The notes beneath the pieces were generated by a model, which saw only the letters and a program-made list of their open reading frames with translations, did no database searches and was not told the origin of the DNA. Positions 1 to 64,000 of a stretch of 64,000 nucleotides of DNA are shown piece after piece; positions within the stretch are counted from its first letter, which is position 1; each line of letters opens with the position of its first letter. Source of the DNA: Haloferax marisrubri (lineage in GTDB: Archaea; Halobacteriota; Halobacteria; Halobacteriales; Haloferacaceae); contig NZ_LOPW02000016.1 in assembly GCF_001469875.2 (NCBI RefSeq), positions 1 through 64,000 of the forward strand. Reading direction: 5' to 3'. A program made the translations under genes and the position numbers.

Positions 1-993
1 CTGTTCCGTAGTTGTCGACGTCCCGGTCGATGTGACGAGTGTGTCCCAGTTCGTGTTGCGAGCGGTGTAGAACCGCCAGACACCACGGACCCGGGAGCTC
101 TCATCGTCGGTGAGCGTATAGCCCTGCCACGGCCGGGACTGGAAAATCGCGACGCCAGTATCCCCGTTCGGATACTGCGCGTAGTAGGGGTACGCCGCGA
201 GGTCGTAAATCTCGGTATCGAGTGTGTCCGAGACGGTTCGTGTCTCGGTCCGGTAGTTGACTGTCGTCTCAGGTTCGCCACCAACCGTTGTCTCAACGGT
301 CTTCTTGAGGCGAACGGAGATGTTCGCTTCGAGCGTGAGGTTCGCGCTCCACGAGTGAGTGGTGTGATACTGTAATTCTGGCGTGTGAGTGCCGCTCGCA
401 GTTGCGACTGGAATGCCATCGATTTTCAGACGGATGTTCTCAATCTCGTGGGAGACGAGTTCCCAGTCGGTAGTCCGATTACCCGTTTCGGTCCCAGTTG
501 GAACGCGAACGCGGTAATCGACGAGTCCACGAACCGTCCCATTAGGAGCGATATAGAGCGGTGTCTCACCTGCGTCGAGATGCCCGCGCGTCGATGGGGT
601 GACTGCGAAAATCGTCGCGTGCGCATCGTCGATGAACGTCCCATCTTCGAGTGATGCGTGGGGCGGGTACGTCGACGTGTTGGGCCCGCCGGCGTCGAGA
701 TCAGCGAAATCGTTGCGCGTCCACGTCGCGGCCGTTGCCGGCGGGCGCGTGAACGTGATGTCAGTCCCGTTGGCGAGTTGGTGGAGCGCCGTTCGGTCAT
801 CGCCGTACTGCTGCTGGTAGTCTTGTTGGCTGACGTAGCGGTCGCTATCACGAGACCAGAGCGTTGCCGACTCGTTTTCCGTGAGGCCGTTTGTCTCAGT
901 CCCTGGTCTCGGGGGCTGTGCCGTGGCGAGGCCGATAATGGAACTCGACACGAGCAACGCGGCTACCAGTACGGAGGGCACTCGATGCTCCAT
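1..993 (-). CDS. Secreted or membrane-anchored protein, partial (C-terminus beyond left edge)
   Basis: An open frame of 331 codons runs from ATG at 993 to the window edge with no stop, so the C-terminus is missing. The first ~26 residues look like a Sec signal peptide: a short basic start (MEHR), a hydrophobic stretch (VLVAALLVSSSIIGLA) and an Ala-Gln boundary. The rest is Thr/Asn-rich and predicted extracytoplasmic, with several N-x-S/T sequons and many beta-type stretches. It is the last visible gene of a minus-strand operon, 29 nt after a small two-helix membrane protein. I do not recognise a family. The context (pilin-sized membrane protein plus secreted partner) resembles conjugation or secretion clusters on haloarchaeal mobile elements; that role is inference. 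Confidence 0.75.
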   Translation of the reverse strand, partial: MEHRVPSVLVAALLVSSSIIGLATAQPPRPGTETNGLTENESATLWSRDSDRYVSQQDYQQQYGDDRTALHQLANGTDITFTRPPATAATWTRNDFADLDAGGPNTSTYPPHASLEDGTFIDDAHATIFAVTPSTRGHLDAGETPLYIAPNGTVRGLVDYRVRVPTGTETGNRTTDWELVSHEIENIRLKIDGIPVATASGTHTPELQYHTTHSWSANLTLEANISVRLKKTVETTVGGEPETTVNYRTETRTVSDTLDTEIYDLAAYPYYAQYPNGDTGVAIFQSRPWQGYTLTDDESSRVRGVWRFYTARNTNWDTLVTSTGTSTTTEQ

Positions 994-1022
994 GGGAGGG
1001 CAAAGGTGGATTGGTGGGGCGC

Positions 1023-1436
1023 TTACCAGGGAGTGAGATTCATACAGTCCCCAAGTGGGAGGCCCATAATCGACGCCACAACGGAATACAGCGGGCCGAG
1101 CACCGCCAAGATGAGGGCGGATTTGAGTGCTGCGCGCTTGTGGACTTTGAGTCGCTTTTTCTGTTCGGGGCTGGCGGTGAAGATCTCAGCGAGGGAGTCG
1201 GCCTGCCAGATGACTGCCAACCCAATGAAGCCGAGCGTCGTCGTGATCTGGAAGAAGCCCTCAACCATCCCCGGCAATTTCTCAGCGCTGCAGACCACGC
1301 TGTCTTGTGCGGCAACTGGCTGGACGGCAACGAGCGCGAACAGGACGCCGCCGATCGCGACGTGTCGGAGGATGGATTGGGAGGGCCGTTGCTGGTCGGC
1401 GGAGCGAGCGTCAGTTGGGGAGTGTGAGTCAGACAT
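1023..1436 (-). CDS. Small VirB2/pilin-like membrane protein
   Basis: A 137-aa protein with three hydrophobic segments. The first (about residues 28-46, ending VQPVAAQ) could be a signal peptide or first helix. The others are near residues 66-82 (FFQITTTLGFIGLAVIW) and 108-128 (ALILAVLGPLYSVVASIMGL), separated by a basic loop (KKRLKVHKRAALK). Size and two-helix hairpin topology match VirB2/TrbC-type conjugative pilin subunits and similar small proteins of archaeal conjugation-like clusters, but no diagnostic motif proves this. It starts 4 nt after the stop of the upstream gene, so the two are surely co-transcribed. Alternative: any small integral membrane protein. Confidence 0.7.
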   Translation of the reverse strand: MSDSHSPTDARSADQQRPSQSILRHVAIGGVLFALVAVQPVAAQDSVVCSAEKLPGMVEGFFQITTTLGFIGLAVIWQADSLAEIFTASPEQKKRLKVHKRAALKSALILAVLGPLYSVVASIMGLPLGDCMNLTPW

Positions 1437-1440
1437 GAGG

Positions 1441-1710
1441 TCACTCGGTGTGGTCGTACACGAGCGCTTGGAGGTCGGCGTAGCGACTCGTCATAGTTGC
1501 AATCTCATCGAGCGAGTAGCCCAACTCACGCGCTTCGGTGAGTTGTGCGCGGAGTTCGTGCGGCTCAACGTCGCGAAGTTGCATCTCGTCGCGGAGGGCT
1601 TGCCGATAGAGGGCCGATGCGTTGAGATGGTCGTTCCACCTGAGGAACAACTCATCGATGTCTTCGACGGTGACTGAGCGGGAGATCATGTGTTCGGTAT
1701 CGTTCCACAT
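1441..1710 (-). CDS. Hypothetical 89-aa soluble protein, first gene of the left-edge operon
   Basis: Small acidic, Leu/Arg-rich, probably all-helical protein (repeated patterns such as DELFLRWNDHL and ELRAQLTEARELGYSLDEI). There is no membrane segment and no recognised domain. It is the promoter-proximal gene of the operon that continues with the pilin-like gene 4 nt downstream. ATG at 1710 is the first start after the divergent intergenic region; an internal ATG at 1689 is an alternative. No function can be assigned. Confidence 0.6.
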   Translation of the reverse strand: MWNDTEHMISRSVTVEDIDELFLRWNDHLNASALYRQALRDEMQLRDVEPHELRAQLTEARELGYSLDEIATMTSRYADLQALVYDHTE

Positions 1711-1881
1711 CGATTGTCTTGCGGTGCGTACATGTCAATCAGATTGATGGAATATTATATATTTACTGGCCGATATGAAGTGTGATGACATGCCAAACTA
1801 GGTACTAAATGATCATCTATATCCAAGACCGGTGTAGAATTCTCGTAGTCACTATATGTACTGATGAAAGAGTAATACCAG
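1711..1881. promoter_or_regulatory. Divergent promoter region
   Basis: AT-rich 171-bp gap between the minus-strand membrane-protein operon and the plus-strand Fic/Doc gene. It contains A/T runs such as ATATTATATATTTA (about 1752-1765) that could serve as TATA boxes for the minus operon, and CTATATGTA (about 1852-1860) 20-30 nt upstream of the Fic start, the spacing expected for a leaderless haloarchaeal transcript. No transcript evidence is available. Confidence 0.45.
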
Positions 1882-2757
1882 ATGGGCCACGTCTACTACC
1901 ACCATCCCGGTGACAAGCAGTTCTCTCTTGACTTCGTGCATCCAGACCCTACTGAAGTCGTCTCGCATATCGTCAACTACGACGACGACGTCGCTGTGAA
2001 GGTTCAGAAGTGCGAGATTGACGAAGCGTTCTACGTCGGCTACACGTCCCGTGTCGATGGTGGCCCTGTTCGTGAGATCAACTTCGATCTCAAAGCGTCA
2101 CTCGCGAAGATGAGCGAGGACAACAGAACCATCGTCGTTCGGCTGCTCGAGATCTACCGCGCCCTCATCGCTCAGAACGAGGAAGAAGAGGGCCTTCCCG
2201 TCGAGGCATACAAGCAAATCGATGTCGACGCGCTGCCGGACGTGCTTGATCGGACGGTCTGGGAGGGCCCAGCAACAGCCGTTGCAGGCCGGCTCGCCTC
2301 AAACCTGATTCTGAAACACGCACTTCCGAACGCCAACCACCGGACTGCTGTCGCATTAGTTCAGTTCTACCTCCGACGTCTGAACTCGGATTTCTCGATG
2401 CCGGAAACGTCCGTCGAAGTCGATCCAGAATCGTACGACTGGCGAGAGTGGGTAAACGAGTACATCAACGAGTCAAAGCGGCTACTAACCGTTCGGCGGA
2501 AGAACGTCCTCTGCAAGCACCTGTACCGTTTCGGCGCGAGAACGCTTGAACGGAAACACGCAGTCGAGATCGACCTGACTGCATACGAGCTGGATATGTA
2601 CCCGAGTGAGGCGAAGGTCGTCTACGCGGAGCAGCATGAAGAGCTCTGGATCGAGTTCGTCGAGGAGGCTGTCGAACGCGCAGGCTATCCAGAGCTGAGG
2701 GAAACGCCAGGGCTATTGAAAGCAGAGTTCGCTGAAAAGATTCGGAACCTCGACTAA
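1882..2757 (+). CDS. Fic/Doc-family protein
   Basis: A 291-aa protein carrying a Fic-fold active-site loop near residues 151-160, HALPNANHRT. Canonical Fic enzymes have HxFx(D/E)GNGRxxR, whereas the kinase-type Doc toxins have HxFxxANKRT. This motif has Ala in place of the first Gly and His in place of Lys, so it groups with Doc. Doc phosphorylates EF-Tu; whether this protein does so is inference. Only the central ~150 residues look Fic-like. The C-terminal ~90 residues (from about 200) are charged and helical with no recognised domain. No obvious inhibitory motif (S/T)xxxE(G/N) was seen. It is a single gene divergent from the membrane operon. A 34-codon reading frame lies convergent just downstream and is a possible, unproven partner. 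Confidence 0.75.
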   Translation: MGHVYYHHPGDKQFSLDFVHPDPTEVVSHIVNYDDDVAVKVQKCEIDEAFYVGYTSRVDGGPVREINFDLKASLAKMSEDNRTIVVRLLEIYRALIAQNEEEEGLPVEAYKQIDVDALPDVLDRTVWEGPATAVAGRLASNLILKHALPNANHRTAVALVQFYLRRLNSDFSMPETSVEVDPESYDWREWVNEYINESKRLLTVRRKNVLCKHLYRFGARTLERKHAVEIDLTAYELDMYPSEAKVVYAEQHEELWIEFVEEAVERAGYPELRETPGLLKAEFAEKIRNLD

Positions 2758-2766
2758 GCGGCTCTG

Positions 2767-2871
2767 TTAGTCTTGGAGCGTGGCGACTGTTCGGCCCGTT
2801 TCCTCGGCCTCTTCGCTGCGCGACATATTGTACGTCGCGAGTGCTTCGTCAACCGCCTCATCAAGACTCAT
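2767..2871 (-). CDS. Possible 34-aa small protein downstream of Fic/Doc
   Basis: An ATG-initiated frame of 34 codons, acidic and helix-prone (begins MSLDEAVDEALATYNMSRSE), ends 10 nt from the stop of the Fic/Doc gene on the opposite strand. Composition matches haloarchaeal coding sequence, and the Glu/Asp-rich helical character would suit an antitoxin-like peptide or small regulator. There is no homology I can name. It could equally be chance in a GC-rich genome. Confidence 0.35.
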   Translation of the reverse strand: MSLDEAVDEALATYNMSRSEEAEETGRTVATLQD

Positions 2872-3040
2872 TGGTCAACCTAGTCTTGACCCTTCCAGCG
2901 TATAAACGCTTGCATGGCTAAAACGCCTCTACCCGGCGGAGAGAAGTCGGTCGAAGGAGTGATCTGGAAGTCAGATTATAAACTTAACTAACAGTATCTT
3001 CGGTGAGCGCTTCGTGTTGGTTAATACGAGGCAGCAACCG

Positions 3041-3364
3041 ATGTCCGACGAACCACCGACGCCGCCGACGAACCTCCCTACAGAAGTCGTCAATGCCCTC
3101 AATGAATTATCACCGACCCGTCTCCGAGACGTTGCCCGCTATGCCGAAGAGTTGGCCGAACACAAGGAGCGCGAGACTCGTATCGAAGAAAATCAACCGG
3201 AAGGTGAGTTCGAAGAACGGCCCGAGGACCTTCCAGATGATGTCCCTACGAAGGCGACGATCACCATCAAAGAGATCAACGACAACCGATACTACTACTG
3301 GCAGTGGAGAGAGGGAGACAAAATCAAGTCTAAATATAAAGGCCCAGTCAACCCCAATGAGTAG
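3041..3364 (+). CDS. Small origin-proximal protein, resembles haloarchaeal DUF6788
   Basis: A 107-aa protein with a Pro-rich N-terminus (MSDEPPTPPTNLPTEV), a helical region with TRLRDVARYAEELAEH at residues ~25-40, and a compact C-terminal motif with aromatic residues and lysines (NRYYYWQWREGDKIKSKYKG). That C-terminal pattern is typical of a small haloarchaeal family (DUF6788) whose members include apparent nucleic-acid-associated proteins; the family assignment is from memory. ATG at 3041 is preferred over a GTG at 3014. It lies immediately upstream of the origin repeats and the orc1/cdc6 gene, which suggests a role in or near replication, but no activity can be stated. Confidence 0.65.
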   Translation: MSDEPPTPPTNLPTEVVNALNELSPTRLRDVARYAEELAEHKERETRIEENQPEGEFEERPEDLPDDVPTKATITIKEINDNRYYYWQWREGDKIKSKYKGPVNPNE

Positions 3365-3468
3365 CAAGAGCAATTTCCATGGCTGTAATCTGATCGCGTT
3401 TTAGACTGGTCTAAGCAGATAGTACCGCTCTCGTATTGTACATACCAACCCGTCATGATAGTTGGTTG

Positions 3469-3957
3469 AAACACCGGTGTTGCCAGTACTGCCAATAACC
3501 AGTCCACTATTGCCAGTAAAGATGGCGAAAGCGTGGAACTCTCGAAATCAAAGGTAGATCCGTTAGAGAATTTGTTCTCGGGACACCCCCGTTGCCAGTA
3601 CTGCCAGTATTCGCTCGATTTAAATAACACACACACACCACCTTTGCCAGTAAAACTACTCGAACGAGTAGAAGACTACTCGTACCAATACTGATTATGC
3701 GATAGTTTTATGTTAACAGTAGTAAAACCAAATCCGCACTAGAAAAGAATTAGTAAAGCAAAGCTGTAGATATAGTTCGATACTCTGTTAATTACTTCAT
3801 TTTGAACTCTGACCCTCTCCTACGAGAGAATACTGGCAATAGTGGAGAGAGTGTCTTTTATAAGCCACCGTGATATTGGCGGTACTGGCAACGGGGGTAT
3901 GGTTATTGGTCATACTGGCACCCGTGGTTTTATCACACATAGCAACATCGTCCAATC
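3469..3957 (+). repeat. Replication origin: clustered ORB-like repeats plus AT-rich element
   Basis: Many copies of a core GTTGCCAGTA / TTGCCAATA precede orc1/cdc6. Direct copies lie at about 3478-3519 (three cores in one 48-bp block), 3590-3610 (two cores) and 3643-3652. Inverted copies (TACTGGCAA) lie at about 3830-3840, 3877-3893 and 3902-3923. Direct copies sit on the left and inverted copies on the right of an AT-rich stretch (about 3650-3820), the arrangement expected of a haloarchaeal origin: origin recognition boxes flanking a DNA unwinding element. G-runs next to several cores (CCCCCGTTGCC, CAACGGGGG) match the G-string of haloarchaeal ORBs. The repeats extend into the 5' end of the longest possible orc frame, which argues for the downstream ATG at 3959. 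Confidence 0.85.
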
Positions 3958-3958
3958 C

Positions 3959-5215
3959 ATGGGCCGGTTCACTCGGGAGTCATTCATCATTCGAGACAAC
4001 GACGTGTTGCGAGACGATTACCAGCCTGAGACTCTTGAGGAACGAGACGCTGAACTCGACGAATACGCGGCAGCCCTCCGGCCGGTAATTCAAGGATGGC
4101 AGCCGAACAACGTGTTTCTGTACGGGGTCACGGGTGTCGGGAAGACTGCGGCCACACACGATCTACTCAAAGAACTTCAGGAATCAGCTGACCAGTACGA
4201 CGATGTCGACGTGAATATTATCGAATTGAACTGTACTGGCTGCAATACGTCGTACCAAGTCGCGGTGAACCTCGTGAACGAGATTCGAGAGCCGAATCAC
4301 CCACTAACAAATGTGTCGTCTTCACGGATGCCGATCAGTGAGACTGGCTATCAACAAAAGCGCGTGTTTCGTGAGCTCTACGCTGACTTAGAAGATATTG
4401 GGGGGACCGTGTTGGTTGTCCTCGACGAGATTGATAACATCGGATCGGACGATGATATTCTGTACGAGCTCCCGCGGGCACGTTCACAATTGGACCTGGA
4501 CGTGAAGTTGGGCGTCATCGGCATCAGTAACGACTTCAAATTCCGCGATAATCTGTCCCCGAAAGTTAAAGACACACTTTGCGAGGAGGAGATTTTGTTC
4601 CCGCCATACGATGCTGGCGAACTCCAAAACATCCTCCGCGAGCGAGCAGAGATTGCGTTGTATGATGATGTGTTGGAAGATGATGTGATTCCGTTGTGTG
4701 CCGCGTTTTCAGCACGAGACTCTGGGTCGGCTCGACAGGCACTTCGACTGTTGCGGAAGGCAGTCGATATTGCAGAGTCTGAAGCACGGGCCGGTGGGGA
4801 CGCGTTTGTAACAGAGGAACATGTCCGCGAGGGGGAGTTCCAGATTCAGCGCCAGCAGGTCGTTGAAGGGATGCATTCGTTGACACAACATGGGCAGCAT
4901 GTGTTGTTGACAGTATGCCAACTGGCTGCTCGAGGAGAAACGCCCGAACGGACAAAGGCAATCTATCGTCGGTACCAGAAGGTTGCAAGAAAGAATGGGC
5001 AAGAGCCGCTGAAGCGTCGGCGCGTACACGACCACCTGTCGGATCTGAACCTCCATGGTGTGTTGCAGTTGGTTGATTCGAGTGGTGGTCGAGGGAACTA
5101 CAACGAGTACGATTTGGACGTGTCGCTGTCATCGGCGTTGGATGCACTAGAAAGTGAGTTTGGGAATTTAGAAGGCATCCGCGAACTCGCAAAAAAGAAC
5201 GGGACGTTAGACTAA
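3959..5215 (+). CDS. orc: Orc1/Cdc6-type origin recognition and helicase-loading AAA+ ATPase
   Basis: A 418-aa initiator. Walker A is GVTGVGKT (about residues 53-60) and Walker B is VVLDEIDNI (about 155-163), followed by sensor and lid regions (FSARDSGSARQALRLLRKAVDIA) and a C-terminal winged helix (about 300-418, with RRYQKVARKNG and RRRVHDHLSDL) that should contact ORB sites. It binds origin repeats and loads MCM. ATG at 3959 is chosen because the common start MGRFTRESFIIRDNDVL begins there, and the in-frame GTG at 3842 would put the protein start inside origin repeats. Repeats also follow the gene, so the gene sits inside its own origin. It is probably the initiator of this replicon rather than of the main chromosome. 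Confidence 0.93.
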   Translation: MGRFTRESFIIRDNDVLRDDYQPETLEERDAELDEYAAALRPVIQGWQPNNVFLYGVTGVGKTAATHDLLKELQESADQYDDVDVNIIELNCTGCNTSYQVAVNLVNEIREPNHPLTNVSSSRMPISETGYQQKRVFRELYADLEDIGGTVLVVLDEIDNIGSDDDILYELPRARSQLDLDVKLGVIGISNDFKFRDNLSPKVKDTLCEEEILFPPYDAGELQNILRERAEIALYDDVLEDDVIPLCAAFSARDSGSARQALRLLRKAVDIAESEARAGGDAFVTEEHVREGEFQIQRQQVVEGMHSLTQHGQHVLLTVCQLAARGETPERTKAIYRRYQKVARKNGQEPLKRRRVHDHLSDLNLHGVLQLVDSSGGRGNYNEYDLDVSLSSALDALESEFGNLEGIRELAKKNGTLD

Positions 5216-5231
5216 CCCCTCTGTTGTGGGG

Positions 5232-5396
5232 TGACCCCCGTTGCCAGTGTTGCCAATAACCTGTCCACTATTGCCAGTTTCACCTGTCGACGTCGAGTTT
5301 GATATTCTGTCAAAAATACGTGGAATCTAGATTAGACCACCGTTGCCAATACATTTGGTGACGCTTGTGTCTACGGGTTTTACTGGCAAAAGTGGT
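5232..5396 (+). repeat. Second cluster of ORB-like repeats downstream of orc1/cdc6
   Basis: A block at about 5233-5281 reads ACCCCCGTTGCCAGTGTTGC followed by CAATAACCTGTCCACTATTG, nearly the same as the three-core block upstream of the gene, with the same AACC(A/T)GTCCACTATTGCCAGT spacer. A single core (CCGTTGCCAATAC) lies near 5340-5352, and an inverted core (TTTTACTGGCAAAAG) near 5378-5392. The matching upstream and downstream blocks make orc1/cdc6 an initiator gene enclosed by its recognition sites. Confidence 0.8.
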
Positions 5397-5514
5397 GTGT
5401 CTGACGAATTGTCTGATAGGATTAAATTTGCTTTTTCTCCATTCAAGAATAAGCCTTCGTAGCGTTAACCAACATGAATTGTAGGTCGGTAGGTGTTGGT
5501 TAATCTGTGATCAG

Positions 5515-5650
5515 TCAGTAGTGCGTGGAGTTCAACGACGAAGGAGGTCTCCGTTGGTTCATTGTGTTCGACTCAAACCGCCCCCCGTAGTGTGTGACCA
5601 AGGTGTCGGCGAGATAGAGTCCGATACCTGTATTGGAGATCTCGAGGCCT
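5515..5650 (-). pseudogene. Remnant of a histidine kinase C-terminus, frameshifted
   Basis: On the minus strand, the sequence from about 5643 down encodes NTGIGLYLADTLVTHYGG, the G2-box end of a HATPase_c domain. After FESNT the frame must shift by one to read EPTETSFVVELHALL and a stop at 5515, which is the usual end of haloarchaeal sensor kinases (FVVEL). Upstream sequence no longer encodes the rest of the domain. This is a decayed tail of a gene lost when the origin/partition region was assembled. The reading is direct from sequence; the family assignment rests on the conserved GxGLxL and HYGG pattern. Confidence 0.7.
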
Positions 5651-6014
5651 CAATCCCGTATACAGCCTAATCCAGCGGCAAAAAGCGCTAAAACTGCTTA
5701 TCCTCCGAGATTGTGGGTGTCAAACCACATAGGGAGTTTGATATAGCGACATAAGATTCATCAACTAACTCGCAGACTCGCCAATATTTTGCTAATCCTC
5801 GTTGTCTCTGTGGGACAATGAGGTAATTGAGAATGTAAGATATCTACTATTATTGCGCTACCTTCGAACTCTTTGGTCCTTAGAATGGGCTACCAGGGAA
5901 ACGACGCTCGTTCTCTTGGTCAACAAACCTCCCAGCGGATTCCAAGTCTCGGACCGTGGCCGACCGCCAACTGTCGACTTTCGCACCCACACTGCTGTAA
6001 GCGCCGTTTCTTGG
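5651..6014. other. Gene-free stretch between kinase remnant and partition operon
   Basis: About 360 bp with no convincing gene. On the minus strand a short open stretch (about 5885-6000) has coding-like composition (contains KVDSWRSATVRDLESAG) but no start and no recognisable family. It may be further debris. An AT-rich segment lies at about 5735-5865. Confidence 0.4.
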
Positions 6015-6425
6015 CTAGTCGAACGTCATCCCGTAGCCCCACTCTTCGAGGCACTCTTCTGTTTCATCGAGGTGCTGCAGGCCGACCTTCATGAGCGCTT
6101 CACGGAGATCGGTGAGCGAGACGTTCTCTTCGAACCGGTCTTCGAACTCCCGGAGGGCGTCTCGCTCTGCGACTTTTGTCTCCTTCTGTAAGAACAGCGG
6201 AACCCGGTCACGACCGTCTTGGACGCCATCACGGCGGAATTTGTATGGAATCTGGATCTGCTGGCGAGACTCTTGGGTGTCTTCGCCCTCGGCTTGGTTC
6301 GAATTCGTTTCTTCGGCCTGTTCAGGCTCTGTTTCCTTCGTCTGAGTCTCTGTATCGGTCGTCGAGTCAGTCGACGAGTCATCTGCAAACGGATCTTCAC
6401 CAGCTCCTTTCTTCATGCCAGTCAT
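6015..6425 (-). CDS. Partner gene of ParA (candidate adaptor/centromere-binding protein)
   Basis: A 136-aa protein. The N-terminal ~60 residues are low-complexity and acidic (Thr/Asp/Glu/Gln-rich). A more ordered part begins near residue 60 (QIQIPYKFRRDGVQDGRDRVPLFLQKET) and continues with a helical C-terminus (DLREALMKVGLQHLDETEECL). Its ATG overlaps the parA stop by 4 nt, so the two are translationally coupled. Position and size fit the second component of a type I partition system, which binds the centromere-like repeats and stimulates ParA. No canonical ParB or ribbon-helix-helix domain can be read with confidence, so the role comes from context. Confidence 0.65.
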   Translation of the reverse strand: MTGMKKGAGEDPFADDSSTDSTTDTETQTKETEPEQAEETNSNQAEGEDTQESRQQIQIPYKFRRDGVQDGRDRVPLFLQKETKVAERDALREFEDRFEENVSLTDLREALMKVGLQHLDETEECLEEWGYGMTFD

Positions 6426-7297
6426 ACCGTCACCACCTCGTGATCGACGTCACCCGGTTCCGGGGGGTTTGGCGCTTCGATACCAACCTGTTCTTCGAGA
6501 TGTCTCGCGATGCGGTCGAACTGAGCAAGCGTTTCAATTTCGTAGTCACGGCGACGATCACGATGTTCACGGACGTATTTGAACGCCGAACATTGCTCCA
6601 TCCAGCACCCCTCCATCAGGGAGGCACGCTCGCTGATGATCTCTGGGATCGGATAGTCGATTTCAGCTAAAACCTGCCGTTGGTCACGTGTGTTTTTGAA
6701 TCCGGTTGGCACGGCGGCGAGCACACCAACGTCAATCTCGAGTTGGTCTTCAAACCCGGCGACGAGAGCCTCAAGCCCTTCAACTGCTGCACGGCCCTTT
6801 GCGCTTGGCTCAACCGGGATGACAAGCGACCGCGTCGCGTGAATCGCGTTGTAGAGGTGTGGCCCTTCAGTTGCTGGCGGGTCACAGATCAGTACATCGT
6901 ACTCCTCTGGGACGCCGGCCTCGCGGAGTACACGGAGTAACTGTGCGTGCATCCCGAATGCTTCGCCCATGGCTTCGGCCTGGTCTTTCTCTCGCTGGAG
7001 AAAATCGGCTAAATCTGAGAGCATATTGTGCTCCGGAACGATGTCGACACCTTCGACGGTCCGAATGAGATCGTCAAAGTCGCCGTTGGGGCGTCGAATC
7101 ATATGCCGGACAATGTTATCGACTGAATCCGTCCGCTGGTCGTCAACCCCGAAGAGACGTGAAAGATCGCCGTCTTGTGGGTCAAGTGGAACGACGAGCG
7201 GTTTCAACCCTGCCCGAGCGTGCGCAACCGCCAGGTTTGCTGCGGTGGTCGTCTTCCCGACCCCGCCTGCCTCGCTGTAGGTCGAATATGTGAGCAT
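6422..7297 (-). CDS. parA: ParA-family partition ATPase
   Basis: A 291-aa protein with the deviant Walker A motif SEAGGVGKTTTAANLA near residue 10, a switch region VPLDPQDGDLSRLFG (about 36-50), Walker B-like DVLICDPPATEGP (about 140-152), and a helix-rich end. It should segregate the replicon by ATP-dependent DNA binding with the partner encoded by the overlapping downstream gene. ATG at 7297 is chosen because it puts the P-loop at the usual N-terminal position. The longer frame to 7369 would add 24 residues translated from the repeat region upstream. A dense array of TGAACA/TGTTCA repeats lies directly upstream and probably serves as operator and/or parS. Confidence 0.9.
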   Translation of the reverse strand: MLTYSTYSEAGGVGKTTTAANLAVAHARAGLKPLVVPLDPQDGDLSRLFGVDDQRTDSVDNIVRHMIRRPNGDFDDLIRTVEGVDIVPEHNMLSDLADFLQREKDQAEAMGEAFGMHAQLLRVLREAGVPEEYDVLICDPPATEGPHLYNAIHATRSLVIPVEPSAKGRAAVEGLEALVAGFEDQLEIDVGVLAAVPTGFKNTRDQRQVLAEIDYPIPEIISERASLMEGCWMEQCSAFKYVREHRDRRRDYEIETLAQFDRIARHLEEQVGIEAPNPPEPGDVDHEVVTV

Positions 7298-7540
7298 ACT
7301 GTGTTCATGATGAACCATCACCTTGAACCTTCTGTGCATGCACTCATTGTGTTCAACAGAGGCATTCATTCGTTGTGTTCAGCAATGAATACACACAATG
7401 AACAAACGGGCTGAATATCTCCAATGAACAAACACAACGAACGCCATGGCTGGGTGAGACTATGCTCATCCATGATTACAGCGGTCTGCGGAGAAATCTG
7501 ATCTAGTGAACAAAGTTAATGAACACAATTCATGAATGTA
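7298..7540. repeat. Array of TGTTCA / TGAACA repeats upstream of parA (candidate parS/operator)
   Basis: At least eight copies of a core (A)TGAACA(A/C)A or its complement T(G/T)TGTTCAT occur within 240 bp: near 7300-7315 (palindromic GTTCATGATGAAC), 7345-7356, 7366-7380, 7397-7405, 7422-7441, 7505-7513 and 7518-7537 (AATGAACACAATTCATGAAT). Copies appear in both orientations and abut the parA start. Such arrays serve as centromere and autoregulatory operator in plasmid partition systems; the function here is inferred from position. Confidence 0.75.
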
Positions 7541-7636
7541 TGTGGTGAATATCATTCTGGGCAAACAACTTTGCTGTGGCAGCGTGTGCACACTAGTGGA
7601 GACAATCTGTGTCACACACGTCTCCACAATCCCCCT

Positions 7637-7788
7637 CTGACGAATGATTCGACGGCGTTTGGTCGATGCCCAGACTGCGGCGAAGAGATTGAGGCATACC
7701 AGTCGCTCATTGAGTTTGAGCAGGCCGATGGGTCAACTGGCGTGTTCGCAGATGCTATTCATGCGACGAAGTCGTCCGTCCAGAGTGA
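7637..7788 (+). pseudogene. Frameshifted small zinc-ribbon protein (DUF7837-like)
   Basis: The frame at 7637 reads TNDSTAFGRCPDCGEEIEAY and continues SLIEFEQADGSTGVFA, giving the first CxxC knuckle. After GVFA a missing base must be assumed; the other frame then reads CYSCDEVVRPE and a stop at 7788. The reconstructed ~50-residue protein, with CPDCGEEI, an acidic middle and a second CxxC near the end, matches a common haloarchaeal small zinc-finger family. The expected start codon position holds CTG instead of ATG. Both changes point to an inactive copy, although a single-base assembly error could explain the frameshift alone. Confidence 0.65.
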
Positions 7789-8038
7789 CGAACTGGCGTA
7801 CTCGCTTTCGGTTGCTTCGGCTCTGAACTTCGGGTGAACAATTCGAACAGTCAGAGTATCGCCATATAGCGGTGCTGGCTGCGAGTTTCAATATCGTCGT
7901 TTGGTGTAGGAACCTGTGGATTGTCCTATGGAGGATACAAATCGAAACAACAACTCCCAGAATGAATGGCAAATCAGTCGCTCGATGAATGGACACCAAC
8001 GATGAGTCGCTAATTGAACTATGTTTTGCTGAACTGTT

Positions 8039-8371
8039 ATGTATGCCGGACAACTATTTCGGGGGGAGATGGGAAGAAAACGAATCACAGCGTACGAGGA
8101 TGCGGGTAAAAAAATGAAATTGGTAATCGATTACTGTGCCCGATACGCAGTCGTTCCGCGGAAGAGCGATGACCCGAATCTTCCGAGCCCCTGGGAGGGA
8201 GTACCTGCTAATGAAGTCCAACAGGGTATCCTTGAGAAGTTCGGAGTCAATGTCTCAAATGGGACTCCAACATATACTTGGCAACGACTGGGTGCAGATA
8301 ACGACCTTGAGGGCGCACTAAAATTCCTACAGGACCGACGGGAAGAGATCTTAGAGAACGGTCAAAAATAA
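8039..8371 (+). CDS. Hypothetical 110-aa protein
   Basis: A small protein with an N-terminal basic/helical part (GRKRITAYEDAGKKMKLVIDY), a middle PSPWEGVPANEVQQGILEKFG, and a charged helical end. There is no Cys motif or membrane segment. The pattern of a helix, then 'VPANEVQQGILEKFGVNVSNGT', suggests a small alpha-helical DNA-binding or adaptor protein, but I recognise no family. ATG at 8039 is taken; ATG at 8069 (MGRKRIT) is equally possible. It stands alone between the zinc-ribbon remnant and the convergent CARF regulator. Confidence 0.55.
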   Translation: MYAGQLFRGEMGRKRITAYEDAGKKMKLVIDYCARYAVVPRKSDDPNLPSPWEGVPANEVQQGILEKFGVNVSNGTPTYTWQRLGADNDLEGALKFLQDRREEILENGQK

Positions 8372-8502
8372 ACGAACGGCTCGATCCCCTATTATCGAAA
8401 TCACGAATTAAATTAGAACTCGTCGGTATGGCCGAATTATCACAATGCAATTACTGACAAACCGGACTCAATACTGAGTTCACCTCGATATCAACGAAAA
8501 TA

Positions 8503-9156
8503 TCAGATGAATATTTCTTTCCTCCCTTTCAAGAATACACGGCCACTGTCGCTCAAAGTAACCGTTTTCGTCCGTCCCTCTTTTTCTGTTATGACCAAAC
8601 ATTCTGATTCCAAACTATCGACATGGCGAGCAACTGTACTCTTTGATTTCTCGAGCTCACTAGCAATTTGGCTTATCGACAGGGGTGTGTTCAGTTTCGA
8701 TAATTCAATGAGTAGTTTTGCTTCGGCGTCTGAGACGTTCCCACGAAGGTTTAGACGTGGAATACGACGGACGCTACTGTCGATATCTCCGACTTGGAGT
8801 ACTGTCTCGACGTAACTCTCGTTCGTGAATGTCGCGACTGTCAACGGCAATAGAATCTCACGCGCGCCCCCACCGAGGATGACGATGGTTTCACCTTTTG
8901 ATGCCTGCATGAGGTCGGCGCAATACAGGGTTGTCTCGATAAAATCTGTATAGGGCAGGTATTCTGACTCCAGATCAAGACCAGGGACTACCTGTGTGAG
9001 AACTTCTTCTACTTCCCCGAAGGCGTCTTCGCCTCGCTCAGAACCGTTCGCTGGTTGTAACAGAATAACTCGGTCTTCTTCGTCAAGACCCATGCTAAGA
9101 ACTGGTCGAACGACACGCCGACTGTCAAATCCTAAGGGGGCGAGGTAGGTTCTCAT
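8503..9156 (-). CDS. CARF-HTH transcriptional regulator, Csa3-like
   Basis: A 217-aa protein. The N-terminal half (about 1-130) begins MRTYLAPLGFDSRRVVRPVL and contains GGGAREILLPLTVATF near residues 95-110, the GGxR-type loop of a CARF (CRISPR-associated Rossmann fold) domain that binds cyclic oligoadenylates or similar ligands. The C-terminal half (about 140-217) is a winged helix (SISQIASELEKSKSTVARHVDSL). This layout is that of Csa3 and related haloarchaeal regulators. No CRISPR array or cas gene is visible. It is divergently placed 437 bp from the start of the seven-gene helicase operon, so control of that operon is the simplest proposal. Alternative: a member of the related HFX_2341-type regulators. 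Confidence 0.75.
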   Translation of the reverse strand: MRTYLAPLGFDSRRVVRPVLSMGLDEEDRVILLQPANGSERGEDAFGEVEEVLTQVVPGLDLESEYLPYTDFIETTLYCADLMQASKGETIVILGGGAREILLPLTVATFTNESYVETVLQVGDIDSSVRRIPRLNLRGNVSDAEAKLLIELSKLNTPLSISQIASELEKSKSTVARHVDSLESECLVITEKEGRTKTVTLSDSGRVFLKGRKEIFI

Positions 9157-9593
9157 ATCTACAAATTGGATATGCCACCTGGTTACTGTTCCGAATCAGT
9201 GCAACAGTTGGTGTGATTCTCCCACACAATTGGGGGCGTACGAGGCAATATTACGAGGGAACCGGTCTGTGTCCACTCAGACCGTCCCAAATTACTGCAA
9301 TTGTCACCAATATGTTTCACTTGCGATAACTATTTGATAAATCCCGACAGAATTGATAATTGCTCGCACAGTCCGCAATCGGGTGACACCCACCTATCTG
9401 CGGTAGTGATATCTCTGCCCTGAAAATTATCACTTCCGCGACAGGTTTATGTAACTCGGGATGAAAGTATCATCCGGTCGAATTCACTCGAAACGGCCTA
9501 AACGGCTGATTCGGCATAGCCACGGCTATGTTGAGGGTGCGAGCGCCGGCGTCTATCCCACACTCGACGCCAACAACGATTCCCAAGCGAACC
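9157..9593. promoter_or_regulatory. Divergent control region with an inverted repeat in the operon leader
   Basis: A 437-bp gene-free region between the CARF regulator and block 1. A TATA-like GGTTTATG (about 9443-9450) suggests transcription from about 9470. The leader then contains CATAGCC-ac-GGCTATG (9515-9530), a 7-bp perfect inverted repeat that could be an operator or RNA hairpin. The second arm includes a possible ATG at 9528. Overlapping short frames from 9461 and 9528 look non-coding compared with the main start at 9594. Sequence near 9290-9365 is AT-rich and may hold the regulator's own promoter elements. Confidence 0.5.
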
Positions 9594-10469
9594 ATGCAAG
9601 ACCCACCCGATCCGCCCGACTCAGAAAGCCCCACACTCGCTGATTTCATCGGAACACGAGACTCAGTTTTCGTACTCCGAGACCCACAACTCGCGAAGAC
9701 GGGTTCACAAGCACGTGCACAACTCCGTTCGTTGCCGTTTCTCGCACAGTTCGGCCTCGACCGAGTCGCCCATCCTGGTATCTACGATAATGGGTTGCGA
9801 CTTGTCGAATACAAACTCCTCCCGAACGAAGACTTGCGAGCGAACGGAGTAGCCAACGTCGGATTTCCACTAATTCACTATGTCAGCCAAGAGATGCTGA
9901 CTGGAGAATTACGGGATGATGAGAGTGTCTACGACGAGCAAGACGTTGTTCGCCGATTGCTTCGGAAGCGCCCCGACGGTGTACCGTACGTAATCGTCAC
10001 TGACACGGGTTCCCCAAAGATGCCACGCCATACCCGAAAACCGGGTAAATCGTTTGTCGATGAGTTCGAGTGTACTGTCGTCGAGTACAAGGGGTTACTG
10101 AAGCGGTATCTCCAGTACAATCTCGACTCGGACCTTCCGCTATCGTCGACACAGAATCTGTACTTCCATCAGATTTCGGCCCACCACAAGCGGTTGGGTC
10201 TCGATGCGGGCTCAATCCCCGACCTCTTCGACTACACACAGCTTCCAGCGGACAGTCCAGCCTGGGATCCGATTTACTATCTCATCCGCGAGGATGCTGA
10301 CCAGGTTCTCGAAGACTACACCGAGCGTATCCGCGAGGCACTCCGTTCGTGGACCGAGCGAGGCCCCACACAGAAGATCGCGAATAGTATGCTGGACATG
10401 CTTGAGTGGGTGGATTACGAAGAAGAACGCCTTGACGCATACCGATATCGCCATCAGGAGGATGCATGA
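9594..10469 (+). CDS. Block 1 gene A: uncharacterised 291-aa protein
   Basis: First gene of the seven-gene operon. It begins MQDPPDPPDSESPTLADFIG, has a central region with many conserved-looking aromatic and charged motifs (NVGFPLIHYVSQEMLTGEL; YVIVTDTGSPKMPRH) and a helical C-terminus. No catalytic motif or membrane segment is recognised. ATG at 9594 is chosen because the longer version from 9528 begins inside the leader inverted repeat and has non-acidic, atypical composition. Its stop overlaps the next start (ATGA), so the product is probably made in step with gene B. By order it occupies the place of a Dpd-type accessory gene, but I cannot confirm homology. Confidence 0.75.
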   Translation: MQDPPDPPDSESPTLADFIGTRDSVFVLRDPQLAKTGSQARAQLRSLPFLAQFGLDRVAHPGIYDNGLRLVEYKLLPNEDLRANGVANVGFPLIHYVSQEMLTGELRDDESVYDEQDVVRRLLRKRPDGVPYVIVTDTGSPKMPRHTRKPGKSFVDEFECTVVEYKGLLKRYLQYNLDSDLPLSSTQNLYFHQISAHHKRLGLDAGSIPDLFDYTQLPADSPAWDPIYYLIREDADQVLEDYTERIREALRSWTERGPTQKIANSMLDMLEWVDYEEERLDAYRYRHQEDA

Positions 10470-11392
10470 GCACAAAATTCACACCGGCCAGTTCTAAGCC
10501 GGACAAACTACTCACCGGGTTCATCTCGGTGCGAGCACCGGAACTCAAACACATCTACAACGCAATCCAAGGCCCGACCTCCGTCTCCGAACTCACGAAG
10601 AAGTTCGGGAAGCCGACTAGCGGCGGAGTCGAAACCGATCACGTCGAAGAGACGGTTCGGTTCCTGAACGCGGTCGACTTGGTCGAGAGTCCCTCGGGAG
10701 ACATCAGGGACACTGTCGAGCGCATCAACGAGCGTCACCTCGTTGGGTTACCGTTCGAAGCACGACTCCTGTACCACTGCAACCAACAGGGGGGACGGCA
10801 AACACACTTCGCAGCAGTTTATCGAGCTCTGCTGAACGAAGGAAGCCGAACTGTGAACGGAGACCGTGACAACCTCCGCACTATTCTGAAGCGTGAGACT
10901 GACTACGACTTCAGTTGGACCGACGAGAAGATCGACATGTGGGTGACGTTGAGCGAACAATTGGGACTGATTATCGAGTCCGAAGACGACATTACCCTGA
11001 GTCCTTGCCGGGCTCTGATGCACGATGCACTCGTCCTCGCTCCGATGAGCTCTGACGGGAACCCGAATTACGACGACGTCACCACCAAGAATGGGGAATT
11101 CCGTCGTGCACTCGATTGGATCAACGATAATCTCTTCAGTGTCTACGAAGAGCGCGCGGGAACGCCCCGTGTCCACCCAGCGATTGCCGACGTACTTCGC
11201 AACATGGAAGATGATGGCGTCATCTCCCTGTCGAGTCCTGGTGACTCACAGAACGCGGTCAAAATTCCACCGGAGAACCTCAACGAGGACGTTCGAGGGA
11301 ACCGACGTGACGTGACCCGCATCTCGATCCAATCGCACCCTGACGAAACGGCCTACCAGTACCCCCTCACGCAGTTCCTCACCCAACAATGA
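10466..11392 (+). CDS. Block 1 gene B: uncharacterised protein with winged-helix-like segments (DpdG-like position)
   Basis: A 308-aa soluble acidic protein. Residues ~30-75 (ISVRAPELKHIYNAIQGPTS, then VSELTKKFG, then VEETVRFLNAVDLVE) look like a winged helix, and a second helical region follows at 90-180. The remainder (about 190-308) shows another wHTH-like stretch (HPAIADVLRNMEDDGVISLS). Overlap with both neighbours by 4 nt means tight translational coupling to the P-loop protein downstream. The size and placement before a ~1000-aa ATPase recall DpdG in the Dpd island; this comparison is from memory and is tentative. Confidence 0.75.
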   Translation: MSTKFTPASSKPDKLLTGFISVRAPELKHIYNAIQGPTSVSELTKKFGKPTSGGVETDHVEETVRFLNAVDLVESPSGDIRDTVERINERHLVGLPFEARLLYHCNQQGGRQTHFAAVYRALLNEGSRTVNGDRDNLRTILKRETDYDFSWTDEKIDMWVTLSEQLGLIIESEDDITLSPCRALMHDALVLAPMSSDGNPNYDDVTTKNGEFRRALDWINDNLFSVYEERAGTPRVHPAIADVLRNMEDDGVISLSSPGDSQNAVKIPPENLNEDVRGNRRDVTRISIQSHPDETAYQYPLTQFLTQQ

Positions 11393-14300
11393 GTCAAGAC
11401 GCTCAACAACTCTCAGCCGGCAGCGAGATGCCGTGCTACTGGGATGATAACGAAGTTGACCACTTCATCACCTCGGAAGCACACACGGCGACGAAGACGC
11501 CCGAACAGTTCAAAGAAACTCACGTCGACATCGACCGAATCTGGGCCGATACGCTGACTCCTCTCGGCGTTTCGGGCGACTTTGTCACTCAGGAAGACGT
11601 ACTCGAATCAATCACAGATTCCAACCTCGACGACCCAAACCGAATCTTCATCGTTCGCGGTGAACCCGGTTCCGGGAAGAGCCAACTCTGTGAGTGGACG
11701 AAGTACCAGATCAACGGCTTTGGTGAAGACGACGACGGTATCGAGGACTACGTTGCGCTTCACGTGTCCCGAAGCCAGACTCGGATGGACCAGATCATCG
11801 ACGTTCTCACCGAACCGCTTGGTGTTGACACTGACGTCAGGAACATTCAGGGGAGCGACCCCTACGATCTGGCCGAACCAATCGCGGGACTCCTTCGTGG
11901 GTACTGGTCGACCAGTCTGCTCACGGATGAGGAACTGCGTGAGCTCACCGAAGAGCGTGACGACGGAACGGACCTCCGTGATATATTCGCCGAGAATATT
12001 CGAGACTACCAGGAGGCTCTGGAGTCCCGTGACGAGAATCCGGACTTCAAACTCCTCACTCGAGATAACTACCGCGACCTGCGTCTGACTCTGAGCTTCG
12101 GTGATAAGTTACGAGAGGAGAGTGAGTTGATCTTCCCTGCGCTGAAGAACCAAGCTCACGAGTATCTCTCGAACAACCTCGTAGGCAACTTCAAAGAGCA
12201 ACTCCAGGAGTACTCTGAACTGTATCAGGAGAAAGGTATCCGGCCGGTCCTCATCTGCGAAGACCTAACCACGTTCTCCGTCCTGAAGGAGCAACTTCTC
12301 GACCACATCTTCGAACTGAGTAGTAGTCACTATGACATTGTCCTCGGATGGACAATTGGATGGGAACAGGATAACATCGACGACGCGATGACCCGTTCGG
12401 ATGCGGCCACGTACATGAAAGGCCGATCCGAGGGGTACCTGACGATGACCGACGAGAATGGTGCGGCGTACTTCCTCGACGACGACGTCTCTGTCGAGCT
12501 CACTCGGTCGTACCTCAACGCAATTAAGCGCCACTCCACCACCGGATCGGCACCCGACGATGTCGAAGACTCCTTCGACGGATTGTACCCATTCAACGAG
12601 CGGTTCGTCCACGTCGCATACCGCCAACTGAACGACGAGGGGAGTGACCGCAAGACACCACGGTTGCTCCTGCTTCGTGTCGTAAAACACTGTCTGAAGT
12701 CGTCTTGGCCGCCTTACGAGGCGATGAAGTCGAATTCCTTCGTCGATACCCCTACCTTCGGGATCGACATGAAGTACGACCAGATATATCTGGATCTCAG
12801 CCGCTGGTACGGTGTTCCTGTCGAAGGTGGTGTCGGCGTCAAGGTCGGTATCTTCGAAACCTTTGGAATCGACCTCCCTGACAGCGACGTGGCACCAGTG
12901 AGGGGTGAGTACGTTGTGTTCGATAAGGGCAAGGGAAGCGCCGTCCTCGACAAAATCAAGAACCCACCGACGCCGAAGCACGAGACCGATGAGGACGAGG
13001 ACGACTACGATAGCGATGAAGAAACTGGTGGAGACGACCAGGATGATGGTGAGACCGATCCCGACGAGGAAGATGACGACGTAACCGTCATCGACGAACC
13101 CGAACTCTCGGAGGAAGAGCGTGAGCGTCAGCACAAGTTCCAGGAGTTCCAAGACTGGGTTACAAACGGTGAGGAATACCCCAGTTCCGACACGCTTCAC
13201 GATGGCGCAGTCGAAGTCCTCGAACGCTGGCACGACCCGACCCGCCTCAGTAACCCAAACGCATCGACGCGGTCCGCAAGTGCGATCTACTACGCACGCG
13301 GTGACAACATCCCAATATCAATTCAGGGAGACCAGCAGCGACAGGCAAGCATCGATATCGAACTTGAGTGGGGCGTAGAACACGCCGACCTCTACACCCC
13401 AATGCTTGAGTACGGTCTCTTTGAGGTGTTCGATACCAATGATACCAACTTCGACCGACTACGGGCGTGGGCCGACACCAACGTCGCGCAGTTCAAGCGT
13501 GAAATGCGTCAGGAGATCGAAGACTGTCTTCCCGAAGGGCTCACTATCGAGAAAACGCTCGTGCTGGCACAGTTCTTCCTTGTCAACGCTGCACAGGGGA
13601 CAGAGGTCGAAGGCGATGAGATTCCCGCTGAACTTGTCTTCGAAGAGTACGATGCGAATCAGTCGTACGGGAAGCCAATCGTCGAAAACTTCGACCGAAG
13701 TAGTGCGTTTGGGCAGGCCTTCAACAACCTAACCACGTATTCGAGCGACATCAACGACCTCATCGAGGGCTTCTTCCTCCTCAAGTCGAACGTCGTCGAC
13801 CACGACCGTCTGGCAGAAGCGCGGCGAGAGGTCGCTGCCGACTTCGAAACTCACGTTGACGACGCGATGATGATCGATGCGGGCGACCTGCCCGATGCGT
13901 ATAAAATCGGCTCGACTCGCAAACAGGCGAAGACAAAAGTCTCGACGCTATTCGGTTGTATCTCCGACTACGCGGCCGAACTCCAGCGACTCACTGCGGA
14001 GGAAGACGCTTCGCATATCCAGTCCGCTCTCAAACCCGCCGAGCGGTGGTACGACAGCAGTCACACGGTCAACGACCTTGCTGAGTGGTTCGAGACGCTA
14101 TACAATTGTGCCGGTGCGATGGACGTGCCCATCAACCCGACCTACGAGGAAGTCCACGAGATCCTTACTGAATCACCCGAGGAGGTGAAGCTCACGCCCT
14201 TCGGGAAAGACGTGAAGCGGTTCCAGAACATGGACGATGCGACCGGCGTGACGCTCGTCGCTCGATTGCACGACTTCGCTCGCAGTCGCCACGAGCAGCG

Positions 14301-14463
14301 TGCGTGGAAGTTATACGAGGCGTTGAACTCATTTATCAGTGATCTTCAAGACCAAGAACACTCCACTGGGGCCGACCTCGACCACAGAATCAAGCAACTT
14401 AGTGAGTACACCGAGTACGAACAGAAACGGCAGGAAATCACTGATATCACGGAGGATCTATAA
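11389..14463 (+). CDS. Block 1 gene C: 1024-aa P-loop NTPase (DpdH-like position)
   Basis: Walker A GEPGSGKS sits at residues ~91-98 in the context IFIVRGEPGSGKSQLCEWTK. A Walker B-like hydrophobic-acidic strand RPVLICEDLTTFSVL follows near 285-298. An extremely acidic linker (about residues 531-567, almost all Asp/Glu) splits the protein. The C-terminal half is helical with ordered segments near 700-1000. The layout, an N-terminal ATPase followed by a long helical scaffold, resembles large regulatory ATPases of multi-gene restriction systems. It probably powers or gates the nuclease/helicase subunits encoded downstream. It starts inside gene B's stop and ends 1 nt before gene D. The specific family is not certain. 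Confidence 0.8.
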   Translation: MSQDAQQLSAGSEMPCYWDDNEVDHFITSEAHTATKTPEQFKETHVDIDRIWADTLTPLGVSGDFVTQEDVLESITDSNLDDPNRIFIVRGEPGSGKSQLCEWTKYQINGFGEDDDGIEDYVALHVSRSQTRMDQIIDVLTEPLGVDTDVRNIQGSDPYDLAEPIAGLLRGYWSTSLLTDEELRELTEERDDGTDLRDIFAENIRDYQEALESRDENPDFKLLTRDNYRDLRLTLSFGDKLREESELIFPALKNQAHEYLSNNLVGNFKEQLQEYSELYQEKGIRPVLICEDLTTFSVLKEQLLDHIFELSSSHYDIVLGWTIGWEQDNIDDAMTRSDAATYMKGRSEGYLTMTDENGAAYFLDDDVSVELTRSYLNAIKRHSTTGSAPDDVEDSFDGLYPFNERFVHVAYRQLNDEGSDRKTPRLLLLRVVKHCLKSSWPPYEAMKSNSFVDTPTFGIDMKYDQIYLDLSRWYGVPVEGGVGVKVGIFETFGIDLPDSDVAPVRGEYVVFDKGKGSAVLDKIKNPPTPKHETDEDEDDYDSDEETGGDDQDDGETDPDEEDDDVTVIDEPELSEEERERQHKFQEFQDWVTNGEEYPSSDTLHDGAVEVLERWHDPTRLSNPNASTRSASAIYYARGDNIPISIQGDQQRQASIDIELEWGVEHADLYTPMLEYGLFEVFDTNDTNFDRLRAWADTNVAQFKREMRQEIEDCLPEGLTIEKTLVLAQFFLVNAAQGTEVEGDEIPAELVFEEYDANQSYGKPIVENFDRSSAFGQAFNNLTTYSSDINDLIEGFFLLKSNVVDHDRLAEARREVAADFETHVDDAMMIDAGDLPDAYKIGSTRKQAKTKVSTLFGCISDYAAELQRLTAEEDASHIQSALKPAERWYDSSHTVNDLAEWFETLYNCAGAMDVPINPTYEEVHEILTESPEEVKLTPFGKDVKRFQNMDDATGVTLVARLHDFARSRHEQRAWKLYEALNSFISDLQDQEHSTGADLDHRIKQLSEYTEYEQKRQEITDITEDL

Positions 14464-14464
14464 T

Positions 14465-15292
14465 ATGCCCAACACTCAGTCACTACCCAACGTTGTCGAG
14501 GCTCTAGAAAATAAGGCCAAAGAGCACAAGCAAGCAGAGAACACCCAGTTCCACGTCTCGGTCGCCCGGCACAACATCCGCGAAGTAAATCGCGAACTCG
14601 ACAAGCTTATCTCGAGCCTTCGGGACCTTCGGTACTACAAGACGGTCCTCGAAGGTGCCTTCGATGGTTCGCCACCGACAATGACTGGTAGCGCCTCACA
14701 GGCCGCAAAAAAGGCTATCAAGACGACACAAGAGGACTTACTGGGTAACATCCAGAATAACGAGATGGACGACGACGTTGATCTCGAAGAAAGCGGGGGT
14801 AGTGGTAACCCAGAAGTCCAACTGACCCCCGAAGTCGAGACGCAAATCGGACACATCAAGTCAGCGAAGCGTCAGGTCAACAACGTCGTCGATATCATCG
14901 AGAGTCGACTCGAGTCGAAGCGAAAAGACTGGAGTACAAAGGTTGGTGCAGCAGAAGAACTGCAAGAGATTCTCGGGGGGAAGAATGGTGACTTCTCGCG
15001 TACGCTCAACCACATGCATCAACTCCTGACTCGAGAGTTGATGGACCCGAGTGGATCTGCATCGAACTTCGTTTCCCAGTGGAACAACGCCGTCAGCAAC
15101 TGGGAGGAACATCAGTCGCTCCAGAGCTTTGACGACTTCCAGGCGAAACACAACCTCTCGGACTCGACTATCGAGGACGTAAAGACGCTCAGCAAGTCCC
15201 AAAAACTCACCTTAGCTGATGTCTCGCTTGATTCCCTCAAGGAGATGAAGCGCGTTGATGAACTCGAATCGGCCGTGGAACTGAGCCTCTAA
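14465..15292 (+). CDS. Block 1 gene D: coiled-coil protein (DpdI-like position)
   Basis: A 275-aa, largely helical protein with heptad-like stretches at about 5-60 (VVEALENKAKEHKQAENTQF; VNRELDKLISSLRDLRYYK) and 130-175, an acidic linker (DDDVDLEESGGSGNPEV) and a C-terminal helical domain. ATG at 14465 starts 1 nt after gene C's stop; the frame extends upstream to 14339 only as an overlap with gene C. No enzymatic motif is seen, and a bridging or scaffold role between the ATPase and the helicases is inference. Two nucleotides separate it from the first giant helicase. Confidence 0.75.
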   Translation: MPNTQSLPNVVEALENKAKEHKQAENTQFHVSVARHNIREVNRELDKLISSLRDLRYYKTVLEGAFDGSPPTMTGSASQAAKKAIKTTQEDLLGNIQNNEMDDDVDLEESGGSGNPEVQLTPEVETQIGHIKSAKRQVNNVVDIIESRLESKRKDWSTKVGAAEELQEILGGKNGDFSRTLNHMHQLLTRELMDPSGSASNFVSQWNNAVSNWEEHQSLQSFDDFQAKHNLSDSTIEDVKTLSKSQKLTLADVSLDSLKEMKRVDELESAVELSL

Positions 15293-15294
15293 CA

Positions 15295-18200
15295 ATGAAA
15301 GACCCCGTCGCCCGCGCGGAGCAGATGCAGGATGCGTACCACGACTACTTCATTGGTCGTGGTGGGCGCGCGGCACGTAGCGTCGCCAATCGGCTCGCCG
15401 AGGGTGAGGACGACCTGACGGGAATACGCGGACCATATCTCCAGGCTCTGGACATCCCGAACTGGAGCACCCGTCAGTGGAACGATTTCGCCCGATCGGT
15501 ACGTCTTGAACCACACATCCGCCGTGCCTTCTCGAAAATTGGCTTCGAGCGGTTGTACGACTTCCAGGAGCGCAGCATTAAGGCTATCCTCGAAGGCGAC
15601 GACACCGTCATCACAGCCGCAACGGGACGGGGGAAGACCGAAGCATGGCTCATTCCGATTCTCAACCGTATCCTCGAAGACAAGCGGTACGGTAGGGACA
15701 GTAACGACACCAGCGTCAAAGCCACGCTCATCTACCCGACAAAGGCGCTTGCACAGGACCAACTGAAGCGTCTCCTTCAGTACCTCTACCTCATCAACAA
15801 ACAACTGAAGTCAGAACAGCAAATCACGGTCGGCATCTACGACGGTGACACGCCGCGAAACGTTAGTGAATCGGGGTCTGAGGGATACCTCAACGCGACG
15901 TTCCGTCACTTCGAGTGCCCAGGGTACAACGACGAGCTCGCTAAGTGCCAAGACTGCGGTGGCGGTGTCCGAATCCGGAATACGGGTTCTCGGTTCAAAC
16001 TCATCCCTGAAAAGGCAAAGTGTGAGGATGATGATCCGAATGACGTCCCGCTTGACTTCTTGCGTCTAACAAAATACGACATCCTCGAGAACGGTGTCGA
16101 CATCTTACTCACTAACCCAGACACGATCAATTACCGGCTCATCAATACTAACGCCGAAGACGAACATGAGCGCTTCATTTATGAGCCCGAGTTCCTCGTG
16201 TTCGACGAGGTTCACACCTACGATGGCTTGTTCGGGAGTTACACCTCGACGCTGATGAAGCGGATTCAGTCGCTGCGGGAGGAACGCGGCGTTGAAGACC
16301 TGCAACTCATCGCGAGCAGTGCAACCGTCGAGAACGACGTCGAACTGTTCCAGAAAGTGAGTGGTGCTGTCGACATCAAGCAAGTGAGTGAGTCACCTCG
16401 TGACCTCGATGGGTCCGTTCCAACTGAAGTCCCAGACGAACTAACGTCGGATAGTTTGACCGTCGACCGCATTCTTGGTTCGACGGCGGACCCCGACGAT
16501 GATGTTCCGGGGCTCGACGGGTTTGAATATACACTCGATGATTCGTCGAGTTATGACCGTGACCGGCGCGAGACTCTGGTGAGTGATGCGCTCTTCGACC
16601 ATCTCACCGAGGCTGATGACGATTCGGGAGCACAGGTTGTTCGATACGTCCACCAGTTACTGTACAACGAACCCCTCACGCGGTCGGACCTACACGACAC
16701 ACTAGCCACGACGCTTGACCTCGACGGCGAAGAGACGTCTACGTTGGTGTCGAACGTCCGCACACTCGGGGAGTTCTCAGGTATGTTGGAGAACCGCAGC
16801 CACGTGTTTTCCTGGCCGATTGATGGCTTCTACACGTGCCCGTCGTGTGATGCGGCGTATCGGTCGCCACAAGACGGTTGTCGAGAATGTGGGTTCGGCT
16901 TCGTAACGCGAACCACCTACTGCCGTCATTGTAGTGACGAGCACCTCGTCGCGTGGTACTGTCCGAGTTGTGACCAACTGGAACCATACACACCGACTGA
17001 GCATGGCACGGTGGACCAGGATGAGGTCCATATCTGTCGACGATGCGAGTCTGGCCGAGATGATGTCGTTCAGATGGTCCGAACGACGTTTCAACCGTTC
17101 CTCGAGTGCCTGGATTGCGGGAATCAATCAGAGCGAACGACGAATCTCGAATGTCGGGACTGCGGCTCTAAGACCGTCATGACCGACACTGAGACGTTCA
17201 CGTGTATCAACCCACAATGCGGGGCGACACACGAACCAGAACATGTCTGCACTCACTGCGAAGGCACTGACTTCGAGGTAAGCACAACTGGCGGTCAGTT
17301 CGACTGTCCTGACTGCGGGAGGATCTACGATCGGACAGAGCAGTCCCCCAACCACTGCGTTGATTGTGGCTCCAGTATCACTCCGACACGATTTCTTCCG
17401 TGGGTTTGCACAAACGATGACTGCGACCGAGTTCACTTCGAGAGTGACCCTAAGCAGTGCGACTGCGGAGAGTTATCGTTTGTAAAGCGCGGACTCTTCG
17501 AAATACGACATGACCACTACTGCCGGTCGTGTGACACAGCGTTTTTGGGTGACGAGGGGTGCGACTGCGATAACCCGGACGTTCATCCTCGAACTGGTCA
17601 CCACCAGGCGTACAAGACAGTCGATACCCACGGTTGGATTCACAACATGAGTTCACAACCGTCGGCCGTCCCGTGCCCGCATAGGTATGCCCGGTACGAG
17701 ATTGGCCGTCGGTTCGACGAACTGATGCGTGGACCGAGTAACCTCGCGGTGACGACCTCGCAGTACATGCTTCGGGCAGTCGCCGACGAAGAAGGCCAGC
17801 AAGCAGCGAAACTCCTCTCGTTCGCTGACTCTCACCGCGACATGAAAGAACTCAGTCGGGACTTCTCTGAGCCAGAAGTGGAAACGTTACTGGACCAACT
17901 CCTGATTGAGAGTGCATCGTCCAATGACGATGGCAACCAATGGATTCGCTTCGACCGTGTCCTCGAACATGCAGACGAGACCGTCGACAGGGTCAACGAC
18001 GAATTAGAACCTCCACAAGTTGCACGGAGAGTCGAATTCAATCTCAAATCACGGTTGAAGGGTCAACCTCGGAAGAGGTGGGACGAGAATAACGCACTCC
18101 GAGATCGGTTGTCTCGTCGTGCACTCAGGCACACCTACAGTCAGCGGCTAGGCGAACGAGATGGCCCTCTCGACGAAGTTGGCCTACTTGACGTCCGCCT

Positions 18201-20823
18201 CGCCTTTGGTCTGAGCGAACTCGAGAATGACGAGCGCGCCATCGTTCGTGAACTTGCGGACGAAGGCAATGACTATCGGGTGGAAAAATTCGACTCACCG
18301 AGTCCTGACCGATCTGCCGGAGCTGTTGTCGAAGCGTTAGTCAACCAGGGAATCCTTGAGTATGGTCACTCTGAAGACTACGTCTCGTTTGACCCATCCG
18401 CACTCGAGGTCACGGTTGCTGGCGACGGAGACAACATCCGATTCGACCCCAACAAAGAGCGATACTACACGACGTTACAGCACCAGTTCGGCTTAGACAC
18501 CCAGTCGACTGTCCGTTCAGGAGCATCACTCTTGGATCGTGCGTCGGTGTCGCATCCTCGGTTCTCACAGCGAGCTCACCGCGCTGAATACTCGCGAACA
18601 CGAATCCTCATCTCCGAGGAGTATCTGGGAACAACTGACAAACGTAAGCGCCGTGAGTTAGAGTATCTCTTCCGCGAGGAGAACTACCCGCACCACCTCT
18701 CATCGGGTCCAACGATGGAACTCGGTGTCGACATCGGCGCACTCGACGCGCTCCTCCTGTACGGGACGCCCCCGAACATGAATGCGTACCTCCAGCGGGT
18801 TGGGCGTGCCGGGCGTAGTTCACACTCGTCGATGGTTCATTCTGTCAGCCAACGGAATCCCATCGATTACTACTACTACGACCACCCTGACGAGCTCATT
18901 GACGCGGAACCTACACCGGTGCCGCTCAACGAGCACAACGAGGAAGTCCTTCGCGTCTCGCTTTCATGGGCTGTCTTCGACTACGTTGCGGCTCACTTCA
19001 CTATCCCATGGGACGTTAGCCGTCACGGTCGTGCACGCTCTATCGATGGTGGCGACACCTACCATCGTCGTAGCATGCTCGACGCCGCCGCACGCGAGGA
19101 CGCCAGTAAGTTGACTCACGTGATGTCACTCAACGCTGATACATTGTCTCTTAGTGAGGTGGATTCGAAGCTCGAAATCCTCGGTGAGGTTGTCGAAGAC
19201 CACAAGCATGACATCTCCGGCTATCTGGAGTCGCTACTCGATTATCGGTACTGCGAGGAGTGCGAACGCCGATACGCTACGGACGATGACCGAGGAGTCT
19301 GTGAACGGAGAGATTGCGACGGAACAGTCCGATACGCTCAACATGAATTCGATCACCTCGTCGACGACGCTCTCGATAACTTCGACGAGCGTTACATCAG
19401 CGGGTATCGAGAGTACAGACACTTGCTCGAAGACGAGCTTGCTGATCTGAAGCGGCGGAATCAGAAACTACGACGTACTCAACAGCGTGCCGGGTCAGAA
19501 GAGCGCAGTCGCATCATGCGAGAACGACGCGGTCTCCAGGACCGAATAGAGGTGCTCGACGACTATCTGTCTTCTCTGGGTAAGTCGAGTTACTTTGACT
19601 TCCTCAGAGAGTCGCGCGAAAGCAAGTACGACTTCTCCATGAGAAGTGTCGCCACCACAGCTGGGCTGACGTTGGTTGATGAGGGATATGACCGACGGAA
19701 TCTCGGTGACCAGGGAAGCGGTCGCGCGATGCAGATGGCACTCTCCGAACTCCATCCTGGGGCCGCCTACCTCGACAGCGGTGAAACCTATACTGTCTCT
19801 CGTGTTCGTCTCGATGACAAGGCTGGATCCGACCTTCGCGAAGCAGTAAGCGAGGCGGTAGAGGGCGAACGCCTAGCTGAGGAGCTGATTTGCCCAGCGT
19901 GTCACACCTCATATGACCTCGATGCTCAGGGATGCGACTGTGAGTCTGATGCGCCGCTCAAGGTTCGGCGACTCACGATGCTCGACTCTGTCGAGGCATA
20001 TCACGATAACCTCAAATTGACTGCGGAGGGCGACGAAGCACGACATCTCCACAACGAACCAAACAACCAGGTGCAAAATACGTACGCAGAACGTGAGACG
20101 TCGATTCTCGACTTCGACTCAAACAGGACATTTGAGCTTCAGGCTGCCGATGGCGAGCGGCTTGGAACACTTGAGTACGGCGATTACTCGGTGCTCCTCC
20201 ACACCAAGAGCTACAAGACGAAGTACAAGTCCGGTGAGGTCGATCCCCGTGAGACACTCTTCGAGGTCTGTGGAGAAGAGAACTGTCCAGGCGTCATCTA
20301 TCGCGATGGTGATGATGAACGCCGGTGCAGTGCCGACCCTGACCACTTCCCTGACGGACGTGGTGCAGATTCCCAGTTCATCAGATTGGGGTACCAATAC
20401 AACACGCAGGGTGTTCGTATCGACCTTGACGACCGTGAGTTATCCCACACGCTGGCTCACGGGGTTCGGGTCGCACTACAGTATCTTGGAGGCGTGAACA
20501 TTCGTGACCTCGCCGAGCACGTCGGCGAAGAGCGTGTTGACGTCTTCGAGTCGCAAGAAGGCGGATCCGACGTCGCACGACTCCTCTTCGAGCAGACTGA
20601 TGGCGAGTTCAAATCATTCAGCCGCGCGCTCGGACTCATGCGTGACCAGTTCGATTGTGACTGCGACAGTGGGTGCCCGTCTTGTCTGTATCAATATGGG
20701 TGTGATCTCAGAAACGATCAGCGCTCGTTCGACCGTGAGCGTCTCCGCGAGATCCTCGAAGGGGGCGATATGACTATTCGAACAATCGAGAACCACGAAC
20801 CCGACGAACAGTTCGCGAACTAA
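15295..20823 (+). CDS. Block 1 gene E: giant SF2 helicase with zinc ribbons and DUF1998/MZB end
   Basis: 1842 aa. The SF2 core starts with DFQERSIKAIL (Q-motif region) and ATGRGKTE (about 109-116), then YPTKALAQDQLKRL (Ia), LTNPDTINYRL, DEVH (about 304-307) and SAT (about 341-343). A long insert at ~515-760 contains about ten CxxC zinc knuckles. Motifs V-VI follow: SSGPTMELGVDIG (about 1136) and QRVGRAGR (about 1166). Another zinc pair (CEEC..C..C) and a coiled coil lie near 1320-1430. The C-terminus has HGVRVALQYLGG (DUF1998-type) and the four-Cys cluster CDCDSGCPSCLYQYGC (about 1788-1803) of MrfA-type helicases. MrfA-type helicases translocate 3'-5' on DNA, and relatives are the DISARM DrmA/B and Druantia DruE proteins. 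DruE has a similar size. Confidence 0.92.
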   Translation: MKDPVARAEQMQDAYHDYFIGRGGRAARSVANRLAEGEDDLTGIRGPYLQALDIPNWSTRQWNDFARSVRLEPHIRRAFSKIGFERLYDFQERSIKAILEGDDTVITAATGRGKTEAWLIPILNRILEDKRYGRDSNDTSVKATLIYPTKALAQDQLKRLLQYLYLINKQLKSEQQITVGIYDGDTPRNVSESGSEGYLNATFRHFECPGYNDELAKCQDCGGGVRIRNTGSRFKLIPEKAKCEDDDPNDVPLDFLRLTKYDILENGVDILLTNPDTINYRLINTNAEDEHERFIYEPEFLVFDEVHTYDGLFGSYTSTLMKRIQSLREERGVEDLQLIASSATVENDVELFQKVSGAVDIKQVSESPRDLDGSVPTEVPDELTSDSLTVDRILGSTADPDDDVPGLDGFEYTLDDSSSYDRDRRETLVSDALFDHLTEADDDSGAQVVRYVHQLLYNEPLTRSDLHDTLATTLDLDGEETSTLVSNVRTLGEFSGMLENRSHVFSWPIDGFYTCPSCDAAYRSPQDGCRECGFGFVTRTTYCRHCSDEHLVAWYCPSCDQLEPYTPTEHGTVDQDEVHICRRCESGRDDVVQMVRTTFQPFLECLDCGNQSERTTNLECRDCGSKTVMTDTETFTCINPQCGATHEPEHVCTHCEGTDFEVSTTGGQFDCPDCGRIYDRTEQSPNHCVDCGSSITPTRFLPWVCTNDDCDRVHFESDPKQCDCGELSFVKRGLFEIRHDHYCRSCDTAFLGDEGCDCDNPDVHPRTGHHQAYKTVDTHGWIHNMSSQPSAVPCPHRYARYEIGRRFDELMRGPSNLAVTTSQYMLRAVADEEGQQAAKLLSFADSHRDMKELSRDFSEPEVETLLDQLLIESASSNDDGNQWIRFDRVLEHADETVDRVNDELEPPQVARRVEFNLKSRLKGQPRKRWDENNALRDRLSRRALRHTYSQRLGERDGPLDEVGLLDVRLAFGLSELENDERAIVRELADEGNDYRVEKFDSPSPDRSAGAVVEALVNQGILEYGHSEDYVSFDPSALEVTVAGDGDNIRFDPNKERYYTTLQHQFGLDTQSTVRSGASLLDRASVSHPRFSQRAHRAEYSRTRILISEEYLGTTDKRKRRELEYLFREENYPHHLSSGPTMELGVDIGALDALLLYGTPPNMNAYLQRVGRAGRSSHSSMVHSVSQRNPIDYYYYDHPDELIDAEPTPVPLNEHNEEVLRVSLSWAVFDYVAAHFTIPWDVSRHGRARSIDGGDTYHRRSMLDAAAREDASKLTHVMSLNADTLSLSEVDSKLEILGEVVEDHKHDISGYLESLLDYRYCEECERRYATDDDRGVCERRDCDGTVRYAQHEFDHLVDDALDNFDERYISGYREYRHLLEDELADLKRRNQKLRRTQQRAGSEERSRIMRERRGLQDRIEVLDDYLSSLGKSSYFDFLRESRESKYDFSMRSVATTAGLTLVDEGYDRRNLGDQGSGRAMQMALSELHPGAAYLDSGETYTVSRVRLDDKAGSDLREAVSEAVEGERLAEELICPACHTSYDLDAQGCDCESDAPLKVRRLTMLDSVEAYHDNLKLTAEGDEARHLHNEPNNQVQNTYAERETSILDFDSNRTFELQAADGERLGTLEYGDYSVLLHTKSYKTKYKSGEVDPRETLFEVCGEENCPGVIYRDGDDERRCSADPDHFPDGRGADSQFIRLGYQYNTQGVRIDLDDRELSHTLAHGVRVALQYLGGVNIRDLAEHVGEERVDVFESQEGGSDVARLLFEQTDGEFKSFSRALGLMRDQFDCDCDSGCPSCLYQYGCDLRNDQRSFDRERLREILEGGDMTIRTIENHEPDEQFAN

Positions 20824-20849
20824 CCAACATCCCACACACATTGCCACCG

Positions 20850-23800
20850 ATGGAATTCGACCCACTCGAACTAGCAAACTCGATGCAAGAATCGTACGCT
20901 GAACACTATGCCGGCTCCCTGCCCCAGCGGGCAGTGAAAAACCTGGTCTCGCGGTATCACGATGGTTCGGGGGAGTCACTAGAGGACGACCTCCCCGAAT
21001 TTATCCGGACTAAGGGACCCTACCTCCAAGTCCTCGACCTGCCACGGATGAGTGACACTCCGTGGGAGACATTCGCCGACGATAATGGCCTCCACGACGA
21101 CGTCACCACGACGTTCACTGAGGCTGGATTCCGTTCGCTGTACGAGTTCCAGGAAGCGTCTGTCAAAGCCATCCTCGAGGATCACCACACACTCCTGACC
21201 GCGAGCACTGGTCGTGGGAAAACCGAAGGGTGGCTGATACCCATCCTCAACTTCATCACCGATGCGAAGGACGGACAGCATGACGCCCATCCACCGGAGA
21301 GCGTCAAGTGCGTTCTCACGTACCCGACGAAGGCACTCGCCCAAGACCAGTTGAAGCGGTTAATCGACTACCTCTTCACGCTCAACCGAGAGCGCTCGTC
21401 TGACGAGCAGATAACTGTCGGCATCTACGACGGCGATACAAAGCGTCGCGACCCGGACGAGCTCTCGTACCTCCAGACCACGTTCCAATACTTCGATTGC
21501 CCATGCGGAGAGTGCGATTCTTCGCTGACAGTCCGACGGCGTGATGATGAGTCGTTCGTGGTCGAACCGATGGAAGAACACGAAGACAACCTCACGTTCG
21601 ATTTCATCAAGGTCACGCGAGATGCCATCGTCGAAGCACCTGCGGACATACTGCTGACCAACCCAGACACGATTAATTACCGACTGTTCAACGTCAACGA
21701 GGACGAAGAACAGCACCGCTTCGTCGCTGAGCCAAAATACTTCGTCTTCGACGAGATTCACGAGTATTCCGAGCTCTTCGGTTCGTTCACGTCGACACTC
21801 ATGCGTCGGTACATCCGAGAGCGGCAGGAACTAAACGGCTACGAAAGCGAGAGTGACGACGACCTCACGATTATCGGTGCGTCCGCAACTGTCGAGAACA
21901 AACGGGGCGTCTTCCAGCGTATCAACCCGTTCGTTGACCCCGATGTTGAAGTCGTCGAGGAGGACGAGCGCACACTCGACTCGCCTTTCCCGACGGACAT
22001 CCCCAATGAGTTCCTCTCGTCAACGCTAACCGCGGATGGATTGCGTAACGGCGACACAGCGGCCGCAGTGAGAGCACTCGAGACTGCTGGTGTGGACGGC
22101 GGTGATGAGGGCGTTGACGAAGCAATTTACGAACATCTCGTTGAGGAAGATGGTGGTCCACTGGAATTCGTTCGTGGGATCTACACGGCGCTTCGGAAGA
22201 AACCGCTCCGTCCTGTTGAGCTCCGCGAGCGCCTCATCGACGAGTCTGAACTCACCGAACAGCAGGCAGAGGTAGTGGTGGAGAACTTCATGACTATCGG
22301 CGAAGTGTCTGGTATTCTGGAGCGGCGTGCTCACCTGTTCAGTTGGCCGCTTGACGGCTATTACACGTGTATCAACTGCGGCACGGTGTACGACACCCCG
22401 CAGTCGTCCTGTAGTGAGTGTGACCACCACTTCGTGACGAAACTCTCACTGTGTAATCAGTGTGGTGAGGAATCGCTCGAATCGTGGTTCTGTCCAAACT
22501 GTGAGCGACTTATACCGCACACAGTTACGTCTGAGGAGGGGAGATTCGAGTATTTCCAGCGCAGGGAATGTAGCTGTGAGACTCTTGAGGGAGAGAATCC
22601 AGAGATGGTTCGGGTCTACTGGCGACCATACTACGAGTGTACAGAGTGTGGTGAACGCCAGAAGATCGACCACCAGCACGACTGCCTAACTTGCAACGCT
22701 TCGATGGTCCTCGACGACTTGATGGAAAACCACGTCTGCACCAACCCAGACTGCGACGAAGAACTCTCCATCGAAGAGGCTCACGAACCGGAGTGTCATT
22801 CTTGCCACTCTGCCGCATTGGAACCGCTAGCAGACGAAGACGTCCAGTACTGCACCGAGTGTGGTGAAGTCTACGAGGACCCGGAAGGGCAAGGATGTAC
22901 TGCGAATGACTGTGACGGAGACCTCACTCCTAAGCGGTTCCTCGGGTGGACGTGCGGTGACCCCGAATGTGACGAGGTATTCTTTGGTCGTCCACCGGCG
23001 TCATGTACCTGTGGCAAGCGAAAGTTCGTCCGGTCCGCACTGTTCGATATTCGGATGGTCGACGAGTGCCAATCGTGTGGACATGAGTTCCTACTGAACG
23101 GCCCACACGACTGTAACTGCGAAAATCCCGAAATCAGCCAGCGTGCGAAAGGGTACAGCAACTTCCGGATGGTCGACGACGACGGACGGATCCGAAAGGC
23201 GAGCCAATTCCCCGGTGGACTTCCGTGTTACCACGAGGACCAACGCGAGACCTACTCGAAGAACCGTCGGTATGACTCAATGCTCCGTGGTCCAGCCAAC
23301 GCAGCGGTCACGTCTGGCAGGTATCTCCTACGATCTCTCGCAGACCGAAACGACCCTGACACGTTCACCGAGTCGAAGATGCTCTCGTTCGCAGACAGTC
23401 AGTCCGATATGAAGGAGCTAGAACGGAACTTCCGTGAACCAGAGGAGTCGTTCTATTTCGACCGACTGTTCGTTGAGAGTGTCCGAAAAGAAGCCGACGG
23501 GTCTGGATGGGCGACACTCTCTGATGTCATCGACTGTGGCGTAAGCGACGCCCACCAGTACGAAGAGGAACTAGCAGGTGACGGTGGTAACTCGCCAAAA
23601 ATGTACGAGTCGCTGACTAGCTACAATCAGTCGGTGGACGAGTACCTAACTGAGGAGTTGCTATCACGTGCTCTCGAAGGGAAGTATTCCGAACGTTACC
23701 GCAGCAAGCAGTTGAGTGATGAAGGGCTGGTCGACCTTCGTTTGACTGTTGATATTGATGACCTCGACGGTGGGGAACGAGAAATGCTCGTTGAGACCAT

Positions 23801-26300
23801 TGGTCAAAATCATCGCTACGAACCCAACTTAGTCGCTGAAATCGACAACGGCCACAGCCACCTCGACTCACTCATCGAGCGTGGAATCCTGCGCCGCGTC
23901 GAAGAAGATGGAAGTCGGTTTGTGATGGTAGAAGAGGACGTAGTTGAGTGTGCGATCGTTGACGAGGAGACGCCGACGAACTACAGTCCGCATGAAGAAA
24001 CGTACTCGACCTCACTTGATGTTGCCCTCGGCGTTTCCCCTGGGGATGTTGTTGAATTCGATGCGACGATCGAGGACCGGGCCGTCTTCCACCACCCACA
24101 CTACTCACTTACTGCGCAACAAGTCGCTACGTCTGACCCGATGATGCTGCTCGCACGGGCGTACTACGGTGAAACTGACCGTGAAGAGCGGCGGAAACTT
24201 GAGTACCAGTTCCGGCAAGGGAGGTATCCACATTTCCTCTCGTCGGGTCCGGCGATGGAGCTCGGTGTCGATATTGGCGACCTCAATACGCTTCTCCTCT
24301 ACGGCACGCCGCCGAACGCTAACTCGTACCTTCAGCGAATCGGCCGAGCAGGGCGTTCTTCGGGCAATTCGCTCATTCACTCAGTCAGCCAGCGGAACCC
24401 AATCGACTACTACTACCACGAGCACCCCGAGGAACTCATCGCTGCTGAACCGCAACCTGTCCCACTTAACGAGGTAAATCGAGAGGTTCTCCACCAGTCC
24501 CTCACTTGGGTAGTCCTCGACTGGGCTGCAACGACCCGGTGGGTTCCATGGCGTCAAGAGCAGAGCGGACTCGATGATTTCGTTGTTTGCAAAGATGACC
24601 CAACGCCTCGGACAGAACCCCGACCGAACGACATAATGCGGTTCACGGGAGTCCTGTCGTCTTCCAATTTTGAGGTCCAGCATCAGGGCGGTGACGCCCC
24701 GCTTGAGACACTTCGTACGCTGATATCTGAGAATCGCGATGAGGTTGAACAATGGCTCCGTGACATCCTCTCGTTCGGCGTTTGCTCGTCGTGTGGTCGG
24801 AAGCACGCGACTGGTTACACCGGAGCGTGTCAGCGGCAAGACTGCGACGGGAGCGTCGAATCCGTCTTGGACAGAGGCGAAGACGTCGTAGAGGGTGTGC
24901 TCACCGGGACCACAGAGGAGTTGAGTTTCGAGGAGACAATTATCGACCTCTACTTCGATCAGCAGAACAACATCAACGACGACATCGACGTACTCGATAG
25001 AGATCGTCAGGACCTACGACGAAAGGAGCGTAAAACACGCGACCGTGACGAAAAGCGCCGGCTACGGGACCAAAAGAATCAGATTAATCGTCGGATTGAC
25101 CAGTTGTACGACTATCTCCAACGGCTCGAAGATATGGACTTCGGGCGGTATCTGAGTCGAGAGAGTCCGGCAGCGTTCGGGCTACGGTCGGTCGGTGACT
25201 CTGTTGATTACCGACTCGTTGGTGAAGACTTCAAGAACGTCAGCGACGGGTCACGTGACCGACGTATCGCCCTCTCCGAACTCCACCCCTCTGCGGCGTA
25301 TCTCCACGATAGTGAAACGTACGTCGTCACGCAGGTGTCGTGGGAGCCGTTGGAGACCTCACGGATCAGCGAGGATTTGGAAGATGCAGCAATTTGTCCG
25401 ACGTGTGCTGCTGAGTTCGATAGTGACACCTCGAACTGCGAGTCCTGTGGAACACGACTGAAGCGACTGGTGACTCGTGTTCCCGAGCGAGTAATCGCAT
25501 ATCAGCACGACTTACCGCTGAGTTCCACGCCCAGTACGGCACAACTTCGACCATCTACCGTTTACCAAGACGATAGCGAACCCCAGAGTACGTACGCACC
25601 CGTTGAAACTGATGCAGGAGACTCGTTCGAAGCGACGTTCTCTCGTAACATCGTCGACGAGGATGGAACTGTTCACGGACAGTTCGAATACGGTGATGTC
25701 ACCCTGGTCGCTTCGACGGACAAATACTGGGCGACCTACAAAAACGGTGGCTCAGACCCGCTTCCGAACGTATTCGAAATGTGCGGTGTCGAGAACTGCA
25801 ATGGGGTAATTGCGAAGACAAAGGACTCGGCGTATTGTTCGAACAACGTCGAACACCCTGTTGAAGAGAGTGTTGCTGTGCGCCCCGCAACGAAGTTCTC
25901 CACGAAGGCTGTTCGTGTCCGCTTCGACAGCGAAGAACTTGAACACGGTTTCGCTCACGGCCTCCGCGTTGCACTCCAGTACATCGGCGGCGTCAGCGTC
26001 AGGCAGGTCCCCGAATCCATTGAGGACGAAGGAACCTTGGTGTATGACTCAGACGAAGGTGGCAGTGGGATCACTGTACTGCTGACGCAAGATGACGGTG
26101 AGAAGTTCGAGCGAGCGATTAAGATAATGCGCGACGCGTTCTCGCCAGACGAATCGAAGTGCAACTGTGAAAACGGCTGTCCGTTCTGTATCTACCAGTA
26201 CGGATGTGTAGAGCAGAACGACCCTGAATCATTCGACAAGGACGAACTGCTCGACCTGTTAGCTCACGATCTCCACCTCGAATCACGTGACGATGCCTGA
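20850..26300 (+). CDS. Block 1 gene F: second giant SF2 helicase, tandem paralogue of gene E
   Basis: 1816 aa from ATG 20850 (an in-frame TTG at 20841 is less likely). The order of modules is the same as in gene E: STGRGKTE (about 120), YPTKALAQDQLKRL, DEIH (about 300), SAT (about 345), a zinc-ribbon insert (about 507-757), SSGPAMELGVDIG and QRIGRAGRS (about 1162), a coiled coil, HGLRVALQYIGG, and the cluster CNCENGCPFCIYQYGC near 1770. All helicase motifs are intact, so both copies should be active ATPases. Identity is high in motif blocks (LAQDQLKRL; HSVSQRNPIDYYY in both) and low in the zinc insert, which indicates an old duplication with diverged specificity. The stop overlaps the PLD gene start. 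Confidence 0.92.
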   Translation: MEFDPLELANSMQESYAEHYAGSLPQRAVKNLVSRYHDGSGESLEDDLPEFIRTKGPYLQVLDLPRMSDTPWETFADDNGLHDDVTTTFTEAGFRSLYEFQEASVKAILEDHHTLLTASTGRGKTEGWLIPILNFITDAKDGQHDAHPPESVKCVLTYPTKALAQDQLKRLIDYLFTLNRERSSDEQITVGIYDGDTKRRDPDELSYLQTTFQYFDCPCGECDSSLTVRRRDDESFVVEPMEEHEDNLTFDFIKVTRDAIVEAPADILLTNPDTINYRLFNVNEDEEQHRFVAEPKYFVFDEIHEYSELFGSFTSTLMRRYIRERQELNGYESESDDDLTIIGASATVENKRGVFQRINPFVDPDVEVVEEDERTLDSPFPTDIPNEFLSSTLTADGLRNGDTAAAVRALETAGVDGGDEGVDEAIYEHLVEEDGGPLEFVRGIYTALRKKPLRPVELRERLIDESELTEQQAEVVVENFMTIGEVSGILERRAHLFSWPLDGYYTCINCGTVYDTPQSSCSECDHHFVTKLSLCNQCGEESLESWFCPNCERLIPHTVTSEEGRFEYFQRRECSCETLEGENPEMVRVYWRPYYECTECGERQKIDHQHDCLTCNASMVLDDLMENHVCTNPDCDEELSIEEAHEPECHSCHSAALEPLADEDVQYCTECGEVYEDPEGQGCTANDCDGDLTPKRFLGWTCGDPECDEVFFGRPPASCTCGKRKFVRSALFDIRMVDECQSCGHEFLLNGPHDCNCENPEISQRAKGYSNFRMVDDDGRIRKASQFPGGLPCYHEDQRETYSKNRRYDSMLRGPANAAVTSGRYLLRSLADRNDPDTFTESKMLSFADSQSDMKELERNFREPEESFYFDRLFVESVRKEADGSGWATLSDVIDCGVSDAHQYEEELAGDGGNSPKMYESLTSYNQSVDEYLTEELLSRALEGKYSERYRSKQLSDEGLVDLRLTVDIDDLDGGEREMLVETIGQNHRYEPNLVAEIDNGHSHLDSLIERGILRRVEEDGSRFVMVEEDVVECAIVDEETPTNYSPHEETYSTSLDVALGVSPGDVVEFDATIEDRAVFHHPHYSLTAQQVATSDPMMLLARAYYGETDREERRKLEYQFRQGRYPHFLSSGPAMELGVDIGDLNTLLLYGTPPNANSYLQRIGRAGRSSGNSLIHSVSQRNPIDYYYHEHPEELIAAEPQPVPLNEVNREVLHQSLTWVVLDWAATTRWVPWRQEQSGLDDFVVCKDDPTPRTEPRPNDIMRFTGVLSSSNFEVQHQGGDAPLETLRTLISENRDEVEQWLRDILSFGVCSSCGRKHATGYTGACQRQDCDGSVESVLDRGEDVVEGVLTGTTEELSFEETIIDLYFDQQNNINDDIDVLDRDRQDLRRKERKTRDRDEKRRLRDQKNQINRRIDQLYDYLQRLEDMDFGRYLSRESPAAFGLRSVGDSVDYRLVGEDFKNVSDGSRDRRIALSELHPSAAYLHDSETYVVTQVSWEPLETSRISEDLEDAAICPTCAAEFDSDTSNCESCGTRLKRLVTRVPERVIAYQHDLPLSSTPSTAQLRPSTVYQDDSEPQSTYAPVETDAGDSFEATFSRNIVDEDGTVHGQFEYGDVTLVASTDKYWATYKNGGSDPLPNVFEMCGVENCNGVIAKTKDSAYCSNNVEHPVEESVAVRPATKFSTKAVRVRFDSEELEHGFAHGLRVALQYIGGVSVRQVPESIEDEGTLVYDSDEGGSGITVLLTQDDGEKFERAIKIMRDAFSPDESKCNCENGCPFCIYQYGCVEQNDPESFDKDELLDLLAHDLHLESRDDA

Positions 26301-28269
26301 GGATATACCCAGCGTTTCCACCGAGTTGCGAACGCAGTCTCCAGAGCGACTCTGGGGACTTTCACCGGAGAGTATCTACTCTGCTTTGGCGGCCGAGGCT
26401 ACTGGCGACTCCGTTCATAAGCGACTCGAGCCACACATTCGGGCAGAAACACTCCGAACGAACGATGAGAGAGAACTGGACCAAGTTGTGGAGATGCATC
26501 AGTGGCTACTCGATGAACTCGGTCTCGTCAACGGTGAGGAGGTCACACTTCTGGGCATGGTGGTGCTCACCTCCGAAGAGCCACAACCACTCATTCGGGC
26601 TGTTGCAGTTTCCCGACTCCAGTCAGCTGAGATGGTACTTCGCTCGTGTGTCGACGTCGACGAGAACATCCCTCGACGTGAACTTGACAGTCTGATTGCT
26701 GATGAGTGGCATGAGTTCGTCTTAGCACCTCTCCTCGGTTCTCTCGGGTTCATGACGATATTCCCGGACAGTGTCGATCTCGAAATAGAGAGAATTGACT
26801 CCTCGCTCACGGCACAGCAGTCCACATCTTCCGGTAAGACGATTGCAGAGGCATACCGCAGAGTATTACCCTACATCGTGGACGTTACCGATGAGTCGTC
26901 TCTCGATGATTTGGTCTCCGGATTGACCGGTACCAAGTTGAACGAGAAAGAGTCGACCGTCGGTGTAGCAGCTAGGCTCGCAAGTTTGCCGTCTGTGGCC
27001 GTTGAGGAGGACCAAATTACTGAGGTAGTGAGCGAGCAGCGCCGTGAGTACGAAGGAGAATTCGACACCATTCGATCGCTACTGACGCCGTCTACTGAGA
27101 ACGAAGTGGCGCGAGTTGAGACAGAGCAACCGATTGAAATCGACGACATCCCGGAAAGCGACGCGTTGGACGCTGATACACGAGATACTCTTCTCAATAT
27201 CGTTGCTACTGTCGCCGCACATCCTGACCTCAGAACTCTTGACGTCACCTTCGTCACGAAGCGTGGTGTGACGCCGTACATCCTCTACCAGACACTCTCA
27301 TCGATTCCAGGTGTCGAGTGCGAGGTGGGCGACGGCGTAATTGAGTTTGAATCCGTTCCAGAGGAGGTTGAGGGGGATGATTTTCGAGAAGAGTACACTA
27401 CACATCTTATCGAGCGGTGTTCAACACTCAAGTCCCGGATAGACGAACTTTCCAACGTTTCGGTGTCCATACCTCCCGAACCTGTCTCCGCAAAGTCAGT
27501 CGTCACCCGGGATTACGAATCACTTCGCGATGGCGATGTCGAACCAGCCTACTTCACCTACACGCTCATCGACCCGGGGGCACTCGGGGAGAAGAAAATG
27601 AACGATTACGTCGGTAAGTCGAGGGGCCTCGGGCAAGAACGTGCCAGGCTCCGTCGTTGGCATGAGAGCCGACCATCCGGACTCCGTTCATATACGGAGA
27701 TGACGGACCGACTGTTCAGCCTCGGCTTGGAGCGAGAAATTGAGGACAAGGTGCTGCGCATCATGACGCCGTTTGACGACGATACGTTCAACGAATACGT
27801 TGCCCAGATTCGACGTCTCCTCAACCATGGATTCGAATTCCGTCTGCTCACACGACATACCAAAGAGTCCTGGGAGTGGGAACGACTCCAGCGAAATCTA
27901 CTGAGCGAGATCAAAGAACACCGCGACCAGGTAACAGTCAGAACCTACTCTCGGTTCAAAGAGCACCAGCGTGTGACCTCCGACATGGATCTCCGAAAAA
28001 TCGGTGAGCTCGGAATCCACGGAAAGCTTCAGACGATTGGTGCCCCTGAAGAAGGGGCCGCTCTTCTCGGCTCTGCAAACTTCATGGAGAACAGCTACGA
28101 CTGGAACCCGGAGTGTGGTGTCTACACTGAGCGAACACAATTTGTCGAAGCGGCAATCGAGTTCTTCGACATCGTCTGGGACATCTCGGCGGCAGATGAG
28201 ATCTCGACTGAGCGGTTACAGGAAATCCCAGACCGGAAATTGGTTCCGACGTACTATACGCAGGGTTAG
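26293..28269 (+). CDS. Block 1 gene G: PLD-family nuclease
   Basis: 658 aa from ATG 26293 (GTG at 26287 is an alternative); both starts lie inside the end of gene F. The C-terminal third has one phospholipase D signature: HGK (about residue 576) followed by GSANFMENS (about 592-600), with an upstream strand pattern RIMTPFDDDTF and FEFRLLTRHTKE typical of a PLD repeat. The N-terminal ~400 residues are helical/wHTH-like with no clear motif. One HxK per chain implies a dimeric active site, as in DrmC of DISARM and the PLD protein (DpdK) of the Dpd island. It is the expected DNA-cutting subunit of the operon, and the last gene of it. Confidence 0.82.
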   Translation: MPEDIPSVSTELRTQSPERLWGLSPESIYSALAAEATGDSVHKRLEPHIRAETLRTNDERELDQVVEMHQWLLDELGLVNGEEVTLLGMVVLTSEEPQPLIRAVAVSRLQSAEMVLRSCVDVDENIPRRELDSLIADEWHEFVLAPLLGSLGFMTIFPDSVDLEIERIDSSLTAQQSTSSGKTIAEAYRRVLPYIVDVTDESSLDDLVSGLTGTKLNEKESTVGVAARLASLPSVAVEEDQITEVVSEQRREYEGEFDTIRSLLTPSTENEVARVETEQPIEIDDIPESDALDADTRDTLLNIVATVAAHPDLRTLDVTFVTKRGVTPYILYQTLSSIPGVECEVGDGVIEFESVPEEVEGDDFREEYTTHLIERCSTLKSRIDELSNVSVSIPPEPVSAKSVVTRDYESLRDGDVEPAYFTYTLIDPGALGEKKMNDYVGKSRGLGQERARLRRWHESRPSGLRSYTEMTDRLFSLGLEREIEDKVLRIMTPFDDDTFNEYVAQIRRLLNHGFEFRLLTRHTKESWEWERLQRNLLSEIKEHRDQVTVRTYSRFKEHQRVTSDMDLRKIGELGIHGKLQTIGAPEEGAALLGSANFMENSYDWNPECGVYTERTQFVEAAIEFFDIVWDISAADEISTERLQEIPDRKLVPTYYTQG

Positions 28270-28511
28270 CTGGTTTCGCTTGACTACTGAAAAGGGAAGG
28301 CTCGATGCCACCGATGGAGGATGGCGATTCCCAAGCTTCCCAGGTGGAACGACAGTGTCGAACCGCGGCAGACCACGCATCCCACTACGTGATCTGCATG
28401 TCGTCCGAATATACGAATGAGTTCGGGAAGTAAAGATATTGTTCCTATAGAAGCCCCAGAATGTTCGAACTGTAGCTAGCTATGTATTTAGATTACAGTA
28501 CAGTATAGATA

Positions 28512-29063
28512 GTGGAATCCATTCCTACGAGTTATTACAGTGGTACTGGGCGTTACGTGTTTCACGGGACGGACCCCGAAAATATCGATTCAATACTAGA
28601 TGCGGGGATTCAGCCTGACCACGAAACCGGTAGCGACACCAACGCCGGTGAAGGTGTACTCAACGAACTCATACCGAACGAGTCGTTCCCATTTGACCGG
28701 ACAAATGTCGTGTACTGTTACACGGATGCAAACTATGTTACAGAGTCTATTGAGCAACAGCAAGCCCATGACGTCTTCCCAGATGATTCATACGTGGTTA
28801 TAGACGTGACACGAATCGACGCACCAATGTATCTCACGGACATGCAGGTCGTGTCTGACCTCATTGACTACTTTTACGGCGGTGAAGACGCCATGCTGAG
28901 ATTTGACACCATTAAAGAAGCGCTTGCCGCGTACCGTGAAAGCATTCAAAGTGTTGACTCATTTTCTGACATCTACACCTATAATCAAAAAACCGAACAT
29001 GGGGTTCCTGAACTACTCGTAGGTGGAATCATTTCTACTGACGCAATTGTCGATGTGATTTGA
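28512..29063 (+). CDS. Small ADP-ribosyltransferase-fold protein (DarT-like or related)
   Basis: 183 aa from a GTG start with a TATA-like TATTTAGA about 22 nt upstream, so probably leaderless. The N-terminal YVFHGTDPENIDSILDAGIQ matches the 'HxTxxxNLxxILxxGL' entry motif of DarT/DUF4433-type ADP-ribosyltransferases. The C-terminal VPELLVGGIISTDAI matches their catalytic-Glu strand (E followed by L-V-x-G-x-I). It could ADP-ribosylate nucleic acid or protein. No macrodomain antitoxin (DarG) is seen next to it. It stands alone 240 bp after the PLD gene, on the same strand, and may be a free-standing effector. Alternative: another ART-fold enzyme such as RNA 2'-phosphotransferase, but its Arg-His-Arg-His set is not evident. 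Confidence 0.6.
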   Translation: MESIPTSYYSGTGRYVFHGTDPENIDSILDAGIQPDHETGSDTNAGEGVLNELIPNESFPFDRTNVVYCYTDANYVTESIEQQQAHDVFPDDSYVVIDVTRIDAPMYLTDMQVVSDLIDYFYGGEDAMLRFDTIKEALAAYRESIQSVDSFSDIYTYNQKTEHGVPELLVGGIISTDAIVDVI

Positions 29064-29252
29064 ATGAACCTGTGGTGGTCTCAACGTTGGAACAAATGAG
29101 TAATGGCTGTATTTTTGAAATCCAGAACCAGTTTTGTGCAGTCCTTCACAATGTGAATCAATTTGTAGACTGTCTTAGTAGCAGGTTGAACATTTTTTCA
29201 AGGTCCACCTTGAGATAAAAGCAGGTACAGCCGTTTCCCAAACCGAGTAGTG

Positions 29253-30950
29253 CTATTGCTTGTGGCGAAGTTCAGACACTAGGGCGTCCTCAAGTGCCTC
29301 ACGCATGAATTCGGGAGTAGAAATCCCGTGCACTTCAGATAGTCTTTCAACAGCATCGTGGTAGCTCTGCGGGACACGTACAGTCAAATCTACTTGTTTT
29401 GCTTCATCCACGTGATACTGAAGAGCAGCGCTAAAGAATTGGCCTCGACTCTCATAAGCCGAAGAAACCTCAACTACAGAGTCAATCATCGAAAGTAGAT
29501 TCGCTGGTAGTGAAACCTCAACCTCAGTTGTAGCGATTGGTGCCTGCGGGGTACATTTGACACCGTCAATCGTGTTCTTAAGAAGCGATCGGACAGCTTC
29601 ACCGAAAGCATCGTTTGTCCCATCATCTGTGTTAGCAAGGTAGAACGCAAGAGAATCAACCCGAACTTGGACACATTCATAATCAGTTTCTTCACTGGAA
29701 CTGCCGATGACGACCGAACTGGTACCCACCGCTTGTTTCCTCCCCTCGTCTTCCCAATTATCCAGAATCCACGAAAGGGATCTTTTTCGCCACTCTGGCC
29801 AGTTGCGAAGTATCTCAGAACTTGGTATCTCAGTTTCTTCTTTAGTAATACTGTGAGCGTAAATACTCCTCCTGTGAGGCTTCACATCGAATGTGACAAT
29901 GTCACCAACGTCAATACCGCCGCCCTCCACGTCATCCTCTGAATATGTGAAAGCACGACCTGAATGCGATCTAATTCTGCCGTACCCCTTGTTGCTTAAC
30001 GAGAGTACAACACCTAGAGACCGCTCATACTCTCCTGGATCTATTCCACCCAAGTCATTAAGAGACTCAACGCGCGTTTCGTCTTTCGGATTGAGGTTTG
30101 CAGTCGGGTTCGACGTGATCTTCTTTGGACTAGCACTCGGCCTCGTAATCAAGTGATGAAAGTAGTACAGTATATCTGGTCCAACTATCAGGAACTCGTC
30201 AATCTGCTCTCTCGAGAACGTGTCACCCGCTGTATGCCATTCTACCCCGTCGGGTCCCATTGTGATTGACTGAGAGTGGCTAGTTCCAGGCTGGATTTCG
30301 AAGAACAGCTCGGCGTTGGTACTCACCTTGTTAACAGTCCGGAAATCATGGACTGTCCACGCAATACCATCAGTATCGAACGAATACGTAGGGACTCCTT
30401 GTGAGCTCACCCGAAAGCGCTGCACAATAATCGGGTGTTCAGTCGAATGATGAGCAATTGATTTCAGGATACCATCTGGGTTATCTGCCCTCGCAATACG
30501 ATTTAATGTTGCTTCATACTCGTCATCGGACGGACTCCACCTTTTGATGAACGACCGCTTCGAAGCGTCAATACGACCTACAATCGTGGTTTTCTCATCT
30601 GGACTTGTCGACAATTTCTCTTTTTTCAGCTCGGAAGCGGTAGGTGTGTGCTGGTTTAGAAACTCTTTGAGCCGTCGCTTCATTTCGAGTGTCAGCTTCT
30701 CCGAGGAGAGCGTGGCTTCGGGGTCAATATCTTCTGTGTTCACTTCTGTACCAGACTTGTTAGTGTAGGCATGACCGATGTCACAAAGAGGCTTGAGAAA
30801 CTGCCACGAAATTTGGTCGTCTTCACGGAGCCCAAGATCGGAAAGCAACCCTTCAGCCTCCGGACTCAACTGAAGTGTAACGTAGCTTCCGTTGATACTT
30901 GATCTGATATAATATCCCTTCTCATTTCTATACTCCTTGACAGTAGGCAT
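29253..30950 (-). CDS. 565-aa protein: CSD/S1-like domain plus triple RHH-like tail
   Basis: Uncharacterised. The N-terminal ~290 residues have no recognised domain. Residues ~315-375 (GVVLSLSNKGYGRIRSHSGR, then an acidic DDVEGG, then DIVTFDV) resemble the five-strand OB fold of cold-shock or S1 domains that bind single-stranded nucleic acid. The last ~140 residues form three units of a beta strand plus two helices: VQVRVDSLAFYLANT, VEVSLPANLLSMIDSVVE and LTVRVPQSYHDAVERLS, each followed by a helix ending in AL or VR. That is a ribbon-helix-helix-like pattern shared with three other proteins in this window. ATG at 30950 is preferred to TTG at 30971 because an AT-rich TATA-like element sits at ~30972-30985. 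The local DNA is more AT-rich than blocks 1 and 2 elsewhere. Confidence 0.65.
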   Translation of the reverse strand: MPTVKEYRNEKGYYIRSSINGSYVTLQLSPEAEGLLSDLGLREDDQISWQFLKPLCDIGHAYTNKSGTEVNTEDIDPEATLSSEKLTLEMKRRLKEFLNQHTPTASELKKEKLSTSPDEKTTIVGRIDASKRSFIKRWSPSDDEYEATLNRIARADNPDGILKSIAHHSTEHPIIVQRFRVSSQGVPTYSFDTDGIAWTVHDFRTVNKVSTNAELFFEIQPGTSHSQSITMGPDGVEWHTAGDTFSREQIDEFLIVGPDILYYFHHLITRPSASPKKITSNPTANLNPKDETRVESLNDLGGIDPGEYERSLGVVLSLSNKGYGRIRSHSGRAFTYSEDDVEGGGIDVGDIVTFDVKPHRRSIYAHSITKEETEIPSSEILRNWPEWRKRSLSWILDNWEDEGRKQAVGTSSVVIGSSSEETDYECVQVRVDSLAFYLANTDDGTNDAFGEAVRSLLKNTIDGVKCTPQAPIATTEVEVSLPANLLSMIDSVVEVSSAYESRGQFFSAALQYHVDEAKQVDLTVRVPQSYHDAVERLSEVHGISTPEFMREALEDALVSELRHKQ

Positions 30951-31077
30951 ACTATCCGAAATTTCACGCAACGTAATATTTTTTCGGAGTTCGAGGAGGA
31001 GAACCCAGGCGAGGATTTAGTGATGCGCCCCTCTCACTCCCTAGTTCGTGTGAACCCTGCTTAGGGAGGATGTAATC

Positions 31078-31302
31078 TCAATCGAGTCTAACCGGACTAT
31101 CAGGATTCAACCTAACCGCTGGTATCCGAACTTCACACCCCATCGTTTCCGGAGAAACGAAGTCAGAGAACAGATGATACACCACTAGATTTGATTCAAG
31201 CTCGAAATCGTCGTTGAAAAGACACGCAACACACCCCATTTTCCGAGGTTGTGGGCTATTGGTTCTGAATCTGGGAGTGAAACCTATTGGTACGGTGAGC
31301 AA
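31078..31302 (-). CDS. Doubtful small ORF (74 aa, TTG start)
   Basis: An open frame with a TTG start or an internal ATG (giving 53 aa, MGCVACLFNDDFELESN...). A TATA-like ATATAAAAAT stretch on the minus strand lies 10-25 nt upstream. It has no recognisable family. The CVAC and later MGC could bind metal, but two cysteines are too few to say. The region is AT-rich. A 7-bp inverted repeat (CTCCCTA...TAGGGAG, 31037-31068) follows and may be a terminator. Coding status is uncertain. Confidence 0.3.
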   Translation of the reverse strand: MLTVPIGFTPRFRTNSPQPRKMGCVACLFNDDFELESNLVVYHLFSDFVSPETMGCEVRIPAVRLNPDSPVRLD

Positions 31303-31348
31303 TCTAATTATTTTTATATTGCATATGTTACCCCCCGTTAGTTATGGA

Positions 31349-32503
31349 TTAGAGACGTTCCATGGACTTTTTGACAAACTCTTTGATATCGTGTTGAAGT
31401 TTTCCAGAAGGTGAAAATTTGGTCTTCACTGTCTCAGAGTTGCCTGACAAATCCTTCTGGCCGAGTTCCATAACGTATTGATTATCTCTACTTGACTTGA
31501 TTTTGAACCAGGCAGTCTCAGAACTCTCGTACGATTTCAGCCAACAAATATCGAGGTCTTGCCATTCTCCCTTTTGTTTCTCCTTCTTTGCAGCTGACTG
31601 GATAGTTGATGGTATTTTCTCAACCAGATTAACTTCGTTAGGGGTCACGCGAACAAGTATACTTTCAGGCCGAGTTCCTCGTTGACCTTTACTCAATTTC
31701 AAAAAATACTGTCCTGTGGGACTCTCAACGAATTGGAGAGACCTCTTCGTCAGGTCTGCCTTCTTACTCAACCAAACTTGCTCGTGTGTCACCCAGCTAC
31801 TGGACTTGTTACCAGAAACTGCTTTTTCTCTATGTGACGTCTCTGTAGGAGTTGATAGAGTTGGCGACTGAGACGCTTCTTGATAAGCCCGTTTTAATTT
31901 GGCTTCATTTGCTTCAAAATACTCTCTTGGGAGTATAATATCGACCTCCACTGACTCTGGGGGTTCGCAGATAGGCAACTGAAGACCATCGTATCCTCGA
32001 AGCTTTGGGAGTGCGCGTGGCCAAACGTGTTGAACATGATTAACTGAGACGTCGTATCCCGAATAGTGCTGTTCTGAGAGCCACAAAACACTGAACCCTT
32101 GCTCATAATAATCTGAATCAGTCGCGAAAAGGTCCTTGGAATTGTTACGGTATTGGACCTCAACTGCGATGCCATGCCCAAACGGATGTCGTGGTTGGTT
32201 GAATTCTACGAGTAAATCCGCTCGTCTGTTTCCGACTGTCTTTTCCAACGAGACCGTGGCGTTCGGAAATTCAACCTTCAGCTTGGACAATGCGATCAAC
32301 TTCATTCGGAGGTGAGGAATGGATTCGCCAACACAGTCCTCGTTCGTTTGGTGCCGGAAGTGCCGTGCGACGAATCTCCCATTTCGGTGATGTCCAGTCA
32401 CTACGGTCAAATTGTCTGAACACTTTGGGCAGGTGAGTGAGGCCTCGGCAGTAACTTGGTGTGGTAACACTCGCTCACCATCGTTCATTGCTGAAAATGG
32501 CAT
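31349..32503 (-). CDS. CoiA-like PD-(D/E)XK nuclease-domain protein
   Basis: 384 aa. A zinc-like pair CPKC (25-28) with later His residues (HFRH) precedes a conserved helix HLRMKLIALSKL (about 64-75). The core then reads GNRRADLLVEF (Asp ~96) and GIAVEVQYRNNSKD (Glu ~115, Gln ~117). This E/D-ExQ layout with 'RRAD' is the hallmark of the CoiA competence-nuclease family. It should cut or bind DNA; its substrate is unknown. The C-terminal ~200 residues have no recognised fold. It lies 10 nt downstream of the TFB-like gene, so the two are one operon. ATG at 32503 is used; ATG at 32488 is an alternative. Confidence 0.7.
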   Translation of the reverse strand: MPFSAMNDGERVLPHQVTAEASLTCPKCSDNLTVVTGHHRNGRFVARHFRHQTNEDCVGESIPHLRMKLIALSKLKVEFPNATVSLEKTVGNRRADLLVEFNQPRHPFGHGIAVEVQYRNNSKDLFATDSDYYEQGFSVLWLSEQHYSGYDVSVNHVQHVWPRALPKLRGYDGLQLPICEPPESVEVDIILPREYFEANEAKLKRAYQEASQSPTLSTPTETSHREKAVSGNKSSSWVTHEQVWLSKKADLTKRSLQFVESPTGQYFLKLSKGQRGTRPESILVRVTPNEVNLVEKIPSTIQSAAKKEKQKGEWQDLDICWLKSYESSETAWFKIKSSRDNQYVMELGQKDLSGNSETVKTKFSPSGKLQHDIKEFVKKSMERL

Positions 32504-32513
32504 GTTGGGTTAC

Positions 32514-33764
32514 CTACTCTCCCCGAATATTCTCGACAACTAACTCTCTGATCAAGTCAGATTCTGTTTCGTACGTGTTGTCATTCTCGACTCGTTTCGT
32601 CAGTTCAATTCCGACGTCCGGCGGTAATGTTACAGACACAGAGATTGGTTCAGCAATTGAGTTCACGTTCTCCTGTACGATAGATCCTACAAGCTCAGAA
32701 CTAGTTTCAAATGCTTCATCCCGTCCAACGATTGCATTAACCATATCTGCAAGCAGTGAATCGATGGGGATTGAAACGACTTCGCTAGACGATTTTTTAA
32801 ATATGGGCGGCAACGACTTTTCATCGCTCCGTAGATGTTCGGCTACTGAGTCTCTCACACAATCATCTACGAACGACTCTACCGAGCTGGCTTCGATGAC
32901 ACTACGATTGACCAACGCGTCAATCGTGGTCACTAACGAACGTGGTAACTGGACCGAGTCCGACGAAGGTTTCTCATGCTCGCCTTCGACACTAGATATT
33001 TGAGTGGCCGGTTCTGTTTGAGTGTCTTCAGTACTCTCCTGGTTATCTGAACTTACGTTAGCGTCGGGCTCAGTACCCTCACCTAACGTATCCTGCTCGT
33101 TTTGTGTCTTTTCCGATTCGATGTTGTAGGTCTTTGTTCGAGCAAGAGCTTCTTTCCCTCCGAGTGCGTCCGCGATGTCTTGGTAGGTGTTTCGTATCGT
33201 GACTTCAGTCACACCAACGGCCTCTGCGATGTCCCCTTGGGTGTACTCCAGACGGAGTTCGTTAAGATAGACTACGAGATAGAGCGCAGATGCGGCGATA
33301 CCAGCAGGAGAGCGACCTCCGTTTATCACCGAGGCTTCCTCTGTACGGACGTCTGTGAGTAACTGTTTCGTCTGTTCGACGATTTCATCTGGCGTCCCTA
33401 ATTCTGTACCGTAGCGTTCGACGAGATCTTCGGGTTTTGTAGGCGTGTTTTCGATATCGAACTCTTTTGCGAGCACTTTCTCTGCTCGGAGGACACTCTT
33501 CAGGCTGAACTCTTCGTTGAGGTCACTCGACGCATCCACCTCACGCCAAGAATTCACGATGTCTTTGGCGGTGTACCACCCGCCAGACTGTTTGACCGCG
33601 AGAAGGAGTGCTGCTGCAGCGATAGTATCGTTTCCTCGCCCAGACGTGATGCCTTCCATCGAAGCTTGACGAGCAAGCATCTCTGCGGTTTGAAGAGAAT
33701 CACCCGATACCTCGAGTTCCTCGGCGACACGGTTCATTCGATCCCCTCTCGGAACGTCTGTCAT
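32514..33764 (-). CDS. TFB core (cyclin-fold) protein without zinc ribbon, fused to triple RHH-like tail
   Basis: 416 aa. Residues ~8-105 and ~108-205 are the two cyclin repeats of archaeal transcription factor B: the second has GGRSPAGIAASALYL (149-163), YTQGDIAEAVGVTEVTIRNTY (174-194), a match to the TFB helix that contacts BRE. The N-terminal Zn ribbon and B-reader are missing, so it cannot recruit RNA polymerase in the usual way. It could bind promoter-TBP or act as a decoy. An acidic linker (220-265) leads to three RHH-like units (VQLPRSLVTTIDALVNR; VSIPIDSLLADMVNAIV; VSVTLPPDVGIELTKRV), each followed by a second helix. It heads a minus-strand operon with the CoiA-like gene and is divergent from block 2's main operon. 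Confidence 0.82.
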   Translation of the reverse strand: MTDVPRGDRMNRVAEELEVSGDSLQTAEMLARQASMEGITSGRGNDTIAAAALLLAVKQSGGWYTAKDIVNSWREVDASSDLNEEFSLKSVLRAEKVLAKEFDIENTPTKPEDLVERYGTELGTPDEIVEQTKQLLTDVRTEEASVINGGRSPAGIAASALYLVVYLNELRLEYTQGDIAEAVGVTEVTIRNTYQDIADALGGKEALARTKTYNIESEKTQNEQDTLGEGTEPDANVSSDNQESTEDTQTEPATQISSVEGEHEKPSSDSVQLPRSLVTTIDALVNRSVIEASSVESFVDDCVRDSVAEHLRSDEKSLPPIFKKSSSEVVSIPIDSLLADMVNAIVGRDEAFETSSELVGSIVQENVNSIAEPISVSVTLPPDVGIELTKRVENDNTYETESDLIRELVVENIRGE

Positions 33765-34017
33765 CAGTTATCGTGGAGGTACGACCAAGGGCCGTAAAAG
33801 TATTCCTAATACTGCATCTAGAAAACGGTAGAAAACTATTTACCACATTGAGATGTATCTATCTATGAAAAGATATTCGACAGGGAGTGTGACTGTATAG
33901 GTGATTTATGTATCTGTCAGTACGCTTGTCGAGCACACAAACAAACGAACCGGCTTGGGGCGTTCCGGTTGATCCGACTCGAAGTTCGTCCTATCCAAGA
34001 GACAGTGGGGCACATAG
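33765..34017. promoter_or_regulatory. Divergent promoter region of block 2
   Basis: 253-bp gene-free region between the TFB-like gene (minus) and the first helicase (plus). AT-rich parts at ~33810-33850 (CTATTTACCACATTGAGATG) and ~33900-33912 (GTGATTTATGTATC) offer TATA-like elements. As the TFB-like protein is encoded next to it, control of this promoter by that protein is a testable idea. Confidence 0.4.
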
Positions 34018-37000
34018 ATGGGTTTTGATCCGTTCGAGAAGCAGTTCGGCAACAACAGCAAACAGGTCGACGAAGTATTCCGAGAATCGCGCCTCGATGG
34101 TCGTGGGCTGAGTGAAACTCAGTGGCCTGCACAGATCGACCGCGCAGCGACGGACCTCCTCTACGGTGTCGCAATTGGTGGGGGAACGAGCACAGGTGAT
34201 ATCGGGGGAGTCATCGATCAAGTAAACTTCTCGGAGGCAACCGGGAGGTTCTACGTCGACGGACTCAGAGATCTCGGTGGTTCCGGTTCTGACCTCGACC
34301 GATCCCTGAGACGATACGATTCAGAAGCCGTCGGGAAATTGGCCTTCCACCTCAACAAGTTCCGAAAGGAGCTCTCAGAGCACGGAGATGGTCAGATGGA
34401 CGTCGACAGGGCGGTGGAAGCTCTCGTCGAAAAGGCAGCTACCGAGGCTATCGAAGATAGTGTTCGCGTCGACGCGAACGACGGTGCTGGACTCCGGCAA
34501 CTCCGCGATTCGAGTTCTGCGTCCGACCTCGTGATGAAACTGTTCTCTGATCCGAGCGTCGAAGCGTACGCCGACGCTCTCATAGGAACTGTTTCGGATC
34601 GATCGACTACGACGAGTGGGCTGCTCGCTCGGCTAGACGAAGCCAGGATGACGACCCCGCTGTGGAAGCATCAGAAGCAGGCACTTCGAAAGTGGTTCGA
34701 GAGTGACCAGAAAGGCTACGTGAACATGGCGACGGCTACGGGGAAGACCGTTCTCGGTCTCGCGACGATCGCTGCTAGATACGGTGCTCTCCATCCAGTC
34801 GATGCTCCCATCGCAGAGGATTACGAAACAGGGGGATCTGACCCACGAATTCTGGTTGTCGCCGGGAACAATCTCCTGCTGTCACAGTGGCGCGAAGAGT
34901 TAGACGAACACCTCGATATCCCGAAAGACAGGACCGTCCCCGTGGATGGAGACGGTGGGAAAGACATCGAACTTGGGTGGGGGACCATCGAGTTCAGGAC
35001 TGCGCAGTCTCTCCTCACCACCCCATCGCTCCGTGGATACGACCTCGTCATTTTGGACGAGGCACACCAGTATTCACGACGGAAACGAGGTGACGAACGA
35101 GGTTGGGGTGACGTCTTCGAGGAACTCGTCGATGGGAGTGACGCGATCTTGGCGATGTCTGGATCCGTGGACGGTGGGTGGAAAGGTGACGACGCTGCGG
35201 AGAACGCCCTCGAAAACCATCTCGATAGGTGTTACCGGTTTACCATTCCGATGGCGCGTAACCACGGTGTCATCGCAGACTTTAGCTGGGAAGTTCACTA
35301 CGCTGCAGCGACCGAGGAAGACGAAACGAAACTGGCAGAGCAGACACAAATAATCCGGAAAAACCTCGACTCGCTTACTGGGGAACTGGATGCAGAGAAC
35401 TTGGGTGTCGACCCCGACGACCTCCCAACACAGGTCGGATCGTATGCAGACTTGCAGTCCTTCGCACAGTCGAACGCCGGTAACAACCTCCGTGAGCAGT
35501 CAGAGGAGTTCGACCTTCTCGCGACTGCGTTGTTCACACGCCGCCCAGTTCGCTGGAACCTCTCACCACAAGACGACGCAATTGTCGAACTTATTAAAAG
35601 ACACGCACCTGCGCAGAAAACCGTAGTCCTCGTCCAGAACTACGATGACGCATCTCGGCTTCGGACACGCCTTGTCGAGAACGAAGGGTTCTCCGACGAC
35701 AGCGTCATCGCTCTCGAAAGTGGCGACGACGACCGGACCGAGAAAATCGGCCGATTCAAAGACACAGCTGGCGGCGTCCTCCTCGGGTCTGGCAAACTAC
35801 TGGGGACGGGTGTGAACATGCCCGATGCTGAAGTCGCGGTCAACGTCGCCAGCGGTGGTGTGAACGCGTCCCTCGTTCAGCGGATCGGTCGAGTCCTTCG
35901 GAACCCAAAAGGCGACAAGGAGGCTCGATTCTACCACGTCGTCCCGACTGCAGTCCACGAACACGCAATCGACCCACACGAGGACGGTCAACAACTTCTC
36001 CGCCGAGCGGCCGAGTTCTCTGCACTCGGAGAGACGTTCAAAGAGGCGCCAGGGTTCTCCGTTGCGACTGAAAACGTCGGGGTGACTGTCTCTGCCCTAG
36101 AAGTTGCAGGCGAAGAGACGCTCTCCACCCGACCCGACAGCCACATAGGGGAACTCGTCGATACTGACGCCGCTGCCGACGCTCTCAGAGAACTTCGTGC
36201 TGCAGTCCAAGCGGACGAGGCCAGCGCCGGAGAGCAGATTGAGCCGGTCGTTGCTCGTCACTGGCCACCGACGACCTCTGACGACGATACTGGATCCTCC
36301 GCTTCCGGAAGTGAAGGTGAGGAGGAACCACAGAGTGAGGGCCTCTTCCCGACACGGAACGAGAAGTACGAACGATATCGGCTTGCACTCGACAGGTACC
36401 GTGCCGCGAAGGGCGTCGCAGAGCACCTGCTGGGGATCGACTACGAGTTCCATCGTGAGAATGGTTCGTACGTCGTGTACCTGCCCTCGGAGTACAGTGG
36501 GTCCGAGTTCCACGAACATCTCGAAGAGGCACTCGACGAGTACCGTCGCATCAAGGCGGTGGTGAACGGTGAAGACGGTGAGAAAGGGTCGCTGCCAAAA
36601 TACCGTGCAGAGTGGCCCGCACCACCGAAATCGACTGCAGCGATGGTCGACGAAGGGATCGCTGCTGCCATCGGCACGGACTACTCAGAAGATGACCCAC
36701 TGTTCTTTGCTCGCGAAGATGGCGAGCTCTACGAACTCCCACTCCCAGATGGGCGGCGGCTCGCGGTTGACCGGGTGTATGACCCGACTGAGACCACAGA
36801 CGATGGAGGCGCACCAAACGTGGTTCGGGTGTCGACAACGTTGGTCGAAGTTGCGCGCGGCCGTCTCGACGCCGAGACGAAATCGTCCATAGACCAGACG
36901 ATAGAGTCGTGGACTCGCGACCTTATCGTCGGCTCGCTCAGTGGAGAACTGCCAGCCTTCGCCGGCGACGTCGAAATTGGTGAGCAGACGACACCGGTCG

Positions 37001-37242
37001 AGCTTTCAGATGACATCCTCTCGTTCGTACAGGCGAGTTGTGAGAACGAGAGCAGCCCGTTCACTAAACCCGACGTCCTCGTCGAGACTGCGATGCGGTC
37101 CGCACTCGACATCGAACCGGGGGCGACAGAAACGGTGAGCACCGAGGTTTCGGCAGACGTTGCTGCGCTAGCAAGAGAAAACGACATCGACCTCGAGGCT
37201 GCGCTGAGGAGTGCACTCGAACAGGAGCTTCAGAAGTGGTGA
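34018..37242 (+). CDS. SF2 DEAH helicase with triple RHH-like tail
   Basis: 1074 aa. The N-terminal ~220 residues are helical and unassigned. The core shows WKHQKQALRKW (Q region), ATATGKT (about 238-244), DEAH (about 347-350), the motif III variant SGS (about 378), VLVQNYDD, GTGVNMPDAEVAVNVAS (V) and QRIGRVLRN (about 621-629, VI). It belongs to the restriction-type SF2 group that unwinds or translocates on double-stranded DNA. Low-complexity acidic linkers follow. The final ~140 residues (from ~936) hold three RHH-like units (VVRVSTTLVEVARGRL; TPVELSDDILSFVQA; VSTEVSADVAALAREN), the same tail type as three other proteins here. The stop overlaps the next gene's ATG. Confidence 0.85.
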   Translation: MGFDPFEKQFGNNSKQVDEVFRESRLDGRGLSETQWPAQIDRAATDLLYGVAIGGGTSTGDIGGVIDQVNFSEATGRFYVDGLRDLGGSGSDLDRSLRRYDSEAVGKLAFHLNKFRKELSEHGDGQMDVDRAVEALVEKAATEAIEDSVRVDANDGAGLRQLRDSSSASDLVMKLFSDPSVEAYADALIGTVSDRSTTTSGLLARLDEARMTTPLWKHQKQALRKWFESDQKGYVNMATATGKTVLGLATIAARYGALHPVDAPIAEDYETGGSDPRILVVAGNNLLLSQWREELDEHLDIPKDRTVPVDGDGGKDIELGWGTIEFRTAQSLLTTPSLRGYDLVILDEAHQYSRRKRGDERGWGDVFEELVDGSDAILAMSGSVDGGWKGDDAAENALENHLDRCYRFTIPMARNHGVIADFSWEVHYAAATEEDETKLAEQTQIIRKNLDSLTGELDAENLGVDPDDLPTQVGSYADLQSFAQSNAGNNLREQSEEFDLLATALFTRRPVRWNLSPQDDAIVELIKRHAPAQKTVVLVQNYDDASRLRTRLVENEGFSDDSVIALESGDDDRTEKIGRFKDTAGGVLLGSGKLLGTGVNMPDAEVAVNVASGGVNASLVQRIGRVLRNPKGDKEARFYHVVPTAVHEHAIDPHEDGQQLLRRAAEFSALGETFKEAPGFSVATENVGVTVSALEVAGEETLSTRPDSHIGELVDTDAAADALRELRAAVQADEASAGEQIEPVVARHWPPTTSDDDTGSSASGSEGEEEPQSEGLFPTRNEKYERYRLALDRYRAAKGVAEHLLGIDYEFHRENGSYVVYLPSEYSGSEFHEHLEEALDEYRRIKAVVNGEDGEKGSLPKYRAEWPAPPKSTAAMVDEGIAAAIGTDYSEDDPLFFAREDGELYELPLPDGRRLAVDRVYDPTETTDDGGAPNVVRVSTTLVEVARGRLDAETKSSIDQTIESWTRDLIVGSLSGELPAFAGDVEIGEQTTPVELSDDILSFVQASCENESSPFTKPDVLVETAMRSALDIEPGATETVSTEVSADVAALARENDIDLEAALRSALEQELQKW

Positions 37243-40200
37243 TGAACGAAGTGACTCAGCAAGCTTCCCAGTCCGTGTTGTTCCACGGGCCCGATGCAGA
37301 AGCCCTCGACGACGCAGCGTTTCAGTGGGCACACGCGCACTCGTCCGGACTCCCCGAGAGTATCCTGTACCTCACGAATCAACCCCACAGAGAGACGGTC
37401 GTAGAGACACAGTGGCAGGAAGTCGGAAGACCCGCTGAGCTCGTCGCGATGAGTCTGGACGACTTCGTCGATCGCTGCTACGACCGGACAGCGATCGGTG
37501 GCCCGTCGACACGAATCGACCAACCGACCCGACAACGCTTGATGGAACGAGCGGTCGAATCGCTTCCTGAGGAGTCACCACTCCACAGCGACAGAGACGG
37601 ACTTCCGTCGACAGGCTTGACTGGTGAACTGGAAGACCTCTTCAGCTTACTCGAATTCGCTGGTGTACTCGACGTCGACACGTTGCAACAGCGACTCCGT
37701 GACGAAGGTCTCCCGAACCTCGCCGACGAACTCGGTCGTGTTGCAGCGGAATTCTACGGTGGACGAGACGACATCGAAGACGGATCTGGCACCGTTCTCC
37801 AGGCCGAACGGTATCAGCACGTCGAAAGCATCGACCCATCTTCGATCTTCGAACACGTCGACGCCGTCATTGTCGCCGGATTCGACCGGTTCTCGGTACT
37901 CGCTGAGCGGGTCGTCGCGACGATTGCAGAGACGTGGCCGACGGCTGGAACGGTCGTCCGACTCACCGACACTGACGAACCAGTGGGTGTCGACGTCGCT
38001 GCCGACCGTGCTTGGTCGTTCTTCAACGACGACCTCGAGTTCGAAGCACAACATATCACCTCACGATCTGACCTTCCACGTGAGAACGCAAAGCTCGCAG
38101 CATCGCTCTTCCGCCGTGAGGGGCCGACTATCGACAACACCGAACTTACTGCTGACTTCGTGGTCCCGTCGTCTCTCGAAGCCGAGGTCCGTTTCGTTGG
38201 TCGGCAGGTCCAGCAACTCGTTGGAGAAGGTGTCGACCTCGACGATATCGCCGTCGTTCCGACCTCGTCACAGGCGTACGTACCGGCACTCGCCGCCGAG
38301 TTCGAGAGTCGTCGGATCCGATACGCAGCGAACAAGCAGTACGATGTCGACGAGACCGCGACTGGAACAGCACTCATCGCGGCACTCGATCTCGTAATGG
38401 ACGACGATCCCGACGCACTCACGAAGATCGTCGACAATCCAGTCGTTACATTCGGCGAGTGGTGGCCGTCTGGGCAGTCACGTCGAGAAGTCCACGATAT
38501 GATTACCGAAGCCGTCGAATCCGACGACTTCGACGACGGGATTTCGCAGTCCAGTGACGAAGTCGAGCAGTTCGTTTCAGACGTTCGGTCGCAGGCATCC
38601 ACAATTCAGACTTCGGACACTCCACTTGCTGAATTTAGAGCGTTCATCTCGGACCTCGGCATCGACGAGACCGTCGAGAACCGGGAGACGACCGGATCGC
38701 AACGCGTCGTCCGAAGTGGTGTTCGGCGTGTCCTCGATGCAGTCGACCGAACCGCTGTCGACCGTGGTGGCGTGCTCGAACGTGCACGACACGCACTGTC
38801 CGGGGCATCTGTGACAGATACTCCCCGAGGGTGGGACGGTCGCGTCGACATCATCGACGCGGGTTCGGTCGGGGCGAGAGCCTACGACTACGTCTTCGTC
38901 GTTGGCCTCACCGCCTCTCACTTCCCGGGTGGAAACGGTCGGTTAGCACTGTATCAGCGCGTCACAGACGCGCACGAAGATTTCGAGGAGGCAGACCACG
39001 CTCGACGTGCCGAGTACCGCATCGCTGGGTTACTCGGTTCGTCGGCCTCGATAGTGTTCTCACGCCCATCGAAACAACTCGATGGCACGAAATACGTCGA
39101 CGCATCCATTCTCGCGGAGCTTCGCCGTGTGACTGACACGAAGACGACAGTCAGAGACGAGTTCGAGAACCTGTTCGACTCGACTGTCTCACACCGAGAC
39201 GTTGTGGGTTCCCGAGGAGACCTTCACCGTGCGTTTGGTCTCGTTGGTGTCTCGGGTGGCAAACCCGCTGTTGCGGACGCGATCGAGACTGCAGAGTCCA
39301 GTGGGGTATTCGAGATGGCACCCGGTGCGAACGACGCGCTCACTCGGCCACAATCTCCTTGCAGTCGGAATGGTGTTCGGACTGCGTCATCTCGCGACCG
39401 GGCACAACTCGACGATCGAAATGGGTGGCTCTCGGAAGCGACGGCAACAGTCCTCTCTCTCGAACCCAAACCACTCTCACCCACTGCGGCTGAGGACTAT
39501 GCAGCATGTCCGTTCAAGTACTACGCCAGGCGAGTTCTCGAACTGGACGACGACGACGAGACGACTGTTCCGATGGCCCGGGGGACGGTTGTCCACGATA
39601 TACTCGAGGCGTTTTACGAGCGCCTCGCTGAACAGGAGGGACGTCCAGTACCGCTGGGCTCGTTCTCTCGGTCCGAGCTCGAAGGTGAACTTCTCGAAGC
39701 TGCACTATCGAGGCTCCGTGGAGCAGACAAGACAGAACGAGAAGCACTCGACGACGAGTGGCGGTATCGGCATCTCGTGGGACTGGGGACAGCTAGCTCG
39801 AACCCGTACTACACGCTCCCCGGAATAGAGGCGGAAGCATCTGGCATCTTTGTGCGGTTCCTCGACGAAGAGGTCCGGTTCCACGTCGACCCAGACGACG
39901 ACCTTCGAGATGGTCCAGTCACGGTTGCACCGTGCCAATTCGAACAGCGCTTGTCTGGCTTAGTGGGTTCCGTTGAAATGTTCGGGTATCTCGACCGCCA
40001 AGACCGAAGTGATGGTGGCCTCGCCGTCGTCAGGGACTACAAGACCGGGAAAACGCCGTCGGAACGAGACACACTGGATGGCATCAAATTCCAACTTCCC
40101 GTGTATGCGAAGCTACTCGAGCAAACGGAAGACGTCGAAGTAGTTGGCGGGACGTACTACCGTCTCCGGAAACCGGGCGACGTATCATCCAACGCGGGAC

Positions 40201-40553
40201 AGGTGACCTTCGACGACGTTGCTGCATGGTATGGACACGGGGGGACACCGACTGTCCGTGGGCGAACACCGGCGATAGAGACGAGAGATGGGTTCCGCGA
40301 GTTGCTCGACGAGGTCGTTCCCGACCGACTCTCACAGATCGTCAACGGTATCGAGTCAGGAGTCTTTCATCCGACAACCAACAAAGAAGATGCGGCGGGG
40401 TGCTCGTCGTGTGCGTTCCGAGACGCCTGCGACGTTCGACACCACAGACGGCGCGACCTCGTAGCGAATCTCGAATCAGCGGAACGGGACGCCTACGTTC
40501 CACCGATGGCGCGCGGTGTCGAGTGGGAACCGACTGTGGAGCGTGACGAGTAA
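37242..40553 (+). CDS. addB: AddB/RexB-like nuclease subunit
   Basis: 1103 aa from ATG 37242. The N-terminus resembles a UvrD-like P-loop strand but reads VLFHGPDAEALDDAAF, without GKT, so the ATPase site is dead. The middle retains helicase-like strands (DIIDAGSVGARAYDYVFVVGL, about 545-565). The C-terminal PD-(D/E)XK domain has ACPFKYYARRVLEL (Cys ~756), ARGTVVHDILEAFY, VVRDYKTGK (Asp ~932, Lys ~934) and LPVYAKLL. A trailing CSSCAFRDAC completes a four-Cys iron-sulfur cluster as in AddB/Cas4. With the overlapping helicase downstream it makes an AddAB-type end-resection complex, known in bacteria and found in haloarchaea. The symbol is by similarity. Confidence 0.83.
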   Translation: MNEVTQQASQSVLFHGPDAEALDDAAFQWAHAHSSGLPESILYLTNQPHRETVVETQWQEVGRPAELVAMSLDDFVDRCYDRTAIGGPSTRIDQPTRQRLMERAVESLPEESPLHSDRDGLPSTGLTGELEDLFSLLEFAGVLDVDTLQQRLRDEGLPNLADELGRVAAEFYGGRDDIEDGSGTVLQAERYQHVESIDPSSIFEHVDAVIVAGFDRFSVLAERVVATIAETWPTAGTVVRLTDTDEPVGVDVAADRAWSFFNDDLEFEAQHITSRSDLPRENAKLAASLFRREGPTIDNTELTADFVVPSSLEAEVRFVGRQVQQLVGEGVDLDDIAVVPTSSQAYVPALAAEFESRRIRYAANKQYDVDETATGTALIAALDLVMDDDPDALTKIVDNPVVTFGEWWPSGQSRREVHDMITEAVESDDFDDGISQSSDEVEQFVSDVRSQASTIQTSDTPLAEFRAFISDLGIDETVENRETTGSQRVVRSGVRRVLDAVDRTAVDRGGVLERARHALSGASVTDTPRGWDGRVDIIDAGSVGARAYDYVFVVGLTASHFPGGNGRLALYQRVTDAHEDFEEADHARRAEYRIAGLLGSSASIVFSRPSKQLDGTKYVDASILAELRRVTDTKTTVRDEFENLFDSTVSHRDVVGSRGDLHRAFGLVGVSGGKPAVADAIETAESSGVFEMAPGANDALTRPQSPCSRNGVRTASSRDRAQLDDRNGWLSEATATVLSLEPKPLSPTAAEDYAACPFKYYARRVLELDDDDETTVPMARGTVVHDILEAFYERLAEQEGRPVPLGSFSRSELEGELLEAALSRLRGADKTEREALDDEWRYRHLVGLGTASSNPYYTLPGIEAEASGIFVRFLDEEVRFHVDPDDDLRDGPVTVAPCQFEQRLSGLVGSVEMFGYLDRQDRSDGGLAVVRDYKTGKTPSERDTLDGIKFQLPVYAKLLEQTEDVEVVGGTYYRLRKPGDVSSNAGQVTFDDVAAWYGHGGTPTVRGRTPAIETRDGFRELLDEVVPDRLSQIVNGIESGVFHPTTNKEDAAGCSSCAFRDACDVRHHRRRDLVANLESAERDAYVPPMARGVEWEPTVERDE

Positions 40554-40555
40554 CG

Positions 40556-43500
40556 ATGGAACGAGACGAACTTACAGACCAACAGAAGCAGGCGGTACAG
40601 ACTATCGACGAGAACTACCCACTGACCGCGGGTGCAGGGACCGGAAAGACGACGACGTTGTCGTTTCGGTATCTAGAACTCCTCGAACAGAACGAAGAGC
40701 TCCTCCCCGAGAATATCCTCGTGACGACGTTCACGCGGCGTGCAGCGCGTGAACTCACCGCGAAAGTTCGGGAACGAGTCCTCACTCGACTCTCGGAAGC
40801 GGATTCAGAAACTGACTACGAACGATGGCGGGACGTTCTCATCGGGCTCGAAGACGCGTACATCCACACGCTCCACGCGTTCTGTCAGCGTGTTCTCTCC
40901 GAACACGCGACTGCAGTCGATGGTCTCGACCCGGGATTCGACACGCTCGACGACGTGGAGGCGACGCGTCTGCGGAGTGATGTTATCGACGACATCCTCT
41001 CGGATCGGCCGCCAGCTGTCGAACAAGCACTACCTGCTTTCTCCGAGTACACGCTTCGTGAGGCCCTGCTCGACCTACTGGGGAAGCGTCCCTTATCTGA
41101 ACAGTGGGCCTCGTACTGGAGTGCGCCTGAGCGAACGACTGATGAGTACGTTGAGTACGTCGAACGCGTTCTTCATCCGTTCCCAGTCAACGAACTTGTC
41201 ACTCGACTCGACGACGAAGATCTTCGAACAGACGTCACAGAACTTCGAGAACTGCTCGATAACCTCTCGTCGTCACCAAGTGGAAAGCGAACGAGATATG
41301 CAGTTACACTCCGCGACCTGTTCGACGAACTGGAGGGGGTTGCAGACAACGAAGCGTACGAACGCGTGCTCGATGTCTGCGATACTCTCACCACGTCTAG
41401 CGGTGGCCTTCGAGCAAACTACACACCGACGAACGGAGATTGGAACGGCGACGACGTGGGACAGGAGCGTGTCGGAGAACTCGTGGAGTCGATTCTGCGG
41501 TCGCTCGGTGTCCCGGAACTCACCGAGGCCGACATCGATACGAGCGTCGACCGTGAGACAGCGCAGTACGTCTTCGCCCTCGCCCGGTTGCTGAACGAGG
41601 TCGCACAAGAGTACCGTTCACGACTTCGGGAACGGAATGCAACCGACTACGCGGGGTTAGTCGAACGAACGAGCAGGCTTCTCGACAGAGAGGCTGGCGT
41701 TGAGGACGTTCGTACCTCGCTTCGAGAGCAGTTCGACTACGTCATGATCGACGAGGTTCAGGATACAGACCCCAGTCAATGGGACATCGTTCAGTCCCTC
41801 ACGAGCCTCGCAGACGAGACTCCGTATGGTGGCAGGAACGTCTTCGTCGTCGGTGACGAAAAGCAGTCTATCTACCGGTTCAGAAACGCAGACGTCTCTG
41901 TTTTCGAAGCGGCACGCCGACGGCTTACCGAGGCTAATGACACTGACGAGACGTCCACAGAAGGTCGGTACGAGCTTCAGGACAACTTCCGATCGCTCGA
42001 TCCTGTCCTTCGATTTACGAACGCCCTCTTCGAGGAGGTGTTTCAACGTGGCCCCGACGCCGACTTCGAAGCAGAACCTCAGGCTCTCGGTCCCAATCGA
42101 GACCACGACGGAGACGTGGACCCAGTCGTCGAGTATCTCCTCGTTCCAGACGACGAACTCGCTGTCGACCTCTTACCGGTGGAACACCCATTCCGAGAGG
42201 AGAGTGGAGACGAACGACGGTGGAACGAGGCTCGGGCCGTTGCCTCGCGAATCACACACCTCGTAGAAGGTGAGACAAAGGTGTACGAGCCGGATCCGGA
42301 GGACGGAGTAGAGCCACCGCACGACAGACTGGCGAGCTACGACGACGTGGCGGTCATCATCCGCAAACGAACCCACCTCGGCGCGTTCAAACGGGCGTTC
42401 GACGAGACGGGTATCCCCTACACCGTCGTCAACGGCGAGGGGTACTTCGATACCCCAGAAGTTCGGACGCTTCTCAACCTCTTTCGGGTCCTCGCTGACC
42501 CTGAAGACGATATCGCGTTGTACGGATTACTTCGCTCTCCGATGTTCGGGTTCACAGACGACGAACTCGCACCCGGGTCTGTCGGCGGTGACATCTGGCA
42601 GTCCCTCGAAGGCGTCACGACAGGCGAGTTCGCGAAGGCTCGCGAACTCATCGAAGACCTTCGCCACTTGGTCGGGTCGACGGACGACGCTGCTGGTCCG
42701 CAGGTGGATTCGTGGACTGAAGCACTCGACGCTGCACTCGACGCGACAGGATACCTCTCGTCGATCTCTGCAGACAACCGACCCAGTCAAGCGGCAGCGA
42801 ACGTCGAACGGTTCCGTGAGTTACTCAGAGAAGGTGTCGGAAGTGCACAGAGCGTCGGGGAAATCGTCGAGCGTCTCGAAGAGCGTCAAGAGCTAGCGAC
42901 ACACGACCCCGAAGCGTCGATTCCTGACGGCGCAGATGGGGTAAGCGTCCTCACGGTCCACGCAGCCAAAGGTGAAGAGTACCCAATCGTCGTCGTCCCC
43001 GGAATCAGTGACGCCTTCAACACCTCAGCACCCGTCGCAGGTGGCGCCGAGTTCGAACGAATCGACGACAGACCCGCACTCGGCTTGTCGGTCCCCAACC
43101 CAGAGGACCCCTTCGAGAGCATCGATACGGTAGCGAAACAAGGGATCCGGCGACTGCGGCGACAGCGACTCGTTGCAGAGGAGAAGAGAACCTTGTACGT
43201 TGCGTGTACACGTGCACGAGACCACCTCGTCCTCGCTGGAACTCACGGTGGTTCAGATGGGCAGTTGGACGAGGCAGACCCCGAGGACCCGAAGAGTTGG
43301 CGTGACTTCGTTCAGCAACCGCTCCTTGGTCACGACGACCTCCTTGCGACACTTGGCACTAAAGGGACATTCGAAGGCCAGCTGGCACGCGACCCCCTCC
43401 AGGACCCCCCGACGTTCCGTGTTTCACTCCCTCGCCCACCGCTGAACGTTGCTGAAAGAACAGACGCAGTAGCGGATGCACCCACCGAACTCGACGTCAA

Positions 43501-44275
43501 CACTCCACCAGAGAAACCACTCACGTACCGCCTGTCGCCGTTTCAGGTAGCAGACATACTCAAAGAGAACCCTAACGGGGAGTTGGCCTACGACGAACGA
43601 GACCGGACGGTTTACTACCGGCGGCCGGACGACGAGGTGGAAGCCGAGGAGTCCGAAGAATGGCGGGAACGGGATGAGTTCGACGACGAATCGACTCGAG
43701 ATACCCTCTCAGGGATGCCGTTTGGGGAGGCAGTCCACCGGATCGCAGAACTCCGCCTTCCAGACGAGCGGTGGGACGAGATAATCGACGACGCACTCCG
43801 TACACAGGAGTACGACCACGAGATCACAGCAGAAGACAGGGAACGCGTGGCACGCCACGCACAACGTTGTATCGCCTACGTCGACGACGTCTCGGGAGAA
43901 GGCGGGTCGGTCTACCGAGAGTTCCCAGCGTCGGTGGAACTAGTTCACGGAACCATCTCGGGCCTTATCGATTGTCTCGTCGTCGACGAGGTCCTGACCA
44001 TCGTCGACTACAAGACAGGACGTGTGACCGAACAATCAGTCGAGAACAGGGCAACCCAGTACGGTCCACAACTCGAAGCGTACGCTCTCATGGCGCACGA
44101 GTTCGACCCTGACCGCCCTGTGAAGACACAGTTGTATTTCAGCGAACTCGATGCCGTCTCCGAGCAGTCGTTCGCTGCTGGTGAAGGACAAGATTCACTC
44201 TCGGCACTACAAACGTCGCTCGACAAACGGATCAGATCTGTCATAGAAGCGCGACTGGACATCTCGTGGGAGTAA
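40556..44275 (+). CDS. addA: AddA-like UvrD-family helicase-nuclease
   Basis: 1239 aa. All SF1A motifs are present: TDQQKQAVQ (Q), AGAGTGKTTT (about 24-33), TFTRRAARELTAKV (Ia), IDEVQDTD (about 398-405), VVGDEKQSIYRFRNAD (about 430-445, III), GYFDTPEVRTLL (IV), LTVHAAKGEEYPIVV (V, about 798) and YVACTRARDH (VI, about 881). A C-terminal PD-(D/E)XK domain has GEAVHRIAEL, GLIDCLVVDE and IVDYKTGRV (Asp ~1151, Lys ~1153), then YGPQLEAYALM. It should unwind DNA ends and cut them together with the AddB-like partner encoded 2 nt upstream. Helicase and nuclease residues look intact. Confidence 0.9.
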   Translation: MERDELTDQQKQAVQTIDENYPLTAGAGTGKTTTLSFRYLELLEQNEELLPENILVTTFTRRAARELTAKVRERVLTRLSEADSETDYERWRDVLIGLEDAYIHTLHAFCQRVLSEHATAVDGLDPGFDTLDDVEATRLRSDVIDDILSDRPPAVEQALPAFSEYTLREALLDLLGKRPLSEQWASYWSAPERTTDEYVEYVERVLHPFPVNELVTRLDDEDLRTDVTELRELLDNLSSSPSGKRTRYAVTLRDLFDELEGVADNEAYERVLDVCDTLTTSSGGLRANYTPTNGDWNGDDVGQERVGELVESILRSLGVPELTEADIDTSVDRETAQYVFALARLLNEVAQEYRSRLRERNATDYAGLVERTSRLLDREAGVEDVRTSLREQFDYVMIDEVQDTDPSQWDIVQSLTSLADETPYGGRNVFVVGDEKQSIYRFRNADVSVFEAARRRLTEANDTDETSTEGRYELQDNFRSLDPVLRFTNALFEEVFQRGPDADFEAEPQALGPNRDHDGDVDPVVEYLLVPDDELAVDLLPVEHPFREESGDERRWNEARAVASRITHLVEGETKVYEPDPEDGVEPPHDRLASYDDVAVIIRKRTHLGAFKRAFDETGIPYTVVNGEGYFDTPEVRTLLNLFRVLADPEDDIALYGLLRSPMFGFTDDELAPGSVGGDIWQSLEGVTTGEFAKARELIEDLRHLVGSTDDAAGPQVDSWTEALDAALDATGYLSSISADNRPSQAAANVERFRELLREGVGSAQSVGEIVERLEERQELATHDPEASIPDGADGVSVLTVHAAKGEEYPIVVVPGISDAFNTSAPVAGGAEFERIDDRPALGLSVPNPEDPFESIDTVAKQGIRRLRRQRLVAEEKRTLYVACTRARDHLVLAGTHGGSDGQLDEADPEDPKSWRDFVQQPLLGHDDLLATLGTKGTFEGQLARDPLQDPPTFRVSLPRPPLNVAERTDAVADAPTELDVNTPPEKPLTYRLSPFQVADILKENPNGELAYDERDRTVYYRRPDDEVEAEESEEWRERDEFDDESTRDTLSGMPFGEAVHRIAELRLPDERWDEIIDDALRTQEYDHEITAEDRERVARHAQRCIAYVDDVSGEGGSVYREFPASVELVHGTISGLIDCLVVDEVLTIVDYKTGRVTEQSVENRATQYGPQLEAYALMAHEFDPDRPVKTQLYFSELDAVSEQSFAAGEGQDSLSALQTSLDKRIRSVIEARLDISWE

Positions 44276-44422
44276 ACCCCGAGAATACCTGCCGTTGTCG
44301 AACCGAGATACACTCTCAGTTCTACTCTCCGAAAAGGATTGTAGTGTTCGAATGTCGTAAAAATATGATTAGAGGAGTGAGATTGTGCAATACTTAATAT
44401 CGTTGCACGCTGGTGTGTGACT

Positions 44423-46114
44423 ATGATTGATTCCTCGACGACGGCGGAAGACTTCATCGCCGATGCCGAGTACCACAATCCGTGGTGGAGCGGCACTGGT
44501 GGACTCGAGAAGCTCCGATTCGTCTCAGAGTGGAAAGAACGATCAGATCTCCATCGGTTACTCGACAGTCTCGAGACTGCACACGACGATGGTGTTGGCA
44601 GTCTCGTCCACGCAATGTATGGGCAGACAGGAATCGGAAAATCCACTATGCTCCGACAACTCGTCGCCGCGCTCGTCGACGACGATGCCGTGTCTTACGC
44701 TCCTGGAGACCGCGAGCGCTCACTGGTCGGGTCTGTCGCACCTCGGCAAATCCTCTACATCCCGCTGGAGGAGTCGCTTTACCACCTCGAACCACCAGAG
44801 GTCGCGTTCAACCGACTCCAGAGTGTTGTCGATTACTTCGACTCCCACGTTGCCCCACGACGTGGAACAAAGTTCGTCATCTTAGACGATATCGGGGCAC
44901 TCTCTTTTGGTGAAGACGACGGCCCAGATCGACTGCAGGAACTCGTCGACGACAGAACCTACCTCTTCATCACCGGTATCGTCAGCCCCCAGGTCGACGT
45001 CAACACGGACTCGTGGAAAGACACGGTCGACCAGGTGTCCGGATCGTTCCCCATGTTACCTACGAAGTTCATTGACGCGGTCAAACAAGGCCACGTCGTC
45101 GACTTCGACGACGAGCACGCGCGGAAGCTGGCCGAAACGCTCGAACATCATCAGGTTGAGGGACTCATTCATCGTGCGCGCAAGGAGGAACTGAGCAGTC
45201 GGAACATTGCAGGGATGGTGGACGCACTCTCGACGCTATTTTTCGACGAACTCGACACCGTCGACCACGATACCCTTCACGAGGCTGCGAGGGCGTATCT
45301 TCGACGAGGAGGATCGTTCCACTCAGTGGAGGGTGATACTGTTCGGAATGACCTCGTCAAGTCGCATTTCCTCTTGTATCTCTACAAGGAACTCGCGCGG
45401 TACCACAGTGTCCAACGCCCCGAGAACCTCCATCGGTTGGGTTCGCTCGCTGCGAGTAAAGCCGGAGAAGAACTCAAATATACAACGCTGAGCGAGCAAC
45501 TCGGCGTCGATAGACGGACCGTCGATTCGTACCTCTCAGTCCTCGAAGGTGGGTTGGCTGTCGGCCAGTCGCACGACTTCGCACTGCAGCGATATCGACG
45601 GACTCGACTGTATCTCCGCGACCCCCGACACGTTGTACTCCTCTCTCAGCGTAGGGAGCATCATGGATTCGAAACGTACACAGATGCTGGCGTGCTGAAC
45701 GCCGAGTTCGAACACGCTCTCGCCCGGACGGTCGGATTCGATCACGCGAAGCGACTCGCATGGTCACTCCCCGGAGAGAGTGACCAACGGTTATCGGTCG
45801 AGTACGCTGAGACAGGGAGTGGAACAGTAGACTACGTCCTCCACGGTGACGGTCTCGTGCTCCCGTTCGTTCTCTCGTATCAACCATTCGCTGACGGTAC
45901 CCTATCGACCGCCCTCGAGTTCGACCCGACGACAGGAGCTCACTTCGACGAGTCTGGAGAGGAACTTCGAGAGTTAAGCTACGAGGCACCGTATCGGTTT
46001 GTTGTGACCGATGCGCTCCCCAGAGAAGTGGAGCAGTCTTCCTCGTTGGTCGTCGACCACAGCGGTACGAAGGTTTGTTACCTCCCGTACTGGTTGTTCC
46101 TGTTACTCGCCTAA
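44423..46114 (+). CDS. P-loop ATPase with DUF4143-like C-terminus
   Basis: 563 aa from ATG 44423; a TATA-like CTTAATAT about 25 nt upstream supports this start over the GTG at 44417. Walker A is GQTGIGKSTM (about 70-79), and a Walker B-like KFVILDDIGALSF lies near 152-164. Residues ~340-400 (YTTLSEQLGVDRRTVDSYL, VLEGGLAVGQ, then RRTRLYLRDPR) are the wHTH plus nuclease-like fold start typical of DUF4143 ATPases. Partners of such ATPases are often unknown. It has its own promoter but the same orientation as block 2's helicase/AddAB operon. Role: possibly a switch or sensor for the system. Confidence 0.72.
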   Translation: MIDSSTTAEDFIADAEYHNPWWSGTGGLEKLRFVSEWKERSDLHRLLDSLETAHDDGVGSLVHAMYGQTGIGKSTMLRQLVAALVDDDAVSYAPGDRERSLVGSVAPRQILYIPLEESLYHLEPPEVAFNRLQSVVDYFDSHVAPRRGTKFVILDDIGALSFGEDDGPDRLQELVDDRTYLFITGIVSPQVDVNTDSWKDTVDQVSGSFPMLPTKFIDAVKQGHVVDFDDEHARKLAETLEHHQVEGLIHRARKEELSSRNIAGMVDALSTLFFDELDTVDHDTLHEAARAYLRRGGSFHSVEGDTVRNDLVKSHFLLYLYKELARYHSVQRPENLHRLGSLAASKAGEELKYTTLSEQLGVDRRTVDSYLSVLEGGLAVGQSHDFALQRYRRTRLYLRDPRHVVLLSQRREHHGFETYTDAGVLNAEFEHALARTVGFDHAKRLAWSLPGESDQRLSVEYAETGSGTVDYVLHGDGLVLPFVLSYQPFADGTLSTALEFDPTTGAHFDESGEELRELSYEAPYRFVVTDALPREVEQSSSLVVDHSGTKVCYLPYWLFLLLA

Positions 46115-46288
46115 GAACGGCGACTTCTAGCGATTTTTCTGTTGTTTTCGCGCTTTTAGCGGTTCTAGTCGTTCAGCCACAGGACCCACCAATTGGGACC
46201 ATTACAAGCACCAAAAACTAATTTAGGCACATTAGGTTGTAGTTACAGACAGATTTATATTCTTGGATAAACAACTGATAAGTGCAAT

Positions 46289-48424
46289 ATGGGGATTAGG
46301 GACAACCGGAAGTCGGAAGTTTTGGATGTCACAGCTGAAGGGGAATACACGTGGGACGAGGCGGTGGAGGGCGAACAGATCTCGGAGGGAACGAGGGTCA
46401 CTCTCACTGGCGAGTTCGTGACGCAGCACACAACACGGAACGCTAGCGTAGTTGCAAGCCGGATCTCGATCCGAATTGACGAGGACACGCTCGTCGACGT
46501 GATGCTCACTCCCTGTGACTTCGAAGAGCGGTTTGACCTCGTGACAGGAGCCCAGTACACGGTTACGGGGAAAGTAGCAACCTCACCGACGGCCTTGCCG
46601 CGCCACGAGTCCTCGTGTCCGGACTGTGGCGGAGCCCTCCGACAGCGAGGTGTAGTCGACAGCACAGAAGGCCTCGCGACCGCAGTCACCTCACTGAACG
46701 TCGGCGACCACTTCGTCGTGTGTGACGAGATTCACCGGGTCGCTCGGGATCTGAACGAGAAAACCGACGATTGGATACCGAGGGAACGACAGAGCAGACC
46801 GATTCCAAGCGGTCGATATCTGTGCGTCGACTGTGGGTCCGACGTTTCAGACTACGACCTCACACGAGAACACGGTGGCGAACCCATGCTGGAGATGGAT
46901 GCGTGTGCTGCACCAGCCAGCGAGTCACTCGGACTCTCAGTCGGTGGTTCTCGTGACGCCACGAACTTCCGTGAGAACATCCACGAGGGCTACGTTCCCC
47001 AACCTGACGCCCTCGCGTACGAAGGGTTGTTCTACGACTACCGGTTCCCCACAACTGAATCCGAGCACACGGAAGATGCTCTGTTCACACCGACCTTCGA
47101 ACGTGCCTCTGCACGAAACCCCGTGACCGGGGAACGAGAGGTGTACCTCTCGGTGGGACTCGATTCGTCGCTCAGTTCTTCTGAGTTCGAACGGCCACCC
47201 CTCGATGTCGTCGCTGTCCTCGACACCTCCGGCTCGATGTCGTCACCGTTCGACGAGTACTACTACGACTCTACAGGGACTCGCCGAGAAGTCGAAGACG
47301 AAGAGAAGAGTAACGACACCAAGATGGAGGCCGCAGCGGCGTCGTTGTGTGCCCTCACGGAGCAACTTGCTCCCGACGACCAGCTAGGTGTCGTGCTATT
47401 CGACAGTCGTGCCCACGTCGCGAAACCGCTTCGAGACGTCCAGTCGACCGACATGGACGCCATCCGAGGCCACATTCGTGATGTTCGTGCGGGTGGTGGA
47501 ACGAACATGGGCGAGGGGTTCGACGCCGCCCACCAGATGCTCGCAGAAATGGAACCTGACCGAGAGCAGCGTATCGTCTTCATGACCGATGCGATGCCGA
47601 ATACGGGTACGACACGGTCGAACCAACTCGTCGACCTAGTTGCCGATGCAGCGAGCGAGGGAACACACACCACGTTCGTCGGCATGGGCCTCGACGAAAA
47701 CGCCGAGTTGGCAAGTGACCTCTCTGCAGTCCGCGGAGCGAATCACTACTTCGTCCACTCCGCTTCTGAGTTCGAGCGGCGGCTGGGAGAAGAGTTCGAC
47801 TACATGGTCTCCCCGCTCGTCTTCGACCTCTCGTTGTCGGTCGACACCGAGGGCTACGAAGTCGACGGCGCCTACGGGGTTCCGAACGCGGATATCGAGG
47901 ACGGCAGGGTGCTGGACGTCACCACTCTCTTCCCTTCGCCGACGAGCAATGGTGAATCTCGCGGAGGTGTCATCCTCGTACGGTTGCACCGAACCAATAG
48001 CGAAGAACCGAGCGTCGAACTCGACCTCTCGTGGGACGAAGGTGAAGGTGTCACACGGGGGACCCGTGTCGCCGTCGACGTCCCGAGCGGGAAACACTTC
48101 GACGGCTCTGGAATCCGAAAGGCCGTGGTCTTGAGTCGATACGGACGGGTCCTCCGTGAATGGGCGTCGTGGGCACGGTCTGTGTCAGCTGCTGACCAAA
48201 CAGGGATTGTCGACGACTGGGTCGGTGCGCGAACGACTCGGAACGAACACGAACGTGGCTCGGTACCGATACGAATCTCCAACTCCTACGCTGCGGTCTT
48301 CCGCGACCTTCGTGCACACATCGTCTCCGAGTCCACAGAAATCGACGACGAGACACTCAGCCGTGAAGTCGAGGTTCTCGATAGTCTACTCGCACACACC
48401 GAAGAGGAGAGGCGGTCGCAATGA
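46289..48424 (+). CDS. VWA-domain protein with N-terminal OB-like and zinc-ribbon region
   Basis: 711 aa. The N-terminus looks like an OB fold (about 25-105: TRVTLTGEFVTQHT ... TVTGKVATSPTA). It is followed by CPDCGGALRQRG (about 110-121) and CVDCGSD (about 179-185), which together could bind zinc. The VWA domain has an intact MIDAS: DTSGS (312-316), a GGTNMGEGF loop Thr (~402) and FMTDAMP Asp (~432). VWA proteins are metal-dependent adaptors, often paired with ATPases in conflict systems. A TATA-like TTTATATT lies ~30 nt upstream. It overlaps the beta-CASP nuclease gene by 4 nt. The role is likely assembly or target tagging, which is inferred. Confidence 0.8.
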   Translation: MGIRDNRKSEVLDVTAEGEYTWDEAVEGEQISEGTRVTLTGEFVTQHTTRNASVVASRISIRIDEDTLVDVMLTPCDFEERFDLVTGAQYTVTGKVATSPTALPRHESSCPDCGGALRQRGVVDSTEGLATAVTSLNVGDHFVVCDEIHRVARDLNEKTDDWIPRERQSRPIPSGRYLCVDCGSDVSDYDLTREHGGEPMLEMDACAAPASESLGLSVGGSRDATNFRENIHEGYVPQPDALAYEGLFYDYRFPTTESEHTEDALFTPTFERASARNPVTGEREVYLSVGLDSSLSSSEFERPPLDVVAVLDTSGSMSSPFDEYYYDSTGTRREVEDEEKSNDTKMEAAAASLCALTEQLAPDDQLGVVLFDSRAHVAKPLRDVQSTDMDAIRGHIRDVRAGGGTNMGEGFDAAHQMLAEMEPDREQRIVFMTDAMPNTGTTRSNQLVDLVADAASEGTHTTFVGMGLDENAELASDLSAVRGANHYFVHSASEFERRLGEEFDYMVSPLVFDLSLSVDTEGYEVDGAYGVPNADIEDGRVLDVTTLFPSPTSNGESRGGVILVRLHRTNSEEPSVELDLSWDEGEGVTRGTRVAVDVPSGKHFDGSGIRKAVVLSRYGRVLREWASWARSVSAADQTGIVDDWVGARTTRNEHERGSVPIRISNSYAAVFRDLRAHIVSESTEIDDETLSREVEVLDSLLAHTEEERRSQ

Positions 48425-50703
48425 GCGCCGACCTCGTAGGCGATGCCGATGTCGTCACTGAACACGTCGTCTCCCGTGTCTCGTACCACCACGTCAACGT
48501 CGACGCCGGTAACGAATCGGTTCTCCTCCGGTTCGAATACGAAAACCGAGAACAAGCATCCTGTATACTCGTCGACGCGGGAGAGGGGGTAGAACTCGGC
48601 CCATATCTCCGCCCGAACGATTCGCTCGTCGCGGTCTGTCTCACACATGCCCACGCCGACCATTACCAGTCACTCGAGAACGTGGTTCGCGACGATGCTC
48701 CGATACTAACATCTCCATCGACAGCCGAGATACTCGAGACGGTCCTCAAGTCCGCTGCAGACCGCGGATTCGTGACCGATACGGGTCGTGTCTGTGAGGC
48801 CGTGAACCCCGTCGATACGTGGACAGACGTCGCACCAGGAGTCCGCGTCCATCCAGTTCCTTCGGGCCACGCACCAGGTGCTGTTGGTTTCGTGATCCGG
48901 TTCCGTGACGACGATGGGACCCACGACATCCTCTTCACCGGTGACTTCACCTGTGAGTCTGCAGGAGGGTACCCCGGATTCGACCCTGACGTCGCTCCAG
49001 ACGTAGAAGCGCTATTCCTCACAGTCGCGACGGCAGAGTCGTCTAGCGACGAGTTGACCGCTGGAATCGCAACGGCGCTGGAACGGGCACACGGTGGTGC
49101 AAGCGTACTCGTCACCGCCGGGGGACTCGATGCTGTACACCTTGCAACACTCCTCACCAGTGCGTCCACCGAATTAGACCTCGACGTTCCGATACGTATC
49201 GCCGGACAAGCGGCGAAGCTCTACGAAGACCTCGAATACGAGTTCGAAGGTGTCCACACCATTCCGGAGTTCGAACACACGACTGAGTGCCTCGATAGTG
49301 GTGCTATCACTATTGCTGGGCCAGACGTCCCAACTGAGGGAAGCTCAGGACGACTCTACGACGCACTCTCGGACGACCCGAACGCGTGCCTCGTCCAGTT
49401 TGTCTCGTCTGGGAAGTCACCAATATCCGGTGGTGGACCGTGTGCGACGTTCGCCTTTGCCGCTACTGCACACCCTCCGAGAGACGTTCTCGACAGTGTC
49501 GTCGACGAAATCGACCCTGTTGAGGTCGTAACGATCCACGAACACGGTGGTGCAGGAGGTCGATACAACGACTGGAAACCGTGCGTCTGGTCCGATGGTT
49601 CTGACGAGGAACTGACTCTCTTCGATGACGGTCGATGGCTGACTCCGCCCTGGATGGACTCTCGGTTTGCTCGAGTTCCAGACCGTCCTATGGACCTCGG
49701 GTTTCTGGCCAGACAGGAGATCGGTGATCTCCCGCTCGTGTCGCTCGACCGGTCCGAGACGATCGACCTTGAAGAGGAAGGTATCGATATCGAGCAGCTT
49801 CGCGAACGGTTGCACCTTGGTCACAGAGACGACCACAAGCCAACCCAGAATACGACATCCAAGCAAATGACTGACGAATCAGAGACACCCGATCAGACGA
49901 ATCGCTCCGAACAAAAACTGTTCAAGACCGTCGGTGCAGACGTCGAACAACAGGATACGCTTTCGAACGATTCCATCACACCGAAGGGTCTCGTCTCGGC
50001 GCGAGCGTGGAATGGACTTAGCGGCCAAGAGGCCACACAGAGTTCCGACACGGAGACGCATCAAGAGGACTCCGACCCCGAAGATCACGACCAGAAGAGC
50101 CAGGCCACAGAGAGCGATACGGCGTCGGCCACCAAGGCCGAGACCGAGGATTCAGAAGTCGAAGAACCCGCCACAGTTCGCGATGACGACACAATCCCCA
50201 CGGAGGACACACAAGTGACAACCGACACAGTCGACGAGAAGAATTCTGACGAACGGATACACGGCGCTGAATCTGCACAATTCAGTCTCGAAGCCGACCC
50301 ACTTCTCCTCGCGCTGGTGGAACGAGAGGTTGGTGCGGGCTCCATCGAAGCCTTCGTCACCGAATCCATTCAGGCGTACCTCGAAGCATTGCTCCGGACA
50401 GGAGAACCACCAGAAGGGACGGTTGGAAGTCTCGAATTCGACGTGACGGCAGGTACTCGGCTAACGCAGGCGCTCGAAAGCGCCGTCGAAGACGACGGGC
50501 ACGACTCACTGTCATCATTCGTTCGGACAGCGCTCACAGACCTTCTCGGTACCACTGCTGGGACCGAAGTCTCCCTTTCCGACCATCGGGTCGACGAGCG
50601 ACTGATCGAAGCGGCGGTCGCCAACGACAAGCACGGCTTCGATACTCCTGGGGACTTCGCTAACGCGGCGATCCTCTGGGCACTCAGTGACGAAGAGAAC
50701 TAG
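48421..50703 (+). CDS. Beta-CASP metallo-beta-lactamase nuclease with triple RHH-like tail
   Basis: 760 aa. The MBL metal ligands are present: motif 1 ILVDAGE (Asp ~44), motif 2 HAHADH (77-82), motif 3 SGHAPGAVGF (His ~144), motif 4 FTGDFT (Asp ~175). A beta-CASP-like insert and VVTIHEHGG (motif C His ~364) follow, as in RNase J/CPSF/SNM1-type nucleases acting on RNA or DNA 5' ends. Residues ~450-615 are a disordered Glu/Asp/Thr/Ser linker. The tail (about 618-760) has three RHH-like units (FSLEADPLLLALVERE; LEFDVTAGTRLTQALE; VSLSDHRVDERLIEAA). It overlaps the VWA gene by 4 nt and lies 28 nt before the PD-(D/E)XK gene. Confidence 0.82.
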   Translation: MSADLVGDADVVTEHVVSRVSYHHVNVDAGNESVLLRFEYENREQASCILVDAGEGVELGPYLRPNDSLVAVCLTHAHADHYQSLENVVRDDAPILTSPSTAEILETVLKSAADRGFVTDTGRVCEAVNPVDTWTDVAPGVRVHPVPSGHAPGAVGFVIRFRDDDGTHDILFTGDFTCESAGGYPGFDPDVAPDVEALFLTVATAESSSDELTAGIATALERAHGGASVLVTAGGLDAVHLATLLTSASTELDLDVPIRIAGQAAKLYEDLEYEFEGVHTIPEFEHTTECLDSGAITIAGPDVPTEGSSGRLYDALSDDPNACLVQFVSSGKSPISGGGPCATFAFAATAHPPRDVLDSVVDEIDPVEVVTIHEHGGAGGRYNDWKPCVWSDGSDEELTLFDDGRWLTPPWMDSRFARVPDRPMDLGFLARQEIGDLPLVSLDRSETIDLEEEGIDIEQLRERLHLGHRDDHKPTQNTTSKQMTDESETPDQTNRSEQKLFKTVGADVEQQDTLSNDSITPKGLVSARAWNGLSGQEATQSSDTETHQEDSDPEDHDQKSQATESDTASATKAETEDSEVEEPATVRDDDTIPTEDTQVTTDTVDEKNSDERIHGAESAQFSLEADPLLLALVEREVGAGSIEAFVTESIQAYLEALLRTGEPPEGTVGSLEFDVTAGTRLTQALESAVEDDGHDSLSSFVRTALTDLLGTTAGTEVSLSDHRVDERLIEAAVANDKHGFDTPGDFANAAILWALSDEEN

Positions 50704-50731
50704 CCACGGATAAGCCAACTCTCCAACGACC

Positions 50732-51937
50732 ATGACATCAAAGATACACCTCGATGAACAGGATGGAACCGTTCGGCTCGACGACCTCACCATCGAAGAT
50801 AACGAGTTAGTCGCGTACCTCGCAGAACACGACGCTACAAACCGCGAGGAGGCCTTCCATCAGGCATTGCGAATCGGCACTGCGACACTTTCGCTCGCAG
50901 AAACATCGAAGGAGGTCGAGCACGTGAAACACGAGTTCGAGCAGATGCGTTCGGACTTCGAAGCCGAGATCGATGACGTCAGAGAGGAACTTGACCGGCG
51001 GTTTGGTGACGACGGAGAAGTCTCCTCGATTCTCGACCGGCACCTCGGTCCCGAAGGCAGGCTCAACCGGGAGCTCGACGACGTCTTCGGTGGGGAAGGG
51101 CTCTTCGCGAGACGACTCGACGAAGAGCTCGGAGAAGATGGCGAGCGAATTCAGGACGCACTCGACCCAGATAGGGAGGGAACACCGACGAACCGACTTC
51201 GTGAAGCACTTCGTGGGGAGATACGCGAACTTTCGAAGCAACTCCAGGTCGAAGAAGGGAGAGAAGAGGTTCGACAACGAACGACCGAGAAGGGTCACGT
51301 CTTCGAAGATACTGTCGCTCAGTTCCTGACTGACCTCGTGTACGGATCCAGCCACTCGTTCGACCGAACTGGTGAGGTCGTCGGAGAACTCGCTGAGAGC
51401 AAGGTCGGCGACTTCGTCGTGACTCTCGGCCCGACCAATCAGCGGATCGTCGTCGAGGCCAAGAGTGAACAGAACTACACACAACCTCGCATCAAAGAAG
51501 AGATGCGAGAAGCCATCGAGAACCGCGATGCAGACTACGGAATCTTCGTCAGCGAGTGCGAAAGCTACGTTCCAAACAAGGTGGGCTACTTCCGGGAGTT
51601 CGATGGTGAATTCCTTTCTGTCGCACTAAGTGCCGACGAAGACGACAATGTCGACTCCCGGCTCTTCAATATCGGATTCAATTGGGCAGAGATGCGAGCC
51701 GTCCAGTCTCACCTCGATGCTGGCGACGATGTCGACCCCGAGTTCGTGAGAACACAGGTCGAAGAGATCGAAGACTCCGTCAGCAAGTTCACGAACGTGA
51801 AGCGGAAGTGTAGCAGCATCAGGAAGAGTACAAACGGTATCGAGGAAAGTCTCGACGACATTCAGGGAGAAGTGACGACGCGGTTGAACAACATCGTCGG
51901 AGAGATGAGCAAATCCGATCCAGGCACACAAGCCTGA
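50732..51937 (+). CDS. Coiled-coil PD-(D/E)XK nuclease with 14-residue internal repeats
   Basis: 401 aa. An N-terminal RHH-like stretch (about 22-55, LVAYLAEHDATNREEAFHQA) leads into a coiled coil (55-90). Next come four 14-residue repeats at ~92-147 (GDDGEVSSILDRHL; GPEGRLNRELDDVF; GGEGLFARRLDEEL; GEDGERIQDALDPD). The catalytic core is GDFVV (Asp ~227) and IVVEAKSEQ (Glu ~242, Lys ~244), with EEMREAIENRDADYGIFVSE after it, resembling RmuC/restriction-type nucleases. A helical C-terminus (310-395) may dimerise. It is the last gene of the VWA-MBL operon and is convergent (18 bp) with the XPB-like helicase. Confidence 0.78.
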   Translation: MTSKIHLDEQDGTVRLDDLTIEDNELVAYLAEHDATNREEAFHQALRIGTATLSLAETSKEVEHVKHEFEQMRSDFEAEIDDVREELDRRFGDDGEVSSILDRHLGPEGRLNRELDDVFGGEGLFARRLDEELGEDGERIQDALDPDREGTPTNRLREALRGEIRELSKQLQVEEGREEVRQRTTEKGHVFEDTVAQFLTDLVYGSSHSFDRTGEVVGELAESKVGDFVVTLGPTNQRIVVEAKSEQNYTQPRIKEEMREAIENRDADYGIFVSECESYVPNKVGYFREFDGEFLSVALSADEDDNVDSRLFNIGFNWAEMRAVQSHLDAGDDVDPEFVRTQVEEIEDSVSKFTNVKRKCSSIRKSTNGIEESLDDIQGEVTTRLNNIVGEMSKSDPGTQA

Positions 51938-51955
51938 GCCAGGACCCCCGGGTGG

Positions 51956-54841
51956 CTATCCGAATAGGTCTTCGTAATCGTCAGGGTCGCTCACGAGACT
52001 TCCCTCTCCGTCGTTCTCTTTGTACTTCCACGAACTCGGTTCGTCGACGACACCTGCGAAGATTGGGTTGCCATCTTCGTACGCGATTGCGTGGTGTGCT
52101 TCGTTGACTGTCACAGCACCGCCTCCTTTGAGTTCATAGACGAACTCGGCAACCTTCCGAACCGAGTCTGTCGTGATGAACTTCCGTCCATCACTAGCCT
52201 TTTCGAACGGAGACCCTTCGTGGTCGACACTGAACTGGTATCCGTCACGTGGGCCGGGATATGGCTCGCCCACCTCGAGTTCATCTTCGCTTGGGACCGG
52301 CTGGGATTCACGGGCTTCTGGGAGTTCGTCAATCGACGCTTCGCGAAGTTCACCCGCCAAAGTGCCATCGCCGGGCACCCACGTCTGGTGAGTCACCTCT
52401 GCACTCGCGAGATCCTCTTCCCAGTCGTGCTCGTAGAAGATGTTCTCGTCGACTGTGTCACGCGCATAGAGAACGTGAAGCTCTGAACGCCCCGCAGACT
52501 TTCCGGTACGGAGTACACGACCGAGCGTTTGGATTCGCTGTCGAACGCTTCCTGAAGAAACACGGACGATTCCGACGTCTGCACTCGGAACGTCCACTCC
52601 CTCGACAAGTGCTTTCACACTGAGCATGACGTTCGCGAACCCGTCGTCACCGAACCAGTCGATAGCGAGGTCGTTCCAGAGGGGATTTCGATGCCCCGAA
52701 TGGTACATCACCGGACGGTATTCGCTGGACAGGAAGAGTTCCTCCAGTCCTTTGTCGACCTGTTTCAGTTGTGGATACTGTTCGTACAGTTCGGCGCGAC
52801 CAGTTTTCGGCCCCGAGATTCGACCAGTCCTGACGTTTCGCCCACGCCCCTCACTCGGCGCGACCATCCGCTCTAACTGCTGAATTCTCTCCTGGAAGAC
52901 GATGGCTTTCTTGTCGTGTTCGATGGTGTCCTGAAGAAGGTGGAGCGTAATCGCCTGTCTCGCCACTGCGTCGGCGATGAGGTCTCGTCGTTCCTGGGTG
53001 TACCTGAAGTAATCGCCGATCGCAGGGGTTGCACCTTCGGTGGAGTTCTGTATCGTCCGAAGCTTCTGGGCGAAGTTGCCATCGAGTTCGTAGAGTCGAT
53101 TCTGATACCGAAGTTCGATATCGTTGACTGCGTCCGAGACCTTTCTCGATAATCGGTCGTATGCCCCACGCTCTGCAGGTGTGAGGTCGAATCCGATGTA
53201 GTTCACACGGAATTCGGGGATGAGATTGCGTGAGATGGCTTCGTCGTACGTCAAGTCATAGTAGACGTCGCCCAGTTCGGAGACGAGCAACGAATCGGAC
53301 GCCGTCCACTCCTCTGGGTCTCGGGACGAGAGCGGTGTCGCAGACAGACCCAGTTGAGCAGTTCGGTGATAATCGAAGACAGACGAGAACACGTTACCGG
53401 TGTATCTGTGACACTCGTCGGCGACGAGGAGGTGTGGTGGGTTGTCGACTCGAGAAAGTGAGATCTCGAGGTAGTCGTCTTTGACGACTGAGTTCACGAT
53501 ACCGACGAGAACTCGGCGGTCATCAGCGAAGTCGTCTTTGTGCCCACCGCCAAGCCATCCGACGTCACTTGGTGGGACGTTGAGCTTCTCGATGAGTTCG
53601 TCGAGCCACTGCCGCATGAGGATGTTCGTTGGGACAAGTACGGTGACGACTCCATCTGGGTTCTCGTCTAGCCACCGCTTGATGATTTCCAATGCCATGA
53701 CCGTCTTCCCTGCACCAGTGACGACACTCGCGATGCCAGAGTGTGATGGGGTGGTCCCATCTCGGAACCACTGGTTTGCCGCCTCTTCTTGCCACTCGTA
53801 GAGTGAGAATTTGTCTGGGAAGCGGTAGTGAGTGCGTCCTTCTGGGGACTTTTGCTCGAGCATGTCCCGTGAGAGCCCTGACCCGGTTCCGTCGAGGATC
53901 GCGCGTACCTCTTCCTCGTCGGTCGCATTCACTAATCGCTCTAAGACCGAAGCAGTGAGCCCAGAGAGATCGTTTCCACCGACCGACTCGAAACGAGACT
54001 TCACTTTTTTCCGGAGTTCGCGCCGGCGGCGCTCTTGGGCGACGTACTTCTCGTCGCGTCGCATTCGAGGCCGGGTCGGGTCGTTCGTTAAGACACCGTC
54101 GTCGAGGTAGTCCTCTCGGAAGGTGTCGAACATCTGTCGGTGCTTCCCAAGTCCTCCGGACTCCCGGTACACGTAGTACTTCGCCAACTCACGTTTTATT
54201 CTGTCATCGGGTGGGTCGACGTCGGAGCCCTCTCGTGCGAGCCATCGCTCGAACTGCCAGAAGATGTCGGCATCTCTGAAACGGTCGGCAAACCGTTCTG
54301 CGAGATCACCTACAACGTAGCCATCGTTTGTCTTACGTGCAGCACCAAGTTCACACAGCAGTACTGGATACCCACGGATGCCCTGTTCGTTGAACTCGTA
54401 ATCGTGGTCGTCTTCTAACCGCGAGCGGAGTGCTCCCCGTGAGAGGGGATTATCCGCGTTGAGTAGGATGCGATTGAGTGCGTGGAGCCCCTCGATTCCC
54501 TCTGGAAAGTTCCCATCGATGGCCCAACTCTGTTTGATCGCATACCACAGGAAAGTCTCGTAATCGATGTCGCCGTCTAACCACCGATCGGCGAACGACC
54601 AAACCGAGATGTTTCCGTCGACCTGCCTGAGTACGCCTAACTGAACGTACGTACTCACGATCCGTTTGAGATACTGTTCAGAGTATTGCCCACCCTCGGG
54701 TTTCAATAACCGCTCCTGTGCGCGTGCGACGAACGAACGCTTGTCTATCGGCTCCGCGGCAGCTATCGAGACGAAGACCCGACAACGCCGGTTCGTATCG
54801 TCGTCCACACCGAACAATGGGGTCGGAAAGCGGCGACTCAT
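51956..54841 (-). CDS. XPB/Rad25-like SF2 helicase
   Basis: 961 aa. The N-terminal ~330 residues contain winged-helix-like parts (SEQYLKRIVSTYVQLGVLR; GALRSRLEDDHDYEFNEQGI). The core is YEWQEEAANQWF (Q region), VVTGAGKTVMALEI (~374-379), VLVPTNILMRQWLDEL (Ia), ADECHRYTG (DECH, ~474), LGLSATP (III), VFQERIQQLERM, EGVDVPSADVGIV (V) and QRIQTLGRVLRTG (VI, ~767). This is the archaeal XPB-like/restriction-type SF2 layout. The last ~130 residues form an unassigned domain. It lies 3 nt after the Trp-module gene, so the two are co-transcribed; that partner may be its regulatory subunit. Confidence 0.85.
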   Translation of the reverse strand: MSRRFPTPLFGVDDDTNRRCRVFVSIAAAEPIDKRSFVARAQERLLKPEGGQYSEQYLKRIVSTYVQLGVLRQVDGNISVWSFADRWLDGDIDYETFLWYAIKQSWAIDGNFPEGIEGLHALNRILLNADNPLSRGALRSRLEDDHDYEFNEQGIRGYPVLLCELGAARKTNDGYVVGDLAERFADRFRDADIFWQFERWLAREGSDVDPPDDRIKRELAKYYVYRESGGLGKHRQMFDTFREDYLDDGVLTNDPTRPRMRRDEKYVAQERRRRELRKKVKSRFESVGGNDLSGLTASVLERLVNATDEEEVRAILDGTGSGLSRDMLEQKSPEGRTHYRFPDKFSLYEWQEEAANQWFRDGTTPSHSGIASVVTGAGKTVMALEIIKRWLDENPDGVVTVLVPTNILMRQWLDELIEKLNVPPSDVGWLGGGHKDDFADDRRVLVGIVNSVVKDDYLEISLSRVDNPPHLLVADECHRYTGNVFSSVFDYHRTAQLGLSATPLSSRDPEEWTASDSLLVSELGDVYYDLTYDEAISRNLIPEFRVNYIGFDLTPAERGAYDRLSRKVSDAVNDIELRYQNRLYELDGNFAQKLRTIQNSTEGATPAIGDYFRYTQERRDLIADAVARQAITLHLLQDTIEHDKKAIVFQERIQQLERMVAPSEGRGRNVRTGRISGPKTGRAELYEQYPQLKQVDKGLEELFLSSEYRPVMYHSGHRNPLWNDLAIDWFGDDGFANVMLSVKALVEGVDVPSADVGIVRVSSGSVRQRIQTLGRVLRTGKSAGRSELHVLYARDTVDENIFYEHDWEEDLASAEVTHQTWVPGDGTLAGELREASIDELPEARESQPVPSEDELEVGEPYPGPRDGYQFSVDHEGSPFEKASDGRKFITTDSVRKVAEFVYELKGGGAVTVNEAHHAIAYEDGNPIFAGVVDEPSSWKYKENDGEGSLVSDPDDYEDLFG

Positions 54842-54844
54842 GGG

Positions 54845-55681
54845 CTACCAGTCTTCAGGATCGTCGGAGTATACGGTGTGGTCCTTGGAATCCGTTTTTG
54901 ATGTGGTACCAAGAGATGCAGCCCAGGATTCGAGCTCCTCACGCTCGTCGACAGAGAGTGAGTCTGTCAGCGATGGTGGCTCGCTAACCTCGAGTGGTGT
55001 CTCTTCGATCTCCCCAATGTAGACGGGGAGCATCTCGACACCACGCTCTTTTCGGAGCTTGATCACGTTTCTGACGACTCGGGGGAGGTCCCCGAACTGA
55101 CTTCGAACTTGCTCGGGAGCAGGATGGGCATTGACTAGTGTGATAACTTCGTTTGAAGGCGTCACGCGGAACGACCCGCCATTTGGTTTGTACGACCGGA
55201 GTGCAGCGAGAATATCTCCAGAAATCTCTGTCTCGACTGGATGACGTTTCCCTGTTTCTGGGTTCTGCCACCAGACTCGTTCACCACCGGCACCGAGAGA
55301 GAATTTCGAGCCATCGTACACACTTGGCCAGAGGTCGCCCATAGAGAGACCAGATGGAGACACATCGAACGCAAACGTCTCTGCGTCTTTTGGCACCAGT
55401 TCACCCTGAAGATCGAGCGTACCCACCCACGTGGTCTTGTACGAATCCCCGTCTTCTTCCTGAGTGAGGACGTCCCCTGATTCTGTGACTCTGACACGAC
55501 CCCCAAGACGCTTGATCTTCAGGAGGTCTTCAACGAGGGATTCGGGCGTTGGGTCAAGGTACAGACGGTCGGTACCTTGGTAGACCTGCCACCAGACGTC
55601 TCCATCTGGGTTCGTGTGGAGTCGAAATCCTCGATAGTATTCTGGCCATTCGTCACCGGGAGAGAGAGTGTGGCTCGTCAT
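54845..55681 (-). CDS. Trp-module protein 1 (two copies of an unnamed ~65-residue module)
   Basis: 278 aa, no known family. Residues ~10-75 and ~110-175 are two copies of one module: an acidic 'PGDEWPEYY/GDLWPSVY' start, a (V)WWQ core strand (GDVWWQVYQ; GERVWWQNPE), a middle 'LVEDLLKIKRLGG' or 'ILAALRSYKPNGG' helix, and an 'RVRVTESGDVLT / FRVTPSNEVIT' hairpin end. A charged C-terminal tail follows. The same module occurs twice in the protein at 62001-62897. It starts the operon that continues with the XPB-like helicase. The repeated beta-rich units suggest a binding (not catalytic) role. Confidence 0.72.
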   Translation of the reverse strand: MTSHTLSPGDEWPEYYRGFRLHTNPDGDVWWQVYQGTDRLYLDPTPESLVEDLLKIKRLGGRVRVTESGDVLTQEEDGDSYKTTWVGTLDLQGELVPKDAETFAFDVSPSGLSMGDLWPSVYDGSKFSLGAGGERVWWQNPETGKRHPVETEISGDILAALRSYKPNGGSFRVTPSNEVITLVNAHPAPEQVRSQFGDLPRVVRNVIKLRKERGVEMLPVYIGEIEETPLEVSEPPSLTDSLSVDEREELESWAASLGTTSKTDSKDHTVYSDDPEDW

Positions 55682-55810
55682 TGATAGTATCGCGTTACTA
55701 TGTCTTCGGTCAGTCGGACATATATATCCACATGGAAATGCACCTGAAATAGAAATTCCGTATTTACGAAGGTTTTATTCTACTGACTGAGAGAGTATCG
55801 CAAAGACACC
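55682..55810. promoter_or_regulatory. Divergent promoter region, Trp-module 1 and Snf2 operons
   Basis: 129-bp AT-rich gap. On the plus strand TTTTATTC (about 55771-55778) sits ~33-40 nt before the Snf2 ATG. On the minus strand the complement of ACATATATATCC (about 55719-55730) lies ~40 nt upstream of the Trp-module 1 start. Either could be a TATA box; nothing more specific is visible. Confidence 0.4.
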
Positions 55811-57595
55811 ATGGGCAAGGGGAATTTGGGCACTTCACCTGACGTAGTGATGGATGTGAACCGGCGACCCGAGATACTCGAACGACTCGGCGAGACCGAC
55901 GTCACAGAGATCGGGGGACTTCCAACGCATCTGACAAATGTCGAAGCACAGCGCTTTGCAGCCGCGCAGGGACAACAGGAACTGCTGTCTCTCAAAGAGA
56001 TCGAGGACAAGATCAAACTCCTCGATCACCAGTTGGACGCAGCTCACAGGGCACTTTTTCAAATGGGTGGAGGTGCGCTCTTTGCAGACGAAGTTGGGTT
56101 AGGGAAGACAATCGAGGTTGGCATGGCGTTGAAAGAGATGGACTTCAGGGAGACGCACAAGACGTTTCTGGTTCTAACACCTGCTCAACTTGCTCCTCAA
56201 TGGCAAGAGGAACTCAGGACCAAATTTGATCTTGAGTTCGTTTGCAACTACGACGAGGAATTTGGGGGATTCGACGACCACGACAAGGTCGTCTCGAGCA
56301 TCGATACGGCGAAGACGAAGAGTCACATCGACGATGTTCTCGAACGGCGCTGGGACGTGCTCGTCCTCGACGAAGCACATTACATAAAGAACGAAGACAC
56401 CAAGCGGTACGAGCTCATCGAAGAGTTGGACTACGGACACGCCTATTTTGCGACAGCAACACCAATCCAGAACGACATCACGGACCTGTACAACATCGTC
56501 CGTCTCATCCGACCGGGTCTCCTCGGGAGTAGAGAAGAGTTCCGCCGAAAATTCGTTCCCAAGAACGACGATGCGCAGGTCAAGAACGGTTCAGAGCTTC
56601 AACGTCGCCTGAACCGAGTCATGATCCGCAACCGCCGTGAGGAGACGGACATAGACTTCACGAACCGTCGAGTGCAGACGAATACGTTCGAGCCCACACG
56701 CGACGAACGCGACGTGTACGACGCAGTGACGGACTATGTCCGTCAAAATTACACGAGCGAGGGGGCGAAGCACCTCGTCATGCTCATGCTACAGAAAGAA
56801 GCCGTGAGCAGTCCCTATGCCGTCCTCGGGACGATCGAAAAGTGGCTGAACGACCCTGAGAGGTCGGCCCCAGCAGAGCGCGAACAACTCTACGAGATCG
56901 AGACGCTGATAGATGGACTCGGTCAGACGACAAAACAGAAGAAGCTTGCAAACGTCGTCGAGGGCCTCGAAGAGAATCTGAACACAACCCGTGCAGTCGT
57001 GTTCACACAGTTTAGGCCAACGCAAGACGCGATTGCAGACTACATCTCTGGGCGTGGACACCCGGTCCACGTGGTCAATGGAGACGTCTCCAGTAAGGGG
57101 AAGCAACGAGCAATCGACAAATTCGAAGACGAAGGCGGCGTGATGGTCGCGACCGACTCGATCAGCGAAGGGCAGAATATGCAGTTCTGTAACGTCCTCG
57201 TGAACTACGATCTACCCTGGAACCCGATGAAGGTCGAACAGCGAATCGGACGTGTGGACCGCATCGGCCAAAACAAGGACGTCTACGTGTTCAACCTCGC
57301 TCTCGAAGGGACTGTCGAAGAACACGTCCTCGACAAACTCTACGGGAAGATCGACTTATTCAATCAGTCTATTGGAGGATTGCGGGACGTCCTCTCTCGG
57401 ATGGAAAAATCGGGTGCAGACTTCGAGCGGGAAGTCTTCGATAGGTTGCGGACCGCAGACGACGAAGTCGAACTCGAGAACAACTTCGAAGAGATGGCGG
57501 TCGACCTCGAGAAGAACAAAGAGGCTGCCGAGAAGATGGCAGACTTCAACAAGGACGTGTTCGGAACCTTCGAGTTCACTGGAGGGACAGCGTGA
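55811..57595 (+). CDS. Snf2-family helicase/translocase, short (RapA/DrmD-like core)
   Basis: 594 aa with a complete Snf2 core: HQLDAAHRALFQM (Q), DEVGLGKTIE (about 93-102), LTPAQLAPQWQEEL (Ia), DEAHYIKN (about 187-194), ATATPIQND (III), VVFTQFRPTQDAI (IV), SEGQNMQFCNVLVNYDLPWNP and QRIGRVDRIGQ (about 477-487, VI). It ends soon after the core with a helical region (LEGTVEEHVLDKLYGKIDLF; LENNFEEMAVDLEKNKE). Full RapA/DrmD-type proteins continue for 300-400 residues past this point; here the protein stops and its continuation appears to be encoded by the next gene, which overlaps it by 4 nt. It should translocate on dsDNA. Confidence 0.87.
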   Translation: MGKGNLGTSPDVVMDVNRRPEILERLGETDVTEIGGLPTHLTNVEAQRFAAAQGQQELLSLKEIEDKIKLLDHQLDAAHRALFQMGGGALFADEVGLGKTIEVGMALKEMDFRETHKTFLVLTPAQLAPQWQEELRTKFDLEFVCNYDEEFGGFDDHDKVVSSIDTAKTKSHIDDVLERRWDVLVLDEAHYIKNEDTKRYELIEELDYGHAYFATATPIQNDITDLYNIVRLIRPGLLGSREEFRRKFVPKNDDAQVKNGSELQRRLNRVMIRNRREETDIDFTNRRVQTNTFEPTRDERDVYDAVTDYVRQNYTSEGAKHLVMLMLQKEAVSSPYAVLGTIEKWLNDPERSAPAEREQLYEIETLIDGLGQTTKQKKLANVVEGLEENLNTTRAVVFTQFRPTQDAIADYISGRGHPVHVVNGDVSSKGKQRAIDKFEDEGGVMVATDSISEGQNMQFCNVLVNYDLPWNPMKVEQRIGRVDRIGQNKDVYVFNLALEGTVEEHVLDKLYGKIDLFNQSIGGLRDVLSRMEKSGADFEREVFDRLRTADDEVELENNFEEMAVDLEKNKEAAEKMADFNKDVFGTFEFTGGTA

Positions 57596-60500
57596 GTACC
57601 GACGCTCAAGACTCGAAGGACACCCGCGTCCTCAACGTGCTCAACGTCAAGCGGTTCACCGAAGCTGTGATCACGTCCAGGGGAGGAACCGTCGACAGGG
57701 ACGACCCATCACGCTGGGATGTCAAACTCCCCCCAGAGTTGGTCGGCGACCAATTCGATAGGCGGGCCACACTCGTCTTCGACCCTGCCGAGCGACAGAT
57801 CGGCGAAGGAGACGTACTCGCGGCACCAGGAACACCATTTTTCAACACTCTCGTCCAGACCACAAACAGAGGAGAGACGATCGGCAGTGTTCGGTTCAGT
57901 GCAGAATCTGTACAGCTGCAAGTCCCACCGGTTCTGGAAGTGTGCGACCTCGACGTCACGACGAAGTCGTTCGTCCGCGAGCAGACGAAGACAGCACTCG
58001 TATTCCACGTCGCTGCGGAGTTCGAGAGTAAGAGTTCCTTCCAGCAACTGACTCTCGAGACGGTCGTCGTCGACCCCAACACAGGAAAACGCCTGCCGGC
58101 CATCGAAGACCGGTACCTCTCACACTGGAACTCGTTCCTCGGTCAGACGCCCGCACGGGCGGATGTCGATGTCGGCACTGAAACCCTGTATTCCACCTAC
58201 GACGTGGCTCTCGAAACCGTTGAAGAACGGATTCAAGACACGACACAGGAACTCGTTTCCGAAGCAGATTCGGACGTCTCTGAGCGTGCCAAGGAGATTC
58301 GCCGACTCTACAAACAACGTAGAGGTGAACTCGACCAGCGAATCGAAGACAAAAAAGAGGAGATCAGGGAGTGGGAAGACAAGCGCCAGCGTGCTCGAAA
58401 AGACAGCACCAGGAACCGGTACTACCAGAACTATATCTCGGCAAAAGAGGAGCTCGAAGAGATCAAACAGAGCGTCGAAGACCGCAAAGCAGAGCTCAGG
58501 CGAGAAGAACGCAACCGAATCGAGAACGTCCGCGACGAACACGACGTGCAGGTCGACGTCTCACTTGCAGGGTTCACGTATCTCGAGTACGACGTTGGCA
58601 CGCTTCGAATCGAACTAGACGACGGGGACCGGAGCGGGGTCTTGGGTATTGGATACACCCCCGCAAAAGGTGAGTTCGACCCCGTCGAGTGTACGGAGTG
58701 CGGAGTCACGTTTTCGAAAAGTGAGCGTCCACAGCTGTGTGACGACGGCCACGTCGTCTGTGCTGACTGTCTCGAAACCTGTGTGACCTGCGAAACAACA
58801 CTCTGTGGCAACTGTTCGAACGGGTACGGATACGACTCGTGTGGTAGTTGCGGTGCCTTAGAGTGTGCACAGTGTTCCAGCACGTGTACCTCCTGTGGGA
58901 GCAACTCGTGTTCGTATCACAGATCCGAGTGCACGATGTGCGGCGAGACAACCTGTGTACTCTGTGGCGTTGGGTGTTCGACCTGTGGTGAGTTCCACTG
59001 TGACTCGCACCTCGTGGAATGTACTACCGACGGAGAACCACGATGTCTCGCACACGCGGCCATGTGTACCATCTGCGGCGATTACCACGGCGAAGAACAC
59101 GTCGAACCGTGTGGAGAGTGTGGTACGCTCATCTGTCCGGAAGACAGTTCAGATTGTTATACCTGTGGTGAGGTACATTGTTACGACCATCTTGTCCAGT
59201 GTGCAACTGACAGCGAGTGGCGCTGTGCCACACACGTCGACGTTTGCGAAGTTGACGGCGATGACCACGGGATAGAGAATCTCGAAGGCTGTACCAAATG
59301 TGGTGACACGCTTTGTCCAGAAGATCGGGAGACTTGCCTTACGTGTGATTCTATTCGGTGTCACGAACACTGCTCCCCGTGTCCCGCATGTGATGGGCAC
59401 CACTGTACTGAGCACCTCGAAGACTGCACAGTCTGTGAGGTCGGCCATTGCGGTGACCATCTTGAGGGATGTTCTGCATGTGGTGATCTCCTCTGCCCCG
59501 AAGACCGAATCACTTGTCAGGACTGTGGTGACGTCCTCTGTCCGACTCACGCAACTGAGTGCTCACACTCTGGGACACACTATTGTGATGACCACATGGG
59601 AACGTGCAGGCGGTGTGAAGAACCGGTGGGGTCCGAACATCTCATAGCGTGTGCCGATTGCAGTAAACCAGCGTGTCCAGACCACGCTGATTCGTGCACC
59701 GTCTGTGACGATGACTTCTGTGAATCTCACGTCGAAGTCTGCCAGACATGTGAGCTTGGGGTTTGTGAAGACCACTCTGAGACCTGTGTAGTGTGTGAAG
59801 AGGTCACGTGTATCGACGACCTCGAAACGTGCCACACATGCGATCAGAACGTCTGTGAAGGACATTCAGAGACGTGTGCGTCCTGTGAAGAGGTCACGTG
59901 TACCGACGACCTCGAAACGGGCACATACTCCGGTGAGCTGTTCTGTCCAGATGACCGGTCCAAGTGTATCCACTGCGGAGAAATAACTGGATACGTATTC
60001 CTCACGGAGTGCGAAACCTGCACTGAGCTCACGTGCCCATCCCACACCGAAGCCTGCTCTATCTGTGAGGATGACCTCTGTGAATCTCACGTCGAAGTCT
60101 GTCAAACGTGTGAGCAGGGAGTGTGTGAAGTACATTCGAAGACTTGCGACGCGTGCGGAGAAGTCACCTGCACGTCTGATTTAGAAGCGTGTGCCGACTG
60201 TGGAGACCAGCTCTGTCCCGACGACAGGTCGTCATGCGGTCACTGCGGCGAACACTTCTGTACAGATACTGTCACCCAATGTGGGGTTTGTGACGAACCA
60301 CACTGCACAGAACATATCGATCACTGCTCAGTCGGTGAAGAAGCAGTCTGTGTTACTCACATCACGACGTGCGCGGTTTGTGAAGACACCATCTGCGTAG
60401 ACCACGCCGAAGCGTGCGTCGAGTGTGGAGAGGATGTGTCGTACTGTCCGTCTCACCTCGTCGAATGCGGAACGTGTGACGACAAGCTGTGTCGCGATCA

Positions 60501-60969
60501 CCGGAGCCAATGCGACGTTGGTGGGGACGAGTTCTGCCGACGTCACCTGTCGGGCGGTGGCCACGGGGGCGATCTCGTCGCGTGTGACGACCACGTCCAC
60601 ATGTGTGTAGAGTGCAACAAGCCGGTTATCTCGGTGAATGCAGTCGAAGCACCAATCCAGTCGGGATACGTCGCCAAGGAGCACGTAGAGGCGTGCTCTC
60701 TGTGTGAGCAATCGTATGCGCCGGTTTCCCTAGAACAGGGTCGTTGTGAGACCTGTCGAACACTGGGTTCTGCCTCCAAGCAAGCGGTCCCCCAGTCCAT
60801 CCAAGACGACTTCCGAACAGTCAAAGCGAGCACGAATGCACGGTATCTCGTCGTCTACGGGAAGTCACTGTTCGGCGCGAACGAACTCGTCGTGTTAGAT
60901 GATGCCGGGAATGAGGTCAACAGGAGGAAACGTGGGGTCATTCGCCGCATTGTGGAGGTGTTCCGATGA
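57592..60969 (+). CDS. RapA-C-like/coiled-coil protein with ~39-unit Cys/His zinc array
   Basis: 1125 aa from a GTG that overlaps the Snf2 stop (GTGA). Residues 1-190 (SRWDVKLPPELVGDQF; ATLVFDPAERQI; VLAAPGTPFFNTLV) look like the segment that follows the helicase core in RapA/DrmD-type Snf2 proteins. A coiled coil spans ~200-318. From ~367 to ~1056 the protein is a near-perfect tandem array of 15-residue units with consensus CxxCxxxxCxxHxxx; the best units match exactly (CQTCELGVCEDHSET; CTVCDDDFCESHVEV). Every fourth unit in part of the array loses one cysteine. A C-terminal ~70 residues (YLVVYGKSLFGANELVVLDD) closes the protein. It probably binds dozens of metal ions. Function unknown; scaffold, nucleic-acid filament binder or metal sensor are possibilities. 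Not a known named family that I recognise. Confidence 0.85.
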   Translation: MSTDAQDSKDTRVLNVLNVKRFTEAVITSRGGTVDRDDPSRWDVKLPPELVGDQFDRRATLVFDPAERQIGEGDVLAAPGTPFFNTLVQTTNRGETIGSVRFSAESVQLQVPPVLEVCDLDVTTKSFVREQTKTALVFHVAAEFESKSSFQQLTLETVVVDPNTGKRLPAIEDRYLSHWNSFLGQTPARADVDVGTETLYSTYDVALETVEERIQDTTQELVSEADSDVSERAKEIRRLYKQRRGELDQRIEDKKEEIREWEDKRQRARKDSTRNRYYQNYISAKEELEEIKQSVEDRKAELRREERNRIENVRDEHDVQVDVSLAGFTYLEYDVGTLRIELDDGDRSGVLGIGYTPAKGEFDPVECTECGVTFSKSERPQLCDDGHVVCADCLETCVTCETTLCGNCSNGYGYDSCGSCGALECAQCSSTCTSCGSNSCSYHRSECTMCGETTCVLCGVGCSTCGEFHCDSHLVECTTDGEPRCLAHAAMCTICGDYHGEEHVEPCGECGTLICPEDSSDCYTCGEVHCYDHLVQCATDSEWRCATHVDVCEVDGDDHGIENLEGCTKCGDTLCPEDRETCLTCDSIRCHEHCSPCPACDGHHCTEHLEDCTVCEVGHCGDHLEGCSACGDLLCPEDRITCQDCGDVLCPTHATECSHSGTHYCDDHMGTCRRCEEPVGSEHLIACADCSKPACPDHADSCTVCDDDFCESHVEVCQTCELGVCEDHSETCVVCEEVTCIDDLETCHTCDQNVCEGHSETCASCEEVTCTDDLETGTYSGELFCPDDRSKCIHCGEITGYVFLTECETCTELTCPSHTEACSICEDDLCESHVEVCQTCEQGVCEVHSKTCDACGEVTCTSDLEACADCGDQLCPDDRSSCGHCGEHFCTDTVTQCGVCDEPHCTEHIDHCSVGEEAVCVTHITTCAVCEDTICVDHAEACVECGEDVSYCPSHLVECGTCDDKLCRDHRSQCDVGGDEFCRRHLSGGGHGGDLVACDDHVHMCVECNKPVISVNAVEAPIQSGYVAKEHVEACSLCEQSYAPVSLEQGRCETCRTLGSASKQAVPQSIQDDFRTVKASTNARYLVVYGKSLFGANELVVLDDAGNEVNRRKRGVIRRIVEVFR
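58690..60750 (+). repeat. In-gene tandem repeat array: ~39 units of 45 bp (15 codons)
   Basis: The coding repeat inside the preceding gene. Each 45-bp unit encodes C-x2-C-x4-C-x2-(H/D)-x3. Units keep length 15 with almost no indels from about unit 3 to 37, while third positions and the variable residues have diverged; the DNA is not a simple-sequence repeat. Blocks are duplicated at higher order: three adjacent units starting at ~59698 (CTVCDDDFCESHVEV, CQTCELGVCEDHSET, CVVCEEVTCIDDLET) recur 360 bp (8 units) later at ~60058 with few changes. A four-unit (180-bp) period is visible for the variants lacking the second or third Cys. Confidence 0.85.
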
Positions 60970-61931
60970 GCAACAGACACAATCCAGAGTGGTACGATGC
61001 GGGGTCGGTCCGGAAGACAATCGAACGAGCAGTCGACGACTCAGTTCCAGTGTATAAACTGATAGACTTCATCCACAAGAAGGAGTATTCGTCTGTGTCC
61101 GAACGACGGGTGAAGCGACTCGTCGAAGGAACCCTCGAACAACTCGACGAGAAGATCAGTCAGACGGAACTCTCGCAGCCCCGGTCGACGGATTCGTCAC
61201 CCCGCCCGATGGAGAACCGACGTGCAGACGTCGACGACGTCGAATATCTTTCGACGGACGAGTTCGCTCGCGTGTTGGGTGTCGTCCTCCAACGTTTCGA
61301 GGGGAGGACTCGACGGTCTGACGTCCGTGACTCAGCCGTCGACCTCTACTGGAATCGCTCGCACACCACTGTGGGAATCCGTACCGTCTCTGTCGTATCT
61401 GGTTGCTCAGTTTCTGCTCAGGAGGTGCGTCCGATGGTGGACGGCAACACGAAACCCCGGGAGGGGCGAGCACCGTCTGATCTCGTCGTCGTCACGAACG
61501 GCACCTTCGACGCAGATGCTCGAGAGTTAGCTGACGAACACGGAATTTTCCTGTGTAATGGTGACCAGTTGGAGCAGTGGTTCCGGATTGCTGGCGTCTC
61601 TGATAGTCTTCTCGCTGACGTGCTCGAGAGAGGGAAGGAACGCGAGTTCGACATGGACGCTCGTGTCGAAGAAGAACCAAGCATTCCTCCCCAAGTCACG
61701 GACTTTGACGTGATTGAGGAGTTGTCGTCGTCATCAGCTTCACGACCTGAGATCGTGGACGAGGAGCACGAGATCGAACCACCGTCCGAACCTCCGCAAG
61801 GTGGTGCAGATGAGTCTCCGCAAGCAGGAGAGTACGGTCGCCTCGGTGCCGACGAAAGCGAAGATGCAGATGGAGACGTGTTCGGTGACCTTCAGAAAAA
61901 GGTGAATGAACAAACAAATGATTCAAATTGA
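60966..61931 (+). CDS. Degenerate Mrr-like restriction endonuclease-fold protein
   Basis: 321 aa, ATG overlapping the previous stop by 4 nt. The N-terminus is helical/wHTH-like (VRKTIERAVDDSVPVYKLIDFI). The middle (about 85-215) has the Mrr_cat layout: DEFARVLGVVLQRFEG, DSAVDLYWNRSHTTVGIRTV and VVVTNGTFDADARELADEHG, then FLCNGDQLEQWF, which matches the ivTxGxFxxxAxxxA...IxLxDGxxL end of Mrr. The catalytic QxK/ExK pair is replaced by GIRTV, so the cutting site seems lost. The C-terminus is a long acidic tail. It probably keeps DNA binding but not cleavage, or uses different residues. It closes the Snf2 operon. Confidence 0.65.
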   Translation: MSNRHNPEWYDAGSVRKTIERAVDDSVPVYKLIDFIHKKEYSSVSERRVKRLVEGTLEQLDEKISQTELSQPRSTDSSPRPMENRRADVDDVEYLSTDEFARVLGVVLQRFEGRTRRSDVRDSAVDLYWNRSHTTVGIRTVSVVSGCSVSAQEVRPMVDGNTKPREGRAPSDLVVVTNGTFDADARELADEHGIFLCNGDQLEQWFRIAGVSDSLLADVLERGKEREFDMDARVEEEPSIPPQVTDFDVIEELSSSSASRPEIVDEEHEIEPPSEPPQGGADESPQAGEYGRLGADESEDADGDVFGDLQKKVNEQTNDSN

Positions 61932-62000
61932 CAAAGTGCAATTTCCGAACACGTCAGTGAATATGGGAAACGAACCTGATACACATCTCTGGAGGGTCGT

Positions 62001-62897
62001 ATGACCGCGACGTACAGTCGCGAGGAGACCACGGTACCGCTCCCTGGTGGAAGGTCTGTGACCATCGAGCCCGGGCAACCGTGGCCATCGACGCATCGCG
62101 GTTCGCGATACAGTCTCGTGACGAGTGACGAGTTCCCTGAGGGAGCGATCAAGTGGGAGCAACGCGACCTCAATATCCATGCACGACCTCCCGAGGGTCT
62201 TCGGGATGTGCTGCGGAGCTTCGGGAAAAAAGGAGGACATGGGATCGTTCGTATCACGGCAGGAGGTGAGGTTCTGACGAAGATCAGAGCCGACGACTAC
62301 GTGAACGTCGACCAAGCAGTAGTGTCGTCAGGTTGGGTTCCGGTATACGTGGGTAAGCTCACCGGAGAAATCGACTTTGGAGAAGTCGATCTGAACCCTC
62401 CAAGGCAGACCGATTCTGTTCGTATTTGGTCCGGACTGCCGTTTCACCACGGAGAGCGCTGGTCGTTAGCAGAGGATGACGAACTTCACTGGCGGTGGAA
62501 AGATTACGACTTCACCTCAGCGTTCGACCACGACGAATTGGTCGAACGATACCGAACATATCGGCCTACTGGAGGTCGATTGTACATCACTGAACTCGGT
62601 CACGTGTGGGGTAACGTTTCACCGGGTGACCTCTCCGGGGAACGAGCAAGAGATATTCAGAATGCAGTCGATACGTGGGTTACTGAGACCGAACGGCAAG
62701 GAAACACAGCGGCACGTCGCCTGGTTAACCGACGGTTGTTAGTAACGAGTCAAACGGACGACCCGTCTGATGGACTACTCCCAGTTCACCTTGGTCATAT
62801 CTCAGAGTTCGACGGCGGGACGATACCACGCCCAGTCGTCGACGACGAGTCGTATTTCAAAGTCGTTGGCCAGTACGAACAAGTGTGGGAGTCCTGA
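62001..62897 (+). CDS. Trp-module protein 2, paralogue of the 54845-55681 protein
   Basis: 298 aa, no known family. It carries two copies of the same module as Trp-module 1: ~15-100 (GQPWPSTHRGSRY; EGAIKWEQRDL; GIVRITAGGEVLTK) and ~140-215 (GERWSLAEDD; ELHWRWKDYD; LVERYRTYRPTGGRLYITEL, GHVW). The linker and tail are charged. It lies 69 nt after the Mrr-like gene in the same orientation and may be the last gene of that transcript. Having one paralogue coupled to an XPB-like helicase and another next to the Snf2 operon suggests a common docking or recognition role. Confidence 0.7.
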   Translation: MTATYSREETTVPLPGGRSVTIEPGQPWPSTHRGSRYSLVTSDEFPEGAIKWEQRDLNIHARPPEGLRDVLRSFGKKGGHGIVRITAGGEVLTKIRADDYVNVDQAVVSSGWVPVYVGKLTGEIDFGEVDLNPPRQTDSVRIWSGLPFHHGERWSLAEDDELHWRWKDYDFTSAFDHDELVERYRTYRPTGGRLYITELGHVWGNVSPGDLSGERARDIQNAVDTWVTETERQGNTAARRLVNRRLLVTSQTDDPSDGLLPVHLGHISEFDGGTIPRPVVDDESYFKVVGQYEQVWES

Positions 62898-63248
62898 GTT
62901 CTCTAACAAGATACATACAGGGTTAAGCCCCTCCTCGGGTTAGACCGGTCCACGTAGGTGCTCACCATCTGGTGGCCGCGAAGACCCTGGAAAAGGTGTG
63001 AGAATTGTTATCAGCTCATCACTTTAACTTCCCACTGCCTTTTCGTATGAAGTAAAAATACGTGAGTGCGGACAGTACAACTAGACACCGGTCCCGTTCC
63101 GACCGTGTTATGGGTTTTGAGGCCCTCTGTCGCGGGTTAATTGGATATCTCTCGTTTTGAACGTTCAATAATCCGATCTTGTTATGGGCGGTGGAGACCC
63201 ACCGAGGAGTAGGTATTGCACTAGCGATGCGTGGCTGACCTGTCGCGG
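62898..63248. other. Gene-free stretch after block 2
   Basis: About 350 bp with no supported gene on either strand. There are T-rich patches (TTTTAACTTCCC region near 63022, TCTCGTTTTGAACG near 63152) that could serve as terminators, but no clear repeat, tRNA or att-like motif. It marks the limit between the block 2 gene cluster and debris at the right edge. Confidence 0.5.
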
Positions 63249-63464
63249 TTATCTCAGAAACTCGTACAGTTCGCTAGCAAGCTCTTTGTTCGCCGGATTT
63301 GTCGCTCCGTCACTGATCGCCTGGAGAGTCTCTTTCGGAGGGACATCCAACTCATAGACGTTCGTCGCTCCTCCGAGCCCGCTCATGTCGTCGACTGTCG
63401 CTATCGGTACTCTCTCGCACCCCAAGATTCCGAAATCTACAGATCTTGAGTCTCGGAGACACAC
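63249..63464 (-). pseudogene. Unassigned C-terminal gene fragment
   Basis: On the minus strand an open stretch ends at 63249 with VPPKETLQAISDGATNPANKE and LASELYEFLR, which has coding-like composition but no start and no recognised family. It overlaps the end of the ABC remnant. It is probably the tail of another disrupted gene. Low confidence. Confidence 0.35.
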
Positions 63465-63797
63465 GATCTTTCAGATGCTGTGTTTCTGGTGATGGCTACG
63501 GCTCTCAGACTGCTCTCGAGTAGGATTGAGCGGTTGGCGTCGAAGCGGCCGTATCGAATGTTCTCCGCGATCGTTCCGTCGACCAGGAACGTGTCCTGAC
63601 TCACGTACCCAATCGAGGATCGGAGGTCTGCGAGGCGGACATCCAACACGTCGTGGCCGTCCACGCGAACCGCACCACCGGTAACGTCGTACAGTCGGAG
63701 GAGGTGCTTGGCGATGGTCGATTTTCCCACACCAGTCGGACCAACGATAGCGACCGCCTCACCCGAATCGGCCCTGATATCTACCCCTTCTATTGCT
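63437..63797 (-). pseudogene. Truncated ABC-transporter ATPase remnant (exporter type)
   Basis: The minus strand from about 63797 encodes IEGVDIRADSGEAVAIVGPT, then GVGKSTIAKHLLRLY (Walker A), then a typical Q-loop stretch SIGYVSQDTFLVDGTIAENI and RYGRFDA. The homology then stops: signature motif (LSGGQ), Walker B and H-loop are absent, and the frame runs out at 63437 with unrelated sequence. The N-terminal membrane domain is also missing, cut at ~63800. It matches the exporter (MsbA-like) ATPase family; only the first third of the domain is left. Confidence 0.8.
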
Positions 63798-63858
63798 CAG
63801 TACAAGAACCACCATGCACGTAGAAGGAGGCACTCCATGAGAGACCGTTCGCATAAAA

Positions 63859-64000
63859 TTAAAGAAGGGAAAGGGCTTCTTGATCGGTGAACAGGTCTGA
63901 GTCTCCGAGTAACTCTGTCCGAATCAGGGTTGCTTCTTTTGAGAAAGCATCCGCTCTCTCGATCGGATATGCGCAGCCAATTTCGCGTACCGAGGTGCAC
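63859..64000 (-). CDS. C-terminal end of a gene entering from the right edge (possible transposase)
   Basis: A minus-strand open frame from the window edge to TAA at 63859 encodes 46 residues with good coding character (REIGCAYPIERADAFSKEAT, then LIRTELLGDSDLFTDQEALSLL). It lies ~60 bp from the point where the ABC gene is broken, the distance usual between a transposase stop and the end of an insertion sequence. I cannot name the family; transposase is inferred from position only. Confidence 0.4.
   Translation of the reverse strand, partial: CTSVREIGCAYPIERADAFSKEATLIRTELLGDSDLFTDQEALSLL

Follow-up and report, generated by a model that had tools for sequence, protein, structure and literature searches.

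The stretch of Haloferax marisrubri DNA analyzed here (64,000 nt from the start of contig NZ_LOPW02000016.1, hereafter the window) raises the question of which system is encoded by a dense gene block that combines two giant helicases with a putative nuclease. According to ORF calls in the window, the block comprises seven co-directional, abutting genes, P1 to P7, on the plus strand at 9594-28269. A reading made from the sequence alone had described a seven-gene operon with two giant MZB helicases and a PLD nuclease, whose genes overlap or are closely spaced over this interval. Both descriptions hold: all seven ORFs lie on the plus strand, the MZB and PLD matches were confirmed, and the junctions range from -14 to +26 nt (from P1 to P7: -4, -4, +1, +2, +17 to +26 and -14 to -8 nt). 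The relevant features are as follows:

csa3, 8503-9156, minus strand: Csa3-type regulator with CARF and winged-helix domains, divergent from the operon.
Inverted repeat ACTGTT-N12-AACAGT, 9185-9208, unstranded: candidate Csa3 operator.
P1, 9594-10469, plus strand: 291 aa; matched to no known family; modelled P-loop-ATPase-like core without Walker A.
P2, 10466-11392, plus strand: 308 aa; DpdG-like.
P3, 11389-14463, plus strand: 1024 aa; DpdH-type ATPase with invariant Walker A.
P4, 14465-15292, plus strand: approximately 275 aa; DpdI position; 14465 is its first ATG, in a frame open from a GTG at 14339.
P5, 15295-20823, plus strand: 1842-aa DEAD/MZB helicase; DpdJ position.
P6, 20841 (TTG) or 20850 (ATG) to 26300, plus strand: 1819-aa DEAD/MZB helicase, paralogue of P5.
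P7, 26287 (GTG) or 26293 (ATG) to 28269, plus strand: 660 aa; C-terminal PLD nuclease domain; DpdK position.

The P1-P7 gene order recurs in other haloarchaeal genomes carrying P3, which fall into groups at approximately 75%, 45%, 38% and 26% P3 identity; hence, the arrangement is not due to chance. The earlier description of the operon as archaeal is correct. The operon was present in approximately 10% of the sampled Halobacteria. In Haloferax alexandrinus, its genes are listed as 'hypothetical protein', 'S-layer protein' or 'DEAD/DEAH box helicase' and are thus mostly unannotated.

P5 and P6 exceed the Pfam cutoff for MZB in a genome search (30.1 and 30.2 bits) and match Pfam DEAD with E-values of 1.1e-23 and 7.9e-19, respectively. 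P6 forms a clade separate from P5 in the helicase tree. None of the 33 P5 and 25 P6 family members has lost Walker A, DExH, motif VI or the MZB cysteines. P5 matches the NCBIfam DpdJ model below its cutoff (1.2e-32), while both helicases score about equally against DruE and DpdJ, with a DruE-like PADLOC match at 1.8e-37. The PLD domain of P7 (Pfam PLDc_2, 7.8e-6) spans residues ~418-649, and H578, K580, GSAN at 595-598 and E609 are invariant among 21 sequences. Its fold matches are Nuc, BfiI, NgoAVII and SauUSI (Z 11-12.5), a list that is filled by the PLD domain and says little about the N-terminal 410 residues. The top hhalign match of P7 is DpdK, albeit a weak one (0.002) to a protein of 176 aa versus 660 aa, and PADLOC DrmC is matched at 2.9e-7.

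Such domains occur in several defense systems. An MZB/DUF1998 helicase and a PLD protein are shared with DISARM; in contrast to DISARM, the operon lacks a methyltransferase (family profile searches found no such family in P1-P7) and its large ATPase is DpdH-like. DISARM was rejected as the home of the operon because the DNA methyltransferase that accompanies DrmA/DrmB is missing. With Druantia, the operon shares very large DruE-like helicases, but PADLOC matched none of P1-P4 to DruA-D or DruH and gave no Dru match for P7. Druantia was consequently rejected, too. The archaeal phosphorothioate system DndCDEA-PbeABCD is likewise haloarchaeal, modification-based and equipped with PLD and helicase domains. 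However, these domains are combined in the single protein PbeA, and PbeC is SMC-like (PMC6459918), whereas in P1-P7 the PLD domain and the helicases reside in separate proteins. Moreover, the mark gene that goes with P1-P7 is DpdA. Pbe was discarded as the home of the operon, since the PLD-helicase fusion and the SMC-like family are absent from it.

In bacterial Dpd, dpdA-C are responsible for modification and dpdD-K for restriction. The likeness to dpdG-H-I-J-K that the sequence-only reading had pointed out proved well founded, as P3 is related to DpdH, P2 to proteins at the DpdG position, and the operon order equals that of the annotated Enterobacter island. P3 matches NCBIfam DpdH at 4.4e-14, with clear homology and a score of 51.9 bits that lies far below the equivalog cutoff of 450, and therefore represents a divergent DpdH homologue. 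Local hhalign comparisons with five bacterial DpdH-type proteins gave 4e-8 to 1e-59, and Walker A is kept in 38/38 P3 sequences. The PADLOC DpdH model found no match in the genome-wide profile search, yet hmmscan of P3 did, which reflects limited sensitivity rather than absence. P2 matches a 243-aa Deinococcus protein (2.5e-13) and a 246-aa Paenibacillus protein (2.9e-7; both local hhalign), each encoded upstream of a DpdH-type ATPase, i.e. at the DpdG position, while the full-length match to Enterobacter DpdG is weak (0.015). On these sequence comparisons, P2 is DpdG-like and P3 is homologous to DpdH. P4 gave no hhalign match to DpdI and is placed by position alone. For P1, no convincing Pfam family emerged from 30 members searched and no Dpd match from hhalign, and Walker A is absent from all 36 members. 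Its structure model (pLDDT 89) resembles AAA+/RecA-like proteins (best Z 8.0, Foldseek E 1.4e-3), which is only suggestive because unrelated folds commonly reach similar values.

If P1-P7 resemble a restriction half, where is the corresponding modification half? The sequence-only reading had reported no DpdA or queuosine-like gene, and the window itself shows no mark gene, but a modification cassette lies just past its end. The island continues on the same contig to 73524, with the modification half at 66980-73524 (contig numbering). This cassette, 3-9.5 kb past the window end, encodes QueD, an AAA ATPase, a small protein, a second transglycosylase (TGT2) and DpdA. DpdA passes the NCBI cutoff of 200 for NF041059 with 277.5 bits, matches 7ui4 at 2e-39, and is located ~42-45 kb downstream of where the operon ends and 62 kb from P3; the two halves are thus ~40 kb apart, with other genes between them. 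DpdA is fused to a DpdC-type (DUF6884) domain (28 bits versus a cutoff of 30; PADLOC DpdC 4e-8), which is a separate gene in other genomes; DUF6884 has been named as the dpdC domain (PMC11888242). The QueD-like gene scores below the QueD equivalog cutoff and above the Pfam PTPS cutoff. QueC is found elsewhere in the H. marisrubri genome, and QueC, QueD, QueE, FolE or a preQ0 transporter adjoin the loci of many relatives. In a tree with long branches, haloarchaeal TGT2 is nearer to archaeal TgtA/ArcS, while bacterial TGT2 proteins group apart. A search for DpdA in phage records returned one distant match only; known haloviruses are therefore not shown to carry this DpdA.

That the two halves belong together is supported by a survey of 391 haloarchaeal genomes, in which P3, the operon ATPase, served as operon marker (39 genomes with, 352 without). 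DpdA occurred in 38/39 P3-positive versus 17/352 P3-negative genomes (p=2.7e-38), whereas a neighbouring helicase from the window, used as control, was unassociated with P3 (4/39 versus 23/352, p=0.33). P3 and DpdA share a contig in 36 of 38 cases, at a median distance of 18.4 kb and within 30 kb in 31 of them. The sole P3-positive genome without DpdA has a truncated operon missing P5-P7, and an intact P1-P7 without DpdA was not seen in any of the 391 genomes. DpdA without P3 is tolerated, while the reverse was not encountered for a complete operon; such one-sidedness would be predicted if a restriction activity depended on a mark. The association extends beyond haloarchaea, as the P2-P3 pair also neighbours DpdA and/or a TGT gene in Deinococcota and Chloroflexota (in the latter, TGT2 and DpdA).

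The sequence-only reading had considered that dpdA elsewhere might complete a Dpd island. Indeed, dpdA and a preQ0 gene were found, but the result is not a canonical island because the loci examined yielded no DpdB, DpdD, DpdE or DpdF. DpdB (PF14072) is absent from 390/391 Halobacteria including H. marisrubri, the exception being a partial match close to the DpdA of one genome; it is reportedly dispensable in some clusters (PMC12839542). When bacterial members were compared by phmmer with the ORFs of ~40 haloarchaeal loci, DpdD gave no match, DpdE hit nothing but a generic SNF2 gene that no locus other than the window has, and DpdF nothing but the MZB helicases. In common with the Enterobacter cloacae pPOL9A island (NZ_CP086409.1) are DpdA, the DpdC-type domain (here fused to or next to DpdA), preQ0 genes, a pair of DpdG-like and DpdH-like genes, an MZB helicase at the DpdJ position and a PLD protein at the DpdK position. 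Additional haloarchaeal elements are P1, the second helicase P6, the second transglycosylase, a BrxC/D-like ATPase and the CARF regulator. A plasmid island of Paenibacillus sp. 37 (NZ_CP043762.1) shares a long DpdA, which matches residues 1-937 of the archaeal protein, a second TGT, DpdG-like, DpdH-like, DpdJ and DpdK, but retains DpdD/E/F-like genes.

What the comparison shows directly is which genes are present, their homology, the integrity of their motifs, their conservation and their coupling in genomes. In a haloarchaeal restriction-modification system of the Dpd type, P1-P7 very probably serve as the effector half, the one responsible for restriction. Operon and cassette are best read as a new archaeal Dpd subtype, a divergent relative of bacterial Dpd. 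By inference from sequence, the host DNA carries a mark, the effector senses where it is missing and cuts, and each subunit has the role proposed below. The modification half, which comprises the fusion of DpdA with a DpdC-like domain, TGT2, c10 and the ATPase c7, would work with preQ0 synthesis genes to swap part of the guanines in host DNA for a 7-deazaguanine. This mark may be dPreQ0 or dADG, into which DpdC converts dPreQ0; no DNA modification measurement for host DNA of these archaea was found in the literature searched. DNA devoid of the mark would be attacked by the effector half, in which P2-P3 may form an ATP-driven recognition and gating complex, P5 and P6 could load and translocate on DNA, and P7 would cut it with its PLD domain. 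P1 and P4 are putative structural or regulatory subunits. Weighing against this reading are the distance between the two halves in H. marisrubri, the missing DpdB, DpdD, DpdE and DpdF, the lack of a P4 match to DpdI, the weak match of P7 to DpdK and the similar scores of P5 and P6 against DruE and DpdJ.

Conceivably, the effector blocks replication of unmarked DNA instead of cutting it. PbeABCD stops viral DNA replication without cleavage (PMC6459918), the GATOR-GC summary states that the modifications of Salmonella Montevideo Dpd inhibit replication of unmodified DNA (PMC11888242), and group B loci keep P1-P5 while lacking P7. Nevertheless, this is unlikely given the invariant PLD catalytic residues of P7 and its fold similarity to the restriction nucleases BfiI, NgoAVII and SauUSI. 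A helicase-nuclease defense that tells foreign DNA apart by its structure or its state of replication, with no self mark and a coincidental DpdA nearby, would fit the 62 kb between P3 and DpdA, the lack of a mark gene in the window and the resemblance of the helicases to DruE, as Druantia needs no mark to our knowledge. However, its near-universal linkage to DpdA strongly disfavors this reading, as does the homology of P3/P2 to DpdH/DpdG, and it appears very improbable; the earlier proposal of modification independence is refuted, since DpdA and a preQ0 gene share the contig and DpdA accompanies the operon in nearly every genome. Similarly implausible is a type IV-like effector that targets foreign modified DNA, such as that of dPreQ1 haloviruses, and ignores a different deazaguanine of the host. 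HVTV-1, a dPreQ1-bearing virus, infects H. vallismortis (PMC6884629), and in this Haloarcula strain the operon resides on the contig holding its known DpdA; yet HVTV-1 still grows on this host, and the almost invariable co-occurrence of the operon with a host-encoded DpdA is explained most simply if the mark protects. Least probable of all are two independent systems travelling together in haloarchaeal defense islands: order and spacing of the halves vary among genomes and 17 genomes have DpdA without P3, but the control helicase from the same island is unassociated, P2-P3 adjoin DpdA or TGT in two further phyla, and DpdH/DpdG homologues are Dpd components in bacteria.

With the Dpd-type reading preferred, the regulator deserves attention. 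Csa3 (NCBIfam TIGR01884, 78.2 bits at a cutoff of 60.2; Pfam Csa3_N 6.5e-13; PADLOC CARF3 1.9e-83) is the divergent neighbour of the operon in group A and C loci. With no CRISPR-like array in the window, a neighbouring array does not account for its presence. Exact copies of the ACTGTT-N12-AACAGT palindrome turned up 15 times in 1.51 Mb of related loci, 14 of them in the csa3-P1 gap; the window has one match, and none was found at the modification cassette. Csa3 probably controls operon expression via the candidate palindrome. In a more tentative scenario, which is possible rather than probable, two transglycosylases (the DpdA-DpdC fusion and the TgtA-related TGT2) write the mark, a DpdG/H/J/K-type machine with two helicases senses where it is missing, the Csa3-type CARF protein couples the attack genes to cyclic-nucleotide alarms, and deazaguanine haloviruses, HVTV-1 among them, either imitate the mark or make use of the host DpdA.

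Dpd islands have been surveyed in bacteria across eight phyla (PMC11888242). In the literature searched, haloarchaeal DpdA is described solely as an isolated homologue in the HVTV-1 host (PMC6884629), and no relevant papers on DpdH/DpdJ were found. Haloarchaeal DpdA is now tied to a complete effector operon whose genes are mostly unannotated. For the Dpd family, parts B, D, E and F can be missing, while A, a G-like protein, H, a J-like helicase and usually a PLD protein stay. The system also offers a concrete reason for haloviruses to carry deazaguanine DNA, and how HVTV-1, without a DpdA of its own, obtains dPreQ1 becomes testable in its own host.

The sequence-only reading had proposed a seven-gene block here, and this proved correct: positions 9594–28269 of the window, i. 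e. of bases 1–64000 of the 166,953-base contig C16 in a 3.9-Mb haloarchaeal assembly, are filled by seven co-directional ORFs with junctions of −14 to +26 nt. All lie on the plus strand, preceded by a divergent regulator gene:

8503–9156, divergent from the operon, Csa3-type CARF winged-helix protein
P1, 291 aa
P2, 308 aa
P3, 1024 aa, ATPase with Walker A
P4, about 275 aa
P5, 1842 aa, DEAD/DEAH helicase with MZB domain
P6, 1819 aa, DEAD/DEAH helicase with MZB domain
P7, 660 aa, PLD domain at the C-terminus

For comparison with Dpd, the bacterial 7-deazaguanine restriction-modification system, reference islands were taken from plasmid records of Enterobacter cloacae (NZ_CP086409, annotated dpdA, B, D, K, J, (I), H, G, F, E), Paenibacillus, Deinococcus taeanensis, Agrobacterium vitis and Skermanella. 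Using local hhalign, P3 was found to match all DpdH-type ATPases (1e-59 to 4e-8), and P2 the gene directly upstream of this ATPase in Deinococcus (2.5e-13) and Paenibacillus (2.9e-7) as well as, weakly along its full length, Enterobacter DpdG. The best match of P7 is DpdK, again weak, and neither P1 nor P4 matched any reference Dpd protein. In Chloroflexota and Calidithermus/Deinococcus, the P2–P3 pair likewise adjoins a helicase, the second transglycosylase TGT2 and/or DpdA. The haloarchaeal loci examined hold no counterpart of DpdB, DpdD, DpdE or DpdF, the only match to bacterial DpdE there being an SNF2 helicase gene in the 55811–61931 block. A DndB/DpdB domain is missing from 390 of 391 Halobacteria; the single partial match (G273) lies close to DpdA.

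Most loci carry a second conserved cassette flanking the operon that encodes DpdA, TGT2, a small protein (c10) and an ATPase (c7), often together with QueD, QueE, QueC, FolE and a preQ0 transporter. In H. marisrubri, it resides on the same contig just beyond the window end (window numbering continued):

66980–67441, plus strand, QueD-like, over the Pfam PTPS cutoff
67466–68623, minus strand, c7, BrxC/D-like ATPase
68623–69519, minus strand, c10
69516–70550, minus strand, TGT2 (Pfam TGT 2e-28), both catalytic Asp motifs intact
70630–73524, minus strand, DpdA, 964 aa (NCBI DpdA model 277.5 bits, cutoff 200)

This DpdA matches the solved DNA-guanine transglycosylase 7ui4 (2e-39), and its C-terminus a DUF6884 domain and, weakly, the PADLOC DpdC model. 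DpdA and DUF6884 form a single gene in some haloarchaea and an adjacent pair (about 734 + 233 aa) in others, L076, L078 and L080 among the loci listed. TgtA and an ArcS-like protein, presumably tRNA enzymes, are encoded apart from the cassette on contig C10, and QueC on contig C3. In trees, archaeal and bacterial DpdA fall into one clade, while haloarchaeal TGT2, on long branches and hence tentatively, sits closer to archaeal TgtA/ArcS than to bacterial TGT2.

The operon had also been read as possibly modification-independent, which fails in view of this cassette and of the distribution of DpdA. P3 matches occur in 41 of 391 Halobacteria genomes, 39 of them strong, and DpdA is present in 38 of these 39 vs 17 of the 352 genomes without P3 (Fisher p 2.7e-38, a value that overstates the case because related genomes are not independent); the pattern holds over 31 genera. 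Of the 38 pairs, 36 share one contig at a median distance of 18.4 kb, 31 within 30 kb. The sole P3 genome without DpdA (G003) has an operon that breaks off after P4. The count is conservative, since in at least one DpdA-only genome (G277) a more divergent P1/P3-like set adjoins DpdA. As a control for defence-island crowding, the helicase gene at 34018–37242 has strong homologues in 4/39 P3 genomes vs 23/352 others (p 0.33). Across the 391 genomes, DpdA without effector is tolerated and an intact effector without DpdA was not seen, as a restriction-modification pair predicts.

Gene content was compared in the flanks of nearly all P3-matched genomes, sorted by P3 identity. Group A (70–80 %) has all seven genes in order, as does group C (about 45 %, with an insertion) wherever the contig is long enough, G222 excepted. 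Group B (about 38 %) retains P1–P5 only, and group D (about 26 %) has P3 with P1-, P2- and P4-like genes, a single helicase and in most cases P7. The helicase tree splits P5 and P6 into one clade each, with group D branching outside both (outgroup branches are long), a topology that fits a single duplication before the A/B/C split, followed by P6–P7 loss in B. At locus L102 (8055–8987; genome G097), a P1-like gene and two more large helicases occur without an evident P3 and may belong to a related but even more distant system.

The csa3 gene lies next to the operon in groups A and C, except in G222 and G030, listed under C, and was not detected at group B and D loci. A conserved palindrome, ACTGTT-N12-AACAGT, sits 28–30 nt upstream of csa3; in 1.51 Mb of related loci, 14 of 15 exact occurrences fall in the csa3–P1 gap. 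Control of the operon may run through cyclic-nucleotide signals. This regulator and its palindrome (8503–9208) accompany a predicted restriction-modification operon; a CRISPR-like repeat array was found nowhere in the window.

Walker A of P3 is intact in 38/38 sequences, as are the helicase motifs and MZB cysteines of P5 (33/33) and P6 (25/25). P7 keeps HxK and GSAN in 25/25, with H578, K580 and E609 invariant, and its model (residues 418–649) adopts the PLD nuclease fold common to Nuc, BfiI, NgoAVII and SauUSI (Z 11–12.5). The confident P1 model (pLDDT 89) has an alpha/beta core whose likeness to AAA+/RecA ATPases (Z up to 8.0) is suggestive only, and a motif check of family members revealed no Walker A. 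From motif integrity and these two models we infer that DpdA, TGT2, c10 and c7 would write a deazaguanine mark, P2–P3 would act as gate, P5/P6 would translocate and P7 would cut unmarked DNA. A live alternative to P7 cleavage is a replication block that leaves the DNA uncut, like the one reported for Pbe (PMC6459918); this applies above all to group B, where P7 is missing.

Elsewhere in the window, three genes at 34018–44275, possibly a second DNA-degradation module, encode an SF2 helicase with ResIII domain, an AddB-like PD-(D/E)XK nuclease and an AddA-like UvrD helicase-nuclease. One gene run (44417–51937) comprises a DUF4143 ATPase, a VWA protein, a metallo-beta-lactamase fold protein and a weakly Mrr-like endonuclease. 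At 55811–61931, after the SNF2 helicase come a 1,125-aa protein built from numerous cysteine-rich repeats, its gene bearing a 90-nt tandem repeat (59729–59908), and an Mrr-like endonuclease. An Orc1/Cdc6-type initiator and a ParA-like gene (3842–7369) suggest that C16 is a plasmid or integrated plasmid.

Hutinet et al. (PMC6884629) found about 30 % of G in halovirus HVTV-1 to be dPreQ1, no DpdA gene in the virus, and a DpdA homologue on AOLQ01000002 of the host, Haloarcula vallismortis. We located this DpdA at 6132–9026 on NZ_AOLQ01000002.1 (locus L147, genome G050), which also carries csa3 and the full P1–P7 operon. The GATOR-GC survey of dpd islands covered bacteria only (PMC11888242). A search of the accessible literature did not turn up an account of this effector operon from archaea; most subscription papers lie outside the coverage of that search, so that priority is not firmly claimable. 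The defence activity, chemical mark and subunit roles are predicted. Judged by gene content and homology, the P1–P7 block is real and conserved and belongs to a new, archaeal variant of Dpd.

Follow-up and report, generated by a model that had tools for sequence, protein, structure and literature searches.

Does a 33-kb block of sixteen neighbouring genes, rich in helicases and nuclease-type domains, encode one defence system, or several that have come to lie side by side? The block stands in the window analysed here, which covers 64 kb from the start of contig C16 (167 kb) in the 3.9-Mb Haloferax marisrubri genome. Given that the window carries a Cdc6/Orc-type gene and a ParA-type gene, and that parts of it match a plasmid of Haloferax lucentense, the replicon is plasmid-like. 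An earlier note on this DNA had read the genes, numbered P1 to P16, as a single system. Much of its inventory is sound: all 16 long open reading frames are present where it placed them, as are four helicases from distinct groups (P4 and P11 of the SF2/ResIII type, P6 UvrD, P13 SNF2), a VWA protein, a DUF4143 ATPase, a TFIIB-repeat protein, a Cys-rich array and three switches of orientation (at about 33.8-34.0, 51.94-51.96 and 55.68-55.81 kb), and none of the 16 proteins has a methyltransferase match in Pfam, NCBIfam or PADLOC. The six or so nuclease-type domains can be recovered too (CoiA-like P2, and P5, P6, P9, P10 and P15), although P15 is without catalytic residues. The block as a whole is nevertheless best explained as a defence island of several separate modules carried by a plasmid-like Haloferax replicon.

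The new element among these modules is P11 to P16 (window 51956-62897), a six-gene divergent cassette present at no fewer than 14 haloarchaeal loci. This divergent arrangement of the six genes recurs in Halorientalis, Haloarcula, Halarchaeum, Halobellus, Halorhabdus and further haloarchaeal genomes, from several families; Halopenitus has the same six genes, but all on one strand. P13, P14, P15 and P16 are joined by 4-bp overlaps in most loci, while the genes outside P11 and P16 are not conserved and the flanks are unrelated between loci. Pairwise distances of the six proteins are correlated in mirror-tree comparisons (r 0.76-0.97, each p=0.0005), a signal of which shared descent can be part of the cause, with P14 and P15 evolving at roughly double the rate of the other four. 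P12 was found in 16 of 294 class-level genomes, nine times in the six-gene form and seven times in a three-gene form, and was absent from the 13 other Haloferax genomes listed in that search; one copy of the cassette (G403) looks disrupted. With P12 as the anchor, nothing was found outside Halobacteria in 84,980 species or 295 phylum-level genomes, a search that distant forms could escape, nor in the viral contigs of IMG/VR. P11 to P16 are a conserved, patchily distributed cassette in islands that contain known defence genes; genome neighbourhood maps thus bear out the idea of a conserved, patchy set among defence genes for these six, but not for all sixteen.

The cassette itself appears to be composite. 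A Trp-Trp-SF2 helicase module stands alone in seven class-level genomes, an SNF2-zinc array-Mrr module stands alone in six genomes, and an SNF2 gene with a P14 of about 400 residues without array is found in many more. In a Haloquadratum MAG (L184) the two modules follow one another on the same strand, on a contig that ends within P11. Since the modules occur alone elsewhere and in tandem here, the six-gene cassette is best read as a merger. Neighbours of the module relatives, hand-picked by eye and with no background set, include a Pbe/Dnd operon, pAgo, a type I restriction enzyme, a BrxHII and DrmMI-like pair and an OLD-like gene, and in Halobellus rarus (L182) BRIGADE-like genes lie beside the cassette. 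At one locus (L176:9349-13953) an array-less P14/SNF2 pair overlaps the gene for an OLD-like ATPase by 1 bp, which suggests that this ATPase is yet another partner of the split helicase.

Three of the six proteins share a Trp (WGG) module. P11 (51956..54841, minus strand, 961 aa) is an SF2 helicase with an XPB/PbeA-like core and one such module at its C-terminus. Its Walker A motif (TGAGKT), DECH box and motif VI are intact; it matches Pfam ResIII (4.8e-22), its best PDB match is XPBII, and its PADLOC match is confined to the core of PbeA (150 bits). P12 (54845..55681, minus strand, 278 aa) consists of two WGG modules, its halves matching one another in hhalign (98%, E 1.6e-13), and has no match in Pfam, PADLOC or NCBIfam. 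The P11 C-terminus matches both P12 repeats (93.5%, E 2e-7 with the P12 profile, and 91.5%). P16 (62001..62897, plus strand, 298 aa) is a paralogue of P12 (hhalign 98.6%, E 7.6e-16) with a weak internal repeat (23%). Its AF2 model is confident (pLDDT 87.6, pTM 0.87) and found no relative at E<1e-3 in the PDB or among the viral models of BFVD. Weak hmmsearch matches to designed 'Cake' proteins cover about 60 columns only and are not believed.

By homology, P13 and P14 together make up one helicase. P13 (55811..57595, plus strand, 594 aa) is the SNF2 core of a RapA-type BrxHII/DrmD helicase, with matches to PADLOC DrmD (2.6e-75) and BrxH (1.7e-70) and to NCBIfam DrmD (4.6e-74, where 250 of 950 bits puts it under the cut-off), and RapA among its PDB matches. 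P14 (57592..60969, plus strand, 1125 aa) supplies the remainder in residues 1-366: a profile of P14 N-termini aligns with the C-terminal part of full-length BrxHII/DrmD-like proteins (template columns 697-948) at 97% in hhalign (E 1.4e-11), against 0.2% at most for unrelated controls. The AF2 model of P14, of medium confidence (pLDDT 70.7), has two long helices (196-267 and 271-316) between beta strands, a layout already described for the final domain of both BrxHII and RapA (PMC12839542). Clear as the profile comparison is, Foldseek returned no significant structural relative of this N-terminus. On these comparisons P13 and the P14 N-terminus are a split BrxHII/DrmD (RapA-like) helicase.

Residues 367-1052 of P14 are an array of zinc knuckles, built of 15-residue units of the form CxxC-x4-CxxH/D-x4; we infer zinc binding from the CxxC...CxxH spacing. 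Array-bearing orthologues have about 8-37 strict units in 675-1244 residues, and the array-less forms have none. Between the window and the H. lucentense copy, identity is 92-98% in the flanks and over most of the array, yet a stretch of 120 residues (8 units), the third copy of an 8-unit super-repeat, is present in one and absent from the other. Positive selection on the array was rejected, given that dN/dS is 0.15 in the variable stretch, where the high dS of 0.79 fits turnover of units. Recent tandem duplication at the DNA level was likewise rejected, as TRF finds no array repeat and the super-repeat copies are only about 73-80% alike. Gain, loss and reshuffling of units are familiar from TALE, PPR and KRAB-type zinc-finger arrays. 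A more ambitious reading, which we think unlikely, is that the array acts as a modular recognition arm: by adding, dropping and rearranging single 15-residue units and blocks of 8 units, it would give a nuclease-free immune translocase changeable target specificity, and WGG would be a new fold through which the complex is put together.

P15 (60966..61931, plus strand) has the Mrr fold (Pfam Mrr_cat, 27.6 bits) and is the exception among the enzymes of the block, key motifs being intact in P2, P4 to P11 and P13. In the three-gene systems Mrr keeps its E...D...QAK residues in all six cases. In the six-gene systems, by contrast, all 17 copies of P15 have alanine for the glutamate and RTV, KTA, RIV, ALF or similar for QAK, the aspartate being retained in 16. 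By its residues P15 is a pseudo-nuclease, its catalytic E, Q and K having been replaced.

P1 to P10 complete the block. P1 (29253..30971), a cold-shock/OB and RHH protein, P2 (31349..32503), a CoiA-like nuclease, and P3 (32514..33764), a TFIIB-repeat protein with an RHH-like tail, are on the minus strand, and the others on the plus strand. These are P4 (34018..37242), an SF2/ResIII helicase with an RHH-like tail; P5 (37236..40553), an AddB-like nuclease that retains DYKTG and C..C.....C; P6 (40556..44275), an AddA-like UvrD helicase-nuclease (NCBIfam addA, 1.7e-101); P7 (44417..46114), a DUF4143 AAA ATPase resembling PDC-S01; P8 (46289..48424), a VWA protein with the MIDAS motif DTSGSM; P9 (48421..50703), a beta-CASP-type metallo-beta-lactamase with an RHH-like tail; and P10 (50732..51937), an Mrr/DUF2130-like PD-(D/E)XK protein with an intact GD...EAK motif. 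Haloarchaeal genomes were searched with P8, P14, P12, P4 and P9, 15-60 kb around the matches was taken, and all window proteins were mapped onto it; the genomes are a sample rather than an exhaustive set, and some mapped loci may belong to the same species as named ones. At these loci P4 is found singly or in other contexts. P5 and P6 are AddB- and AddA-like with key motifs retained, yet score under NCBIfam cut-offs, and roam as a separate pair; P9 is common and mobile (64/245 genomes). P4-like helicases occur, fused to a further partner, in open frames of about 2,700-3,300 residues in five genomes (G159, G133, G058, G049, G136). P7 and P8 are at the heart of another association that recurs: 18 of 21 full-length VWA genes have a P7-family ATPase within 13 kb, and frequent companions are a HEAT-repeat protein, an ADP-ribosylglycohydrolase, a CARF and PIN pair and AddA. 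This association, exemplified by window 44417-48424 and L047:1865-14561 and with AddAB also among its partners, may represent another undescribed defence or signalling system.

Why, then, does the block look so much like a unit? From 31349 to about 62912 (P2 to P16) the window is colinear with the H. lucentense plasmid pSVX82-3 at 93-97% nucleotide identity, and IS1595-family transposases lie beyond both ends of the shared 31.5-kb unit on that plasmid; the gene tables of the plasmid records are incomplete. P1, with which the block had been thought to begin at 29253, falls outside, as does the BRIGADE-like operon described below. In every gene compared, dN/dS is 0.03-0.30, so all of P2 to P16 appear to have been kept functional, under purifying selection between the two copies. 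On pSVX82-3 an ADP-ribosylglycohydrolase gene follows immediately after P16 (L190:23770-24678). Colinearity at about 95% identity thus indicates that the island moved as one recent unit. It is also an argument that P2 to P16 act together as one 15- or 16-gene system, as are the recurrence of P7-P8-like genes near AddA in some genomes and the presence of P8-, P9- or AddAB-like genes near some cassettes. The sister plasmid, however, is so closely related that it can document recent joint transfer and nothing beyond that: an island moving in one piece, and not proof of one mechanism. All other cassette loci are without P4 to P10 as a set, and P4, P5-P6, P7-P8 and P9 recur elsewhere in differing orders and combinations, usually without P11 to P16. 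Nor are the sub-operons linked by shared modules, as had been claimed: similarity among the RHH-like tails of P1, P3, P4 and P9 is weak (blastp E 0.01-0.3), no such tail was detected in P11 to P16, and the Trp modules are confined to P11, P12 and P16, so no module joins the two halves. As the genes are not kept together across the sampled haloarchaeal genomes, the sixteen-gene system was rejected, and concerted action of P2 to P16 is very improbable.

On balance, P11 to P16 probably form an anti-virus or anti-plasmid system that works as one DNA-bound complex. A restriction-type system is the more serious of two further alternatives, albeit an unlikely one, in which a real nuclease resides in the P11 N-terminus, in the WGG proteins or in a degenerate but still active P15, or is supplied by a neighbour. 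The Mrr fold and almost invariant aspartate of P15, the intact Mrr of its three-gene relatives and the coupling of related BREX and Pbe helicases to nucleases (PMC10853773) all speak for it. Replacement of E, Q and K in every six-gene P15 argues against it, as do the WGG invariants, which are mostly W, G, P and R and form no nuclease motif, and P11, in which Pfam, PADLOC and PDB searches found no nuclease domain; one could still be hidden in the approximately 330 N-terminal residues of P11 or in the WGG fold. Alternatively, the cassette might not serve defence at all. RapA-type proteins also work in transcription recycling, and a non-defence role is therefore possible; the RapA-type architecture of P13-P14 and the several plasmid-borne copies would suit a plasmid device that remodels transcription or chromatin, for silencing or maintenance. 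Defence genes adjoin many of the islands, however, contigs of 2.9-3.2 Mb (G259, G403) carry copies too and distribution within the genus is patchy, all of which make this reading distinctly improbable.

In the preferred reading, that of a DNA-bound immune complex, P13 and P14 would form a RapA/BrxHII-type SNF2 translocase from a split gene, and the expandable array at its C-terminus would probably be the arm that recognises a target, whether DNA or protein. P11 would be a second motor, recruited through the WGG modules that it has in common with P12 and P16, and P15 a former Mrr nuclease retained as a binding or sensing subunit. The complex may sense invading DNA, or proteins of that DNA, through the array. 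Given that the cassette lacks a modification enzyme and any nuclease recognisable as active, foreign DNA would be stopped by tracking, by remodelling or by a BREX-like block to replication or transcription, rather than by encoded cleavage. The implications are several. Haloarchaeal immunity gains a putative system not named in current family libraries, one that combines two motors, a split BrxHII/DrmD helicase unaccompanied by a methyltransferase, an array that differs in length between close relatives and a nuclease catalytically stripped in every merged copy examined. The difference between 17/17 lost and 6/6 kept makes the need of RapA-type immune helicases for DNA cleavage testable. More broadly, a large defence island can resemble one system when a single genome is viewed.

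How does the locus compare with known systems? Just upstream of the block the earlier note had overlooked an operon (9528..28269, plus strand) encoding a DpdH-like protein, two giant 1.8-kaa YprA-type helicases and a PLD/DrmC-like protein. With its two YprA-like helicases, Dpd-like genes and PLD nuclease it resembles BRIGADE as described (PMC12458937); no 7-deazaguanine-derivative biosynthesis cluster was recognised among the upstream window ORFs searched. A Csa3-like regulator (8503-9156) lies just before this operon, and a small ORF at 28512-29063 matches the PARP catalytic domain weakly (E 0.0058). BRIGADE is not part of P11 to P16, which have no YprA helicase. The claim that no named system fits holds for P11 to P16 in PADLOC, NCBIfam and other family libraries, and the open-access literature yielded no named equivalent, subscription papers lying outside that scope, although P13-P14 is a split BrxHII/DrmD helicase. 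Mrr-type (type IV) restriction depends on the E, D and QxK set, of which the six-gene P15 copies have lost E, Q and K. Zorya likewise combines an SNF2 helicase with an Mrr-fold domain (ZorD, Mrr-like), but the cassette has no match to ZorA or ZorB, its Mrr residues are gone and its genes are separate. PbeABCD, the CxC ABC-ATPase/DndE system, has in PbeA the closest likeness to the P11 helicase core, and one three-gene locus adjoins a Pbe/Dnd operon; PbeA, however, is an HKD-helicase, whereas no HKD nuclease was found on P11 and no match to PbeB, PbeC or PbeD in the cassette. The nearest relatives are BREX type 3, through BrxHII, and DISARM class 1, through DrmD. From BREX type 3 the cassette differs in that its six proteins do not match the BrxC ATPase, the BrxXI methyltransferase or PglZ and its flanking genes are not conserved. 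From DISARM class 1 and ARMADA it differs in that the YprA/DrmA helicase and the PglX-like methyltransferase are missing from its operon. The cassette thus stands apart in having no PglX/BrxX-type methyltransferase, no PglZ/BrxC and no DrmA/DrmB/YprA partner. Compared with BrxHII/DrmD, including the BrxHII/RapA-like helicase of ARMADA, it has a split gene and a long zinc-knuckle array, and it is most likely a methyltransferase-free, apparently nuclease-free translocase complex related to BREX and DISARM.

What the first reader, a model, noticed from the sequence alone, without database searches (positions are those of the whole stretch)
57592..60969. A 1125-aa protein built of ~39 tandem 15-residue Cys/His units
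Translation shows a near-gapless array of CxxCxxxxCxxHxxx units from residue ~367 to ~1056. I know of no described protein with such a long regular zinc-type array in a helicase operon. Most units carry 3 Cys plus His/Asp, so it could hold about 35-40 metal ions. It might form a rigid rod, a nucleic-acid-binding filament, or a metal store/sensor for the neighbouring Snf2 enzyme. The repeat itself is seen directly; the metal count and role are inference.
Basis: partly seen in the sequence, partly recalled or inferred. Interest (0 to 1): 0.9.

Follow-up and report, generated by a model that had tools for sequence, protein, structure and literature searches.

The report
Interlocked zinc-ladder repeat beside Snf2 motor
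A salt-loving archaeon makes a protein with about forty copies of a 15-residue metal-binding unit, and sequence evidence suggests that each metal ion clips one unit to the next in one long chain, next to a DNA motor in a probable antivirus gene cluster.

Summary
In detail: ORF 57592-60969 (1125 aa) carries 42 CxxCxxxxCxxH units of 15 residues (residues 367-1041), far above chance, coding (dN/dS 0.008 at ligands), without match in Pfam, NCBIfam or PADLOC. Ligands are lost in pairs: the CxxC of unit i goes with the CxxH of unit i+1, not with its own unit. This was seen in 20 haloarchaeal proteins and again in 58 arrays from elsewhere. Independently, an AlphaFold2 model (pLDDT 96) and a sequence profile both point first to FYVE-type cross-brace zinc fingers. 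So this looks like a cross-brace finger without an end, with about 30 complete sites. The gene follows a Snf2 gene in 36 of 39 haloarchaeal loci (exceptions are partial copies), in a six-gene operon within a defence island. Arrays also occur in bacteria and other archaea, beside Snf2 or fused to HerA-like ATPases or an Mrr nuclease. Array length rose from about 10-13 to 37-46 units on one branch of the Snf2 tree. Best guess for function: a stiff protein scaffold in a Snf2-driven defence complex; that step is inference. Metal identity and geometry were not measured.

The parts
57592..60969 (+). Zinc-ladder protein, 1125 aa, GTG start overlapping the snf2 stop codon (GTGA)
57592..58176 (+). N-terminal alpha/beta part (residues 1-195), shared with the array-less ~390-aa partners
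58177..58539 (+). Coiled coil (residues about 196-316)
   Evidence: AF2 helices H196-267, H271-316; structural matches to coiled coils only
58690..60714 (+). Array of 42 complete 15-residue units (residues 367-1041), about 30 four-ligand inter-unit sites
59920..60000 (+). Dead site: CxxC half of one unit (residues 777-780, GTYS) and CxxH half of the next (800-803, GYVF) have lost all four ligands; the two halves between them are intact
60757..60966 (+). C-terminal domain (residues 1056-1125), similar tail seen by eye in several bacterial array proteins
55811..57595 (+). Snf2 ATPase, 594 aa, helicase core only, closest to DrmD/BrxHII/HmaA/RapA models
60966..61931 (+). Mrr-like protein, 321 aa, ATGA overlap with the array gene; catalytic Q-x-K replaced
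62001..62897 (+). 298-aa protein, paralogue of the 278-aa protein
54845..55681 (-). 278-aa protein, on the divergent side of the operon
51956..54841 (-). 961-aa SF2 helicase, PbeA/XPB-like

Best explanation
The array is one continuous, interlocked cross-brace zinc repeat. Each site takes the CxxC pair of unit i and the CxxH (or CxxD) pair of unit i+1, so sites overlap like links and n units give about n-1 sites. It forms a length-tunable, metal-stiffened arm that follows a coiled coil on the partner subunit of a Snf2 DNA motor. In this operon the arm most likely serves as a scaffold that places the other subunits (second helicase, Mrr-like protein, two paralogous 278/298-aa proteins) around the motor in an anti-invader system. 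Shown by sequence: the repeat, the pairing of ligand loss, the operon, its spread. Predicted by model: the fold. Inferred: zinc as the metal, the stiff-arm and scaffold role, defence function.
For: Pairing: in 20 aligned haloarchaeal proteins both-ligand loss of A(i) and B(i+1) coincides in 8 cells at 4 aligned column pairs, OR 68, p 9e-10; with at least one ligand lost, 28 cells against 12.4 +/- 3.0 in 1000 within-protein shuffles, 0 of 1000 as high. Repeated on 58 arrays outside the haloarchaeal Snf2 set: OR 187 (3 cells) and 15.6 (7 cells), no other offset significant. Fold: AF2 of 8 units with 90 rows, pLDDT 96.2; best VIA rows are FYVE and FYVE-like fingers (1vfy Z 5.7, 55 aligned, 3.4 A; 2cjs_C Z 5.6, 48 aligned, 2.3 A); a profile against all PDB sequences has Vps27 FYVE 1vfy first, E 0.0037. 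Arm length changes by whole units: the only gap between the window and H. lucentense proteins is 120 residues, 8 x 15. Operon and Snf2 link. Growth of the array on the branch that also has the extra genes. Defence setting: DrmD/BrxHII/HmaA-like Snf2, defence genes around, array-less relatives near HmaB/HmaC-like genes in 15 of 16 loci.
Against: No Foldseek match at E <= 0.001 in PDB for either model, and VIA Z stays under 6, below the tool's own caution level. No coordinates were available, so ligand geometry was not measured. In the haloarchaeal set a second offset (-5) also shows excess with at least one ligand lost (OR 3.1; 8 of 1000 shuffles as high), not repeated in the second set. Rows are related, so p-values are too small. 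Full-length pTM is only 0.36, so straightness of the arm is untested. Two arrays (L088, L103) have no Snf2 in view, and many others are fused to HerA-like ATPases, so Snf2 is not obligatory. No experiment shows defence. The coincidence of long arrays and long operons is one event on the tree.
Confidence: 0.5

Rival explanations
1. The array is a nucleic-acid-binding filament: it wraps or tracks along DNA or RNA beside the motor, each unit touching the next stretch.
For: Arrays accompany Snf2 motors, HerA-like ATPases and an Mrr nuclease, families that act on DNA. The HerA-fused L104 and the Mrr-fused L133 arrays are mildly basic (+7.1 and +9.0 net charge per 100 residues).
Against: Window array net charge is -115 over residues 367-1055 (partly halophile habit). 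Non-haloarchaeal arrays are near neutral, median +1.3 per 100 against 0.4 for the rest of the protein (n = 58), and of nine Snf2-adjacent ones the seven printed besides L146 (+1.6) and L091 (+0.6) lie at or below -0.3 where shown (L161, L118, L135, L166, L092, L102). No position of the unit is predominantly basic.
Confidence: 0.2
2. Metal store or sensor that informs the Snf2 enzyme.
For: Very high number of Cys/His/Asp ligands.
Against: Ligand codons dN/dS 0.008 in a fixed spacing; whole sites die as units while neighbours persist, more like structural links. I made no search for metal-transport or metal-regulator genes nearby, so this rival is only weakly tested.
Confidence: 0.07
3. A disulfide-bonded, exported Cys-rich protein.
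For: Cys-rich short repeats can be disulfide modules; the PDB sequence search of the whole protein listed a Kazal-type chain (E 0.63).
Against: The gene overlaps the Snf2 and Mrr genes (GTGA, ATGA), other array proteins carry ATPase or nuclease domains, D replaces H at 23% of units, and the nearest folds are zinc fingers. No signal-peptide predictor was run.
Confidence: 0.03
4. Each 15-residue unit is an independent small zinc site (CxxC and CxxH of the same unit), beads on a string.
For: Simplest reading of the motif; 29 of 42 window units keep all four ligands within the unit.
Against: Same-unit co-loss is not above expectation: both lost 0 cells, at least one lost 8 against 17.4 in shuffles; in the second set 0 cells and 1 cell.
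Confidence: 0.08

Closest known systems
FYVE / PHD / LIM cross-brace zinc fingers (best: Vps27 FYVE, 1vfy)
   Same: CxxCGxxFCxxH core; adjacent pairs belong to different metal ions; first by structure and by sequence profile. The FYVE ligand pairing 1+3, 2+4 is recalled.
   Different: Known ones are closed two-site domains; here the same linkage runs on through some 40 units with a 15-residue step. The FYVE lipid motif [RK][RK]HHC[RK] (recalled) is in 0 of 24 arrays.
Snf2 defence helicases: DrmD (DISARM), BrxHII (BREX type 3), HmaA, DpdE, and RapA
   Same: Snf2 core matches DrmD (250 bits), BrxH, HmaA, DpdE and RapA models.
   Different: Core only, 594 aa, far below the equivalog cut-offs (DrmD_b 950, RapA 576); a separate partner gene with coiled coil and zinc array follows.
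Hma system (HmaA, HmaB, HmaC; names from PADLOC)
   Same: The array-less sister pairs (Snf2 + ~390-aa partner) lie near HmaB/HmaC-like genes in 15 of 16 loci.
   Different: No HmaB/HmaC-like gene in the window or in the 46 loci of array-type genomes searched.
BRIGADE, YprA-type systems of halophilic archaea (PMC12458937, passages read)
   Same: Found in halophilic archaea; that family uses many zinc-binding modules. A YprA-like gene cluster lies about 30 kb upstream here.
   Different: Different genes; no 15-residue array is mentioned in the passages read.

Membership tests
Cross-brace zinc fingers (FYVE/PHD/RING type) | Interleaved metal sites: alternate ligand pairs share a metal | tested here: met
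   Ligand co-loss at A(i)-B(i+1) in two data sets; indirect, no metal seen
Cross-brace zinc fingers (FYVE/PHD/RING type) | Fold match to solved members | tested here: inconclusive
   Best rows are members, but Z at most 5.7 and Foldseek E at best 0.015
FYVE domain | Basic lipid motif [RK][RK]HHC[RK] (motif recalled) | tested here: not met
   0 of 24 array proteins
DISARM (DrmD) | DrmD equivalog score | tested here: not met
   250 bits against cut-off 950 and 245.8 against 610
RapA | RapA equivalog score | tested here: not met
   152.8 against 576
Hma | HmaB methylase and HmaC ATPase beside the helicase | tested here: not met
   tblastn of haloarchaeal HmaB/HmaC-like proteins: none in the window
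Mrr nuclease (gene 60966-61931) | Mrr_cat fold by profile | tested here: met
   27.6 bits, Pfam cut-off 21
Mrr nuclease (gene 60966-61931) | Catalytic D...[QE]xK (motif recalled) | tested here: not met
   D126 kept, QxK replaced (VGIRT) in the window; kept (for example VGIQAK) in the short-type homologues
Metallothionein | Metal-thiolate clusters with bridging Cys | not testable with these tools
   no coordinates with metal

The most novel reading that the evidence does not exclude
A new class of repeat protein: an open-ended cross-brace zinc ladder, in which every metal interlocks two successive 15-residue units without any domain boundary, used across archaea and bacteria as a length-tunable arm on DNA motors (Snf2, HerA-like) and nucleases (Mrr), and grown to about 37-46 units in a haloarchaeal defence operon.
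Probability: 0.6. Interest if true: 0.85.

Novelty: new variant of a known kind. Interest (0 to 1): 0.74.

Why it matters
If right, this is a protein rod whose length is set by the number of zinc links, found beside several kinds of DNA-moving enzymes but without match in the family libraries tried. It gives a direct, cheap test (metal count and structure of a short fragment), describes an uncharacterised six-gene haloarchaeal operon with defence features, and links its array-less sister pairs to Hma-like systems. The array gene is easily missed: for one Haloferax plasmid it is not in the gene table held here, and three reverse-strand hypothetical genes stand in its place (that table is known to be incomplete).

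Tried and rejected
Family libraries: Pfam, NCBIfam, PADLOC and PHROGs gave no match to the array of the window protein; only coiled-coil hits, plus PHROG 36169 (unknown function) on the array-less N-terminal part. Whole-protein PDB sequence search: nothing meaningful. Whole-model fold searches found coiled coils only. I considered that the N-terminal part is the detached C-terminal half of RapA/BrxHII (idea from PMC12839542, passages read); a PDB profile search found only coiled-coil and small zinc hits, so this stays open.

Viral arrays: of 16 stretches in viral contigs only L072 passed the filter; the rest were short or low-complexity frames. tblastn of an array fragment, of L072 and of an array-less partner against phages found nothing. 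BFVD gave 24 predicted viral structures at E <= 0.001, several of them phage proteins, whose sequences I did not have. Genome contigs by peptide pattern: 93 stretches, none confirmed. Phylum search with the N-terminal profile: 16 of 392 genomes, all of the same order.

The co-loss signal at offset -1 (11 cells, 2 column pairs) I put down to gap filling in the irregular first unit; this is a judgement from the LCDD-type rows listed there, and within-protein shuffles show no excess at -1.

Literature searches for a prior description of such an array: (listings only); none seen. Passages read: PMC12458937, PMC12839542, PMC7159879. Burroughs et al. 2011 on prokaryotic RING and binuclear treble-clef domains is the most likely prior art; its title was seen in a reference list, the paper is not held.

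Named haloarchaeal records (for example L114, L126, L158, L235) may be the same genomes as some unnamed handles and were not counted as extra evidence.
Full report
What was claimed and what is there. The ORF at 57592-60969 encodes 1125 aa with an array of 15-residue Cys/His units. Cys-Cys pairs at lag 15 number 89 against 20.6 +/- 3.8 in shuffles. A half-unit parse finds 43 CxxC (A) and 42 CxxH (B) halves at residues 367-1041, 42 complete units. The unit consensus over 612 distinct units is C x x C [GDE] [ED] x [VLHF] C x x [HDC] x x x. The array is under purifying selection: between the window and the Haloferax lucentense plasmid pSVX82-3 copy, omega is 0.008 at ligand codons, 0.33 at other array codons, 0.13 in the N-terminal part and 0.03 in Snf2. 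Only 2 of 178 aligned ligand residues differ; by eye in the alignment one is H to D and the other is C to G at the already dead site of residues 777-780.

Where the metal sits. I asked which halves lose their ligands together. In 20 aligned haloarchaeal array proteins, loss of both ligands in A(i) and in B(i+1) coincides in 8 cells at 4 aligned column pairs (A only 12, B only 5, neither 511; OR 68). With at least one ligand lost: both 28, A only 61, B only 36, neither 411; OR 5.2. Within-protein shuffles give 12.4 +/- 3.0, and 0 of 1000 reach 28; same-unit co-loss is 8 against 17.4 expected. In all five B-only cells of the both-lost test, A has at least one ligand lost (rows listed). A weaker excess at offset -5 (17 against 9.5; 8 of 1000 shuffles as high) is unexplained and was not repeated. 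The second data set, 58 arrays from other archaea, bacteria and one viral contig, gives both 3, A only 1, B only 5, neither 311 (OR 187, p 4e-5), and with at least one lost 7, 13, 10, 290 (OR 15.6), with no other offset significant. The clearest single case is in the window: GTYS at 777-780 and GYVF at 800-803 have lost all four ligands while the two halves between are intact. This linkage, repeated, is a cross-brace without an end. Under it the window has 30 sites with four ligands (20 CCCH, 7 CCCD, 2 CCCC, 1 CCDD), 5 with three, 2 with two and 1 with none.

Fold. AlphaFold2 of the whole protein with 20 rows: mean pLDDT 81, much of the array 85-92, pTM 0.36, under 50 at 537-562 and 882-892; units typically show a loop, a short strand, one helical turn at CxxH and a short strand. 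An 8-unit fragment of homologue L041 with 90 rows: pLDDT 96.2, pTM 0.77. Its best PDB companions are LIM, PHD, RBR and FYVE fingers, none at E <= 0.001; VIA ranks FYVE and FYVE-like fingers first, Z up to 5.7, with 0 of 959 chains at Z 8. A sequence profile of 90 array windows finds Vps27 FYVE (1vfy) first among all PDB chains, E 0.0037, aligning CRSCGGVFCQEH to a unit. Metal ions were not modelled and no coordinates were available to me.

The gene family and its motor. In a draw of 391 genomes of the class, 73 had a match. I fetched loci of 39 homologues: 11 complete full-type, 6 short-type (675-676 aa), 2 of 907-946 aa (L049, L052), 16 array-less (386-447 aa) and 4 incomplete copies (L047, L050, L051, L053). 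Snf2 lies directly upstream in 36 of 39; the exceptions L047, L051 and L053 are all incomplete. Array sizes: window 42 and other complete full-type 37-46 units (incomplete L050 35, L051 52), short 10-13, L049/L052 10. The array-less partner is homologous over the N-terminal part, coiled coil and first zinc pairs. In a Snf2 tree of 41 rows each type is one side of a branch: full 100/100, short 100/100, all array-bearing haloarchaeal types together 100/99, the array-less group weak (68/47); the nine outside rows, which have arrays, include several on long branches. The simplest reading is an older array of about 10 units, loss in the array-less lineage, and growth in the full lineage, which is also the lineage with the extra helicase, 278-aa and 298-aa genes. 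H. lucentense differs from the window by a single 120-residue gap, exactly 8 units.

The operon and its setting. The core (PbeA-like helicase and 278-aa gene, divergent or upstream; snf2; array; Mrr-like; 298-aa gene) is conserved in the full-type genomes; in two of them (G336, G343) the helicase and the 278/298-aa genes stand apart. In the same regions of several genomes lie relatives of the window's VWA, MBL, UvrD, PD-(D/E)XK and DUF4143 genes, and in one genome (G348) the YprA-like cluster of the window. The window as a whole reads as a defence-gene island. In the genus search 3 of 15 genomes have a match, each of a different type: a patchy, accessory distribution. The array-less pairs lie near DUF499 (HmaC-like) or DUF1156 methylase (HmaB-like) genes in 15 of 16 loci, the other being cut by the contig end, and none of 46 loci of array-type genomes has them. 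In the long-type Mrr-like protein of the window the catalytic QxK is replaced, in the short type it is kept, so in the full system this subunit may bind rather than cut.

Beyond haloarchaea. After filtering, 58 non-haloarchaeal and 9 haloarchaeal arrays remain of 96 loci examined, viral ones included. Snf2 is directly adjacent on the same strand in 9 of the 58 (records named Bacillota, Proteobacteria, Clostridiaceae, Ktedonobacterales, Gemmatimonadetes, Calidithermus chliarophilus, DHVE2 and Aciduliprofundum), found both with the window Snf2 by blastp and with a profile trained on most of them; some of these partners also match the N-terminal profile. 24 of the 67 arrays are fused to a HerA/DUF87-like ATPase (profile trained on 9 of them; Pfam checked for two). 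L133 (Methanoperedens) is fused to Mrr_cat, E 3e-19. Many of the rest are cut by locus or contig ends. L088 and L103 have no Snf2 in view.

How it most likely works. Shown: the repeat, the pairing of ligand loss, the motor link. Predicted: the cross-brace fold. Inferred: zinc, stiff arm, scaffold for the other subunits, defence. For a scaffold speak the near-neutral or acidic charge, the relaxed non-ligand positions (omega 0.33), whole-unit length change and the larger operon of the long-array type, the last being a single coincidence on the tree. Nucleic-acid binding remains the main rival.

Noticed in passing
9528-28269: Seven-gene cluster with a 1842-aa YprA-like (DruE/DpdJ/DrmA) helicase and a DrmC-like protein; the set recurs next to the core operon in another genome (L217).
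   Followed up: partly
34018-50703: Helicase, PD-(D/E)XK, UvrD (GajB-like), DUF4143, VWA and MBL genes; relatives lie near the core operon in several genomes, so they may belong to a larger system.
   Followed up: partly
60966-61931: Mrr-like protein with a degenerate catalytic motif in full-type operons but intact D...QAK in short-type ones.
   Followed up: yes
54845-55681 and 62001-62897: Paralogous 278/298-aa proteins with an internal repeat (WP..Y.G, by eye); their profile matches designed 'Cake' proteins (E 3e-6; beta-propellers, recalled).
   Followed up: partly
L234:12001-15735: In Haloferax lucentense pSVX82-3 the array ORF (1245 aa) is not in the gene table; three reverse-strand hypothetical genes are listed over it.
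   Followed up: yes
L146:2188-4707: The Calidithermus chliarophilus Snf2 beside an array has an N-terminal stretch that reads like a Ser/Thr kinase (by eye, not searched).
   Followed up: no
L072:12542-14813: Viral contig with a 462-aa array protein followed by an ORF that looks like a JAB/MPN protease (by eye).
   Followed up: no
L104, L117 and 22 other loci: HerA/FtsK-like ATPase, coiled coil and short zinc array in one protein, mostly archaeal MAGs.
   Followed up: partly
L054-L069: Array-less Snf2 + ~390-aa pairs near DUF499 and DUF1156 genes in 15 of 16 loci: a haloarchaeal Hma-like system, perhaps with a split helicase gene; PHROG 36169 resembles the partner.
   Followed up: partly
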